NCBI RefSeq assembly: GCF_041381155.1
Contig: NC_091149.1
Span: forward strand, 8,820,609-8,884,608
DNA from: Argopecten irradians
Taxonomy: Eukaryota > Mollusca > Bivalvia > Pectinida > Pectinidae
DNA: 64,000 bases
Direction of reading: 5' to 3'
The notes beneath the pieces were generated by a model. The model had not been told where the DNA came from, ran no database searches, and worked only from the letters and a program-made list of their open reading frames with translations. This document shows, piece by piece, positions 1 through 64,000 of this stretch. Made by a program: the position numbers and the translations under genes. Every line of letters begins with the position of its first letter. Positions within the stretch are counted from its first letter, which is position 1.

Positions 1-1203
1 TGAAAATAATTGACTTTATCAAGCAGCGAATATTTACATTAATTTTTTTAATAAAATGCGCCAGCATGTTAACAACTCCAAATATTTGATGAAAAACTAA
101 ACCAAGAAATATAATGATTTAAACACAATAAGGTAAAATTCACATGAATCTATATCCCGGGCTATACTCGTCATGAAATTTTGATATTTTTTAAGTTTTA
201 GATATTGCCTAGAATCTTGTTTTGTGACAAATCATTTTTAATAAAACGAATATATATGATCATGACAAATATAATTAATTACTGATAAAAGGAAACGGAA
301 CTTTTTTTTGTCAACGAAAATCTAGAGCCACAAAATTGATTAAAATATTTATGTTTTATGTAAATGAAATCAAGTTGATTTGAAATCTCCATTCTACAAG
401 CAGATAATTACACAAGGAATATTATCACTAAGTTTTATGATCAACACGTTTTATCATAGTTTCGGTCTCGCTCATGCATATATTACGAGCAGGAGACACA
501 TGGATATTAATTATGTGAATGTTAAAAATCTGGAGGTTTTTTGTTGCAAAGGAGGCTGGTGAGCCTTAGTGACGGGACTTTATATCGATATGTAGGATGA
601 TTTTGAAAGGAAAATCATCGCTCTTTCCAGCGGTAGTAGCCGATTTTATGATGATGTGCTAGAAGCCGCTAAAGGTAGGCGGGCTAGAAATTTAGCCAAA
701 ACGTTCAGCTGACGTTTGATCTTCAGCAAATGAGACTTCAATCATATTTAACTCCACCTTCTTCAAGTTCAGCCAATCATCGCCACCTTAGAGTGAGTGG
801 GACGCGACTATCTTGTTGCATCACTTCATTCAATACAATGTACACTCGCTACAGTACTGTAGTATAGTACTTTCGTCGTTCACAGATAGGGTTCAACGGC
901 ATTAACTTCAAATTCCCCATTGAAGTATCACAGACGCCTTCAACTTAATTTAAGATTTTTCCTTATCTACTTTAATGCTTTCCTATGGGGGATTTTAAGC
1001 TAAATAAACCTTCAAGTTCAGGAATGTTCCTGAAACTGAACGTATTTTATAATGTATAACGCATATAAACAACACAAATCCTATTGTTAATTGTCCTAAT
1101 CCTGCAATGAAAATAACAATGCATCACTTGCCATATAACTCCATAAAAATGACACAAAAATCATCACATGTTGATCTACTTATACAATAAATCAAGTTAC
1201 ATT
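1..1203. other. AT-rich flank, no gene recognised
   Basis: This stretch lies outside the inverted duplication: what follows the matching minisatellite on the right side, from 45931, is unrelated to it. The only open frame, 380-562, has no splice context, domain or paralogue and is taken as chance. The missing 3' exons of gene D' would have to lie here or further left on the minus strand, but none of the family's C-terminal motifs is visible. Confidence 0.6.
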
Positions 1204-1544
1204 GCAGGCATACGTGTATGACTTTATCAAATTATATAATATACATACGTGTATGACTTTATCAAATTACATTGCAGGCATACGTGTATGACTTTATCAA
1301 ATTATATAATATGCATACGTGTTTGACTTTATCAAATTACATTGTATGCATACGTGTATGACTTTATCAAATTATATAATATACATACGTTTATGACTTT
1401 ATCAAATTACATAGTATACAAATGCACATACGTGTGTGACTTTACCAAATTACATTATATTAACACGTATATGACTTTATCAAATTATATAGTATACATA
1501 AGTGTATGACTTTATCAAATTACATACATATGTAGTATACATAC
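1204..1544. repeat. Minisatellite at left edge of inverted duplication
   Basis: Tandem copies of a unit of roughly 35-36 bp built around CATACGTGTATGACTTTATC followed by AAATTAYAT. Copies differ by point changes and short deletions. It ends directly at the donor side of exon 4 of gene D' and mirrors the array at 45540-45930 in gene D. Homology between the two arms stops within these arrays. Confidence 0.85.
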
Positions 1545-4134
1545 GTGTAAGACTTTCAGTGTGGCAGCAGGAGCTATGACAGGTTGAACAATCTGAAAAC
1601 AAGTGCAGTGAAATCAAACGACTTTAAAATGCAAAAATGCTGTAAGGCCTAAAATGTGAAATCAATTTGAAAATGTATGTTAAGAGATCATGAAAATAAA
1701 CATTAAGCATAAGTGGAGATGGTTTTATCTTTACTTTGTAATAACTATGCTATAATATAGTAAAAACGAGAACAATTGATCATATTTTTGCGTCCATGAA
1801 ATATTGAAAGCTTACGTCATTATGACGTTAGAATTCATTTGTATTTGGCCCTACTCGGCAATTTCAAGTTGCCATACATTTCTTAATTCATTCTATGTAA
1901 TGTAAATTTTATTTCAAGCATAAAATTACTGCATTTATTTCAAATAATTCGTAGACTGAGTTTTCGGTCAACATGTGTTATGTTGAACTCTCGGAAGGAA
2001 CTGTTGCCTTCGGCCTCAGGCAACAGTTTGGCATAGCACATGTTGATCTCAAACTAAGTCAACAAATGTATTGTATAACGTGATCTTACCGTGATGAGAG
2101 TGATGGTAATGGGTTCCTCTTTTTCTCCCACAACACCACGTCATGCAATGCGAAGAGCAGGCTCTCTTTGATTTATAAGTAGCTATCAAGATAGGCAAAT
2201 ATGGTGAAAACATAATTGAATGCAGTTTAACAGAAAACCATAGCCTCTATGCAAAGTAAATGTTTCCTTCTGTACACTTTTTCATAACTTGATATATGGG
2301 GAAAGAGATATATCAGTACGTATGTATTATGAATATATGAAATACACAAGAAGTTCCGGATGTGCGCTATTACTGGGAGAGTTCGGGCGCTGACTAAAGA
2401 CTATATTACACGTGCATATAAGCAACAAAAAATCACTACCATGCTTTCAAAAACTTACGCATGCGCAAAGACATTCTAATTGCCGTTGAACAACGAAAGA
2501 AAATCAGTGGTTGAGCTCTAGTTTATAAGACATGCGCATTACAATTTCTTGTTTTTGTGCACATGCGCACTACATGTAACAAGTAAGCTCGATCACGCCC
2601 AAGGTCCACTACAGTCACTATATAGCTTGCGCCCGAACTCGCCCACTGATCTTCACTAACAATTCGTGTAGCGTTTTATATTATTTGATGTTGCGTTCGA
2701 GCTTATTAACTATCCCTCACAAGTTAAAGAGAAAGATTATATATCGCAGAAGTGGTTGGATATATCAAATCCATTTAAAAGCTCCAAAACTCGTCTAAAA
2801 TGTCGACCAGTTTTTAACAGCATACTGCATGATCAAACATTCTAATAGGTTACGGATATGTTACTCCGAGAATTTTTTTTAAATGCATGTAGTTGTTCAT
2901 TCCTTAAACTATGTTTTAAAACATAAACTTTGGTTATATAGGCTTGTGAGAAATCAATAGTGAAATAAATCTGCTTTCGAATTTTAGAAAATGTTCAAAG
3001 GAAACTTACGTGTACAGTTCGCCAAATAAAGCTTGTCAGTATTTTGCACAAATCCGGTCTGTAATGTAATATTATGAGCAATACAAACCTCTCGATGACC
3101 ATGAAACTACAAGCATAACGTAATAAAAGGGTTTAAGACCCTATTTAACCTAGTGATCATTGGTATGCCTTGTTTATTAACATTTCTTGGGTATATGTGG
3201 ACATAATTAAGTTATAAAACAGTTTATTTACATCAAGCCTTAACTTCAAAATGTGTCTGGTATGATTTCATTATCGAAATAATGATCAGAGATCAAAGAG
3301 TTTAAAGATGCTCCACCGTTGACGAATGGCATTTTCCAAAAACCGGAGCAGACGAATAAGTATTTTCTTCGTTTAAAAAAACAACTTATTTACATCATTA
3401 GAGTCATTGAAAAGTTAAGGCATCTTATTTTATTTCAAAATTAAAAATTATATTGAAAATAATAAATTGCTTCCTGAAAAAAAATGCGCCATGCCAATAT
3501 GGAATGAAGTACTGATTGCACTTGTATCAAGAGAAAAAATTATTTTCTTTGTGTTGGTTGTGATGATTATATACACATATACACGATTAAACACCAATTA
3601 TTGTTCAAATGATGGGTATCGGTTAAGCTCTCTCTGTTTGTTTAACAACCATTGGTGTATTCTTTCTTTATAAAATATATATCATAATCATAGTTTTGAA
3701 GAGGTTTGGAAATCTTCTAACATGAAACATCTGCATGGAAACAAAAACCGTTTTTAACACCCAAAGAAAAAATGTAGTTACAAATGTTGAAGGAGTTATG
3801 GAAACCTGTGCATTAGGATGTCAAATTATCCGGGCTGGTGTAGGGATGTTGATGGGCCCTTTTGATTTTTTTTTTTTTTTAGATTTCTTGTATAATAAAT
3901 TTTAAAAAGTATTTATGGACCTACCAAGGTATCTGTCTTTATCTCGATCCACGACTCATATTTGTCATACTGTGTTTCTTCCAAACAGGAACCGGAAGTC
4001 AGCGTATCGATAGGAAATGAATTCTGGGATGCTGCAGCTAGTATTGGAATATCTGATTGTGCGCACAAGCAGGGGTCATTTGCTACTGTGAAGTTAATCG
4101 TCAGAAAGCAAACCAAAAACACAGCGGACAACAT
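1545..4134 (-). CDS. Gene D' (5' partial): secreted SH3b-like plus Cys/His module protein
   Basis: Inverted copy of the first four exons of gene D. Exons in transcription order are 4134-3925 (signal peptide and first part of an SH3b-like domain, phase 0 end), 3058-3010 (GFVQNTDKLYLANC segment completing the domain), 2182-2090 (first Cys module, CSSHCMTWCC, with a His-rich tail) and 1592-1545 (second Cys module, CSTCHSSCC). All have AG/GT borders and compatible phases (0, 1, 1, 1). Replacements against D include Ser for Phe at residue 3, Ala for Glu in exon 1, Thr for Ile at the start of exon 2, and Trp for Ser in the first Cys module. The C-terminal exons present in D are not found before the window edge, so this is either a truncated duplicate or continues outside. 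The ATG follows a likely acceptor, as in D. Peptidoglycan binding is inferred from the SH3b-like fold only. Confidence 0.75.
1966..2050. repeat. Hairpin in intron 3 of D'
   Basis: Imperfect palindrome. CAACATGTGTTATG on the left pairs with the CATAGCACATGTTG block on the right, and CTGTTGCC pairs with GGCAACAG around a short loop. The mirrored copy is at 45032-45117. Confidence 0.7.
2372..2647. mobile_element. Short terminal-inverted-repeat (MITE-like) element
   Basis: Inverted termini ACTGGGAGAGTTCGGGCGC at 2372-2390 and its near-complement ending at 2647 bound about 276 bp with no coding content. It lies in intron 2 of D', with a mirrored copy at 44436-44710 in gene D, so it predates the inverted duplication. 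No convincing target duplication was seen. Confidence 0.7.
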
Positions 4135-6081
4135 CCTACAAAATTAATAACGATTAATGATCATTGTTCAGTTGATCTGGCTAGGTGTCCTATTAAGATC
4201 TAACTTCATTTAAGGACTACCGCCACTGTATGCAATGAGTTACGTAATTTAGTTACAGTATATTTTGGCAGGCTGCGGTATATTCATGTTTTATCTTACT
4301 GTAATAGCGGAAGTCTTGCTCTATTATAGTAATATCTAAATGAACAAATTTAATCGATACATATGAAAAATATCACCCGATGTGCATGCAAAGCATCAAT
4401 TTAGAAATGATATAATAGATTGTTCTATTCATCTATATCTATTGCTATTTCATTTAAGCAAAATTTATTAACAAAAAATCACTTATATGAAATAATTTGT
4501 ATACTGTCTGCTGTAGCAATATTCCTAAACTTATAATTTCATTATCTCAAAATATAGCACAGGTTTATTAATAAAGATAAACTTGTTTAAGAGAATCGGG
4601 ATATCGACATCGATAGCATATCTTTTCGATTGGTTAGGCATTGAAATGTAAGTGTAATAAAATAATAATAATGAAGTAAGTCATAGTTTTCAATAAATCA
4701 TGACGTGCTACCTACAGCATTACAATTAACGATACGATAAATTCCAGCGTATTATAAGTACAACGCAATAATACGCCCTAAACAGAATATATCTCACGTA
4801 ACATGTAATTTTTCCTAACAATACCTTATATTGTTGATTCAGATCGACAGATCCGTCCTGGCTTTGTAGTTGTGCACTTCAGATGCCGTTATCTTTTAAA
4901 ATAGTTTATCGTGATACCGAGACACGCGATAAGGTCAAGGTCATTTCACTCTCACGGTTAGTAGTACAATTATTCCGACCCAGACGTATATTCTATTTTA
5001 GATTTATAAATAGGAATGTGACCAAATATCTAATAACCTATTTGTTTTGAATTTACTTTTGTCTGAGTATTATCATGGCTCATATAATTTGTACTTAACT
5101 ATTTGTATCATTGAAAAGACAATTAGCTTAATGAGGTCAAGATACTTAATTAGTTTTAATATCTTCCTTTCATATTACTGCAAAATCTTCTCCTTTTCCT
5201 TAAAACCATTGAAATGGAACACATTTTTGAAAAAAACCCAACCCAAAACTAAATCAATATTTAACAAAAAATAAAATAAAATAAAGATATCAAGGTTAGT
5301 TGCTTAAGAAATGTTTAAAAAATATGAAAGTATTTGTCCCAGATTACAAGTGCGTTAAAAGCATATCCAATTTGCTTTGTCTCCGACACGTCTCCTTATC
5401 AACCTGCCGAAGCGATGACTAACGTTTACAATTGGTTGGATATAATAGTTTTCGATTGAAACCTGAATCCACCATCAACGTTTTAGACCTGATGTAGAGA
5501 AAGAGCTATTTAGATATAGTAAAACTAACATTTACTCAAAATGATATTATGATACTATATTTATACTCTCAGGTAGTGACTTATGAAAATTAACATTGAC
5601 TGAAAATAAAAATATATAAAGTAAATGTAAAAAAAATCCTGTACACCCTCGATTGGCTAGTGTCTAATTTCTCTATCTGGAGAATAGTGATGAAGTTGCA
5701 TTTCTACCGCAATAGGTGGTGTTATTCAACTCTCAGGACATTAAATAAACACTGCAGTCGTTGATTGACAATTTGTTTATATTACACGTGGTAAAATATT
5801 TGCAATCAAAAAAGATTACTCACTGCTTACTAAGTGTAAGTATAAAAAAATCTAAAACTTTATTTATTGTAAAACAAGTTGAATAACTGATTATTTCAAC
5901 GAGTAACCAAGAATAAATTAAATATTAGCATGGATATCTCAACAAAAGTGAAATATTTCGGCTAAAATCTTTCACATGGCGCGGGTTGATATATCCTTAT
6001 CAACCTGACAGATCTATGTTTGGTTATTTTCTCCCATACCAAAATTATAAGATTAGGATTATTTTTTTCGCGTCAGCAATT

Positions 6082-6195
6082 AATGGCGTCCTCGACAATA
6101 GTCTCCACAAGTATCGATGACGTCATCGTTAAGCGTGCGTGAGCTGTCTTTTCCCTAGCAACCACAGGGAAGCCCTGTCCAGAATGGGAGAAATA
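6082..6195 (+). repeat. Dispersed repeat, GAGCTGTCTTTTCCC family
   Basis: Copy of a dispersed element recognised by CGACAATAG at one end and GAGCTGTCTTTTCCCTA in the middle. Other copies are at 20868-21010, 26430-26575, 40795-40912 (inverted) and 59080-59205 (inverted). It lies just downstream of gene A's stop. Confidence 0.65.
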
Positions 6196-6291
6196 CTTAT
6201 TAATGGTATGTGTCGTTTTTGCCTTTTAATACATATAACAACTAGCGAGTGTATAGAATATCATAACAAACAAGACAAGTCCTAGTTACCC

Positions 6292-6297
6292 TTTAAT
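6292..6297 (-). promoter_or_regulatory. Possible ATTAAA poly(A) signal of gene A
   Basis: ATTAAA on the minus strand begins about 11 nt after the stop codon of gene A. The same arrangement is conserved in gene C (40695-40700). The signal is the common variant hexamer; cleavage evidence would be needed. Confidence 0.4.
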
Positions 6298-6308
6298 TAT
6301 TACCATTT

Positions 6309-9300
6309 CTACCATCTAACAGTAAAGTATCTCGAAGGAAGATTTGGATGCTTGGAATCATCTGTAAGATGTGTCCCTGGTATATATGGTATATTTATCA
6401 CAGTCGGCACTCCAGAACAGGCTTGTACGGCCATCTAAAAATAGAAAAATGAAATGTTTATAGCAATAAAATTGATTTAATTGACTTATATAAAGATGCT
6501 CCACCGCCGACAGAGAACTTAAATCATACTCATTATTTTGACAGTAACTGATGTCTAAACATGTATTTGTGCCCAATAAACAGAAAAATACATTAACAAA
6601 TAATTCACTTTGCTTTTGGTGAATGTTCATTCCATATATGACATAATATGATTTTTTTATGATGTAGCTCAAACTTTTCAATGGTGGTAATGATGTAAAT
6701 TAAGCAATTTTTGTTACTGAAGAAAAATACTAAGTCGCCTGCTCCTGTTTCCATAAAAAAACCTAATTGTCAGCGTTGTAGCATCTTTTGAAGTCTATGC
6801 TATTAGTTATATAAAGGGTCAAATAAGTAATATCAAAGGGATTTCCCAGATGACACGGGATCCCATCAAACGTACGTCTGTAGGATACGAATTACTTCAA
6901 ATGGTAAATATGGGACAAGGAAGTAATTCCAACCGTGTGGACAAAACAAAATTGACAAATGTTTGAGACTATCTGCTCCTTTATTAAGACATACAAAACG
7001 AACACGTTAAATAATATGAGTATAAGGTATATTTGATATGCTCTGATTTTCCTCTACTTGCATTGGCTTATATATGGGCATGTGGACTTCAATATAAAGC
7101 ATATCGCCTCGATTTTCCTCTTTAAGAATCATCGAGTCAGTATATATTCTTTGATAGTATTTCCCAATAATTGAGATCTTTAGAGTGACGTCATAACAAT
7201 CGTTTTTCTTGTAATTTACATATACATCGGGTTATCATTTTGACATTTGTCTAAGGAATTACATATCTGATAAAGAAATAAAATACCCTTTTTTCGGCCA
7301 TAGCATGTTTTCAATGTTAGAATTTAAAATAATGATCTCTGGTATTTAATTAAACCATGGCGGTATAAATCCATATTTACCCCAACAAATGTCCATAATA
7401 AATAACATATCTTTCGAAAAATAGCTGATTTTTTTTAATACAAATTACACACACACACACACAACAAAAACAAATAAATAAAAAACCTATAACAATAAAT
7501 GAGTAAAAAATGTAATCAAATGAATAAAAAATGAATAAATATTCAAAAAAAATAAAAATCGATGAAAATGATAAAAATCACTTTACTTTGAATCCGTCCT
7601 GAGTACACTCAATGAAGATGCCACTGTAGCCCTCGTGTAACCTGTCCTGCTGGTACGTGTTATTCCAGAAGGTCCCCACGGGTGTGTAGGCAGGAATCTG
7701 TCGGGTCGTGTTACAGTTAATGGCTACCTAAAGATCAAATATTTATTTATTTAAATAGTCTACATCGGCGAGAGAACATAAATAATATTCATCATTCGAA
7801 CGATAACTGATAGCTTAATTGTGTATATTTATGTTTGATTAACAGAAAAATATATATAAAATAATTAGTTTTGCTTTAGTTGTCTGCAACATCAATCCAT
7901 ATAAGGCAATAATTAATTATTATTATTGTTTTTTTTTTTTTTTTTTGGGGGAGGGGGGGAGTGAAATTAATCATTGTAAATACTTTTATAAAGAAATAAA
8001 AGAATAAGCTAAAACTAGTTAATAATGTTAAAAGTAATTTTTATCCCGTATGAAAATACCAATTCATATTCTCCTGTTTTCAAAAGATACAAATTACCAT
8101 TCGGTTTCGCTGTAGCATCCTTAAAGAAGCGACAATGGTAAACAAAAGGAACAAGTTAACATGGATAACCATCTTATACTATAAACCAATCTGTTTCCAC
8201 GACAACTTAATTTTGCATTTTCATATCAAGCGATTTCTATTCACAGCGATATTTCACAGGTAATAATTATAAAAAATGAATTTGTCTCCCACGAAAATTG
8301 ACCATAACGGAACTGAATGATTCCATTGTATATTGCAGTCTGCGATACAATCCAAACGTCGACCATGACCTAGTGTTTCAAATGCAATTTGGTTTCGAAT
8401 GATGTTGCTATGGTGAGGTCAGTATAAACCATTAAGGATGTATTTTGTCCATAAATGAAAAAAAATGCTTTTTACAGAGGACCAACGTTTCTGTCTCCTC
8501 CCCTTTACGTCACGTCTTTCTTAACTTTGATTTGTTACGTACCGATAACCCTTTATACCAGTGGCTAGTATCTGAGGGTATCCCTTGACAGTTGGACATT
8601 AGAAAATTCTCAGTTTTAGAAGCCCATGGGTCTGAGCAGCGATCTGATGAGTTTGTGTTGATCTCCGCTAAAGCATGTATGACAGACATTTTGTCACATG
8701 TATGAGCTGAACCCTGTATCACACCTGGAAATGGTTTAAAGGAAAAAAAAAATGGCGTCGCCGTTTGTACCGTCGCTTCTTATTGGCTGAGATAACGGTC
8801 TTATGATTTCTTAGACAAAAGAGTACAAGAATGAAATTTGAATATTGAAGAGATTATTTTTTAGTATATTATACGAATAAATTTGAATATAATTTTTATG
8901 TTTATGGAAATATAACACGAATATCTGAGTAATAAAACCCAAAGCTAAAGATAATCTCTTCAATATTCAAAAATCCTTTTTGGACTCCTCTGTCTAATCA
9001 CAGGTATAAGCTGCAATAAACATGCTAAGGATGAGTACATATTTTCTATGACTTAACATTACAAATCGACTACAGCATCGACGACAAAATTCCAACCGTC
9101 GGATTACTAACATAAAACATTGCATTTGTTGTAATATTTTAGAATTTTTTTACAAACTACACGCATTTTAAAGAGTTATCTAACTTTGTCACAAAGTCAT
9201 TTTTAAGTGAATGTCGCTCACAAAATAACGACGTCAACAGTGATATATCCACCCGCAAGTGATGTAATCTCTGATATCGAAAGACGGAATATTTACCACA

Positions 9301-12300
9301 AACACACAAATGAAGAAAGTAACGATGAATGTCTCGTGACCTTTACGAAATTGCGTGCGGCTTACTCCACCATTCGATTTGTATTTCTCATTACGTATGG
9401 ACGGTGTGTTAAACCTTTAAACTAATCAAAATATTGGCAAGGGAGATTTACTCTGACATAACCTTAACTTGCATAGTATTAAATAGCGCCATATTTATTT
9501 TTGAATGTTGTTTTTTAATAATGGCTTTCAGATAGAGCCTTTCAGTACCTTAAAATGGCTAAATACATGCAAAATAAACGAAACATTAACTGATGATAGT
9601 GCAAACATAAATATACCGATAACATAATGCAAACATAAATATACCGATAACATAATTGCAAAGCACGAGAAAGTAAATTTTATAAAACTAATGCTAAAAT
9701 ATGTCAATTTTCTTAGCATAATTCAACTGTTAAGGTTTGTGTAAATTTGAAAACAAACGGCATTCAGTAAACGTCAAAAGGGTATATGCATACGGCTAGA
9801 AATAGCCAGATTTATTGCTAATAACAAAAAATTGACATACTTGGACACGTTCTATAGTTACAAGGTAGAACCTCGTTGGCATGGTTACAATGACGTAGGC
9901 AATGCCGTCGCATATGTCCGTTTCCACATGTGACACTGCACTGTCCCCATTCCGACCAAACTGTTTAATGATTTAAGTTGACATATAAAACCCTGCACCA
10001 TAAATCCATTGGTATTTTCAGTAAAACATCCACTTCTGAAACACCTTCTTATTAAGATCACTTTCTTTCTTATTCAAATTATTTGGAGTATTCTCTTAAA
10101 ATGAATACCTTCTTAATTACGCTGCAGCTAGGGCCACTTAAGGATGACCTCGATTTGTGTAAATATCAGTGTGTTTTGGGAGGCTGTGGTATGTTCGTGT
10201 TGTATCGCTTTGCAGAAGAATGAAATCTTGTCCATTTGATAGCGGCATATTCTGAAGAAGGCGCGTTGCATTAACATTTATCTTACAATTAACATATGTG
10301 CCATAAAATATAATTGTTTGTTTGTATTAGATTAAAAAAGAAATATAAAAGAAGCCGAAAATGAAACTGGTTTGCAGAAAGAAAAATATTTCAGACCCAT
10401 TATTGATTTAATATTACTAATACGCTGTTGACACAATGCTTCTTATAAGGGACCGCAGAATCAAACCAAAAAAAAAAAAAAAAGACTCCTGGAAATCCCC
10501 TTGTGGGGACTGGCTTTCATAGAGAGGTGAATGTTTCAGAGCCTACTGATTGGGTAGTAAGGGCGCATCAGTTTCAAATGTTTTAGATATCATAGAGAGG
10601 TGAATAATTCCGAGCATACTGATCGGGTATTCAGGGCGCATCGATTTCAAATGTTTAATGTTAGGGTTGCGCAATGTATGTAGATGTAAAATATGTAAAG
10701 AAATTTTAAAATTCTGTCAAATCTGTTTGCGACAGGGGGAGGTTATCAATATTGGAATCTCATGAATATTTTGGTCATTTTTTGGTGCGGAATTCAGCAT
10801 AAGAAAACAACCCCTATATAAAAGTTTAGCAAGATGGTAGATCAAAATGCCATTCTTGAACATTAGTGACAGGTGACCAATCTTGAAAACTCCATTTAAC
10901 CTGGACAGTGGCAAACGTTAACATTGTTGTTTATGTAAAATAATTTGGTTTTGCGGTCTGTATAACGCGCAAACAATTGAAATATTAAATATTGTGTATT
11001 ACACGTATACGCCAACTAAAATAATAAAACATTTTTTTGTAGCAGCATTTAAAAAATGGTGGTAGGTGGCCTTTACCATTTCTTTTCTTTTCTGTGCTAC
11101 TCTTATATATTTTAATCAGACGTGACCTAAACCATAACATGGAAGGTAGATGATATTCATGGTCGGTAGCCATAGGGTTATTAAAACAAGTATGTATTCC
11201 TCAGATGATTGACGTATAACGAAAATCAGGCGAATGTTTTTTTATTCTATTCGGAAGGATTACTAGACACAGCTATTTGTTTGTTAGTCTCCGGTTATAT
11301 CTATTCCGTCTTTGCATATTACAGAGTTAGCTCCCTTGCGGATAGGTATCAATTGTAACGTCATTATTTTGTGAATGCAGTTCGCGTTGTTTTCTCCTAA
11401 AAGTATAACGTTACGCTCGCAAACACATGACGTCACAATCAATACCTACCCAAAAGGCAGATAACTCTGTAATATGCAAATATAGAATAGGTAAGTGTAA
11501 TATCATGTTAAGGATGTACTCCTCTGAGAAGTGTTTGATATGTATGGATGTTTGTAGAATTTATTTTCTGGTTGTCTTCTTTAAAATTATACCAGTTTTG
11601 ATCAATAAGACTTATAATTTTTATCAGAATAACAACATATGCTATCCCTACCCCTTAATTTTGAGCTACAAAATGCACCATTTTCAGCCATTTTTGCCAA
11701 ATTTAGCCCTTTATAGAAAAAGTTCTGGTATTAAACTTTTGTTAATATTTTGCATATCAACAGGGAAAGGGTTGTTCTTTCTAAATCAGGCAGAAAAATG
11801 GGGAGTCCGTGTGCTTACTTTTTTGTCCCATTTGAATATTTGTTATTTTTCAGTATTTCCGAGTAAAAAATAAATGTGCTCAAATAACCATTAAATGTAA
11901 AAATAAAGTGACAAAAGTGTATCATATCACACATTTATGCTCAATATCTTAATGACCACGAACCCAGTAAAGATTTACAGCAAAAATTAGCTCGATACAG
12001 CTAAAAATACTGGCGCAGTGATGATTTAAGTAAACACAATTTCAGTAAAAAATGGTAAAACTGTGGCTCTACTCAAAGCGAAAAAAGACACAATTTCAAA
12101 ATGGCCGCCAAATGGGCCATTTCTTAAAATCCCCGTATAAAAAAAAATCCACTAAAACTAGAAATGTAATTTTTTGACAAAATTTGCAACTGGCAACTTC
12201 CTACAGATACTGATAGATTTTATTTGAAAACCTCATAACTTCTTTGATCTATATCGAAACGAGACTTCAACGGGACTGAAACCTCAGAAGAATACAACCT

Positions 12301-13118
12301 TAATAGTAACCATGTCTACCACCACACCTGGACATTGTGGCAGAGTACAGGTCCGTGTCTCCATGTGGCTGTGAAGGTGTGGACAATGATGGCAATGTCG
12401 TGTCTGAGTTCCCGTCCCACAGGTGGCGCTACAGTCGCTCCAGTCTCCCCATACTATGGTAAATAGAATAACTATAATATCACATAGTACGTCACAGACG
12501 ACGCTACAACCAAACTGTTGTTCATATCGCATAGTATACGTTATATAGATATGTGATTTGAACGATAAATCGTATTGATAGTAATATTATGCGTATTTGG
12601 TATTTTTGCGACAATACACCTTTGTTGTTTATAAACAATTTTATAACAATTTTAAGACTATATATATTTTCTTTATTTGCTTGGGTAATGGAGATTCTGC
12701 TGCATTCCGAAATATTACAACATTATCTATCAGTACTGTATGGCACATATTTACCTGCATAAACATTTAACGTAAAGTTGTTCAACTTGTTATTATACGA
12801 AAGGTTTAGAATATCACGAAATTTATCACAATCCTGGTTTTACATATCAGAGTCTGGCGTGTTATAGATAATTTCAAAGGCTATAAACATGGTGAGCATA
12901 AAAAACCCCGATGAAATATTTTTAAAGAGTAAATCCAGAAATTTTTAGTCAGTGAATTTAACAACAATTTAGAATATAATTTGATTAAACTTACCAATAT
13001 CTTGTCCTCGGTTAAATTTGTTGTGGACACTATCGTCGCTCACAACGTCAACTTCCACATTTTGCACAAATACGGCGACACGTAGGAGCAACAAAAACAC
13101 TAATATTCCTTGGGCCAT
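6309..13118 (-). CDS. Gene A: secreted two-TSP1 protein with degenerate NlpC/P60-like C-terminal domain
   Basis: Seven-exon gene, 291 aa, mirror copy of gene C. Exons in transcription order: 13118-12995 (signal peptide, MAQGILVFLLLL, and a short acidic linker), 12453-12328 (TSP1 with WGDWSDCSATCGTGT), 10957-10901 (19-residue linker ending VCHCP), 9960-9841 (second TSP1, WSEWGQCSVTCGNG), 8724-8543, 7727-7587 and 6434-6309 (C-terminal domain, ending YFTVRW). Phases run 1,1,1,1,0,0 and every border is AG/GT, so the frame is fully open. The C-terminal domain shows W-x2-G, the stretch PVGTFWNN and the hydrophobic SGIF block that recall BPSL0067/NlpC-type amidases, but the usual Cys and His positions look replaced. 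TSP1 normally mediates adhesion or glycan binding outside the cell. Intron 2 carries a TTAA-flanked element absent from gene C. The exon model is strong; function is inferred. Confidence 0.82.
7587..7727 (-). CDS. Gene A exon 6: core of the C-terminal domain
   Basis: 47 codons, phase 0 at both ends, encoding a protein segment identical to gene C exon 6 (39269-39409) and clearly related to gene F (60918-61058). The conserved core is TFWNN followed by YQQD, HEG and SGIF. The complete amino-acid identity between A and C here contrasts with the heavy divergence of their exons 1 and 3. Confidence 0.85.
8741..9000. mobile_element. Foldback element abutting the splice acceptor of gene A exon 5
   Basis: Element with self-complementary arms (GAATATTGAAGAGATTAT near one end, its complement near the other) and the terminus AAATGGCGTCGCCGTTTGTA. 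It lies about 15 nt from the exon 5 acceptor (exon edge 8724). The mirrored copy is at 38012-38247. Relatives occur at 17150-17500 and, split by a LINE, at 47745-48990. Confidence 0.65.
9207..9297. mobile_element. Partial CRE-containing palindromic MITE
   Basis: Degraded copy of the family described at 50167-50350: TCGCTCACAAAATAACGACGTC then CCCGCAAG. Mirrored at 37709-37800. The open frame 9207-9425 that begins here is therefore repeat-derived. Confidence 0.55.
11303..11489. mobile_element. CRE-containing palindromic MITE in gene A intron 2
   Basis: Near-complete copy with outer arms TTTGCATATTACAGAGTTA and TAACTCTGTAATATGCAAA, and inner TGACGTCA and TAACGTCAT motifs. Mirrored at 35489-35672. 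Confidence 0.75.
11512..12299. mobile_element. TTAA-flanked DNA transposon, present in left arm only
   Basis: 788 bp bounded by TTAA on both sides (11508-11511 and 12300-12303) with inverted termini GGATGTACTCCTCTGAG and, read inward from the right, AGGTTGTATTCTTCTGAGG. Gene C has the uninterrupted site with a single TTAA at the same place in its intron 2 (about 35472). TTAA duplication is typical of piggyBac- and Kolobok-type elements. The 148-codon open frame 11427-11873 runs across the boundary and shows no transposase motif, so the element looks non-autonomous. Confidence 0.85.
12328..12453 (-). CDS. Gene A exon 2: TSP1 domain
   Basis: Phase 1-1 exon encoding a 42-residue TSP1 repeat with the W-x2-W Trp ladder, the CSATCGTGT core and six cysteines, closing with QCPG at the donor. 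The protein sequence is identical to gene C exon 2. Confidence 0.9.
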
Positions 13119-13162
13119 AGTAGCTAAGTTTTAAACAAATCAATTTTGTATGTATTATAGCT

Positions 13163-13262
13163 TATTACAGGGTTTTCTTCCCCTGTGGGTAGGTATTATT
13201 TGTGACGTCATGTGTTTGCGAACGTAAAGGGAGCTTACTCTGTGATATGCAAAGACAAAATA
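13163..13262. mobile_element. Partial CRE-containing MITE upstream of gene A
   Basis: Shortened copy with GTGGGTAGGTATTATTTGTG, TGACGTCAT and the terminal CTCTGTGATATGCAAAGAC. It sits 45-145 bp upstream of the gene A start codon. The mirrored copy, 34478-34577, has the same position relative to gene C, so it predates the duplication. Confidence 0.65.
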
Positions 13263-14402
13263 TGCAGTGTTACAGCAATCTTCTACGGAAAACGCTTAGT
13301 ATAACCAAACGATGAAATTTTACTGTAGGTTCGAAATGGCGACAATTACTGGAAATCACCATAATTTTTAAAAACTTTTTTACAAACATTAAATAATTTA
13401 CCTATTACTAGCGACATGAAATTCACCAATCAACCAATAGATTACAAGTATAAAATAATATGTAAGATAAAACTAGTAAACTCATTTATTGGTTTGGATT
13501 AGTTTATAATTTTTGACGTCCAATTAACAGCTGCAAGATCAGACAATCACACCCAGTCACTAATCGACACATCACTGCCACCATGCAATAACATATACTA
13601 AATTTCATTTACCCTCAAACAATTAAACAAGTGAATACCCTTATGGTGGCCACATTACAAAGCGCTAAACTAGAGGTTATTAACTCATATATCCAAAACG
13701 TAGGACTGGACGACCTTAACCACACTTCCTACAGTCTATACTATAATTTACTTTATAACTATTGACTGAATCAAAGAAGTAACCTGCACATTCACTGTAT
13801 CTGAATTTTTCCCACAATCTATGAAGGCCATTGTCAATCCACAACAAAATAATAATCGATATTCGATGGATATGTGTAACTATAAGAAAAAAAGGAAGAA
13901 GAAGACGGAGTAGAAGGGAAGAAGGACGGCCTCTCATGTAATGAGTTGCGTATGAGCATGTCAATGTTCTGTATGGTTTTGAGTTTCCTTGTGATAACGA
14001 GACACTTGCCCTTTTGAAAGTGTCATCTTACAAAAGTATTTCGTAAAAAAGTATGAAAAAGATAACAATTGTGCTGAGCGCATAAAACCACCACTATTAT
14101 ATACTATAGTGTGTCTGAACGAGTAAAGCCCAACACCTTCCTAACAGTGAGGCGGTAGCATATGTCATATTTGATTCCATCTGAATACACTGATTTGAGT
14201 AAATTTTTTAAGTATCTTAATTAAGATTTTGTATACAGCATTAAGAAAAAGCGTGGAGGATAATTGACTCGGAAATAACTTAACAGCAATTTTAAATAGC
14301 TATTAGTTGAGTTGAGTTAATACGCTAAACGACACTTTGAATGTAGCCGTATGTTAATGTTATCTAATTGTGTCATCTTTGTGCTGTCTGATATTGACGA
14401 TT

Positions 14403-14700
14403 GGGCTGCGATTGCTGAGTGGTTAAGATGTCTAGACAAACACTGAGGCCCTATTGAAGGGAAATATAAAATTATTTTTATCCTTCGATAAAATGGCTAG
14501 ACACATTACCACCACCCCTCGACCTCTAGGTCGAGAGTTGTAATCAAGTTGCTAGGTACTGACCGCTGTCGGTGGTTTTTTTCTCCGGGTACTCAGGATT
14601 TCCTCCACCAACAAACCTAGTACGTCATTACATGACCCTGACCGTAAATAGGACAGTTATCAAACCCAAACTCAAAATAAACCCTGATATTGTTATGACC
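14403..14700. mobile_element. tRNA-related SINE (bivalve type)
   Basis: Begins GGGCTGCGATTGCTGAGTGG, which resembles a tRNA 5' half with an A-box-like GCTGAGTGG. It continues through CTAGGTACTGACC, a CGGTGGTTTTTTTCTCCGGG block and TTTCCTCCACCAACAAACC into CATGACCCTGACCGTAAAT. This body is a widespread bivalve repeat. Inverted copy at 33020-33325; 3' fragments at 50838-50930 and 57090-57160. Confidence 0.7.
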
Positions 14701-16040
14701 TAGCCAGTTTTGAAATCCTTGAACATTCGTCAACATATTAATCTACACGGTAACAATTACTTCTTTGCTCAAGCATAATACAAACGTGGTAAGGTGCGGC
14801 CATCTACAATCGTCTGGCGATCAGCATGGGTTGGCCTTAAATTACCTAAGCTATAAATAGAACATTTAATATATTAACATACATAACAAAAACTCAATTG
14901 TCATTCGTCTTTCCTATCAGCCCATCGACTATGTAGGTCATTAATGTATTTCTGGATCCAAAAATAACTACACATTGTCAGGGGATATAACGGTTAATTT
15001 CACTTCTATTTCTGAAACCCCGAACTACTTATTGTTTGAAAATACCGAAGAAGCCCGCCAAGTCACATTAGCCCAATATCATATGCGACAAATATGAAGT
15101 ATAGTTATTGACAATGATTTCAAAAGACATTAAAATATATGTATGTGTGTGAAGACATATAATATACGACCTTGGGTTATCATTCAATACTTACTGGTCG
15201 TGCGGCGTCGTCATATGTGTATGATTGTTGACGTCCTTATCTATAAATTGGTCAGTAGAAATAATGTTCTGAAATAACCGAAATTATCAATGAAATTTGC
15301 AATGCCATACACATGATGCTTAGCGTAGATAGTTTCAATGTTGTTCGATGGCTACTACAATAATCCAAGTAAATTACCAAATCAAAAGCAATTTTTGTTA
15401 TAAGCTATGTACTTTTCAAATCGTTGGCAAACATAAACCATGATATATCTCGTATTAATTATGTACTGTGATTGAAATATATTGTTATTAAACCAATGAT
15501 TAATAACTACGTAGATAAAACTATGGATGACCTTAAAACTGTATCGTCATTGTCACGATTGAAGTATTACAGATGATAGCCTTATCCTACAATCTAAGTC
15601 TAGTCCAACGCCAAGAGGGCCACACATAAAATAAGGTAAGTCAGCAGTAAGTAGTTAAACATTTTATATATGTTTACTATCATATTATATTATCATTTTA
15701 GCTAGAGGGCTCAAACATAAACTATAGCTCAACAGTTGATTTTTTTTCTGTTTGAGATTTACATGTCAACTAATTATATCGCTTCACCTAGTTTTATATT
15801 GGTCAAAGTGGACCTTAACGTTATTGTACTATTACGATTATAATTATGTAAGAAAGATCTTTAGTATAAATATTAGATTGTAAACAATTTGCTCAAATCA
15901 TTGTCATATTCTAGTGTTGCATTTTTGTTTGTTAACGCCAAAACAATTAATTATATATAATATAAGATGTTTCTTTCATTCTGTGAACAATTAACCTGGG
16001 CCATGTTTCGCTAACATGTTGTAATTTCGAGGAACTCCCC

Positions 16041-16075
<35 letters not shown>

Positions 16076-16265
16076 AACAACAAAAAAACAAACAAACAAA
16101 AATCGATCTAAGTAAACAATTAACATAGGAGGACAGAACTTTAGTTGGACTTAAGATTGTGTTTTCACGTCGAGAAAGGGAGGCAATAGTATTTAATTTT
16201 GGACCTTATTCAAGCAGAGAAATGATCATTAGCAAACAAAATATGTATTGCTTTTCTTCTCCAGC

Positions 16266-19200
16266 ATGCTGCTCGTCATATCTATTATTGGTTTCTTGAC
16301 CTTTGACCTTGTTCAAGCCAATGGACACTGCTGGTGTACAGACTCGGACCTAACAATACTGGCAGGTCCTTCCCATAATGCATCACCAGTGGATATCTTA
16401 AATTCCGGTTCCTGTCTAAGAAACTCTCAAATAGTACAGGAGGGACGATGGATAGAGATTCCTGAAAGTAATCGAAACAAGGTAAATGCATTCTATATCT
16501 TATTAAAGTACAGATTGTTAGTTTCACTTCATTTCATACAGGATCTGACAACATCCTACATGTATATGGGGTTATTTACATTACAGCATTCAACCCAATA
16601 AACGCACAGGGCACTTAAATATTGATACAAATGAAAAAGTGCTAATAAGTCAAAATTATTGCAAATCTATACCGTTTTATATAGTTTTGGCCCTTATGTA
16701 CGTGCATGCCTGGGCAATTGAAATTGAGGCCTCAAAAATGGGGGAGGGCGCTTATAAAGACATAGGCGCTTATTGGGTCGAATACGGTAATAGCTTTCAT
16801 TACATAAAGCACTATAAAATAACAAGAGTCCCACTATTGCAAGGCTCATTATAGGAATATACCGCATCTTCATAAAACAAATATACATTCACACACATAT
16901 AACGGGGTAGTACGTCAATATATGAACCTGGCTATCATAAGGACGCTAAGCAAACAAACCAACCAATCAAAAACTAACACATCCTAACTATGCATTACGT
17001 TTCCAATATTTATTAACTGTTTGTCATTTGATATTCAATTATAGGCTGGATTTGTATATCATACAGACGATATCCAGCTAACGAACTGCACATGTAAGTA
17101 CGACTTTACCGTATTTGAGCATAATTCAATTTTGCTTGTTACGAGCATTTTCATTGGCTTAAAAATTCACTTTATCAGCCCATAAAGGAAAAAATGGCGT
17201 CGCCGTTTGTAACGTTGCTTCTGATTGGCTGAGATGACGGTGTAGTGATTTTATTGACAAAAGAGTCCCAAAATGAATTTTGAATATTGAGATTATATTT
17301 AGTAAATTGAATTATAAGGATTAATTTGAATACATTTTTTATGTCATGGAGATATAACACAAAAATCTGAGTGTACTCTCATCATAAACCCATCATAAAC
17401 CGCTTCGCGGTTTATTTAGAGTACACTCAGATTTTTGTGTTATATTTCCATAACATAAAAATATATTCAAGTTAATCCTAAAATAAATGTTGATGTATTT
17501 CAAAATTATTATTCACACTTTATAAAGTGAAAGTAATATCGTTTCTATGTATGCATTTTCAAGTAATAAAACGGTATCGATAAACCCTTAGAACAACAAC
17601 AACAACAACAAGCCCAAAATTTATTAAAAAAACCAAACAAACAAAAACGAATACTGAAACTAGCTTTCTTTCACGTGGCATTAACGTTCATGATTTTCGC
17701 GATTAAGGACTACTTGCAAAAGTTGATCTCCGCGAATCATCATTCAAATTGATAACAGTGGCAGATATTTCAATTCAGGCTTTAAATTTGCGAACATTTA
17801 AGTCAACTTCGCAAACATGACTGGAAACTAATATCGCAAAAGTTAGAAAACGCGATAGAAATTTGCTTTTCAGTACACCGCTAAATCATTTTTACGACGT
17901 GAGTTTCGCTCACATAATAATGATGTCATAATTGGACAGTTACTTACCCGCATTAGAGGTAACAAATTAATATGTTAAGACGGAATACTGTTTATCTGTT
18001 AAACAGCGGCTCGTGTATCTACTGTATCAAAGAGAAACGAATGTGAACACAGTCACTGCACTGAAGCCTGCTGTACAAGAGCCCATCACCATCACGATGG
18101 TAAGAGAGAGGCGATTGTATTTGCCTGTAGATTTTGTAGTGTTAAAGTTATTTGTGCATAATTGGGCGAAAAGGCTGACATGATATTTTCTCTTCATTGA
18201 TCAATTGCAAACGAAAGGCTTTGATGAATTAAGCTAAATCCAAATATGAATTACTTTTAAAAAGTCCGCTCATCTATGATCCTCCACGTTACGCTCCAAT
18301 ACAAGATCTAACTAACCTTTGTTCGGGTCACCTCAGCATGTGCTATTTCCAAAATGTGGTTAACGTTTGGTAGCAAATAACATCTGACAAAATTTTTTTT
18401 ATTGATACATCAGTATATAGATTTGATTTTCCCAGAGTGTCATGACTGTCCTAGCCAATGCTGTAGCAGCATCGCTCCAGGTAAGTATGCTGAACAGTCG
18501 GATAATTTCCCTATGTTATTATATAAATACCACCTGCATTAGAGGGTGACAGTGCCTATTATTATACCTCAAGTGAGAATCCTGCATTCTGATTGGTCGA
18601 GAGATATTTGGTATTGTTCACTATCACACGGCAGTAAGCATTAGAACAATAGGAGACAATAGACATGATCGTAGCAACCCCCTAGCAACGGGCGATAGTG
18701 TATTTTTGACAGTGCAAAATATTGACCGCCCGAAAAAGATGCACACTCGTTTATTTTTTCGACGCCATCTTTGTTTTTTGAAAAGTAGCTTCAAAATTAC
18801 TGTAGCTATTTAGTAATAGTTTTGCCAAATTAGTCTATTGATCAATATGTTTTTTTTCCAAACTGAGGACGGAGCTTTACTTTTACATCTTTTAATTTAC
18901 CTTCCATGCTCTATATGTTTATCAACCCGTCGGTGATTAGGTGAACGGAAGACAAGCGATGTCAAGCGTCTTCGTGACTTTGCTAATGTTGGAAAGAGAC
19001 GACAGGGCGAAACCAAATTCATTAAATTTAACAAAAACGTTTAGATTTTAACAAACGCAAGAGACAAGACAAAAAGAATATTTCACTGAATGCTTATTGT
19101 GAGTAATCTTTTTTATAATGCAATGATAACTAGTGCTATTGAGTAGACGCTGATATGCTATTTTTACTGCCAGCGGTGAGTGTTCAACTTTTGCTAAAAT

Positions 19201-22200
19201 AAGTTAAATTGTTTCAATAGATTGCAAACACTTGAAAACTGCTTTTGTTTCTAAACTTTTGGTATAATAAAATAAATACTACCTGCATTAGAGGGTGATA
19301 GTGCCTATTGTCACCCCTCGGAATATCACTGTCACGCTTGACTTCGCCTCGGGTGACAGTGATACTACATGTACCTGCATTAGAGGGTGACAGTGTCACC
19401 CTGAGAATATCACTGTCTCCCTCTAATGCAAGTAGTATTTATCTGATTATACCACAAGTTTAGAAACAAAACTATTGAAACATTTTAACTTATTTTTTGC
19501 AAAAGTCTAACACTCACCATCAGCAGTAAAATAGCATATTCACTCAGTAGCGCTTATTACCATTGCATTATAAAAAGTACTCCAATAAGCATTCAGTGAA
19601 AGATTCTTGTTGTCTTGTCCCCTGCGTTTGTTTAAATCTTAACTTTTTTGTAAATCTCAATGAAGTTTTGTTACGTCCCGTCGTCTGTTTACAACATTAG
19701 CAATGTCACGAAGACGCTTGTAATCGCATGTCTCCCGTTCACCTTATCACCGACGGGTTCATAAAAGCCACATATAGCGCTTGGACGGTAATCGAAAAGG
19801 TGTAAATAGAAAGCCCCGTCCTTAAATAAAAATATATATATATATTGTTAAACAGACTAATTTGGCAAGACTATTACTAAATAACTCCGTAAATATTTTG
19901 AAGCGTCGCTTAAACAGACAAAGATGGCGCCGAAAAAAGAAACGAGTGCGTATCTTTTTCGGGCGGTTAATATTTTGCACTGTCAAAAATACACTATCAC
20001 CCGTTGGTAGTGGTTGCTATGAACGTGTCTATTGTCTCTAATTGTTCTAATGCTAACCCCCCTTCGTGATGTAAAATACCAACTATCTCTCGACCAATCA
20101 GAATGCAGGATTTTCACTTGCGGTATATTAACATTAATTTTTATTTGAATTAAAATTTATTGAATAAAGTTAAACGATCACAATGCATTTTAGACATAGT
20201 ATTTGATGTGTATATTGATCGACCAATTAATGTGTTATTGGAAAAAATTCTATTTAAAAACCCCATATATGTCCTCGGGTCACAATATTCACAGGCTAAC
20301 AGAAAGACACATGTTTCTGTAGGGAAACATTACATAAACTATAAAAATCATAGTTACATTGAATTTAAAATAGATGCCTATGCTACCGTATTGGTGGGGC
20401 ATGCATCATAAGGGGCCACGGCGGACATTGTTAAAACTACAACATATGTATCTACTATCACAATAGATTACAGTACATTTTATGTGAACCACTTGCAACT
20501 CCCGTGCTATCATTATCGGTAAGCAAATTTCACTAAAAGTAAAAAAAAACAACAAAAAACAAAAAAACAAAACAAATGTGAAATAAGGGAAAATGACATA
20601 CCTACGGCACTGTACTATAGTTTTTTCCCGATGTATGACAGGGTTTACAAATTATCACTAGATTTCTTCATGCATTCATACGTCGCCCTGTAATGAGATG
20701 AGTGTACTGAGTGTCCCGTAAATACGACATAGCTTTCTCGTAAACACCTAACAGACCCATGTTTCATTCTTTTTCTCCCATACTTATACAAAAAATGACG
20801 AATTACAGTTATATAAAAACATTTCCAAAGCGCTGCCATCATAGGAATATCACATTGCGTCAAAATCAATGACGTCTTCGACAATAGACACCGCATGTAA
20901 TGATGATGTATTGTCGTTGTCTTGCGCGTGTGAGCTGTCTTTTCCCTACCGCGGTAAAAGACAGAGTTATCTTTTCCCCAGCAACTGTGGGATAATCCTG
21001 TCAAGTATGGGAGAAACAGTTTTCTCTAATCATATAAATTGCATTATAGTTTGGTCATCCTGGAGTCACTGCAGTGGAACATGTGGGACAGGGACACGAC
21101 ATCGGACATGTACACAACACTGTTCTTCGACACTATCGTCCCACACACAGACAGAAGCATGCCATCATTTAATGTCGTGTCCAGGTAAGATAAGGCCATG
21201 TAGAATGATACGGTTTTCCATGCTTGTAAATTCTTATATTTAACAGGGTTCATTTTGCATGAAAAGAAATGCATGGGTTATTTCCAAGAATTCTTAACGT
21301 GCCATTAACAAAACAAAATATACAAAAACTTTCACAAACATTTTTAAAATTGAGGTACCACTGATCAAAAGGCCCCCTCAAAACTTAACCCTGATTTATT
21401 ATTCTTCAGTTTTAGGTGTTATAACGCCATTTTATTTAACAATAATTCTATTTCAAGATTATTATCAAAACACATACTAAAGAGTCTTTGATAGCTATTT
21501 TGAAGAATAAATTCAGTTTTTGTTCGAAATACATGTTATAGATTATCGACATTTCTTCATGTAAATATGGATTAAAATCGAGTAAAATTGAATACCCGCA
21601 GTTAATATTTTAGAGTCTACCAAGACGGTATAACACCATATGGACCGAATGAAATGTACTTAATTTTTTATATTTCATATGTAGTTCCTGTAAAATTATA
21701 TTTCATGTGAAAATCATTGCAACGATTTGTCGCTTTAACATTTGATATTGGAATATGGACTTGTAACTTTATGATTTTGCCTCCAAAAAGCATATGTCGG
21801 CATATAAGAGAGCCGAAATCTAGGGTTCAAATATTCCTGGTTTAGAATAAAGCGCCTTCAATCACCACCATGTTCAGTACCTTCGGGTTTTTGTCGGATT
21901 TCCGAATCGTATTACGTGACTGATGTTCACACGACCTGCACGTGGTGTCCCAGGTAACTAGCGTAAGCACACATGTGTTCGTTTACGTTTTCGTTCTGGC
22001 TAATATGATCAAATCGTGATGGTATATGTCAACAGAGCGAGTTTTTGAAACATCTAATTCACACATTGCCGTAATTCAATATTGTGTGTATCAAATATTG
22101 CATTATTTTCTTTGTAGATACAGTCTGCTTGGGTCGATCACATGATTTGTTTACGAAATATTGTTGGCATTTTTTCTTGGTTTCACAACTCTCGTGTTAC

Positions 22201-25200
22201 TCTCGAGGTCAGAATGATTCGGCATCTTTCGAGCCTATTTTTCACGTGTACACGTTATATTTATTAAAAAAATACTTCAAGTGCTGCAACTTTATAAGAA
22301 ATGGTAAAATTAGAAAGTTTAAACATCAGATAGACAGAAGCAAAGATAGGCCATGGGCTAGGAGGGTCCCACATGCTCCCCCCCCCCAAAAAAAAAAAAC
22401 CTCCGAACCAATATTTTTTGAACCCTTATGACCCTCTGATCACAAGTGGAAATGTTAACATTGCATAAGTTGGGATCAACTACCGGTTATGACGTCATCA
22501 AGATAGCCGCCAACTCGAAATTTACTAAAAAGTGAAAACAGTCATAACATTGACATTTTTCAACCGAAGTTGACAAATGAGGTATCAAAATGACCACAAA
22601 AGAACAACAAATACATATCGGGACCAAATAATCCAACATATGTAGTGATTTTTACGCAGGAAATGAAAAACTCGGATTTTAAGCTCAAAAATGGTGAATT
22701 CTTAGCAATTTTTTCATATTTGGCTTTACGCAGCAAAAATGTATTCAAACAGCAAACTATTATTTCTAATAAGTTTTTTGACCACTTACCGATCAGTTTA
22801 ATGAACAACAATAACAAAAATTAATGTTAACATTGTATAAGTTCCGGTTATGACGTAATCAAAATAGCCGCAATATCGAATTTCACTAAAAAGTGAAAAA
22901 TAGTAATAACATTGACATTTTTCAACTAAAGTAGACAAATGAGGTATCAAAATGATCATAATAGAACAATAAATACATGTCGGGGCCAAATAATCCAATA
23001 TATGCAGTGATTTTTACGCAGGAAATGAAAAAATAGGATTTTTAGCTTAAAATGAAGATTTTTTCAGCAAATTTTTCATATTAAGCTTGATGCAGCAAAA
23101 ATGTTTCCTAACAACAAATTATTATTCGTAATCAGTTATTTGATCTCTTTTCAATCAGTAAAAACAACAACAAAAACAAAAATATATATAAATGCAAAAG
23201 AGAATTATTGTTATACCCTTATTAGGTTTACAAAACATCATCGGGTGCGTAAAATGGGCATATGCTATTTTTCGAACTCCAAACCGTTGACACTACAGTT
23301 TCCGGGTGTATTATATTTTCCTTAAATAGAACATTGACTATTGACGATTTATAAATAGAAAACAGATAATGTAAAGTTGAAAGAATACCTTGGTGGGACA
23401 AGTCACAGTTTAACATAATCCATTTTCATGTTTAAAATTTTGGAGATTAGCAGCGTCTCACAAATAAATATTACAGCACAACACCTACTGATACGTAACA
23501 AATGTAACCTAAGCTAAGTCTGTGTTTCCGTTAATATCATTAACAGTTTCCAGAACGTTTGTGTCTTTGAAAATGAGCACATTTGTTGTTTATTTCCTTT
23601 GCATAGCATAAGCAAAACGTCAGATGGTTACTACAGTGTCACATATTTCTTTCACTGGTTCTTAATGAAAATCATTATCATTGTGCGTGCTTTCTCGCCT
23701 CACTGCTCCATCCACTGAAGAGACTCGGCATGTCTGGTAGCTGGTAGTCCAAATCAGAGTAATCGAGGTATCAGTATCAAATTCGTCGAAAGCCCGAGCG
23801 TCGTCTTCAATGTCGATGAGCTGATGTGACACTGCATTACCAGTGTTGTTCTAGCCTGTCATCTTTCATGACCCATCCATAGCCAGAGTTCATATCAAGA
23901 ACAACAGGTTCAGAGATGTGGGATCTCTCTCAGATTCTTTGATATCGTATATGCTGTTTCAGACTTCTCCGGCATAATGGAAATTACACCAGATCCACAT
24001 TCTTTGAACGGCGGAATTGGTTCTCCTTTGCACATAGCTTCATAATTCGTATGAAGTACCTTTCATCCATCTTGTGGTCCCTCGTGCGACCATAAATGGC
24101 ACAGGTGATATCATCGAGGTTATTAATTAGGCCATAAATGTTAAATGTTTTACATTTGTCCGACTTTTCCCACTCCCTTGAAGGTGCGTGTTGTGTCACA
24201 CATGGTGTATGGGTAAAGAGACCATTGAAGACTCCCCAGAAAATAGTTCTCTACAGTGCTTTTCAGACTTGGCAAATAGTGAACTTCACTGCAGACCTCA
24301 TTTATGACCTCAAAAAATCTTCCTGTGCCGTCTATGGTCACTGAGGGTTCACAAGAATGAGGAATTGAGCTTCATACGAATTAAGGAGAACCAGCTCAAC
24401 CCTTCGCAGAATGTGGATCTCGTGTCTTTTCGATCATGCCGGGGAAGTCTGGAACATCATATACGATATGTGAATCACAAGGTTGGAAACAGGAAGAGCT
24501 CCCACATCCCACAGGCCGATGTTTCTTATGGTAACTCTGGACATTGGCGATTGACACGTTAGAACCATGATTGCAACCCAGTTATGTAATGTCAGATTAG
24601 CTTATGATCTCATCTATCAGTTGGCGTTTTGGTGTAATAATTCATTTTGAGAAGCTACTAGGCTACAAAATATCGAACAAGAAAATTGATAATATTGAAC
24701 TCCCACTTTGATATTCAGCCAACTTTAAATTCAAATTTGCTAAGATTTCAATCGTCAATAGCCAATGTTATATTCAGGAAATTCTAAGACATCAGGAAAC
24801 TGTAGTGTCGTTGGTTTGGATTAAAATAACAATCATATGCCCTGTATATGCATCCGATGATGTTTTGTAAGCCAAATGATTTTTCATATATTTTTGTTGT
24901 TGTTTTTACTGATTGAAAAGAGATCAAATAAGATATAACGAATAATAATTTGTTGTTAGGAAACATTTTTGCTGCATCAAGCCAAATATGAAAAAAATGC
25001 TGGAAATTTACCATTTTTGACCTTAAAATCTTATTTTAATTTCCTGCGTACAAATCACTACATGTATTGGATTATTTGGTCCTGATATGTATTTGTTGTT
25101 CTATTGTGATCATTTTGATACCTCATTTGTCTTCTTCGGTTGAAAAATGTCAATGTTATTACTATTTTTCACTTTTTTTGTGAAATTCGAGATGGCGGCC

Positions 25201-26746
25201 ATCTCGATGACGTCATAACCGGAAGTTCATCCCAACTTATGCAATGTTAACATTTTGATTGGTGATCACTGGGTCATAAGGGTTAAGAAAAACATTGGTT
25301 CGGAGGTTTGGGGGGGGGGGTGCATGTGGGACCCTCCTAGCCCATGGCCTAAGATGGCATCGAAAAAAAGAAACTAGTACGCATCTTTTTCGGGCGGTAA
25401 ATATTTTGCACTGTGGTAATGCACTATCACCCGTTGCTAGGGGGTTGCTACAACCGTGTCTATTGTCTTCTATTGTTCTAATGCTAACTGCCGTGTGATA
25501 GTGTAAAATACCAAATATCTCTCGACCAATCAGAATGCAGGATTCCCACTTCAGGTATATTAACATCAATTTTTATTTGAATTAAAATGTATTGAATAAA
25601 GCTAAACGATCACAATGCATTTTATACATTGTATTGGATGTGTATATTGACCGACCAATTGATGTGTCATTGGGAAAAATATGTTAATTTGTTAATACAA
25701 AAAAAAAACAAATAAAACCCCCATATATGTCTTCTGGTCACAATATTCACAGGCAAACAGAAAGACACATGTTTCTGTAGGGAAACATTACATAAACTAT
25801 AGAAATCAGAACTACATTGAATTTGAAATAGATCTTAATTAGATTTAAAATAGGTGCCTTTGCTACCGTATTGGTGGGACATGCATCATAAGGGACCACG
25901 GCGGACATTGTTAAAATTACAACATATGTATATCTACTATCACAATAGATTACAGTACATTTTATGTGAACCAATTGCAACTCCCGTGCTATCATTATCG
26001 GTTAGCAAACTTCACTAAAAGTAAAGAAAAAAAAACCCAAATGTGAAATAGGGGAAAATGACACTGTTTCCACACCTACTGCACGGTACTATTGTTTTTC
26101 CCAATGTATGACAGGGTTTACAAATTATCACTAGCTTTCTTCATGCATTCATACGTCGCCCTGTAATGAGATGAGTTAATGTCCTGAAAAAATACTGAAT
26201 CAAATTAGTGTCACGTGAAGTAAACTTTTTATGTCGTAATTGCGACTGATTATCTCGTAATTACGACATAGCTAATTCGTAGATACGACATAGCTTTCTC
26301 GTAAACATCTAACAGACCCATGTTTCATTCTTTTTCTCCTATACTTAAACGAAACATGACGTAAATACAGTTATATAGAAACATTTGCAAAGCGCTGACA
26401 TCATAGGAATATCGCATTGCGTCAAAATCAATGACGTTTTCGACAATAGACACCGCATGTAATGATGATGTATTGTCGTTGTCTAGCGCGTGTGATCTGT
26501 CTTTTCCCTACCGCGGTAAAAGACAGAGTTATCTTTTCCCTAGCAACTGTGGGATAATCCTGTCAAGTATGGGAGAAACAGTTTTCTTTAATCATATAAA
26601 TTGCATTATAGTTTGGTCATCATGGAGTCAATGCAGTGGAACATGTGGGACAGGGACACGACATCGGACATGTACACAACACTGTTCTTCGACACTATCG
26701 TCCCACACACAGACAGAAGCATGCCATCATTTAATGTCGTGTCCAG
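16266..26746 (+). CDS. Gene B: SH3b-like, two Cys/His modules, duplicated TSP1; no C-terminal domain
   Basis: Six exons recognised: 16266-16481 (signal peptide, then HCWCTDSDLTILAGPS; SH3b-like), 17045-17093 (AGFVYHTDDIQLTNC), 18007-18099 (Cys module CEHSHCTEACC followed by HHHHDG), 18436-18480 (second Cys module CHDCPSQCC), 21050-21184 and 26612-26746 (near-identical TSP1 exons, WSSWSHCSGTCGTGT and WSSWSQCSGTCGTGT). Phases 0,1,1,1,1,1 are compatible and all borders are AG/GT. The ATG follows TGCTTTTCTTCTCCAG, a strong acceptor, so a 5' UTR intron is likely. The acceptor for exon 3 was chosen at 18006 because nearer AGs give stops in frame. No C-terminal exons follow before the inverted junction at 31289, so the gene is truncated, ends in an unseen exon, or splices on into gene C. 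Confidence 0.65.
17150..17500. mobile_element. Foldback element in gene B intron 2
   Basis: Relative of the element at 8741-9000. The arms converge on a tight hairpin at about 17365-17440, where GAGTGTACTC and its complement flank AAACCGCTTCGCGGTTT, followed by AGATTTTTGTGTTATATTTCC. The outer end carries AAATGGCGTCGCCGTTTGTA. The frame 17175-17360 on the minus strand is repeat sequence. Confidence 0.7.
17896..17996. mobile_element. Degraded CRE-type MITE in gene B intron 2
   Basis: Shows TTTCGCTCACATAATAATG, a TGATGTCAT variant, TACTTACCCGCA and the end TTAAGACGGAATACTG. It ends about 10 bp before the exon 3 acceptor at 18006. Confidence 0.5.
18566..20128. mobile_element. Long foldback (palindromic) element in gene B
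   Basis: Two arms of about 700 bp, roughly 18566-19266 and 19440-20128, are reverse complements of each other. Examples are TGCATTCTGATTGGTCGAGAG against CTCTCGACCAATCAGAATGCA, and TTTTTCGGGCGG against its complement. The centre holds several copies of CTGCATTAGAGGGTGACAGTG in both orientations. The right end of this element, from 19921, is also the start of each 5.5-kb tandem unit. Confidence 0.8.
20868..21010 (+). repeat. Dispersed repeat upstream of TSP1 exon (copy in unit 1)
   Basis: CGACAATAG, then GAGCTGTCTTTTCCCTACC, ending near GGGATAATCCTGTCAAG. It lies about 40 bp before the TSP1 acceptor. The first half of the open frame 20869-21243 is this repeat rather than protein-coding sequence. 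Confidence 0.65.
21050..21184 (+). CDS. Gene B TSP1 exon, copy 1
   Basis: 135-nt phase 1-1 exon: acceptor TTATAG, donor GTAAGA. It encodes WSSWSHCSGTCGTGTRHRTC with the Trp pair and CSGTCG core and closes on SCPG. Six cysteines match the TSP1 pattern. The copy at 26612-26746 differs in this segment by His to Gln plus a silent change. Confidence 0.9.
23984..24199 (-). pseudogene. Degenerate repeat-borne ORF fragment, minus half
   Basis: The 71-codon frame contains NNLDDITCAIYGRTRDHKMD and RYFIRIMKLC. It resembles the middle of a repeat-associated protein family common in marine invertebrates, in which an I/LYG motif precedes a Cys/His region. The plus-strand fragment at 24345-24562 repeats part of it in inverted orientation and carries what looks like the continuation. 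Both are short and broken. Family assignment is tentative. Confidence 0.35.
24345..24562 (+). pseudogene. Degenerate repeat-borne ORF fragment, plus half
   Basis: Frame with SFIRIKENQLNPSQNVDLVS then SCRGSLEHHIRYVNHKVG. Its first part mirrors the end of the minus-strand fragment at 23984-24199 and the rest would be the downstream segment of the same protein. Together they form an inverted pair around a centre near 24270. Same arrangement in the second element (29503-29718 and 29866-30082). Confidence 0.35.
26430..26575 (+). repeat. Dispersed repeat upstream of TSP1 exon (copy in unit 2)
   Basis: Counterpart of 20868-21010 with a few substitutions (for example GATCTGTC instead of GAGCTGTC), again about 40 bp before the TSP1 acceptor. 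Confidence 0.6.
26612..26746 (+). CDS. Gene B TSP1 exon, copy 2
   Basis: Second 135-nt phase 1-1 TSP1 exon with intact acceptor TTATAG and donor GTAAGA, 5562 bp after copy 1. If both are used, the protein has two TSP1 domains; if only one is used, the frame still holds because the exon is symmetric. Confidence 0.88.
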
Positions 26747-29502
26747 GTAAGATAAGGCCATGTAGAATGATACGGTTTTCCATGCTTGTAAATTCTTATA
26801 TTTAACAGGGTTCATTTTGCATGAAAAGAAATGCATGGGTTATTTCCAAGAATTCTTAACGTGCCATTAACAAAACAAAATATACAAAAACTTTCACAAA
26901 CATTTTTTAAAATTGATGTGCCATTGGCCAAAAGGCCCCCTCAAAATTTAACCCTGATTTATTATTCTTCAGTTATAGGTGTTATAACGCCATTTTATTT
27001 AACAATAATTCTATTTCAAGATGGTTATCAAAACACACACTAAAGAGTCTTTGATAGCTATTTTGAAGAATATATTCAGTTTTTGTTCGAAATACATGTT
27101 ATAGATTATCGACATTTTTTCATGTAAATATGGATTAATATAGACGGTATAACACCATATGGACCGAATAAAATGTACTTAATTTTTTATATTTCATATG
27201 TAGTTCCTGTAAAATTATATTTCATGCGAAAATCATTGCAACGATTTGTCGCTTTAACATTTGATATTGGAATATGGACTTGTAATTGATGATTTTGCCT
27301 CCAAAAAGCATATGTCGGCCTATAAGAGAGCCGAAATCTAGGGATCAAATATTCCTGGTTTAGAATAAAGCGCTTTCAATCACCACCATGTTCAGTACCT
27401 TCGGGTTTTTGTCGGATTTCCGAATCGTGTTACGTGACTGATGTTCACGCGACCTGCATGTGGTGTCCCAGGTAACTAGCGTAAGCACACATGTGTTCGT
27501 TTACGTTTTCGTTCTTGCTAATATGATCAAATCGTGCTGGTGTTTGTCAACAGAGCGAGTTTTTGAAACATCTAATTCACACATTGCAGTAATTCAATAT
27601 TGTGTGTATCAAATATTGCATTATTTTCTTTGTAGATACAGTCTGCTTGGGTCGATCACATGATTTGTTTACGAAATATTGTTGGCATTTTTTCTTGGTT
27701 TCACAACTCTCGTGTTACTCTCGAGGTCAGAATGATTCGGCATCTTTCGAGCCTATTTTTCACGTGTACACGTTATATTTATTAAAAAATACTTCAAGTG
27801 CTGCAACTTTATAAGAAATGGTAAAATTAAAAAGTTGAAACATCGGATAGACAGGAGCAAAGATAGGCCATGGGCTAGGAGGGTCCCACATGCCCCCCCC
27901 TCCCCGAAAAAAAAACCTCCGAACCAATATTTTTTGAACCCTTATGACCCTCTGATCACAAGTGAAAATGTTAACATTGCATAAGTTGGGATCAACTACC
28001 GGTTATTTCGTCATCAAGATAGCCGCCAACTCGAATTTTACTAAAAAGTGAAAACAGTCATAACATTGACATTTTTCAACCGAAGTAGACAAATGAGGTA
28101 TCAAAATGACCACAATAGAGCAACAAATACATATCGGGACCAAATAATCCAACGTATGTAGTGATTTTTACGCAGGAAATGAAAAACTCGGATTTTAAGC
28201 TCAAAAATGGTGAATTCTTAGCAATTTTTTCATATTTGGCTTTACGCAGCAAAAATGTTTTCAAACAGCAAACTATTATTTCTAATACGTTTTTTGACCA
28301 CTTACCGATCAGTTTAATCAACAACAATAACAAAAACTAATGTTAACATTGTATAAGTTCCGGTTATGACGTAATCAAAGTAGCCGCAATATCGAATTTC
28401 ACTAAAAAGTGAAAAATAGTAATAACATTGACATTTTTTCAACTGAAGAAGACAAATGAGGTATCAAAATGACCATAATAGAACAACAAATACATATCAG
28501 GACCAAATAATCCAATATATGTTGTGATATTTACGCAGGAAATGAAAAAAATAGGATTTTAAGCTTAAAATGAAGATTTTTTCAGCAAATTTTTCATATT
28601 AAGCTTGATGCAGCAAAAATGTTTCCTAACAACAAATTATTATTCGTAATCAGTTATTTGATCTCTTTTCAATCAGTAAAAACAACAACAAAAACAAAAA
28701 TATATAGAAATGCAAAAGAGAATTATTGTTATACCCTTATTAGGTTTACAAAACATCATCGGGTGCGTAAAATTGGCATATGCTATTTTTCGAACTCCAA
28801 ACCGTTGACACTACAGTTTCCTGGTGTATTATATTTTCCTTAAATAGAACATTGACTATTGACGATTTATAAATAGAAAACAGATAATGTAAAGTTGACA
28901 GAATACCTTGTTGGGACAAGTCACAGTTTAACATAATCCATTTTCATGTTTAAAATTTTGGAGATTAGCAGCGTCTGAAAAATAAATATCACAGCAAAAC
29001 ACCTACTGATAGCGTAACAAATGTAACCTAAGCTAAGTCTGTGTTTCCGTTAATATCATGAACAGTTTCCGGAAAGTTTGTGTCTTTGAAAATGAGCACA
29101 TTTGTTGTTTATTTCCTTTGCATAGCATAAGCAAAACGTCAGATGGTTACTACAGTGTCACATATTTCTTTCACTTGTTTTTAATGATAACCATTATCAT
29201 TGTACGTGCGTTCAAGCCTCACTGCTCCATCCACTGAAGAGACTAGACATGTCTCGTAGCTGGTAGTCCAAATCAGAGTAATCGAAGTATCAGTATCAAA
29301 TTCGTCGAAAGCCCGAGTGTCGTCTTCAATGTCGATGAGCTGATGTGACACTACATTACCAGTGTTGTTCTAGCCTGTCATCTTTCATGACCCATCCATA
29401 GCCAGAGTTCATATCAAGAACAACAGGTTCAGAGATGTGGGATCTCTCTCAGATTCTTTGATATCGTATATGCTGTTTCAGACTTCTCCGGCATAATGGA
29501 AA

Positions 29503-29718
29503 TTACACGAGATCCACATTCTTTGAACGGCGGAATTGGTTCTCCTTTGCACATAGCTTCATAATTCGTATGAAGTACCATTCATCCATCTTGTGGTCCC
29601 TCGTGCGACCATAAATGGCACAGGTGATATCATCGAGGTTATTAATGAGGCCATAAATGTTAAATGTTTTACATTTGTCCGACTTTTCCCACTCCCTTGA
29701 AGGTGCGTGTTGTGTCAC
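29503..29718 (-). pseudogene. Degenerate repeat-borne ORF fragment (element copy 2, minus half)
   Basis: Counterpart of 23984-24199, differing in the visible frame by Trp for Arg after KMDE. The near identity dates the tandem duplication as recent relative to decay of the ORF. Confidence 0.35.
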
Positions 29719-29865
29719 ACATGGTGTATTGGTAAAGAGACCATTGAAGACTCCCCAGAAAATAGTTCTCTTTGGTGCTTTCCAGACTTGGCAAATAGTG
29801 GAACTTCACTGCAGACCTCATTTATGACCTCAAAAAATCTTCCTTTGCCATCTATGGTAACTGAG

Positions 29866-30082
29866 GGTTCACAAGAATGAGGAATTGAGCTTCATACGAA
29901 TTAAGGAGAACCAGCTCAACCCTTCGCAGAATGTGAATCTGGTGTCTTTTCGATCATGCCGGGGAAGTCTGGAACATCATATACGATATGTGAATCACAA
30001 GGTTGGAAACAGGAAGAGCTCCCACATCCCACAGGCCGATGTTTCTTATGTTAACTCTGGACAAGGACGATTGACACGTTAG
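29866..30082 (+). pseudogene. Degenerate repeat-borne ORF fragment (element copy 2, plus half)
   Basis: Counterpart of 24345-24562, again centred on SLEHHIRYVNHKVG. Residues near the end differ (GQGRL instead of GHWRL). Confidence 0.35.
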
Positions 30083-30902
30083 AACCATGATTGCAACAAA
30101 GTAATGCAATGTCAGATAAGCTTATCATCTCATCTATCAGTTGGCGTTTTGCTGTAACAATTCATTTTGAGAAGCTACTAGGCTACTAAATATCGAACAA
30201 GAAAATTGATTATTTTGAAGTCCCACTTTGATATTCAGCCAACTTTAAATTCAAATTTGCTAAGATTTCAATCGTCAATAGCCAATGTTATATTCAAGAA
30301 ATTCTAAGACACCAGGAAACTATAGTGTCGGTGGTTTGGATTAAAATAACAATCATATGCCCTGTATATGCATCCGATGATGTTTTGTAGGCCAAATGAT
30401 GGTATAACAATAATCCTCTTTTGTATTTTCATATATTGTTGTTGTTGTTTTTACTGATTGAAGAGAGATCAAATAAGATATAACGAATAATAATTTGTTG
30501 TTAGGAAACATTTTTGCTGCATCAAGCCAAATATGAAAAAATTGCTGGAAATTTACCATTTTTGAGCTTAAAATCTTATTTTTTATTTCCTGCGTACAAA
30601 TCACTACATGTATTGGATTATTTGGTCCTGATATGTATTTGCTGTTCTATTGTGATCATTTTGATACCTCATTTGTCTTCTTCGGTTGAAAAATGTCAAT
30701 GTTATGACTATTTTTCACTTTTTTGTGAAATTCGAGATGGCGGCCATCTCGATGACGTCATAACCGGAAGTTCATCCCAACTTATGTAATGTTAACATTT
30801 TGATTTGTGATCACTGGGTCATAAGGGTTAAGAAAAACATTGGTTCGGAGGTTTGGGGGGGGGGGGGGGTTGTGCATGTGGGACCCTCCTAGCCCATGGC
30901 CT

Positions 30903-31288
30903 AAGATGGCATCGAAAAAAAGAAACTAGTACGCATCTTTTTCGGGCGGTTAATATTTTGCACCGTGGAAATGCAGGGGGTTGCTACAACCGTGTCTATT
31001 GTCTTCTATTGTTCTAATGCTAACTGCCGTGTGATAGTGTAAAATACCAAATATCTCTCGACCAATCAGAATGCAGGATTCTCACTTCAGGTTTATTAAC
31101 ATAAATTTTTATTTGAATTAAAATTTATTGAACAAAGCTAAACGATCCCAATGCATTTTATACATTGTATTGGATGTGTATATTGACCGACCAATTGATG
31201 TGTCATTGGAATAATTATGTTAATTTGTTAATACAAAAATAACAAATAAAAACCCTATATATGTCCTCTGGTCACAATATTCACAGGC
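30903..31288 (+). repeat. Tandem unit 3, truncated at the inverted-duplication junction
   Basis: First 386 bp of a third unit. It runs to CACAATATTCACAGG, matching about 25738-25753, and then switches at 31289 to the reversed exon 1 of gene B. It has a short deletion near 30975 relative to unit 2. Confidence 0.85.
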
Positions 31289-31482
31289 ATCTCTATCCAT
31301 CGTCCCTCCTGTACTATTTGAGAGTTTCTTAGACAGGAACCGGAATTTAAGATATCCACTGGTGATGCATTATGGGAAGGACCTGCCAGTATTGTTAGGT
31401 CCGAGTCTGTACACCAGCAGTGTCCATTGGCTTGAACAAGGTCAAAGGTCAAGAAACCAATTATAGATATGACGAGCAGCAT
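31289..31482 (-). pseudogene. Gene B' exon 1, truncated at the inner breakpoint
   Basis: Inverted copy of the first 194 nt of gene B exon 1 (start codon complement at 31480-31482), keeping the signal peptide and the SH3b-like beginning to RWIE. The last 22 nt of the exon and its donor site are missing, replaced by tandem-unit sequence that reads on as PVNIVTRGHI in the same frame. With no donor and no further exons this cannot make the family protein. Confidence 0.85.
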
Positions 31483-33019
31483 GCTGGAGAAGAAAAGCAA
31501 TACATATTTTGTTTGCTAATGATCATTTCTCTGCTTGAATAAGGTCCAAAATTAAATACTATTGCCTCCCTTTCTCGACGTGAAAACACAATCTTAAGTC
31601 CAATTAAAGTTCTGTCCTCCTATGTTAATTGTTTACTTAGATCGATTTTTATTTTTTGTGTGTTTTGTTTTGTTTTTTTTTTTAATTGGGGAGTTCCTCG
31701 AAATTACAACATGTTAGCGAAACATGGCCCAGGTTAATTGTTCACAGAATGAAAGAAACATCCTATATCATATATAATTAATTGTTTTGGCGTTAACAAA
31801 CAAAAATTGCAACACTAGAATATGACAATGATTTGAGCAAATTGTTTACAATCTAATATTTATACTAAAGATCTTTCTTACATAATTATAATAGTAATAG
31901 TACAATAACGTTAAGGTCCACTTTGACCAATATAAAACTAGGTGAAGCGATATAATTAGTTGACATGTAAATCTCAAACAGAAAAAAAATCAACTGTTGA
32001 GCTATAGTTTATTTTTGAGCCCTCTAGCTAAAATGATAATATAATATGATAGTAAACATATATAAAATGTTTAACTACTTACTATTGACTTACCTTATTT
32101 TATGTGTGGCCCTCTTGGCGTTGGACTAGACTTAGATTGTAGGATAAGGCTATCATCTGTAATACTTCAATCGTGACAATGACGATACAGTTTTAAGGTC
32201 ATCCATAGTTTTATCTACGTAGTTATTATACATTGTTTTAATAACAAATTATTTCAATTTCAGTATTTACTGAATACGAGCTACATCATGGTTTATATTT
32301 ATCCACGATTTGAAAAGTACATAGCTTAACAGAAATGGCTTTTGATTTGGTAATTTACTTGTATAATTGTAGTAGCCATCGAAAAACATTGAAACTATCT
32401 ACGCTAAGCATCCCAAATTTCATTGATAATTTCGGTTATTTCAGAACATTATTTCGACTGACCAATTTATAGATAAGGACGTCAACAATCATACACATAT
32501 GACGACCATACACATATGACGCCGCACGACCAGTAAGTATTGAATGATAACCCAAGGTCGTATATTATATGTCTTCACACACATACATATATTTTAATGT
32601 CTTTTGAAATCATTGTCAATAACTATACTTCATATTTGTCGCATATGATATTGGGCTATTGTGACTTGGCGGGCTTCTTCGGTATTTTCAAACAATAAGT
32701 AGTTCGGGGTTTCAGAAATAGAAGTGAAATTAACCGTTATATCCCCAGACAGTGTGTAGTTATTTTTGGATCCAGAAATACATTAATGACCTACATAGTC
32801 GATGGGCTGATAGGAAAGACGAATGACAATTGAGTTTTTCTTATGTATGTTAATATATTAACTGTTCTATTTATAGCTTAGGTAATTTTAGCCAACCCAT
32901 GATGATCGCCAGACGATTGTAGATGGCCGCACCTTACCACGTTTGTATTATGCTTGAGCAAAGAAGTAATTGTTACCGTGTAGATTAATATGTTGACGAA
33001 TGTTCAAGGAATTCAAAAC

Positions 33020-33325
33020 TGGCTAGGTCATAACAATATCAGGGTTTATTTTGAGTTTGGGTTTGATAACTGTCCTATTTACGGTCAGGGTCATGTAATG
33101 ACGTACTAGGTTTGTTGGTGGAGGAAATCCTGAGTACTCGGAGAAAAAAACCACCGACCAGCGGTCAGTACCTAGCAACTTGATTAGAACTCTCGACCTA
33201 GAGGTCGAGGGGTGGTGGTAATGTGTCTAGACATTTTTTCCAAGGATAAAAATAATTTTATATTTCCCTTCAATAGGGCCGCAGTGTTTGTCTAGACATC
33301 TTAACCACTCAGCAATCGCAGCCCC
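33020..33325 (-). mobile_element. tRNA-related SINE, inverted-arm copy
   Basis: Inverted counterpart of 14403-14700, tRNA-like end at 33325 (GCAGCCCC on the plus strand). Confidence 0.65.
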
Positions 33326-34477
33326 ATCGTCAATATCACAAAGATGACGCAATTAGATAACATTAACATAAGGCTACATTCAAAGTGTCGTTTAGCGTAT
33401 TAACTCAACTCAACTAATAGCTATTTAAAATTGTTGTTAAGTTATTTCAGAGTCAATTATCCTCCACGCTTTTTCTTAATGCTGTATACAAAATCTTAAT
33501 TAAGATACTTGAAAAATTTACTCAAATCAGTGTATTCAGATGGAATCAATTATGACATATGCTACCGCCTCACTGTTAGGAAGGTGTTGGGCTTTACTCG
33601 TTCAGACACACTATAGTATATAATAGTGGTGGTTTTATGCGCTCAGCACAATTGTTATCTTTTTCATACTTTTTTACGAAATACTTTTGTAAGATGACAC
33701 TTTCAAAAGGGCAAGTGTCTCGTTATCACAAGGAAACTCAAAACCATACAGAACATAGACATGCTCATACGCAACTCATTACATGAGAGGCCGTCCTTCT
33801 TACCTTCTTCTCCGTCTTCTTCTTCCTTTTTTTCTTATAGTTACACATGTCCATCGAATATCGATTATTATTTTGTTGTGGATTGACAATGGCCTTCATA
33901 GATTGTGGGAAAAATTCAGATACAGTGAATGTGCAGGTTACTTCTTTTATTCAGTCAATAGTTATAAAGTAAAGTATAGTATAGACTGTAGGAAGTGTGG
34001 TTAAGGTCGTCCAGTCCTACGTTTGGGATATATGAGTTAATAACCTCTAGTTTAGCGCTTTGCAATGTGGCCACCATAAGGGTATTCACTTGTTTAATTG
34101 TTTGAGGGTAAATGAAATTTAGTATATGTTATTGCATGGTGGCAGTGATGTGTCGATTAGTGACTGGGAGTGATTGTCTGATCTTGCAGCTGTTAATTGG
34201 ACGTCAAAAATTATAAACTAATCCAAACCAATAAATGAGTTTACTAGTTTTATCTTACATATTGTTTTATACTTGTAATCTATTGGTTGATTGGAGAATT
34301 TCATGTCGCTAGTAATAGGTAAATTATTTAATTTTTATAAAAAAAAAATGAAAAAATCATGGTGATATCCAATAATTGTTGCCATTTCGAACCAACAGCC
34401 AAATGTCCTCGCGCAAATTAAGTTTGGTTACCGTAAGCGTTTTCCGTAGAAGATTGTGGTAACACTGCGTATTTTGT

Positions 34478-34577
34478 CTTTGCATATCACAGAGTTAGCT
34501 CCCTTTACGTTCGCAAACACATGACGTCACAAATAATACCTACCCACAGGGGAAGAAAACTCTGTAATAAGCTAATA
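34478..34577. mobile_element. Partial CRE-containing MITE upstream of gene C
   Basis: Contains GTCTTTGCATATCACAGAG, AACACATGACGTCACAAATA and ACCTACCCAC. It ends about 35 bp before the gene C start, so its TGACGTCA site (34522-34529) lies about 90 bp upstream of the ATG. Confidence 0.65.
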
Positions 34578-34611
34578 CATACAGAATTGATTTGTTTAAA
34601 ATTTAGCTACT

Positions 34612-37600
34612 ATGGCCCAAGGAATACTAGTGTTTATGTTGCTCCTATGTGTCGCCGTATTTGTCCAAAATGTGGAAATTGACGTTGTGAGCGGTGATAG
34701 TGTCCACAACAAATTTAACCGAGGACACGATGTTGGTAAGTTTAATCAAAGTATATACTACATTGTTGTTAAATTCACTTACTAAAAATTTCTGGATTTA
34801 CTCTTTAAAAATATTTCATCGGGGCTTTTTATGCTCACCATGTTTATAGCCTTTGAAATTATCTATAACACGCCAGACTCTGATATGTAAAACCAGAATT
34901 GTGATAAATTTCGTGATATTCTAAATTTCGCGAAATTTGACAAATCTGTGAATTAATCAAAATTAAAAACCTTTCGTATAATAATAAATTGAACAACTAT
35001 ACGGTAGATGTTTATGCAGGTAAATATGTGCCATACAGTACTGATAGATGATGTTGTAATATTTCGGAATGCAGCAGAACCTCCATTACCCAAGCAAATA
35101 AAGAAAATATATATAGTCTTAAAAAAGTCATAGAATTGTTTATAAACAACAAAGGTGTATTGTCGCAAAAATACCAAATACGCATAATATTACTATCAAT
35201 ACGATTTATCGTTCAAATCACATATCTATATAACGTATACTATGCGATATGAACAACAGTTTGGTTGTAGCGTCGTCTGTGACGTACTATGTGATATTAT
35301 AGTTATTCTATTTACCATAGTATGGGGAGACTGGAGCGACTGTAGCGCCACCTGTGGGACGGGAACTCAGACACGACATTGCCATCATTGTCCACACCTA
35401 CACAGCCACATGGAGACACGGACCTGTACTCTGCCACAATGTCCAGGTGTGGTGGTAGACATGGTTACTATTAACATGATATTACACTTACCTATTCTGT
35501 ATTTGCATATTACAGAGTTATCTGCCCCTGTGAGTAGGTATTGATTGTGATGTCATGTGCGAGCGTAACGTCATACTTTTACGAGAAAACAACGCGAACT
35601 GCATTCACAAAATAATGACGTCACAATTGATACATATCCGCAAGGGAGCTAACTCTGTATGCAAAGACGGAATAGATATAGCCGGAGACTAACAAACAAA
35701 TAGCTGTGTCTAGTAATCCTTCCGAATAGAATAAAAGAACATTCGCCTGATTTTCGTTATACGTCAATCATCTGAGGAATACATACTTGTTTTAATAACC
35801 CTACGGCTACCGACCATGAATATCATCTACCTTCCAACCAGAGAAAATTTTGATAAGCGAACCATCACAAACTCAAATAATACGTTTGGTTTACTAAATG
35901 AAATAAGAAGACCATGTTATGGTTTAGGTCACGTCTGATTGAAATATATAAGAGAAGCACAGAAAAAAAAAGAAATGGTAAAGGCCACCTACCACCATTT
36001 TTGAAATGCTGCTACAAAAAAATGGTTTATTGTTTTAGTTGGCGTATACGTGTAATACACAATATTTAATCTTTCAATTGTTTGCGCGTTATAGAGACCA
36101 CGGAACCAAATTGTTTCACATAGACGACAATGGTAACGTTTGCCACTGTCCAGGTTAAATGGAGTTTTCAAGACTGGCCACCTGTCACTAATGTTGAAGA
36201 ATGGCATTTTGCATGCCTATGAATTTAAAGAAATTAAAATCTACCATCTTGCTAAACTTTTATGTAGGGGTTGTTTTCTGAATTCCGCACCAAAAAATGA
36301 CCAAAATATTCATGAGATTTCAATATTGATTACCTCCCCCTGTCGGAAACAGATTTGACAAAATTTTAAAATTTCTTAACATATTTTACATCTACATACA
36401 TTGCCCAACCCTAACATTAAACATTTGAAATCGATGCGCCTTGAATATCCAAACAGCATGCTCTGAATTATTCACCTCTCTATGAAATCAAAAACATTTG
36501 AAACTGATGCGCCCGGACTACCTAATTAGCAGGCTCTGAAACATTCGCCTCTCTATGAAAGCCAGTCCCCACAAGGGGATTTCCAGGATTCTGCAGGATT
36601 TTGTTTGATTCTGCGGTCCCTTATAAGAAGCATTGTGTCAACAGCGTATTGGTAATATTAAAACAATAATGGGTCTGAAATATGTTTCTTTCTGCAAACC
36701 AGTTTCATTTTCGGCTTCTTTTATATTTGTTTGGCACATATGTTAATTGTAAGATAAGTGTTAATGCAAAGCGCCTTCTTCAGAATATGCCGCTATCAAA
36801 TGGTACTATTTCATTCTTCTGCAAAGCGATTCAACACGAACATACCACAGCCTCCCAAAACACACAGATATTTACACAAATCGAGGTCATCCTTAAGTGA
36901 CCCTAGCTGTAGCGTAATTAAGAAGGAATTCATTTTAAGAGAATACTCCAAATAATTTGAATAAGAAAGAAAGTGATCTTAATAAGAAGGTGTATCAGAA
37001 GTGGATGTTTTACTGAAAATACCAATGGATTTATGGTGCAGGGTTTTTATCTGTCAACTTTAATTACTAAACAGTTTGGTCGGAATGGGGACAGTGCAGT
37101 GTCACATGTGGGAACGGACATATGCGACGTCATTGCCTACGTCATTGCAACCATGCCAACGAGGTTCTTCCTTGTAACTATGGACCGTGTCCAAGTATGT
37201 CAACGTTTTGTTATTAGCAATAAATCCGTCTATTTCTAGCCGTATACATATACCCTTTAAATGACGTTTACTGAATGTCGTTTGCTTTCAAATATACACA
37301 AACCTTAACAGTTTAACGTTGAATTAAAATTAATATATTGCAGCATTAGTTTTATAAAATGACTTTCCCATGCTATGCAATTACGTTATTGTTATATATA
37401 TGTTCACATTATCGTCAGTTAATGTTTTGTTTATTTTGCATGCATTTAGCCATTTTAAGGTATTGAAAGGCTCTATCTGAAAGTCATTATTAAAAAACAA
37501 CATTCAAAAATAAATATGGCGCTATTTAATACTATGCAAGTTAAGGTTATGTCAGAGTAAATCTCCCTTGCCAATATTTTGATTAGTTTAAAGGTTTAAC

Positions 37601-40600
37601 GCACCGTCTATACATAATGAGAAATACAAATCGAATGGTGGAGTAAGCCGCACGCAATTTCGTAAAGGTCACGAGACATTAATCGTTACTTTCTTCATTT
37701 GTGTGTCCATGGTAAATATTCCGTCTTTTAATATCAGAGATTACTTCCCTTGCGGGTTGGTATCACTGTTGACGACATTATTTTGTGAGCGACATTCACT
37801 TAAAAATGACTTTGTGACAAAGTTAGATAACTCTTTAAAATGCGTGTAGTTTGTAAAAGATTTCTAAAATCTTACACCAAATGCAATGTTTCATGTTAGT
37901 AATCCGACGGTTGGAATCTTGTCGTCGGTGCTGTAGTCGATTTGTAATGTTAAGACGTAGAAAATATGTACTCATCCTTAGCATGTATATTGCAGCTTAT
38001 ACCTGTGATTGAGACAAAACATTCGAAAAAGGATTTTTGAATATTGAAATGATTATCTTTAGCTTTTGGTTTTATTATTCAGATTTTCATAACATAAAAC
38101 TTATATTCAAATTTATTCTTATAATATACTAAAAAATAATTTCTTCAATATTCAAATTTCATTCTTGTACTCTTTTGTCTAAGAAATCATAACACCGTTA
38201 TCTCAGCCAATAAGAAGCGACGTTACAAACGCCGACGCCATTTTTCCTTTAAACTATTTCCAGGTGTGATACAGGGTTCAGCTCATACTTGTGACAAGAT
38301 GTCTGTCATACATGCTTTAGCGGAGATCAACACAAACTCATCAGATCGCTGCTCAGACCCATGGGTTTCTAAAACTGAGAATTTTCTAATGTCCAACTGT
38401 CAAGGGATACCCTCAGATACTAGCCACTGGCATAAAGGGTTATCGGTAGGTAACAAATCAAATTTAAGAAAGATGTCACATAAAGGGGAGGAGACAGGAA
38501 CGTTGGTCCTCTGTAAAAAGCTTCTTTTTTTCATTTATGGACAAATTACATCCTTAATGGGTTATACTGACCGCACCATAGCAATATCGTTCGAAAACAA
38601 ATTGCATTTGAAACACTAGGTCATGGTCGATGTTTGGATTGTATCGCAGACTGCAATATACAATGGAATCATTCAGTTCCGTTATGGTCAATTTTCGTGG
38701 GAGACAAATTCATTTTTTATAATTATTACCTGTGAAATATCGCTGTGAATAGAAATCGCTTGATATTAATATGCAAAATTAAGTTATCGTGGAAACAGAT
38801 TGGTTAATAGTATAAGATGGTTATCCATGTTAACTTGTTCCTTTTGTTTACCATTGTCGCTTCTTTAAGGATCCTACAACGAAACCGAATGGTAATTTGT
38901 ATCTTTTGAAAACAGGAGAATATGAATTGGTATTGTCATACGGGATAAAAATTACTTTTAACATTATTAACTAGTTTTAGCTTATTGTTTTATTTCTTTA
39001 TAAAAGTATTTACAATGATTAATTTCACTCCCCCCCCCCCCAAAAAAAAAAAAAAAAAAAAAAAAAACAATAATAATAATTAATTATTGCCTTATATGGA
39101 TTGGTGTTGCAGACAACTAAAGCAAAACAAATTATTTTATATGTATTTTTCTGTTAATCAAACATAAATATACACAATTAAGCTATCAGTTATCGTTCGA
39201 ATGATGAATATTATTTATGTTCTCTCGCCGATGTAGACTATTTAAATAAATAAATATTTGATCTTTAGGTAGCCATTAACTGTAACACGACCAGACAGAT
39301 TCCTGCCTACACACCCGTGGGGACCTTCTGGAATAACACCTACCAGCAGGACAGGTTACACGAGGGCTACAGTGGCATCTTCATTGAGTGTACTCAGGAC
39401 GGATTCAAAGTAAAGTGATTTTTATCATTTTCATCAATTTTTATTTTTTTGAATATTTATTCATTTTTTATTCATTTGATTACATTTTTACTCATTTATT
39501 GTTATAGGTTTTTTATTTATTTGTTTTTGTTGTGTGTGTGTGTGTGTAATTTGTATTAAAAAAAATCAGCTATTTTTCGAAAGATATGTTATTTATTATG
39601 GACATTTGTTGGGATAAATATGGATTTATACCGCCCTAGTTTAATTAAATACCAGAGATCATTATTTAAATTCTAACATTGAAAACATGCTATGGCCGAA
39701 AAAATGGTATTTTATTTCTTTATCAGATATGTAATTCCTTAGACAAATGTCAAAATGATAACCCGATGTATATGTAAATTACAAGAAAAACGATTGTTAT
39801 GACGTCACTCTAAAGATCTCAATTATTGGGAAATACTATCAAAGAATATATACTGACTCGATGATTCTTAAAGAGGAAAATCGAGGCGATATGCTTTATA
39901 TTGAAGTCCACATGCCCATATATAAGCCAATGCAAGTAGAGGAAAATCAGAGCATATCAAATATAACTAATACTCATATTATTTAACGTGTTCGTTTTGT
40001 ATGTCTTAATAAAGGAGCAGATCGTCTCAAACTTTGTCAATTTTGTTTTGTCCACACGGTTGGAATTACTTCCTTGTCCCATATTTACCATTTGAAGTAA
40101 TTCGTATCCTACAGACGTACGTTTGATGGGATCCCGTGTCATCTGGGAAATCCCTTTGATATTACTTATTTGACCCTTTATATAACTAATAGCATAGACT
40201 TTTAAAGATGCTACAACGCTGACAATTAGGTTTTTTTATGGAAACAGGAGCAGGCGACTTAGCATTTTTCTTCAGTAACAAAAATTGCTTAATTTACATC
40301 ATTATCACCATTGAAAAGTTTGAGCTACATCATAAAAAAATCATATTATGTCATATATGGAATGAACATTCACCAAAAGCAAAGTGAATTATTTGTTAAT
40401 GTATTTTTCTGTTTATTGGGCACAAATACATGTTTAGACATCAGTTACTGTCAAAATAATGAGTATGATTTAAGCTCTCTGTCGGCGGTGGAGCATCATT
40501 ATATAAGTCAATTAAATCAATTAAATTGCTATAAACATTTCATTTTTCTATTTTTAGATGGCCGTACAAGCCTGTTCTGGAGTGCCGACTGTGATAAATA

Positions 40601-40683
40601 TACCATATATACCAGGGACACATCTTACAGATGATTCCAAGCATCCAAATCTTCCTTCGAGATACTTTACTGTTAGATGGTAG
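34612..40683 (+). CDS. Gene C: secreted two-TSP1 protein with degenerate NlpC/P60-like C-terminal domain
   Basis: Seven exons, 876 nt, 291 aa: 34612-34735 (signal peptide MAQGILVFMLLL), 35321-35446 (TSP1), 36097-36153 (19-residue linker), 37075-37194 (TSP1, WSEWGQCSVTCGNG), 38264-38445, 39269-39409 and 40558-40683 (C-terminal domain). Phases 1,1,1,1,0,0 agree throughout and all borders are AG/GT. The C-terminal domain has six cysteines, the W-x2-G turn across exons 5/6, TFWNN, SGIF and a terminal YFTVRW. The fold recalls BPSL0067-type NlpC/P60 amidases. At the helix where those enzymes have Cys this protein has KMSVIHALA (Ser), and the His before the I/LY-type strand reads Tyr, so a binding role is more likely than catalysis. 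Differences from gene A cluster in exons 1 and 3. An ATTAAA lies 12 nt past the stop. Confidence 0.83.
35321..35446 (+). CDS. Gene C exon 2: TSP1 domain
   Basis: Acceptor TTACCATAG, donor GTGTGG. The 42-residue domain is identical in sequence to gene A exon 2. The upstream part of the open frame that covers it (35242-35320) is intron. Confidence 0.9.
35489..35672. mobile_element. CRE-containing palindromic MITE in gene C intron 2
   Basis: Inverted-arm counterpart of 11303-11489, with TGATGTCATG and AATGACGTCAC inside and TTGCATATTACAGAGTTA as outer arm. It starts about 40 bp after the TSP1 donor. Confidence 0.72.
37709..37800. mobile_element. Partial CRE-type MITE in gene C intron 4
   Basis: Mirror of 9207-9297: ATTCCGTCTTTTAATATCAG, CTTCCCTTGCGGGTTGG and a GACGACATTATTTTGTGAGC stretch. 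Confidence 0.55.
38012..38247. mobile_element. Foldback element abutting gene C exon 5 acceptor
   Basis: Mirror of 8741-9000, ending GCCGACGCCATTTTTCC only about 13 nt before the acceptor AG (38262-38263). The polypyrimidine tract of this splice site is therefore made from or directly beside transposon sequence, in both arms. Confidence 0.65.
38264..38445 (+). CDS. Gene C exon 5: first part of C-terminal domain
   Basis: 182 nt, phase 1 in, phase 0 out, donor GTAGGT. Encodes GSAHTCDKMSVIHALAEI, a central Cys pair, and SHWHKGLS at the end. Gene F has the closest counterpart (GSAHICNKISTVQALAEL). The frame runs open past the donor to 38619, but that extension is intron. Confidence 0.85.
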
Positions 40684-40694
40684 AAATGGTAATA

Positions 40695-40700
40695 ATTAAA
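40695..40700 (+). promoter_or_regulatory. Possible ATTAAA poly(A) signal of gene C
   Basis: Variant poly(A) hexamer starting 12 nt after the gene C stop codon, conserved at the mirrored position in gene A. Confidence 0.4.
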
Positions 40701-40794
40701 GGGTAACTAGGACTTGTCTTGTTTGTTATGATATTCTATACACTCGCTAGTTGTTATATGTATTAAAAGGCAAAAACGACACATACCATTAATA

Positions 40795-40912
40795 AGTATT
40801 TCTCCCATTCTGGACAGGGCTTCCCTGTGGTTGCTAAGGAAAAGACAGCTCACGCACGCTTAACGATGGCGTCATCGATACTTGTGGAGACTATTGTCGA
40901 GGACGCCATTAA
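40795..40912 (-). repeat. Dispersed repeat downstream of gene C
   Basis: Inverted counterpart of 6082-6195: AGGAAAAGACAGCTCACGC, then a GACTATTGTCGAGGACG end. Confidence 0.65.
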
Positions 40913-41940
40913 TTGCTGACGCGAAAAAAATAATCCTAATCTTATAATTTTGGTATGGGAGAAAATAACCAAACATAGATCTGTCAGGTTGATAAGGATA
41001 TATCAACCCGCGCCATGTGAAAGATTTTAGCCGAAATATTTCACTTTTGTTGAGATATCCATGCTAATATTTAATTTATTCTTGGTTACTCGTTGAAATA
41101 ATCAGTTATTCAACTTGTTTTACAATAAATAAAGTTTTAGATTTTTTTATACTTACACTTAGTAAGCAGTGAGTAATCTTTTTTGATTGCAAATATTTTA
41201 CCATGTGGTGTATAAACAAATTGTCAATCAACGACTGCAGTGTTTATTTAATGTCCTGAGAGTTGAATAACACCACCTATTGCGGTAGAAATGCAACTTC
41301 ACCACTATTCTCCAGATAGAGAAATTAGACACTAGCCAATCGAGGGTGTACAGGATTTTTTTACATTTACTTTATATATTTTTATTTTCAGTCAATGTTA
41401 ATTTTCATAAGTCACTACCTGAGAGTATAAATATAGTATCATAATATCATTTTGAGTAAATGTTAGTTTTACTATATATAAATAGCTCTTTCTCTACATC
41501 AGGTCTAAAACGTTGATGGTGGATTCAGGTTTCAATCGAAAACTATTATATCAAACCAATTGTAAACGTTAGTCATCGCTTCGGCAGGTTGATAAGGAGA
41601 CGTGTCGGAGACAAAGCAAATTGGATATGCTTTTAACGCACTTTTAATCTGGGACAAATACTTTCATATTTTTTAAACATTTCTTAAGCAACTAACCTTG
41701 ATATCTTTATTTTATTTTATTTCTTGTTAAATTTTGATTTAGTTTTGGGTTGGTTTTTTTCAAAAATGTGTTCCATTTCAATGGTTTTAAGGAAAAGGAG
41801 AAGATTTTGCAGTAATATGAAAGGAAGACATTAAAACTAATTAAGTATCTTGACCTGATTAAGCTAATTGTCTTTTCAATGATACTAATAGTTAAGCACA
41901 AATTATATGAGCCATGATAATACTCAGACAAAAGTAAATT

Positions 41941-42117
41941 CAAAACAAATAGCATTCGGATGGTGTTATTTCGGACTGAAGAAGGCCCTATGGTGGCTGA
42001 ATATATATTCCATAGAAATTATTTTGATTTTACTTTGAATTTATTTATTTTGGCCTTTTATTTCGGATTATTAATATACTAGCTTTATACCGTTTTTCCT
42101 CATTACAAAACAAATAG
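41941..42117. other. Right-arm-only segment bounded by 12-bp direct repeats
   Basis: CAAAACAAATAG occurs at 41941-41952 and 42106-42117 and only once at the matching left-arm site (near 5041). Either a 153-bp insertion with 12-bp target duplication in the right arm or a deletion between the repeats in the left arm. No inverted termini or poly(A) tail mark it as a known element. Confidence 0.6.
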
Positions 42118-43016
42118 GTTATTAGATATTTGGTCACATTCCTATTTATAAATCTAAAATAGAATATACGTCTGGGTCGGAATAATTGTACTACTAACCG
42201 TGAGAGTGAAATGACCTTGACCTTATCGCGTGTCTCGGTATCACGATAAACTATTTTAAAAGATAACGGCATCTGAAGTGTACAACTACAAAGCCAGGAC
42301 GGTTCTGTCGATGTGAATCAACAATATAAGGTATTGTTACGAAAAATTACATGTTACGTGAGATATATTCTGTTTAGGGCGTATTATTGCGTTGTACTTG
42401 TAATACGCTGGAATTTATCGTATCGTTGTAATGCTGTAGGTAGCACGTCATGATTTATTGAAAACTATGACTTACTTCATTATTATTATTTTATTACATT
42501 TACATTTCAATGCCTAACCAATCGAAAAGATATGCTATCGATGTCGATATCCCGATTCTCTTAAACAAGTTTATCTTTATTAATAAACCTGTGCTATATT
42601 TTGAGATAATGAAATTATAAGTTTAGGACTATTGCTACAGCAGACTGTATACAAATTATTTCATATAAGTGATTTTTTGTTAATAAATTTTGCTTAAATG
42701 AAATAGCAATAGATATAGATGAATAGGACAATCTATTATATCATTTCTAAATTGATGCTTTGCATGCACATCGGGTGATATTTTTCATATGTATCGATTA
42801 AGTTTGTTCATTTAGATATTACTATAATAGAGCAAGACTTTCGCTATTACAGTAAGATAAAACATGAATATACCGCAGCCTGCCAAAATATACTGTAACT
42901 AAATTACGCAACTCATTGCATACAGTGGCGGTCGTCCTTTAATGAACTTAGCTCTTAATAGGACACCTAGCCAGATCAACTGAATAATGATCATTAATCG
43001 TTATTAATTTTGTAGG

Positions 43017-46000
43017 ATGTTGTTCGCTGTGTTTTTGGTTTGCTTTCTGACGATTAACTTCACAGTAGCAAATGACCCCTGCTTGTGCGCACAATCAGAT
43101 ATTCCAATACTAGCTGAAGCATCCCAGAATTCATTTCCTATCGATACGCTGACTTCCGGTTCCTGTTTGGAAGAAACACAGTATGACAAATATGAGTCGT
43201 GGATCGAGATAAAGACAGATACCTTGGTAGGTCCATAAATACTTTTTGAAATTTATTATAAAAGAAATCTAAAAAAAATCAAAAGGGCCCATCAACATCC
43301 CTACACCAGCCCGGATAAGTTGAAATCCTAATGCACAGGTTTTCATAACTCCTTCAATATTTGTAACTACATTTTTTCTTTGGGTGTTAAAAACGGTTCT
43401 TGTTTCCATGCAGATGTGTCATGTTAGAAGATTTCCAAACCTCTTCAAAACTATGATTATGATATATATTTTATAAAGAAAGAATACACCAATGGTTGTT
43501 AAACAAACAGAGAGAGCTTAACCGATACCCATCATTTGAAAAATAGTTGGTCTTTCATCGTGTATGTTTTTATATAATCATCACAACCAACACACATAAA
43601 ATAATTATTTTATTTCTTGGTACATGTGCAATCAGTACTTCATTCCATATTGGCATGGCGCATTTTTTTCGGGAAGCAATTTATTATTTTCAATATATTT
43701 TTTTGATTTTGAAATAAAATAAGAAGCCTTAACTTTTCAATGACTCAATGATGTAAATAAGTTGTTTTTGTAAACGAAGAAAATACTTATTCGTCTGCTC
43801 CGGTTTTTGGAAAATGCCATTCGTCAACGGTGGAGCATCTTTAAACTCTTTGATCTCTGATCATAATTTCGATAATGAAATCATACCAGACACATTTTGA
43901 AGTTAAGGCTTGATGTAAATAAACTGTTTTATCAACTTAATCATGTTCACATATACCTAAGAAATGTTAATAAACAAGGCATACAAATGATCACTAGGTT
44001 AAATAGGGTCTTAAACCCTTTTTATTACGTTATGCTTGTAGATTCATGGTCATCGATAGGTCTGTATTGCTCCTAATATACATTACAGATCGGATTTGTG
44101 CAAAATACTGACAAGCTTTATTTGGCGAACTGTACACGTAAGTTTCCTTTGAACATTTTCTAAAATTCGAAAGCAGATTTATTTCACTATTGATTTCTCA
44201 CAAGCCTATATAACCAAAGTTTATGTTTTAAAACATAGTTTAAGGAATGAACAACTACATGCATTTAAAAAATTCTCGGAGTAACATATCCGTAACCTAT
44301 TAGAATGTTTGATCATGCAGTATGCTGTTAAAAACTGGTCGACATTTTAGACGAGTTTTGGAGCTTTTAAATGGATTTGATATACCCAACCACTTCTGCG
44401 ATATATAACTTTCTCTTTAACTTGTAGTGAAGATCAGTGGGCGAGTTCGGGCGCAAGCTATATAGTGACTGTAGTGGACCTTGGGCGTGATCGAGCTTAC
44501 TTGTTACATGTAGTGCGCATGTGCACAAAAACAAGAAATTGTAATGCGCATGTCTTATAAACTAGAGCTCAACCACTGATTTTCTTTCGATGTTCAACGG
44601 CAATTAGGATGTCTTTGCGCATGCGTAAGTTTTTGAAAGCATGGTAGTGATTTGTTGTTGCTTATAAGCACGTGTAATATCAATAATATCAGCGCCCGAA
44701 CTCTCCCAGTAATAGCGCACATCCGGAACTTCTCGTGTATTTCATATATTCATATATACATACGTACTGATATATCTCTTTCCCCATATATCAAGTTATG
44801 AAAAAGGGTACAGAAGGAAACATTTACTTTGCATAGAGGCTATGGTTTTCAGTTAAACTGCATTCAATTATGTTTTCACCATATTTGCCTATCTTGATAG
44901 CTACTTATAAATCAAAGAGAGCCTGCTCTTCGCATTGCATGACGTCGTGTTGTGGGAGAAAAAGAGGAACCCATTACCATCACTCTCATCACGGTAAGAT
45001 CACGTTATACAATACATTTGTTGACTTAGTTTGAGATCAACATGTGCTATGCCAAGCTGTTGCCTGAGGCCGAAGGAAACAGTTCCTTCCGAGAGTTCAA
45101 CATAACACATGTTGACCGGAAAGTCTACGAATTATTTGAAATAAATGCAGTAATTTTATGCTTGAAATAAAATTTACATTACATGGAATGAATTAATAAA
45201 TGTATGGCAACTTGAAATTGCCGAGTAGGGCCAAATACAAATGAATTGTAACGTCATAATGACGTAAGCTTTCTATATTTAATGGACGCAAACATATGAT
45301 CAATTGTTCTCGTTTTTACTATATTATAGCATAGTGAATACAAAGTAAAGATGAAACCATCTCCACTTATGCTTAATGTTTATTTTCATGATCTCTTAAC
45401 ATACATTATCAAATTGATTTCACATTTTATGCCTGACAACATTTTTGCATTTTAAAGTCGTTTGATTTCACTGCACTTGTTTTCAGATTGTTCAACCTGT
45501 CATAGCTCCTGCTGCCACACTGAAAGTCTTACACGTATGTATACTACATATGTATGTAATTTGATAAAGTCATACACTTATGTATACTATATAATTTGAT
45601 AAAGTCATATACGTGTTAATATTATGTAATTTGGTAAAGTCACACACGTATGTGCATTTGTATACTATGTAATTTGATAAAGTCATACGCATTTTATACT
45701 ATGTAATTTGACGAAGCCATACACGTATCTATATAATGTAATTTGATAAAGTCATACATGCATGTGTATTATGTAATGTTATATAATCATACATATGTGT
45801 ATACTATGTAATTTGATAAGGTCATACACGTATGTATACTATGAAAATTCATAAAGCCATACACGTATCTATATAATGTTATTTTATTAAGTTATACAGT
45901 TATAAATAATGTGTACTTTGATAAAGCCACACATAGCTGGGCGGATTGGTGAAAAAATTGTGCTATTATGGTTACAAGCATGAAACTTTGCATATATGTC

Positions 46001-49000
46001 AAGAAACATGTTCTGAGTGAATTTTGATTAGGAGCCACTTGAAAAAAAATCCAGGAAAAATTTGGCGGCCATTTTTGAAAATGGCCGCCACAAAACACAA
46101 ACATTACTATATCTTTGAATACATGAGCGTTTTTATTATAATATTCACTGAAAAAAAACAAACAAATATGAAATAACTTGTAAGTTAACACTGATTATAT
46201 GTTATTAAGTAGCAATTTGATTATTATAATCACCAAAACATCAAAATGCTGAGTCAGCAAAACGCAATATAATTAATTATATTTAAGCGCACATGTGTTC
46301 GTTTACGTTTTCGTTCTGGCTAATATAATCAAATCGTGCTGGTATATGTCAACAGAGCGAGTTTTTGAAACATCTAAGTCACACATTGCCGTAATTCAAT
46401 ATTGTGTGTATCAAATATTGTTATATGAGAGCATTATTTTCGTTGTAGATACAGTCTGCTTGGGTCGATCACATGATTTGTTTATGAAAAATTGTTGGCA
46501 TTTTTTTTTGGTTTCACAACTCTCGTGTTATTCTCGAGGTCAGAATGATTCGGCATCTTTCGAGCCTATTTTTCACGTGTACACGTTATATCTATTAAAA
46601 AACCTTCCAGTGCTGCAACTTTATAAAAAGCGGTAAAATTAAACAGTTTAAACATCTGGTAGACGGAGAAAAACGTGTATAACACTTAAACAGTTTTCAC
46701 TATGATAAAACGAGCGAAAGTGATAATGCATACAACGTTAACAAATGCCAAACGAATTACCCTAAATGACGTCACCCTGAACATTATTGACATCACAGAA
46801 TGGAGAAACTCCGAGTGAATATGCCATATATTGAATACCACATGGTAATGTATGAGCCAATTAGAATATCAGAGCATATCTAATATTAGTCAATGATTTA
46901 TGAAAAGTTCTTGTTATAATCTGATTAAAATACACATCTGTATTCACATATCGTTTTAAAGATATACGAATCATACTGGTGATATGATTGATCCTTGTTA
47001 AACCATTTTTTATAAATGATATGAGAAGTGAAGAACTTTTAAATTCTTCAATCAAATCACTGCCGTCGTATAGTTGCATAAGCTCACAGAATATTTTCTG
47101 AAATATTAAGAAGTCATACATTCATATACAGAACGTTTTCGCGGGAAAAGTGGCACAGTCATTATCTAATCTGTCACTATTGGATAGGATATCAATGCGC
47201 AACAACCCAATGCTTTCCGGTTTTTGTCTATGATTTCATGATCCCAAAAGATATTTAGAATACTGAATGATTCTTTAACGACCCATCGACCTATAAAAAC
47301 AGACAACAAACAATCGATCATTAGTTGTAATGATCGTACATTTCAGGAGAACGGAAAAGGAAAGTAAATACTAAAAGTTGTTTCTTTTGTTTCTTTTATA
47401 GAAGCAACGGCACATGTGTGCAATAAGGAAAGTGTTGTTCAAGCTGTGGCCTTAGGAATTGAACCGAATTGTACGGGATTGGAGCATATCAATCACCTAC
47501 CAACCCAGGCGTTCTTAGTGAACACTTGTGGTGCTCCGCCGTCCACAGACAACTGGGTTAAGGGACTAAAGGTAGGTCAGGCTATCCAATGCAATAACGT
47601 GTACCAACGTGGTAACCTTATAGGCTGGAGAAACACACGGTAAACACGAACCTCTGGGGACCATCAAATCACTTCGTTATAAGCATAGTTCGTTATATGA
47701 TACATATAATATGCCCGATATTTACTACTTCAAATAATTTGTGTCCTTGTGTATGAGGATAAACACACAAACCTGAGTGTACTGTTAATAAACCGCCTAA
47801 TAAATCTCTTCATTATTCAAAATTCATTTTGGGATTACGCCATTTTTCCTTTATGAAATCATTGTTGTAAAAAAATGTAAATTTGAATAAACTGTTAAAT
47901 TTTGGAGGGAATTTCATAAATTTAAGTCGAGAATTATTAAGTAATAAATTTTGGAAATATGTCCTAGGGGCATGGTCAAGACTAGAGAACTGTGATAATT
48001 ATAGGCAAATAGTCAAGGGAAGATCACCCATACAAACTTCAGTCTGGTATAATAACGATATAAAAATGGGGGGACTGTATTTTATTCAAACTGGCATGAA
48101 AAAGGTATGTATCTCATTAGTGAATTTTTAAAATATATTAGCTCCAAAACTTTACAGTTTTACAGAGTTTACAGTTAGATATCAAATAAATACAAATATA
48201 TTGAAATATAATCGAATTTTGTCTGGCATTAGAAAATATTTACAAACTTTTGACACAAGTGGTATTTAATTGCTTTACCCTGTTTTACCAACAAATATGT
48301 CACTATTCATTCGAAACATAAAAGGAGTAAAACTATTATATGAATTGTAAAATATCAAAAAAACACTAGAAGCCATGGGAAAATTGGAAGAACTCTTTGA
48401 ATATTATGATGAAGATTGAAGCAAAAAATTCAAAACTACAGTGGCTACAATTCAGAATTTCTCATGACATTTTAACAACCAACTCCTTACTTTTTCAATC
48501 AAAATTAGTAAATCTTTCTTTCTCTCTCTCTTTCTCTCCTTTTTTCATATTTCATATATTATGTATATTAAACTGTTTCAACAGGACTTTCAGTGCTCTT
48601 AAGTTCATCCTTTTTCTAAATCTTCTCTCTTTTTATGTCCTTGTGTGAATTCATGTGTATTGTTAGATTGACGGTATATATATGGTTTAGACGATGTAAT
48701 TTTAATTTTATGAGTTAGGAGATTATGCAAACTGTCTTGTTTGTTCTTTATTTGTACATGTAAACGTGTAATAATAGGGTTTGTTAAGGGGTATATGTGT
48801 GATAAAATCAAAAGATGGATATATGAGAAACAAAGTGTTTGATGTATGTGTCAGTGAATGTAAGAGCCTGTGTTATCTGATTGCATTTATCAATAAATGA
48901 TTTGCTTCAAAAACAAAACAATTAAAAAAAAATCCTTTATGAGCTGATAAAGTAAATTTTCAGCGAATAAAAATACTCGGTGCAATCAAAATTGAATTAT

Positions 49001-50733
49001 ATGTTTATAAGGAACCAGTGTTATCTGGGAAACAATAGTTGATATTACTTCCTTGACCAATATACAGAGAAGTAGTTAGCTATACACATGATACGGATAT
49101 CTGATAGCAACCTTGATGGGGAATGAACATTATTACATGATAACCGTGAAGCATTGTAAGCGTGTTTTTTTATAAAAAAAACATGTTTTTTTATAAAAAA
49201 AATGTTTTACTGTTCATCAAGAGTAAAGGGAATCTGATCATTCTGCTTAAAACGTAAATAATTATTTTGACTCCATTTCTTAAAAGATAAATGTTTCACG
49301 CTCTGGTGACCTTTGCATATAATGTGACTTTTATATTCTTTTTACATGCATGTTAGTTCAAATTTATTTTGACTGTCCGCACACTGCCTACATCAGCTGC
49401 AAATGGCATTTCGTCACGACATGCCTATGTATCTAGCATGTTATGCTCACTCTTGCAATTGCCGCTGTCAGGAAAATTAAAGATACATATGTAGTATATT
49501 TAATTTGATTGGTCAATTTGAAAGGTTGCAAGAACGTGACCCTGCATTGAGTGCTATAAAATCTTATATGAAACGGATTAAGAATAAAATTCTGTATTTT
49601 AATCAGATTAAAATAAAATAATGCCAGAAAGAAAACAACCGCGTGTATTGTCATTTTCCGACTGTGTACAAGGAAATCGACATGGTGAATATGCATCTAG
49701 ATTTTCGTGAATTCTTATATATATTACTGTTTTAATGCGGGAGGATGGACGATTTCAAGATAAAACACTATTAATCAATTCTAAAATAAAATTGATTTTC
49801 CAATTCTTTATATTTTTGAATGAAATTGTTTGAACGCATATACTCATTGGTAACATTTTATCCCTTAAATGTGACATATGGCATGCTTTCAATACATGAA
49901 TATCTATTATTGTGTAAGAAATGGTTTAAACGTCAGACTAAAAGATAAAAAAACAACATTATGTTCGATTTTCTATCATTGAATTCTAATGAAAGGAACA
50001 ATTTTTACAGGTACAGGGAAACTGTGCCGACATACCGATGTATTCCCCTCTGTTTACGTTCTATAACGGAAGTGGACACGATTTAGCCGGTATATTTGGT
50101 GGATGTGACTCGGATGGAAATTTCAAGGTCAGTGCTGGGAATCAGTAAATATTGGTTGTATTATTTCGTCTTTGCATATTACAGAGTTATGCACCTTGAG
50201 GGTAGGTATCCATTGTGACATCATTATTTTGTGGGCGCAATTCACGTTGATTTCTCCGAAAAGTATGACGTTACGCTCGCAAACACATGACGTCACAATC
50301 AATACCTACCCACAAGGGCACATAACTCTATAAAATGTATGTACAGAATATACCGATTTATTGTCAGGAATTGTTGTGCGTAAGAAAATACAGGTACACG
50401 CGTGTGGCAAATCGGCTTAGATTTAAATATGCGGTTGAACTGCAAAAATGATATGACATTAAATCAAGAGAAAGTAGTATTTTCTGGAAAATATTTCTAT
50501 TCATTATATCAAATTATTAATTTGAATTCATCAAAAGAAAAAAAAAAACGATTTTAATCTAACTGTAATTACCATTAAGACCTATTGAATTCAATTTAAC
50601 ATTTCACTTTGAGTGAAGGTGTTGATATTCCATTTTACAGGTCATCACGGCAGCATGTAGTCACCAACCTGATATTCAACACGTCACAAATAGCACGTCA
50701 TACGTCAGTCACATATTTCGTGTTAATTGGTAA
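43017..50733 (+). CDS. Gene D: secreted SH3b-like, two Cys/His modules, degenerate NlpC/P60-like domain
   Basis: Complete seven-exon gene, 780 nt, 259 aa: 43017-43226 (signal peptide MLFAVFLVCFLTINFTVA, then CLCAQSDIPILA; SH3b-like), 44089-44137, 44901-44993 (CSSHCMTSCC plus HYHHSHHG), 45487-45534 (CSTCHSSCC), 47402-47571, 50011-50127 and 50641-50733. Phases 0,1,1,1,0,0 agree. It has no TSP1 domain: the Cys module joins directly to the C-terminal domain (HVCNKESVVQAVA, NWVKGLK, VQGNC, FTFYNGSGHDLAGIF, ending HIFRVNW). The V-x-GN turn after W-x2-G is the best match to BPSL0067-type amidases. The catalytic Cys position reads Ser and the His position Leu. ATG follows ATTTTGTAG, suggesting a 5' UTR intron. 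AATAAA overlaps the stop codon. Peptidoglycan recognition is an inference from SH3b plus the amidase-like domain. Confidence 0.83.
44436..44710. mobile_element. Short inverted-repeat element in gene D intron 2
   Basis: Mirror of 2372-2647, with termini AGTGGGCGAGTTCGGGCGC and its complement. Confidence 0.7.
45032..45117. repeat. Hairpin in gene D intron 3
   Basis: Mirror of 1966-2050. In this copy the right half of the inner stem reads GGAAACAG instead of GGCAACAG, weakening it. Confidence 0.65.
45540..45930. repeat. Minisatellite at right edge of inverted duplication (gene D intron 4)
   Basis: Copies of TGTAATTTGATAAAGTCATA followed by CACGTATGTATACTA, degenerating toward the right end. 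It starts directly after the exon 4 donor. Sequence beyond 45930 has no counterpart at 1-1203. Confidence 0.85.
45931..47401. other. Gene D intron 4 remainder: repeats, no exon
   Basis: Holds a GGCGGCCATTTTT hairpin (46064-46089), a block at 46280-46680 shared with both 5.5-kb units (about 21975-22330 and 27495-27840; its frame 46295-46636 is therefore repeat-derived), and a stretch from 46690 to 46880 resembling intron 6 of genes A and C. No TSP1 exon is present here, unlike the equivalent position in genes B and E. Confidence 0.6.
47745..48990. mobile_element. Foldback element split by a LINE insertion
   Basis: The parts 47745-47855 and 48934-48990 rejoin to give the same element as 17150-17500 (AACCTGAGTGTACTGTTAAT, then ACGCCATTTTTCCTTTATGA, then GCTGATAAAGTAAATTTT). 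The break carries TCCTTTATGA on both sides of the LINE. Confidence 0.7.
47856..48933 (+). mobile_element. 5'-truncated LINE 3' end in gene D intron 5
   Basis: Fragments of the reverse-transcriptase C-terminal region are readable: FWKYVLGAWSRLENC and SVWYNNDIKMGG (frame 47883-48131), then LQWLQFRISHDILTTNSLLF (frame 48397-48648), with frame breaks between them. Phrases of this type occur downstream of the RT domain in animal non-LTR retrotransposons. A 3' UTR-like stretch, AATAAATGA near 48890 and an A-run to 48933 close it. TCCTTTATGA flanks both ends (47846-47855 and 48934-48943) as a 10-bp target duplication. Confidence 0.75.
50167..50350. mobile_element. CRE-containing palindromic MITE, best copy (gene D intron 6)
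   Basis: About 184 bp and largely self-complementary: TTTGCATATTACAGAGTTA, CCTTGAGGGTAGGTATCCA, TTGTGACATCATTATTTTGT, a GCAATTCACGTTG centre with GTATGACGTTACGCTCGC, then ACACATGACGTCACAATCAA, TACCTACCCACAAGGGCA and TAACTCTATAAAATG. Each full copy brings two or three TGACGTCA-like (CREB/ATF-type) sites. It starts 40 bp after the exon 6 donor. Confidence 0.78.
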
Positions 50734-50737
50734 TAAA
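50732..50737 (+). promoter_or_regulatory. AATAAA poly(A) signal overlapping the gene D stop codon
   Basis: The stop is TAA at 50731-50733 and AATAAA begins at its second base. Gene E has the same overlap at 58977-58982. If used, the 3' UTR would be only about 15-30 nt. Confidence 0.5.
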
Positions 50738-50837
50738 ATGATGTCCATGTATTAAAAGTTTAGACAAAATGTTCACTGCTTAGTTATCTTGACTAGTCTT
50801 CATTTATGATAGTTTTTTCTTTCAGTTTATTTATTTA

Positions 50838-50930
50838 TTAGTTTAACGTCCTATTAACAGCCTGGGTCATTTAAGGACGTGCCAGGTTTGTTGGCGGAGG
50901 AAAGTCGGGGTACCCTGAGAAAAACTACAG
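50838..50930. mobile_element. SINE 3' fragment
   Basis: GTTTAACGTCCTATTAACAG, CTGGGTCATTTAAGGACGTG, then GGTTTGTTGGCGGAGGAAAG and a CCCTGAGAAAAAC end. Part of the same family as 14403-14700, without the tRNA-like end. Confidence 0.65.
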
Positions 50931-51888
50931 ATCTTTCAGATCTCAAATTAAACAAAGTAATGATATATAAGAAAATAAAAAATGAAGACATTAAAAGGCA
51001 ATGACAATGAAAGCATAGTTTTCATATTACGATTCAGTAAGATAACACCATACAATACAAGCATTCCATCAAATCCCAAGAAGACACAACACGAATTCAC
51101 CGCAAAACATATAGACATTCAAATACACAATGCATATCATACAGAAGAGACAGTCTTTAAGGTTTAAACCCTGTTTATATTTGCAATATACAGTAGCCGC
51201 TTTCCTGAGAAGATAAAAAAGGAGTCGATGTATATGCCTATGTAAAGTCGACTCCGGTAAGACCAGTGCTGCTACTAAATTCTTTGTACACTAGTAAACA
51301 TAATGTCATTGTTATTTTGTGACAGCATTATGTACTCAACCCTGTAGACTTGCACTAAAAAAGTGTACATTTCTTGCATATCTTGCCAGAAGTTTCAAAC
51401 AACACGACTATCTACGAGTCAGCAGTGGTATCTAAGATTAGGACGGATGCATACACACCTCATATCAATTAAACCTTGTTCAAAGACACTTAATTAAAGG
51501 AGACATATATAGGCCTACAACATATCTTTAGTTTAAACGGGGTCTTAAACCTTAACAACAGTTACACTAAAGCACTATATATAACTAACCTGTGAGGACA
51601 AAATCACTCTGTAATAAGCCCATACACACGTGTTACAACCATACTATGGAAACCTTGATGAGGTAGATATTTAAGAAAAAGGTCAATGTTGACAGCACAA
51701 TTAGCAGGTGAAGGCATAGCAACAGAACTCTGAAAGGCATGGCAAATAAAATAATTGCGCAAACTTCAAACAGAAATATGTCGTTTTCAAAAATAAGATG
51801 GCATTATCTCTCTCATTAAACATGAAGGAAATACACGATTTGCAGAACGAGCCTTTTATGGCTTTGTTTTAATTGGCTTTTTGTGTCT

Positions 51889-52065
51889 TTGTATAGTACA
51901 GATTTAGCTCCCTTGTGTGTAGGTATCGATTATTACGTCATTATTTTGTGAGCGCAATTCACGTCGTTTTTTTTCGATATGTATGACGTTACACTCGCAA
52001 ACACATGACGTCACAATCAATACTTACCCTCAAGGGAGAATAACTCTATAAGATGCAGATGCAGT
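51889..52065. mobile_element. CRE-containing palindromic MITE downstream of gene D
   Basis: Copy with GATTTAGCTCCCTTGTGTGT, ATTACGTCATTATTTTGTG, CACATGACGTCACAATCAA and CAAGGGAGAATAACTC. Confidence 0.7.
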
Positions 52066-53597
52066 ATAAGAAGATACACGATCTGCAGAACGAGACTTTG
52101 TAGCGACTCGAAGTTATGGCCATTCATAGTTCATGGGCCTCAAAACAAACCCGAAAAGATCCTTTTCGAACAGTGTATAGTGTATGTCCAGTGTTATTTA
52201 CAACAGAAGCAGGTCGAATAGTATTTTAGTCACCAAAGTAAGTGTATATATTGTATTATATCAATTTACTATAAATTTTTACATTGATTATGCGATGATA
52301 TGCACAATTAAGCACTTATAATGAAATGATACATGATTTGTTCCAAGCTTGGAATAATGTTAACTGAAACCATTAAAATGTAATAGCTTCGTCACCATCA
52401 AATCATCTACACATCGATACCCAAAATATATTTACAAATGTTCACATTAAGACGTCTTTTCTGATGCATACAGTAAAACGATTTGACGGGTTTTCATGCA
52501 CAATTGGCAAGTACAACAATATCACAAGTCTGGTTAGTCAGAATTCCAGAACACATGTTACCCCTCTGCGCTTTAAATATCCGGTTAAAACATAACAAAA
52601 TCACACACCTTTTTTATAAGTTAGACTGCTTAAATCATTTTGAATATAACACGAAACCGACATTTTCTGTCACATTTTGTTCTCCCCTTCTCCCACTCAG
52701 GTTAGCAAAGCGTTTGTTTTACAGCTCCATTAGAATTAAGCGTTTGTTTGATATAGACACTAACATTATCTAAGAATGTCCGTGAGACATACTCTTTTAT
52801 AGACTTTCCTGAATATCGGTCAATACATGTTTTGCATCAGTGATCACGTGGCGAGTTTTCGTCCAATGGGAAGTAGCAAAACAATCTGGGAAAAAAATCA
52901 TAGATAATAGTTGTCGAGTGACAGTGTCTTATCCGAGGTAGCTCAGTGTTGCAAGGTAAGTCAATGAATAGTTTAAATATTCTGAACATGTGTTTGAACA
53001 AAACAAAAAAGGTGTTTGTGGCCATTGCTCTATGTGTTAGAGGGATATATATTTGTTCATGTTCAATATCAGGCGCAAAGGGCCTGTTAGGATATCGACT
53101 AGGCCAACATTTGAATATGAATGATCATTGCATCAATAGAGGATCTTACATGAGTGGCTAGTGATATGGAATTTGTCAAACAAGTTTAATAATTTGATAT
53201 GCCACGGGTTTGATAAATGTCATATCACATAGTCACGAGTGTAAGATTATATTGATCATATGCAATGTGACTTGTATTATTAGAATTATAACTAAATATT
53301 TTAATGGCGTCAGTAGCAATCCGGCTTGGATGTGACATTTCTGTCTACTGAGACAATCATGCGACGTCGTATGTAGATTCTGACGTCAAAAGTACATGTG
53401 ACATTTTTGTTAAAAGTTTTTTTAGCTGTGTAAAAGATGTCGACAAATATTTAACCCCTTAACTCCCAGACGCCTTTAAACATACTAGCCTAAACACAAA
53501 CGTAGTTTTGGTAATCGAACTATGTTTTTATCAGCTTTACCATAGGATAACACTTTTTATACTTTATTGAACATAATCTTCCTTAGGAAGTATCAAG

Positions 53598-56500
53598 ATG
53601 CCTTTGTTTTGGATTTTGTATCTTTTATCCTTGGTTTCCATGGTAACTGGAGTGCCTAATGATTGTGATCATTGTCGTAATCAATGCTGTAACGACCATC
53701 GTCATCATTATGGTAAATATCATCTTTGCAGTTTCATTTCTATTCTGGAATGAACATTTGAACAAGAGGCCCAGGGGGCTGAATCGCTTACTTTTTTGAT
53801 TAAGTAAACATGACAAAATGTCAAATAAGTTTTAAAAATTACAATTATGGATTACAACCTAAATGTTGTGTGTGCGGAATTTGGTCAATTTATGACGTTC
53901 TGAAGAAATCACTCCTTCGTTTTCAAAAATGCGACTACTAAAGGCTCATGGCGTATCAATTCATTGAGCTCGTTTAATTAAATTCCATTATACATAGCCA
54001 CCATCTCTTTATTTAATATTGATATTTATCTTCTGATTAAAGATACTTACATCTAGAGTATATTATAACAGAAACATAAAATTATGCAGTAGTGAACGTA
54101 TAAAATTAATGGAAATTACACCATTATCATAACGTTCTTTTCAACGACAAATAAATGGTTTATGGGGCTATAATGTTCTATATCTTGAATAATTTTAAAA
54201 TTTGGTTCGATTTTCTTGCAAATTGACTGAATAAACGCAAACATACCATTACTTTTCTTTAAAAACTTTAAATCTTAATTTTGAGTTACTTTCATTGTTT
54301 TATTTTTAATTTTTCGTATAAGTTTACTTTCATCGTTTATGTTGGTACCACGAAAAAGTATCACCAAAATTAAATTATAAAATGAAAGTAAACATTTTTC
54401 GTGAACAGCCGTTAATATATTACATCTCTTGAACAGTTTATATATAATACAATATTTTGTTTATTATTTTTATTATTGAGAAGATTTACATAAGAATGTA
54501 CACAAAACATATAAGAAATAACTCAAATCAATCCAGAATCAAATGATGGTCAAATTTTTTAAAACTTTGACAGAATATGCTCAACGTTGTAATTCGATAA
54601 AACAAGTATAAAGAATATTGAATATAGGGGACAACCACATCAACCAACCACTTGTATTTTTATATGTTACTTCGCCATATTGACTATCATAAACCGATTC
54701 TGTTCAGATTGTTCGAATTGTGAAGCAAATTGTTGTATGGCACGCTGGTAAGTATTCTTAATTCATGTTTCCTGTTGCAAGAAGACTTATTCGTATCTTT
54801 TGCGTATTTTCCGCACCGGGGTACAACATGCGGGAAGCTAAAATTTGGCTTTTTCTTGAATTTTGTAAAATACTTTCCAGATAAGCTGCACCGGTTGCCC
54901 GAGAATAAAAAAAAATGCCACATATGTTTGTGATTTTATTTGGAAAGAGAGGATAAGGTTTATTAAAAAACCATATACAATTCTCATTATCATGTATGGT
55001 TTGGTATAATAAGGATGCATGTAGCTCTTTTTGCTTTTTTCCTGTTATTCTGTTATTATTTGAAAAAATCTTACAACGCATAGCCAGCATGTTTTTAATT
55101 GGTAATAGTTTCCACAAATAGACCGCATTAGACTTCATCTGACATAAAAAGGCGTCGTCCTTATTCATATTAAACTTTTAAAGATATATTAAGAATGTGC
55201 TATTTCTCTTTGTAATAATGAAGCTTTAGCACTCTTATAAAACTGTCTCACTAAGCATTCCAAAACATAGCCAGCGTGTTTTTAATTGGTAATAGTTTCC
55301 ACAAATAGACCGCATTAGACTTCTTCTGACATAAAAAGGCGACGTCCTAAATTATATCAAACTTTTAAGATATGTTAAGAATGTGCTATTTCTCTTTGTA
55401 AAACTCTCTCACTAAGCATACCAAAGCATATTAAGAATATAAGATATTAAAAAGTTATTTAAATAAAAATCAACCTCTGAAATAATGTGTTCATTCTCCA
55501 TGCAAATTTTGAAATCTTGCACTTTTATAGTGCATCCTCAATGAAGCATACCATCAAATAACCCTGGCCAATACTAAACGTTGAATAATCAGTAACTACG
55601 ATATATTTGCAAACGTGATATTTTTGACATTTTTATAATTATTGATCAAAGTAAATGGAGGTTGGAGCACCTGGTCACATTGGCACCCATGTAGCAGAAC
55701 TTGTGATTTTGGGTATAAGATCCGTACCCGTGTCTGTAACAGCCCCCGACCACTCAATGGAGGACATGCTTGTCATGGCTTTGCAATTGAAAAAATGTCA
55801 TGTTCAACCATCACCTGCCCGAGTAAGTTTCAAAATTCATGAATCATGGACATGTGCATCCCCGATATTCCATTAGGTAACTATCACTATCGTAAATATA
55901 TCCAGCTCCGGAATAAATCACATCAAGACTGAAGGCTCTGTGTGTGACAAAAGATGAGACAAGTAGAATGTCATATCGATATACATCAAAAGAATCCACG
56001 GTGACAATGTGATTGATTGTATGGCTTTGCAGTTTAGTGTCGCTCACTACACGATATTCAAAGGAAGATTATATATCTGTGATTGACCAGCTTTTATTCC
56101 TGAGGGCTTTCACTTTTTTTATTTTTTTTTAATTCATGCTTTATTAAAAAAATACACAACATAACATATACAGAAGATACATGAAAGACAAATACAATAG
56201 ACGTTACATTTGAAGAATTATTTCAAATTGCATACTTCAACGTACGCATTTACAGGCATCTTATTAACATCACAAAATACACACATATATTACCACTCAC
56301 ATACAAGATCTATCAAGGGTTATTTCCGTTCCTACAAATGCTTTCAGTTTTCCTGTGACACATTCCAGAAGTGGATATTATGACAGAAGTACAGTAGTAA
56401 CACCAAGAATATATATCATACATGTATATAGAAATGAAAACAAAACATATGTTATTAAGCCAGAATTTCTCAGGATTTCGTTATTGCATATCTTAGCAGT

Positions 56501-58978
56501 AAAAGAAAACTAGTCCTAGGTAATATAACATGCATTTAATAGTACAATGTATAAGATTGTTTATTCCATACGACATTATATTTAATCAACTAACTAAAGG
56601 AGCTTTTGCTTTTGCAAGAAAAACTTTTAAGATCGATGTAATTTTGACTTAACTATATATAAAATAAGTAAAAATTTAGGAAACAAATTACATATTACTG
56701 AGGAATTTGTGCTCTTTTGTAAATGACTGACTTTGTACATATTGTATTGATTTAAATTGCTTTCATTTGACATTGATAGAAAGCATTCTCTCCATCAACT
56801 TGTAGCCGTCCGTTTACCGCTTTCAAAACAAACTTTTCCTTATTCTATAACGTTTCGATTTCTCTAATTCGTTTAGGCTGACCTACACTTCTATCATTAT
56901 TTACATGTTATTCGTAAAGTTTAAAACAAGGCAATGTGTTTTACAATAACCACTTAAATCTATGAAGAAATTCGCTGGTATCCATTATGAATATCTTCTT
57001 GCATAAATCATATTTTTCGCTTATTTTAATTCCAGGGAGGTTTAAATCCTTAACAGTCAATACATGCAACACAGTGTGCACATGTATGCACTTTGTTTAT
57101 TTATTGAGTGCTTTGTACAGCCAGGGTCATGTAAGGACGGCCTCTAATGTATGCGGTGTGTAGTGTATGAATTGCGTGGCGCGCGTTTTTGGAGACTGCG
57201 ATATAACCATGTTACGTCTTCACGTATAATGGAGTTCTTGCTTTTTTGTAGTGCCATATCTCTGAAACATGCCACCAAAGATACCAAGAAACACATACTT
57301 AACCAGTCAATACTAAATATAGCTTACTCAGAAATGGTAAAGTTGAATTCATATTTGTCATTAAAGCAACAACGGTTACCCATGTATATGACCATGTTTG
57401 CAACAAAGAAAGAGTAGTCCAAGCGATCGCTTTCAGCATTAAAGAAAACTGCACAGGATCTTCTCACTTGCATCACCTACAGACACAAAAGTTCGTTGTG
57501 GACAATTGTGATGCCCCTGTGTCAACCGCTAGCTGGGTAATGGGAACGAAGGTATGCTTGTTGATAAATACTCTTTGTATTTCGTTCCGTCTTTATGTAC
57601 CCAATCTGTAATTTCTATTTCTAACTTTGTATTTATTACGTATAATGTATGAAACCGGATGTAACCTCGTTCTGGTAATACAGCATGGTCACAGAATGTT
57701 AGGTATCTTGTTCTAAAAAAATATTAGAACCCAAAGTCATATATCCGATATTCTCTGGTTGAATTTTATTGAAATAAAGAAAACTTTCTTGAATAGGTAC
57801 AAGGAAACTGTAACGATATCCCGATGTATTCCCCTCTATTTACGTTCTATCACGGAAGTGGACACGATTTAGCCGGTATATTTGGTGGTTGTGACTCGGA
57901 TGGAAACTTTAAGGTCAGTAGACTTTATTAGCAGTTACAATAATATTAAACAATGTTTTTCGAGTCCATTGTAACAAGAAAAGCGGCCTTTGCACTTGAT
58001 AGTTTCCTTAAAAATTAATTGGTATGAATAACCTGTAAATGTTGTGGCGTTTAGAACCAATATTACAAATATACATACTAGTTAGTAAACAAGTAACGTG
58101 TCCATGTGATGGTTTCCAATTATTAACAACACAACAATAAAACAGTTTTTGTATCCCAAATAGAACAAGGAAAAAAAACTTTTTTATTGTTATACTAGTA
58201 AATAAACATAGAATCACGTCTCAACAATTTCAATTATTACATTAGAAATGCAATTCAATTTTAATCTATTGAATTACAACAAACATGGTAAACAATTATG
58301 TATCTTTCCTCATCAAGGAGTTACCTCCCCTTTTTTCATAAATCTAACCATGTATATACATGTATGTTTTTTACTAATACTTGTTTCTTTGTACCATCAA
58401 TATCAGCAAAAGACGAATATAGGCAATGTCTGATTCTAATTATATTGACATTTTTTTTCTCATTTTTTTTTCAGAAACGTATATACATTCAGATTGGAAA
58501 CTCCTTTTTGTCTTTGTTGATGAACCTCCGGTTCATTGGCATTTTTTCTTGGCTGACTATCTAAGTTTATTCTTTAAAACATGATATTTTGCATATATTG
58601 ACGAAGTTTAAACATTATGTTTGATGTAACCAGAAATTACAAAATGTTTATATAATATATCAAAGTTTTTTTCAGCTATATTTAACTATTTAAAAGTTTA
58701 TCTAAAAACCCCTAAGCACATACAATGTACAGAGGTACTCTGCCGATCGGAAAGATGGAGGAGGTACCTATCTCTATGTATATATATTTCTGCTTTTTGT
58801 CCATAAAATAATTGGAAATATTAAAATTGAAATATGAATGATACTATATGTATATTTATATTAGCATATATAATATCAATTACAGGTTATCATGGATGCT
58901 TGTGGCCGTAATCCGCGTATCCTTGACGTCACAAACACTACGTCGTTTTTTAATCACATATTTCGTATCAAATGGTAA
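53598..58978 (+). CDS. Gene E: secreted Cys/His module, TSP1, degenerate NlpC/P60-like domain
   Basis: Five exons give an open 681-nt frame, 226 aa: 53598-53712 (signal peptide MPLFWILYLLSLVSMVTG fused to a Cys module CDHCRNQCC with HRHHYG), 55652-55822 (TSP1, WSTWSHWHPCSRTC, the longer form with a CNSPRP loop), 57367-57551 (HVCNKERVVQAIA), 57797-57913 (VQGNC, FTFYHGSGHDLAGIF) and 58886-58978 (HIFRIKW, stop). Phases 1,1,0,0 are consistent. There is no SH3b-like exon, and the signal peptide is attached to the Cys module, unlike B and D. A 40-nt exon-like segment at 54708-54747 would break the frame and is left out. The catalytic Cys position of the amidase-like domain reads Arg, the His position Leu. 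The closest paralogue of the C-terminal domain is gene D. AATAAA overlaps the stop. Confidence 0.8.
54708..54747 (+). other. Out-of-phase exon-like Cys module in gene E intron 1
   Basis: Acceptor TGTTCAG and donor GTAAGT enclose 40 nt encoding CSNCEANCCMAR, clearly the second Cys module seen in genes B and D. Entry is phase 1 but exit is phase 2, so splicing it to the TSP1 exon would shift the frame. It is either a decayed exon, joined to an unseen exon, or used in a truncated isoform. Confidence 0.6.
55075..55440. repeat. Local tandem duplication (about 186 bp) in gene E intron
   Basis: ATAGCCAGCATGTTTTTAAT with the following TTCCACAAATAGACCGCATT recurs 186 bp later with few changes, and a third partial copy (CTCACTAAGCATACCAAAGC) follows near 55410. 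Confidence 0.75.
57090..57160. mobile_element. SINE 3' fragment in gene E intron
   Basis: CAGCCAGGGTCATGTAAGGA followed by CGGCCTCTAATGTATGCGGT. It lies about 200 bp before exon 57367-57551; the open frame 57151-57417 spans both and is not coding before the acceptor. Confidence 0.55.
57797..57913 (+). CDS. Gene E exon: conserved core of the C-terminal domain
   Basis: 39 codons, phase 0-0, differing from the gene D counterpart (50011-50127) at only two residues (Asn for Ala after VQGNC, His for Asn after FTFY). The flanking introns are unrelated, so this is either strong constraint or gene conversion. Confidence 0.85.
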
Positions 58979-58982
58979 TAAA
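58977..58982 (+). promoter_or_regulatory. AATAAA poly(A) signal overlapping the gene E stop codon
   Basis: TAA stop at 58976-58978 runs into AATAAA from 58977, the same arrangement as in gene D. Confidence 0.5.
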
Positions 58983-59079
58983 ATTTGTTTTGTTGCTTAA
59001 GGCTTTGAATATGTGTCTATTGCTTCCATAAAATGACATTGTGTATGTAGCAAAGACAAAAAACTCTTCCATAGTTAAC

Positions 59080-59205
59080 AGTGTTACCAGACGGTTACTA
59101 GGGAAAAGATAACTGTCTACTACCGTGGTAGGGAAAAGACAGCTCACACGCGCTAGACAGTGGCGTCATTTTTTTTGACATGTTTTTTTTTTTTTTTTTT
59201 TCGCA
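59080..59205 (-). repeat. Dispersed repeat downstream of gene E
   Basis: GGTAGGGAAAAGACAGCTCA with CACGCGCTAGACAGTGGCGT, inverted relative to 20868-21010. Confidence 0.65.
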
Positions 59206-60277
59206 TTGCAACGTTCATGTCGACTGAATTTTCACCATTTCTCGTTAAAGTAAGGGAAAAAGGAATCTTATATAGGCCAGTTAAGTGAAGAGAGATATCT
59301 CAATTCCGTGAAAGATTTTAACCTTCAACCCTCGGCAAGCCTCTGGTTGATTAACTAATATCTTTCACGTGGGTTGAGATATCCCTGTCCACCAGACAGA
59401 CCCATGTTAGATTATATTAGCCATAACATGGTGACTTTATCATAAGGAGGGTTTCCATTTTCACTTTGATCACTTCATTTCTCTCGTTGGATCATGCGCT
59501 TTTATTCTGACTTTTGACCGACATGTGGATACACATTGTATTTGCTAATGGATATAGCTAGTTTTATGTCTTGAGGCTTGAATTGATACACGGTATCTAT
59601 CGCATCGTCTTGAATAATGGGTTCAAAACCTCATTGTTTTGAGTGTAACCATTTCAAGACTTCAATTAAGGATTTATATTCCAATACACAGTCATTTAAA
59701 GATGGCCTCCTCTGTATGCAATGCGTTGTATATGGACCATTCCTAATTAAGTTCGGTATTATATGTACATTTGATCACCTCCTCCGATAAGCTCATCGCC
59801 TATGAAATATGTGGTGTGTTTAAATCTCTCGAAAGTAGAAACGGTTATTAGTACGTCCCGAGATGATCCGATTATTGGCAAGGGAACATTCTGATGTGAC
59901 CCAGAACGGGGAGTTGTTAGATTTACTATTAAAGCGTAACGTAGAGCATCGTAGTGTAAAGGAATTAAAATTCTGATTAGATTAAACGCTAAACAAGAAC
60001 AGAAACTGCCACCATCTGTCTCCGATCAGAGAACATAACCCAGACACTTCCTCACAAGCTGAAGTACAGAGGCGTCAGAATATGACACCTAATGGAACGT
60101 TATGAAATTATTGATATAAAAAGGTGCAACTATTAACTTTACTATTGATTTTTAATTTCATTGCTACAGACTGAACCAAAATTCGAAAAAATATTTAAAA
60201 AATATCAGAAAATGGCAACTCCGATGATTTTGTTAATAACATCAATATAAAAAAAATCAAGAGAAATGTGTTTTACG

Positions 60278-60283
60278 TTTATT
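60278..60283 (-). promoter_or_regulatory. AATAAA poly(A) signal of gene F
   Basis: AATAAA on the minus strand about 50 nt past the gene F stop codon at 60333-60335, a conventional distance. Confidence 0.5.
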
Positions 60284-60332
60284 TCAATAGTAACACAATA
60301 TGCCATGAACAGAGATGTCAAATGTAAACTAA

Positions 60333-61991
60333 TCACCACCTAACCGTGAAATAGTTAAATGGATCATTTGGATACTTGGCATTGGTTGATACTGTCGTAT
60401 TCGTGGGTATATCCATTACCTCAGCTACGCCGTTACAGGCTCTGGTCGCCATCTTAACACAAAGTGAAATTGATATAAGCAATGGTGTATGTTTGTGCTA
60501 TACAGTAAACCCCAGATAATCCGGATACAGATAGTCAGGAAAACTCTTAGTCCGGACCGAAATTTCAGGGAACGGATTACCGTATCTACACCTGTTGACT
60601 AAGAACACACAAGACTTGGCTGTCCGGAAAATTCGTAATCCGGACGGTTGAAGTAGATGACATCGAATGTTTCCGGATTATCTCTCTTGATATTTATTTT
60701 GTATTTTACTATATAAAGGATGAGTTTCGTTTCGGGTTTATATAATATATATTTGCAGTTTTACTGAAATTAACGAATTAACACATTAAACATTTTGTAG
60801 ATATGCGAATTTTGCATTAAGAGGAATCTGTTCACCTACATTATCAAAGCAGGGCAGTTTTAACGAACGGACTTATAAGTGTAAGAGTGGTGCGGGACTT
60901 GTCTCTGGTGAAGTTACCTTGAATCCCGTGCTTGTATATCCGATGAAGATACCACTAAAACCTTCATGTGAACTGTCCTGTTGGTAAGCATTGTTCCAGA
61001 AGGTCGCTATCGGTGTGTACGGTGGGATTGTTTTACTCCCTGTCATGTCAAATCCGACCTGTTATGTTGAAATGAAGTATAAAAACATTTAAGTAAAACA
61101 TGACGTCGTAAAATGGTGATTAAGGGGAATGGGTACTTCATAACTATTTTTCCGTCTGCATATTACACATGCAGGTAGGTATCGATTGTTACATCAATAT
61201 TTTGTGAGCGGACTTAATGTCGTTTTCTCTAAATGTATGACGTTACACTCTAAATGGCTGATGTCACAATCAATACCTACCTGCAAGGGTAAATAATACT
61301 GTTATATGTATTGTTGTACGAAACTAGACATCGTTGTGGGCGGATCATGTGTCAAATTGCGATTAAAATCTCAGTTTATCAGCTGTTCAACCAATAAGTT
61401 GTTCCGATGTTATACAACTTATGGATGATATGATTCCGAAGATTTTGGAGCAATTGTGATAACGATTGATTGACGACAGTTTTTGCTACTAAACATCTGA
61501 ACTTCCTGAAGATACTTAGCAAATATGAGAAATTGTTTCCCAATTCCATCTTCAGATTTAGTTATATGTGTATGTATACCAGAGCTTACTTGAATACAAA
61601 TAATGTCTAAACTGAATGTGAAGAAAATATGGTTATTATTATCATCAAACAATTTAATTATCACGGAATGTAGTGCGAGGGGCATGTTTGTTGTATTGGT
61701 TAGAGATATACGAACCTCCGGGTTCACAAAATGGGGTTAATGATTAAAAAGTTTGCTTCACATGTATAGCAATTGCTCTTAGAATACCATTACACTTTTC
61801 TGTATTTTTTACCGACAATCCTCTCTTCCAGTGATCTGTGCCTGTTATACTGGTACAATGGTCATGTAGGAATTGGTCACTCCCTGATGACCATACGTCC
61901 GGACACTGGGGTGGATTTGTGGTGTCTAATTCTGCCAAGGCCTGGACGGTGGATATTTTGTTGCAGATATGCGCGGATCCTTGTAGATCAT
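60333..61991 (-). CDS. Gene F (3' partial): degenerate NlpC/P60-like C-terminal domain
   Basis: Three minus-strand exons: 61991-61813 (phase 1 in; GSAHICNKISTVQALAEL, DHWKRGLS), 61058-60918 (VGFDMT, IPPYTPIATFWNN, SSHEGFSGIF) and 60452-60333 (ending YFTVRW, TGA). Phases 1/0/0 and AG/GT borders match genes A and C, its closest relatives. The middle exon has lost both cysteines that A and C keep (NCN to FDM, IECT to IGYT), which would unpair their partners. Upstream exons (signal peptide, TSP1) are not seen before the inverted-repeat element and minisatellite to the right, so the 5' part is outside the window, far away, or lost. The gene converges on gene E. Confidence 0.75.
61147..61310. mobile_element. 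CRE-type MITE in gene F intron
   Basis: Copy with CTGCATATTACACATGCAGG, GTATGACGTTACACTC and TGATGTCACAATCAATACCT. The outer arms are partly eroded. Confidence 0.65.
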
Positions 61992-62017
61992 CTGCAGAAT
62001 GAAACAAACGCTCGTTC

Positions 62018-62035
62018 GATCTCGTTCAATGATAT
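62018..62035. repeat. Single copy of the 18-bp minisatellite unit
   Basis: GATCTCGTTCAATGATAT stands alone 27 bp upstream of gene F's first visible exon and about 830 bp from the array. It may be the seed from which the array expanded, or a leftover. Confidence 0.6.
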
Positions 62036-62253
62036 TGAAAAGGGGAAATTCAACCTCATTTTTACTGAGGCACGGGAAAATAAAACATCATATTTCCCAG
62101 AGGCACGTATCCCTATGGTGACCGCCCGTCTTCCACACAGAATTATCTCTCCTGCCGATTGAACGTCATTTTTATCATCCTTAATTTATTTTTTATTTTA
62201 TTTTAACCCAGAATAGCAAATCGCGAATTTTCAGTATAATAATTAATTCATGT

Positions 62254-62822
62254 CCCAAGTGGCAGTGTGATATGAAGGTTCATTATATGACTGGTGTTTT
62301 TGCTGCATTTTGATTGGCCGATACGTTTCTCAGAAGTTTTCATCAACTGCGATATCAACCCCGACTCGAGTTCAATAACCTGTGACAAAAATAGATCGAG
62401 GGAAACTCCCTTTAGATGTGACGTCATAATCACTTTTTACGTCGAGTCGTACCCAAATATAGCTTTACGGGAGTTTCCTTATTCAAAGACGTCGGATTAA
62501 TCTATTGTGACGTCATTATAAATAGTTATATATAGCAACATATTTGACGGAAGGCAGTTTTGAAGAACCGGGTTAATATCCTGTAAATGTCATATAATAA
62601 AATAGTTATCGACCTTTTTTTCAGGTGGATACGGTGAGTTATCAACCCGAGTAAGTGATATATCCCCAGGCCGTAGAGGGTTGATAACTCACGGTATCCA
62701 CCTGAAAATAGGTCGATACTTGTATATTATTTATCCTCAGATGTAATATTCCCCTCGGGCAATCTCTCGGGAAATATTTCACCTTCGGGTAAATAAACCT
62801 TTATATAACACTGCCACTTGGG
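62254..62822. mobile_element. 569-bp element with 15-bp inverted termini and central hairpin
   Basis: CCCAAGTGGCAGTGT (62254-62268) and its exact complement (62808-62822) bound the segment. Inside, CAGGTGGATACGGTGAGTTA at about 62624 pairs with TAACTCACGGTATCCACCTG at about 62685, enclosing an inner GTTGATAACTC stem. No coding frame is supported; the frames 62248-62433 and 62294-62500 lie within it. Confidence 0.7.
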
Positions 62823-62859
62823 CCGTAAATGCATATTATGACCCTCTCCAATAATTACA

Positions 62860-64000
62860 TATTCCCGTTCAATGATATTATAATCTCGTTCAATGATACT
62901 ACAATCTCGTTCAATGATAGTGTAATCCCGTTCAATGATATAATGATCCAGTTCAATGGTATTATGATCTTTTCAGTGATATTAAGATCGTGTTCAATAA
63001 TAAAATGATCATTTTCAATGATATTATTATCGCGTTCAATAATTTTATGGTCCTTTTCAATGATAACATAATCCCGTTCAATGATATGATCCCGTTCAAT
63101 TATCTTGTGATCCCGTTCCATGATATTATGATCCCGTTCAATGATATGATCCCGTTCAATACATGATCTCGTTCAATGATATGATCCCGTTCATTGATAT
63201 GATATAGTTCAATGATATGATCTCGTTCAATGATATGATCCCGTTCAATCATATTGTGATCCCGTTCCATGATATTATGATCCCGTTCAATGATATGATC
63301 CCGTTCAATACATGATCTCGTTCAATGATATGATCTCGTTCAATGATATGATCTCGTTCAATGATATGATCCCGTTCAATCATATTGTGATCCCGTTCCA
63401 TGATATGATCCCGTTCAATACATGATCTCGTTCAATGATATGATCTCGTTGAATGATATGATCTCGTTCAATGATATGATCCCGTTCAATGATATGATCT
63501 CGTTCAATGATATGATCTCGTTCAATGATATGATCCCGTTCAATGATATGATCTCGTTCAATGATATGATCTCGTTCAATGATATGATCTCGTTCAATGA
63601 TATGATCCCGTTCAATGATATGATCTCGTTCAATGGCATGATCCCGTTCAATGACATGATATCGTTGAATGATATGATCCCGTTCAATGATATGATCTCG
63701 TTCAATGATATAATCTCGTTCAATGATATGATCCCGTTCAATGATATGATCCCGTTCAATGATATGATCTCGTTCAATGATATGATCTCGTTCAATGATA
63801 TGATCCCGTTCAATGATATGATCTCGTTCAAATATATGAGCTCGTTCAATGATATGATCTCGTTCAATGATACGATCTCGTTCAATGATATAATCCCGTT
63901 CAATGATATGATCCCGTTCAATGATATGATCTCGTTCAAATATATAATCCCGTTCAATGATATGATCTCGTTCAATGATATAATCCCGTTCAATGATATG
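62860..64000. repeat. 18-bp minisatellite running off the window
   Basis: More than 50 tandem copies of GATCTCGTTCAATGATAT and its GATCCCG variant. Units at the left (to about 63160) are longer, 19-22 bp, and more varied; to the right the period is mostly 18. Because 18 is divisible by three, long open frames appear (62855-63121 and 63415-63993, minus strand, IISLNE/IISLNG repeats) without being genes. Confidence 0.93.

Follow-up and report, generated by a model that had tools for sequence, protein, structure and literature searches.

A cluster of scallop genes for putative secreted mosaic proteins with a C-terminal domain resembling type VI amidase effector 2

A window of 64,000 nucleotides from Argopecten irradians (NC_091149.1, positions 8,820,609 to 8,884,608) raises the question of how a series of repeated exon modules is divided among genes, and what kind of protein they build. 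A preliminary description saw here a modular family of secreted proteins combining SH3b-like, Cys, TSP1 and amidase-like parts differently from gene to gene. Spliced models and domain matches bear out such a family, with SH3b, TSP1 and the amidase-like C-terminus; the exons, their order and their motifs are present and the GT-AG models are open, but some gene assignments (B, D and D') need changing. The C-terminal domain, here called Tae2-like, occurs in eight copies within 264 kb of the chromosome. The cluster may consist of about eight genes for secreted mosaic proteins, a reading that we weigh as one with the function proposed below and hold to be evenly balanced between right and wrong.

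Exon chains and gene assignments

A profile of three domain copies (F, C and E) located five further domain places in the 264-kb region. A second profile, from two last exons (E and F), found five more; the last exon is present in seven of the eight copies, and that of the eighth (G3) is visible in the NCBI protein P0005. Upstream of the domain copies lie SH3b, paired Cys/His modules and TSP1 repeats. Joining exons at GT-AG borders yields proteins without interruption: 272 aa each for A and C, 226 aa for E, and 350 aa for B when it is joined to the amidase exons at 47402-50733. Each of the 22 introns in these four models has GT-AG ends, and the spliced C and B are identical, letter for letter, to NCBI proteins P0003 and P0004, respectively. 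Phase-1 Cys-module exons number nine in the real sequence and zero in each of ten dinucleotide shuffles.

Table 1. Features of the cluster, with positions counted from the first nucleotide of the window.
Feature	Positions	Strand	Basis or remark
Gene B, signal peptide and SH3b	exons 16266-16481 (ends phase 0), 17045-17093 (0-1)	+	within exact match to P0004
Gene B, two Cys/His modules	exons 18007-18099, 18436-18480, each phase 1-1	+	spliced model, Cys-exon scan
Gene B, TSP1 exon 1	21050-21184, phase 1-1	+	TSP1 profile, spliced model
Gene B, TSP1 exon 2	26612-26746, in tandem copy	+	spliced model
Tae2-like domain, 3' end of B in P0004 (first assigned to D)	47402-47571, 50011-50127, 50641-50733 (stop)	+	
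D, 5' half, SH3b exons	43017-43226, 44089-44137	+	inverted-duplicate copy of D'
D, 5' half, Cys exons	44901-44993, 45487-45534	+	inverted-duplicate copy of D'
Gene C, 272 aa (signal peptide, two TSP1, Tae2-like domain)	34612-40683	+	identical to P0003
Gene C, exons	34612-34735, 35321-35446, 37075-37194, 38264-38445, 39269-39409, 40558-40683	+	inside B intron
Gene A, 272 aa, inverted-duplicate copy of C	6309-13118	-	arm comparison, splicing
Gene A, exons	13118-12995, 12453-12328, 9960-9841, 8724-8543, 7727-7587, 6434-6309	-	
D', 5' half (1545-4134)	SH3b 4134-3925, 3058-3010; Cys 2182-2090, 1592-1545	-	
Gene E, 226 aa, signal peptide and Cys module	53598-53712	+	spliced model
Gene E, TSP1 exon	55652-55822	+	spliced model
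Gene E, Tae2-like exons	57367-57551, 57797-57913, 58886-58978	+	spliced model
Gene F, Tae2-like domain (60333-61991)	exons 61991-61813, 61058-60918, 60452-60333	-	domain also in P0002
Inverted duplication, left arm	1210-16464		pieces 91-98% identical to right arm
Inverted duplication, right arm	31284-45868		
Truncated inverted copy of B exon 1	31284-31515	-	cut at duplication border

The compositions first given for A and C (two TSP1 and the amidase-like domain) and for E (one Cys module, TSP1 and the amidase-like domain) are reproduced by these models. B had been described as SH3b with two Cys modules only, but it also contains two TSP1 exons, borne on a tandem copy (segments 20717-21575 and 26278-27138, 96% identity), and in P0004 the amidase exons first assigned to D. 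D', described in the same way, probably runs on, to judge by exon order, past the left edge of the window to TSP1 exons and to the Tae2-like copy G1 (-15.3 to -17.3 kb). To the right of the window, on the strand of F, there are matches to three TSP1, two Cys and SH3b modules at 65.5-75.1 kb, and the gene F chain seems to reach beyond the window. The full SH3b-Cys-Cys-TSP1-amidase-like set is found in the NCBI models of B, G3 and the Pecten maximus protein P0006, and also by exon order in F and in D' plus G1, the F chain being read from exon order and profile matches rather than a full splice model. The combinations first listed for B, D and D' are probably fragments of longer genes, and some of the shuffling seen at first sight results from a 15-kb inverted duplication and from the window edges.

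Gene B in P0004 is spliced to the amidase exons of D, with gene C and the 5' half of D sitting within that intron. D had been held to be an independent gene (SH3b-Cys-Cys-Tae2-like, without TSP1), and its exons at 43017-45534 do join in frame to 47402-50733 to give an open 259-aa protein, with frame and splice sites intact in both D and D'. However, P0004 gives these last exons to B and leaves out the 5' exons of D, and the 5' half of D is a recent inverted copy of D', the two differing in their SH3b and Cys exons by four nonsynonymous and no synonymous changes (with the first Cys exon taken from 44922, not 44901), a pattern with no sign of constraint on these exons. We regard an independent D as somewhat unlikely.

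The internal modules had all been described as phase 1-1 exons. In A, B, C and E this is true of the internal exons for Cys and TSP1 modules, and over the 264-kb region 19 of 21 TSP1 matches have a phase-1 donor candidate, the other two having no donor candidate (-3.4 kb) or phase 2 only (67.5 kb). It does not extend to the exons of SH3b (phases 0, then 0-1) or of the C-terminal domain (1-0, 0-0 and 0-stop). Phase-1 introns flanking the middle modules would allow the number of TSP1 and Cys modules to change by duplication with the frame kept.

Relatives are present in two other scallop genera, Pecten and Mizuhopecten; P0006 of Pecten maximus has the same architecture, and over the C-terminal domain C shares 79% identity with Mizuhopecten P0001. 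The family was also said to be undescribed, and a literature search, largely short of full texts, found no paper on it, but some of the proteins are already among the NCBI predictions, under the names 'uncharacterized' or 'thrombospondin-1-like'. TSP1 candidates number 506 genome-wide, of which 150 were scored.

The inverted duplication

The arms of the duplication are about 15 kb long and differ by about 3.4% substitutions outside exons. A and C have kept frame and splice sites, and their TSP1 and domain exons differ by nine synonymous and four nonsynonymous changes. We propose that a recent inverted duplication carried a second set of exons into the B intron, consisting of the whole of C and the SH3b-Cys-Cys half of D', and that this set could there splice to the last three exons of B. 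Arms of this length and similarity are also compatible with an assembly error, in which a second haplotype was placed in reverse, but the reverse order, the repeat-rich spacer and a minisatellite bordering each arm on its outer side fit a real duplication, and we consider such an error quite improbable.

Affinities of the modules

The proposed N-terminal SH3b is recovered by profile search: a five-copy profile matches the autolytic lysozyme 4KRT, which we take to be a structure with an SH3b domain, at E 4e-5, the best of ten matches, with the other nine at 0.12 or above. Pfam SH3_3 matches three of five SH3b members (best E 2.3e-5), with scores for G3 (12.4-16.9 bits) and Pecten (12.5) below the curated 27-bit cut-off; for B the SH3b has no Pfam match, and for D the sole match is unrelated. 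The F copy in the SH3b alignment (A11) is two exons joined by eye. The scallop SH3b shares its sequence pattern with the cell-wall-binding domains of 4KRT and SH3_3, but differs in its four conserved Cys, the phase-0 intron that splits it and its fusion to TSP1. TSP1 (PF00090) scores at or above the curated 21.6 bits in four of five proteins (P0002-P0005), with 18.4 in P0006, and a Pfam scan of these five found TSP1-type models and no other thrombospondin, ADAMTS or complement domain. The Cys modules are Cys/His modules with a His tail.

For the C-terminal domain, NCBIfam BPSL0067 (NF033857) matches three of six copies (best E 6.8e-6), its best score being 26.3 bits against a curated 27 and all Tae2-side scores lying below cut-off. 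Profiles from two alignments have the Tae2 structure 6WIN as their sole PDB match (E 0.015 and 0.0071), and the 6WIN stretch matches the BPSL0067 model at 7.5e-27. None of seven reversed or shuffled decoys (of eight, shuffled G2 being left out) matches BPSL0067, and other families appear at E 0.026 or worse, or not at all. A narrower alignment has a PDB match at E 0.26, the broadest (A10, nine sequences) has none up to E 10, and the F domain alone finds a lipase at 0.011 rather than Tae2; Pfam gives no match to the domain beyond FtrD-like at 0.008 on one copy. A viral-contig match of the 6WIN stretch (one locus, L029) was dismissed as chance, with an overlapping frame read as a DNA polymerase sliding clamp. 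The likeness to Tae2/BPSL0067 lies in a shared core of ~60 residues with conserved W, G, TF and G-x-x-x-x-F; the scallop domain is distinguished by six Cys and introns. On these marginal scores it seems to be distantly related to type VI amidase effector 2, and to that extent the term amidase-like can stand.

The aligned Tae2 His, presumably the catalytic one from comparison with NlpC/P60 enzymes, falls on a hydrophobic position in all three printed alignments and is opposed by F, Y, L or I in all nine aligned copies; the alignments end short of the catalytic cysteine of Tae2. Eight of the nine copies have six Cys, the ninth (F) being without two of them, and the six look disulfide-bonded. Because the aligned His is lost and the Cys look disulfide-bonded, the domain is probably not an enzyme. 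AlphaFold modeling of exon fragments gave a pLDDT of 34 overall, with the domain of low confidence and none of 32 Foldseek matches at E 0.001 or below. In models of six proteins the domain has a pLDDT of 31-60 by block, and the best 50 of 260 Foldseek matches are mainly TSP1-bearing proteins, with thrombospondin and properdin folds but no Tae2 among them.

Comparisons, origin and function

Mytilus PGRP HE609081, in the portion of PMC3308963 that deals with it, is a bivalve protein with a bacterial-type SH3b domain, but its other part is PGRP/Amidase_2. Ixodes tick Dae2 (domesticated amidase effector 2) is likewise a secreted animal protein with a Tae2-family domain, and passages of PMC11347951 present it as a working antibacterial effector; compared by description, the scallop domain differs in being without the aligned His and joined to SH3b, Cys and TSP1. 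Thrombospondin-1-like and properdin-like proteins share the TSP1 repeats, whereas the scallop proteins end in the Tae2-like C-terminus.

TSP1 proteins are often matrix rather than immune proteins, and those described here could be extracellular-matrix, shell or adhesion proteins without a microbial target, their likeness to Tae2 being remote or due to chance. The marginal, alignment-dependent Tae2 scores and the low confidence of the predicted domain structure agree with this, but the SH3b is similar to the one in an autolytic lysozyme, and the Tae2/BPSL0067 family is reached from two libraries; we think this reading unlikely. A role as secreted enzymes that cleave peptidoglycan, as amidases in the manner of Dae2, is highly improbable, in spite of the similarity to Tae2/BPSL0067 and an invariant Cys that both low-confidence models place just ahead of the first helix of the domain (the general position of papain-like catalytic Cys according to passages of PMC10318531), as the His position is substituted throughout and this Cys belongs to the six.

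Our preferred reading, the evenly balanced one introduced above, is that mosaics of SH3b, Cys, TSP1 and a disarmed Tae2-like domain are soluble factors of haemolymph or mucus with a recognition or opsonin-like role. Microbe binding is plausible, and the immune function proposed in the preliminary description would be a possible one. The ancestral order would be signal peptide, SH3b, two Cys/His modules, one or more TSP1 and the Tae2-like domain, a papain fold that would have lost the histidine of the enzyme and gained three disulfides. In this scheme peptidoglycan or related sugars of the cell wall would be the ligand of both SH3b and the disarmed domain, a metal might be held by the His-tailed Cys modules, and the TSP1 repeats could connect the protein with haemocytes, host matrix or humoral partners. 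More tentatively, and with somewhat less than an even chance, scallops or their ancestors may have taken in a bacterial type VI amidase domain, disarmed it, added three disulfides and joined it with bacterial-type SH3b and animal TSP1 to give a growing family of soluble receptors for microbes, in which phase-1 introns let tandem and inverted duplication alter the module content.

If the link to Tae2 is true, an antibacterial weapon domain would have kept its scaffold, lost its enzyme function and become a secreted mosaic module in an animal, in parallel with the PGRPs, which include catalytically inactive members. The cluster would then provide testable candidate peptidoglycan receptors in a farmed bivalve, and its recent duplication would show how such mosaics get reassembled.

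Gene models and module organization

The exons of genes A, B, C and E were read off the sequence, with splice sites checked by script and signal peptides called by eye, and all 22 introns in these models have GT-AG borders. The preliminary description gave A and C two TSP1 repeats and an 'amidase-like' domain (here the C-terminal Tae2-like domain), and E one Cys module, TSP1 and the same domain; the spliced models bear this out, and spliced gene C is identical to NCBI-predicted protein P0003, one of four predictions (P0002-P0005) labelled Argopecten irradians, a member of the Pectinidae. Gene B, described as SH3b plus two Cys modules, does contain both but also has two TSP1 modules and, in NCBI protein P0004, C-terminal exons; B extended with the exons at 47402, 50011 and 50641 yields a 350 aa product identical to P0004. 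Internal modules were said to be phase 1-1, which holds for the internal Cys and TSP1 exons of the four models, but not for the C-terminal domain, whose exons are 1-0, 0-0 and 0-stop.

Positions of genes and modules (window nucleotides, or kb where stated; negative values lie left of the window and values above 64 kb to its right)
Feature	Position	Strand	Content or basis
Gene A	13118-6309	minus	272 aa; signal peptide, two TSP1, C-terminal domain; spliced model
Gene B	16266-26746	plus	Signal peptide, SH3b, two Cys modules, two TSP1; spliced model
Gene C	34612-40683	plus	272 aa; signal peptide, two TSP1, C-terminal domain; spliced model
Gene E			226 aa; signal peptide, one Cys module, TSP1, C-terminal domain; spliced model
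D'	4134-1545	minus	Four TSP1 matches (one incomplete; -1.4 to -14.5 kb) and then the G1 domain come next on this strand
G1	-15.3 to -17.3 kb		C-terminal domain; profile match
G2	-47.6 to -50.6 kb		C-terminal domain; profile match
G3	87.5-90.9 kb		C-terminal domain; profile match
Gene F chain, SH3b	75.1 and 72.2 kb		Second weak (E 0.052)
Gene F chain, Cys modules	70.5 and 69.5 kb
Gene F chain, TSP1	68.5, 67.6 and 65.6 kb

Gene E also contains a 40-nt exon-like stretch (54709-54748; CSNCEANCC) that resembles a Cys module but has a frame-breaking length, and is probably decayed or skipped. His-rich tails (HHHH, HYHHSHH and HRHH) close the Cys modules at 18007-18099, 44901-44993 and 53598-53712, and suggest a putative metal site in these modules. 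Within gene B, segments 20717-25755 and 26278-31289 are direct tandem copies of roughly 5 kb (95-96% identity), and this duplication has doubled the gene's TSP1 exon. Another stretch of the gene, some 1.6 kb long (18559-20131), is an imperfect self-inverted repeat that matches its complement at 79% identity; it resembles repeats located at 25.4 and 30.9 kb and may be a mobile element.

An inverted duplication and the wider cluster

Two inverted copies (1210-16464 and 31284-45868) form 15 kb arms, 91-98% identical by piece and separated by a 15 kb spacer, with a 35 bp minisatellite at the outer end of each (1209-1531 and 45553-45933) adjoining the second Cys exon. The right arm sits within the B intron (26747-47401) of the P0004 model and carries C, a copy of A, together with the SH3b-Cys-Cys half of D', previously named D. 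The proposal that D is a gene of its own, with the amidase-like domain and no TSP1, is possible but less likely: its 5' half would join the last exons of B in frame to give 259 aa, but the NCBI model assigns those exons to B and leaves the 5' half of D unused. Across 10 exons with splice sites intact in both arms, 252 synonymous sites carry 11 changes and 930 nonsynonymous sites carry 15 (dS 0.044, dN 0.016), seven of the 15 being in the A/C signal-peptide exon. In the A/C pair, the exons for TSP1 and the domain differ by nine synonymous and four nonsynonymous changes, which suggests constraint on them; for D/D', the corresponding counts in the SH3b and Cys exons are none and four, with no sign of constraint.

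A three-copy profile (F, C and E) run over 264 kb, the window plus 100 kb on either side, identified five further C-terminal domains, giving eight places: A, C, B/D, E, F and the outlying G1, G2 and G3. The last exon was located for seven of the eight copies, and the first and second domain exons each have a same-place phase-0 donor among the candidates in all eight. Phase-1 donor candidates accompany 19 of 21 TSP1 matches in the same region; the match at -3.4 kb has no donor candidate, and that at about 67.5 kb, listed at 67.6 kb in the gene F chain, has phase 2 only, so that chain is a candidate only partly confirmed. Phase-1 Cys-module exons number nine in the real sequence and zero in each of 10 dinucleotide shuffles, and a looser pattern, applied to the real sequence only, finds 12, all inside cluster gene chains as judged by position and strand. 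D' and G1 probably belong to a single gene, since the TSP1 matches and the G1 domain come after D' on the same strand. NCBI protein P0005 corresponds by eye to G3, with SH3b, two Cys modules, TSP1 and the C-terminal domain. This full architecture is common across the cluster, and the reduced forms of A, C and E look derived.

The N-terminus of P0002, the database model of gene F, has no SH3b, though SH3b and two Cys exons lie upstream in order (65.5-75.1 kb), and the model may be incomplete. Just upstream of the F amidase exons, on the minus strand, is a long tandem array (62849-64000) mainly of an 18 bp unit (51 copies, 63071-64000).

Domain relationships and a candidate role

The SH3b-like nature of the N-terminal part is supported by a five-copy profile that matches 4KRT, an autolytic lysozyme (E 4e-5), and by Pfam SH3_3 matches in three of five members (best E 2.3e-5). 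The other nine profile matches have E of at least 0.12, including 2KYB and 2KT8, which we take to be SH3b structures, at 1.7. Pfam returned nothing for the SH3b of B and an unrelated match only for that of D, so within the window SH3b is called from alignment with the G3, F and Pecten copies. AlphaFold gave pLDDT 34 for exon fragments; in a model built from six homologues, confidence was fair over both TSP1 repeats (65-86 per ten-residue block) and low over the C-terminal domain (31-60). Leading Foldseek matches to this second model were thrombospondin and properdin, both owing to its TSP1 repeats.

NCBIfam BPSL0067 matches three of six copies of the C-terminal domain (best 6.8e-6, 26.3 bits, under the cut-off of 27) and two of six whole proteins (P0002 and P0003); none of seven reversed or shuffled domain sequences matches it, their best E to any model being 0.026. 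In PDB profile searches the Tae2 structure 6WIN was the sole match, at E 0.015, 0.0071 or 0.26 depending on the alignment, and a stretch of 6WIN hits the BPSL0067 model at 7.5e-27; the broadest alignment, which combined seven cluster copies with two of other scallops, gave no PDB match, and the gene F domain alone gave only a lipase at 0.011. The histidine of the Tae2 GNHAAFF motif, presumably catalytic by comparison with NlpC/P60 enzymes, aligns to a hydrophobic position in all three printed alignments, and the nine scallop copies have, by motif, F, Y, Y, I, F, L, L, I and I there; the catalytic Cys of Tae2 lies outside the aligned stretch. The term 'amidase-like' should be read with caution: the BPSL0067/Tae2 match is marginal and the aligned histidine is replaced in all nine copies compared, so that an active enzyme is unlikely. 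Six Cys are present in eight of the nine copies; F has four, and because it lacks exactly those at the Cys 4 and Cys 5 positions, pairing of these two is suggested.

A protein search restricted in length and to sequences sharing 5-residue words, with 1933 candidates, gave six with E up to 10, all from scallops, and no paper on this family was among the matches listed in literature searches. In proteins of bacteria and phages, SH3b domains bind the cell wall. Published reports describe killing of Gram-positive bacteria by tick Dae2 (PMC11347951) and an SH3b carried by a mussel PGRP (PMC3308963), and Tae transfer to eukaryotes is mentioned in work on phage-derived lysozymes of bivalves (PMC5303276). 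Because of these precedents we favour, with moderate confidence, a soluble microbe-recognition role for the scallop proteins, in which the Tae2-like module would be disarmed.
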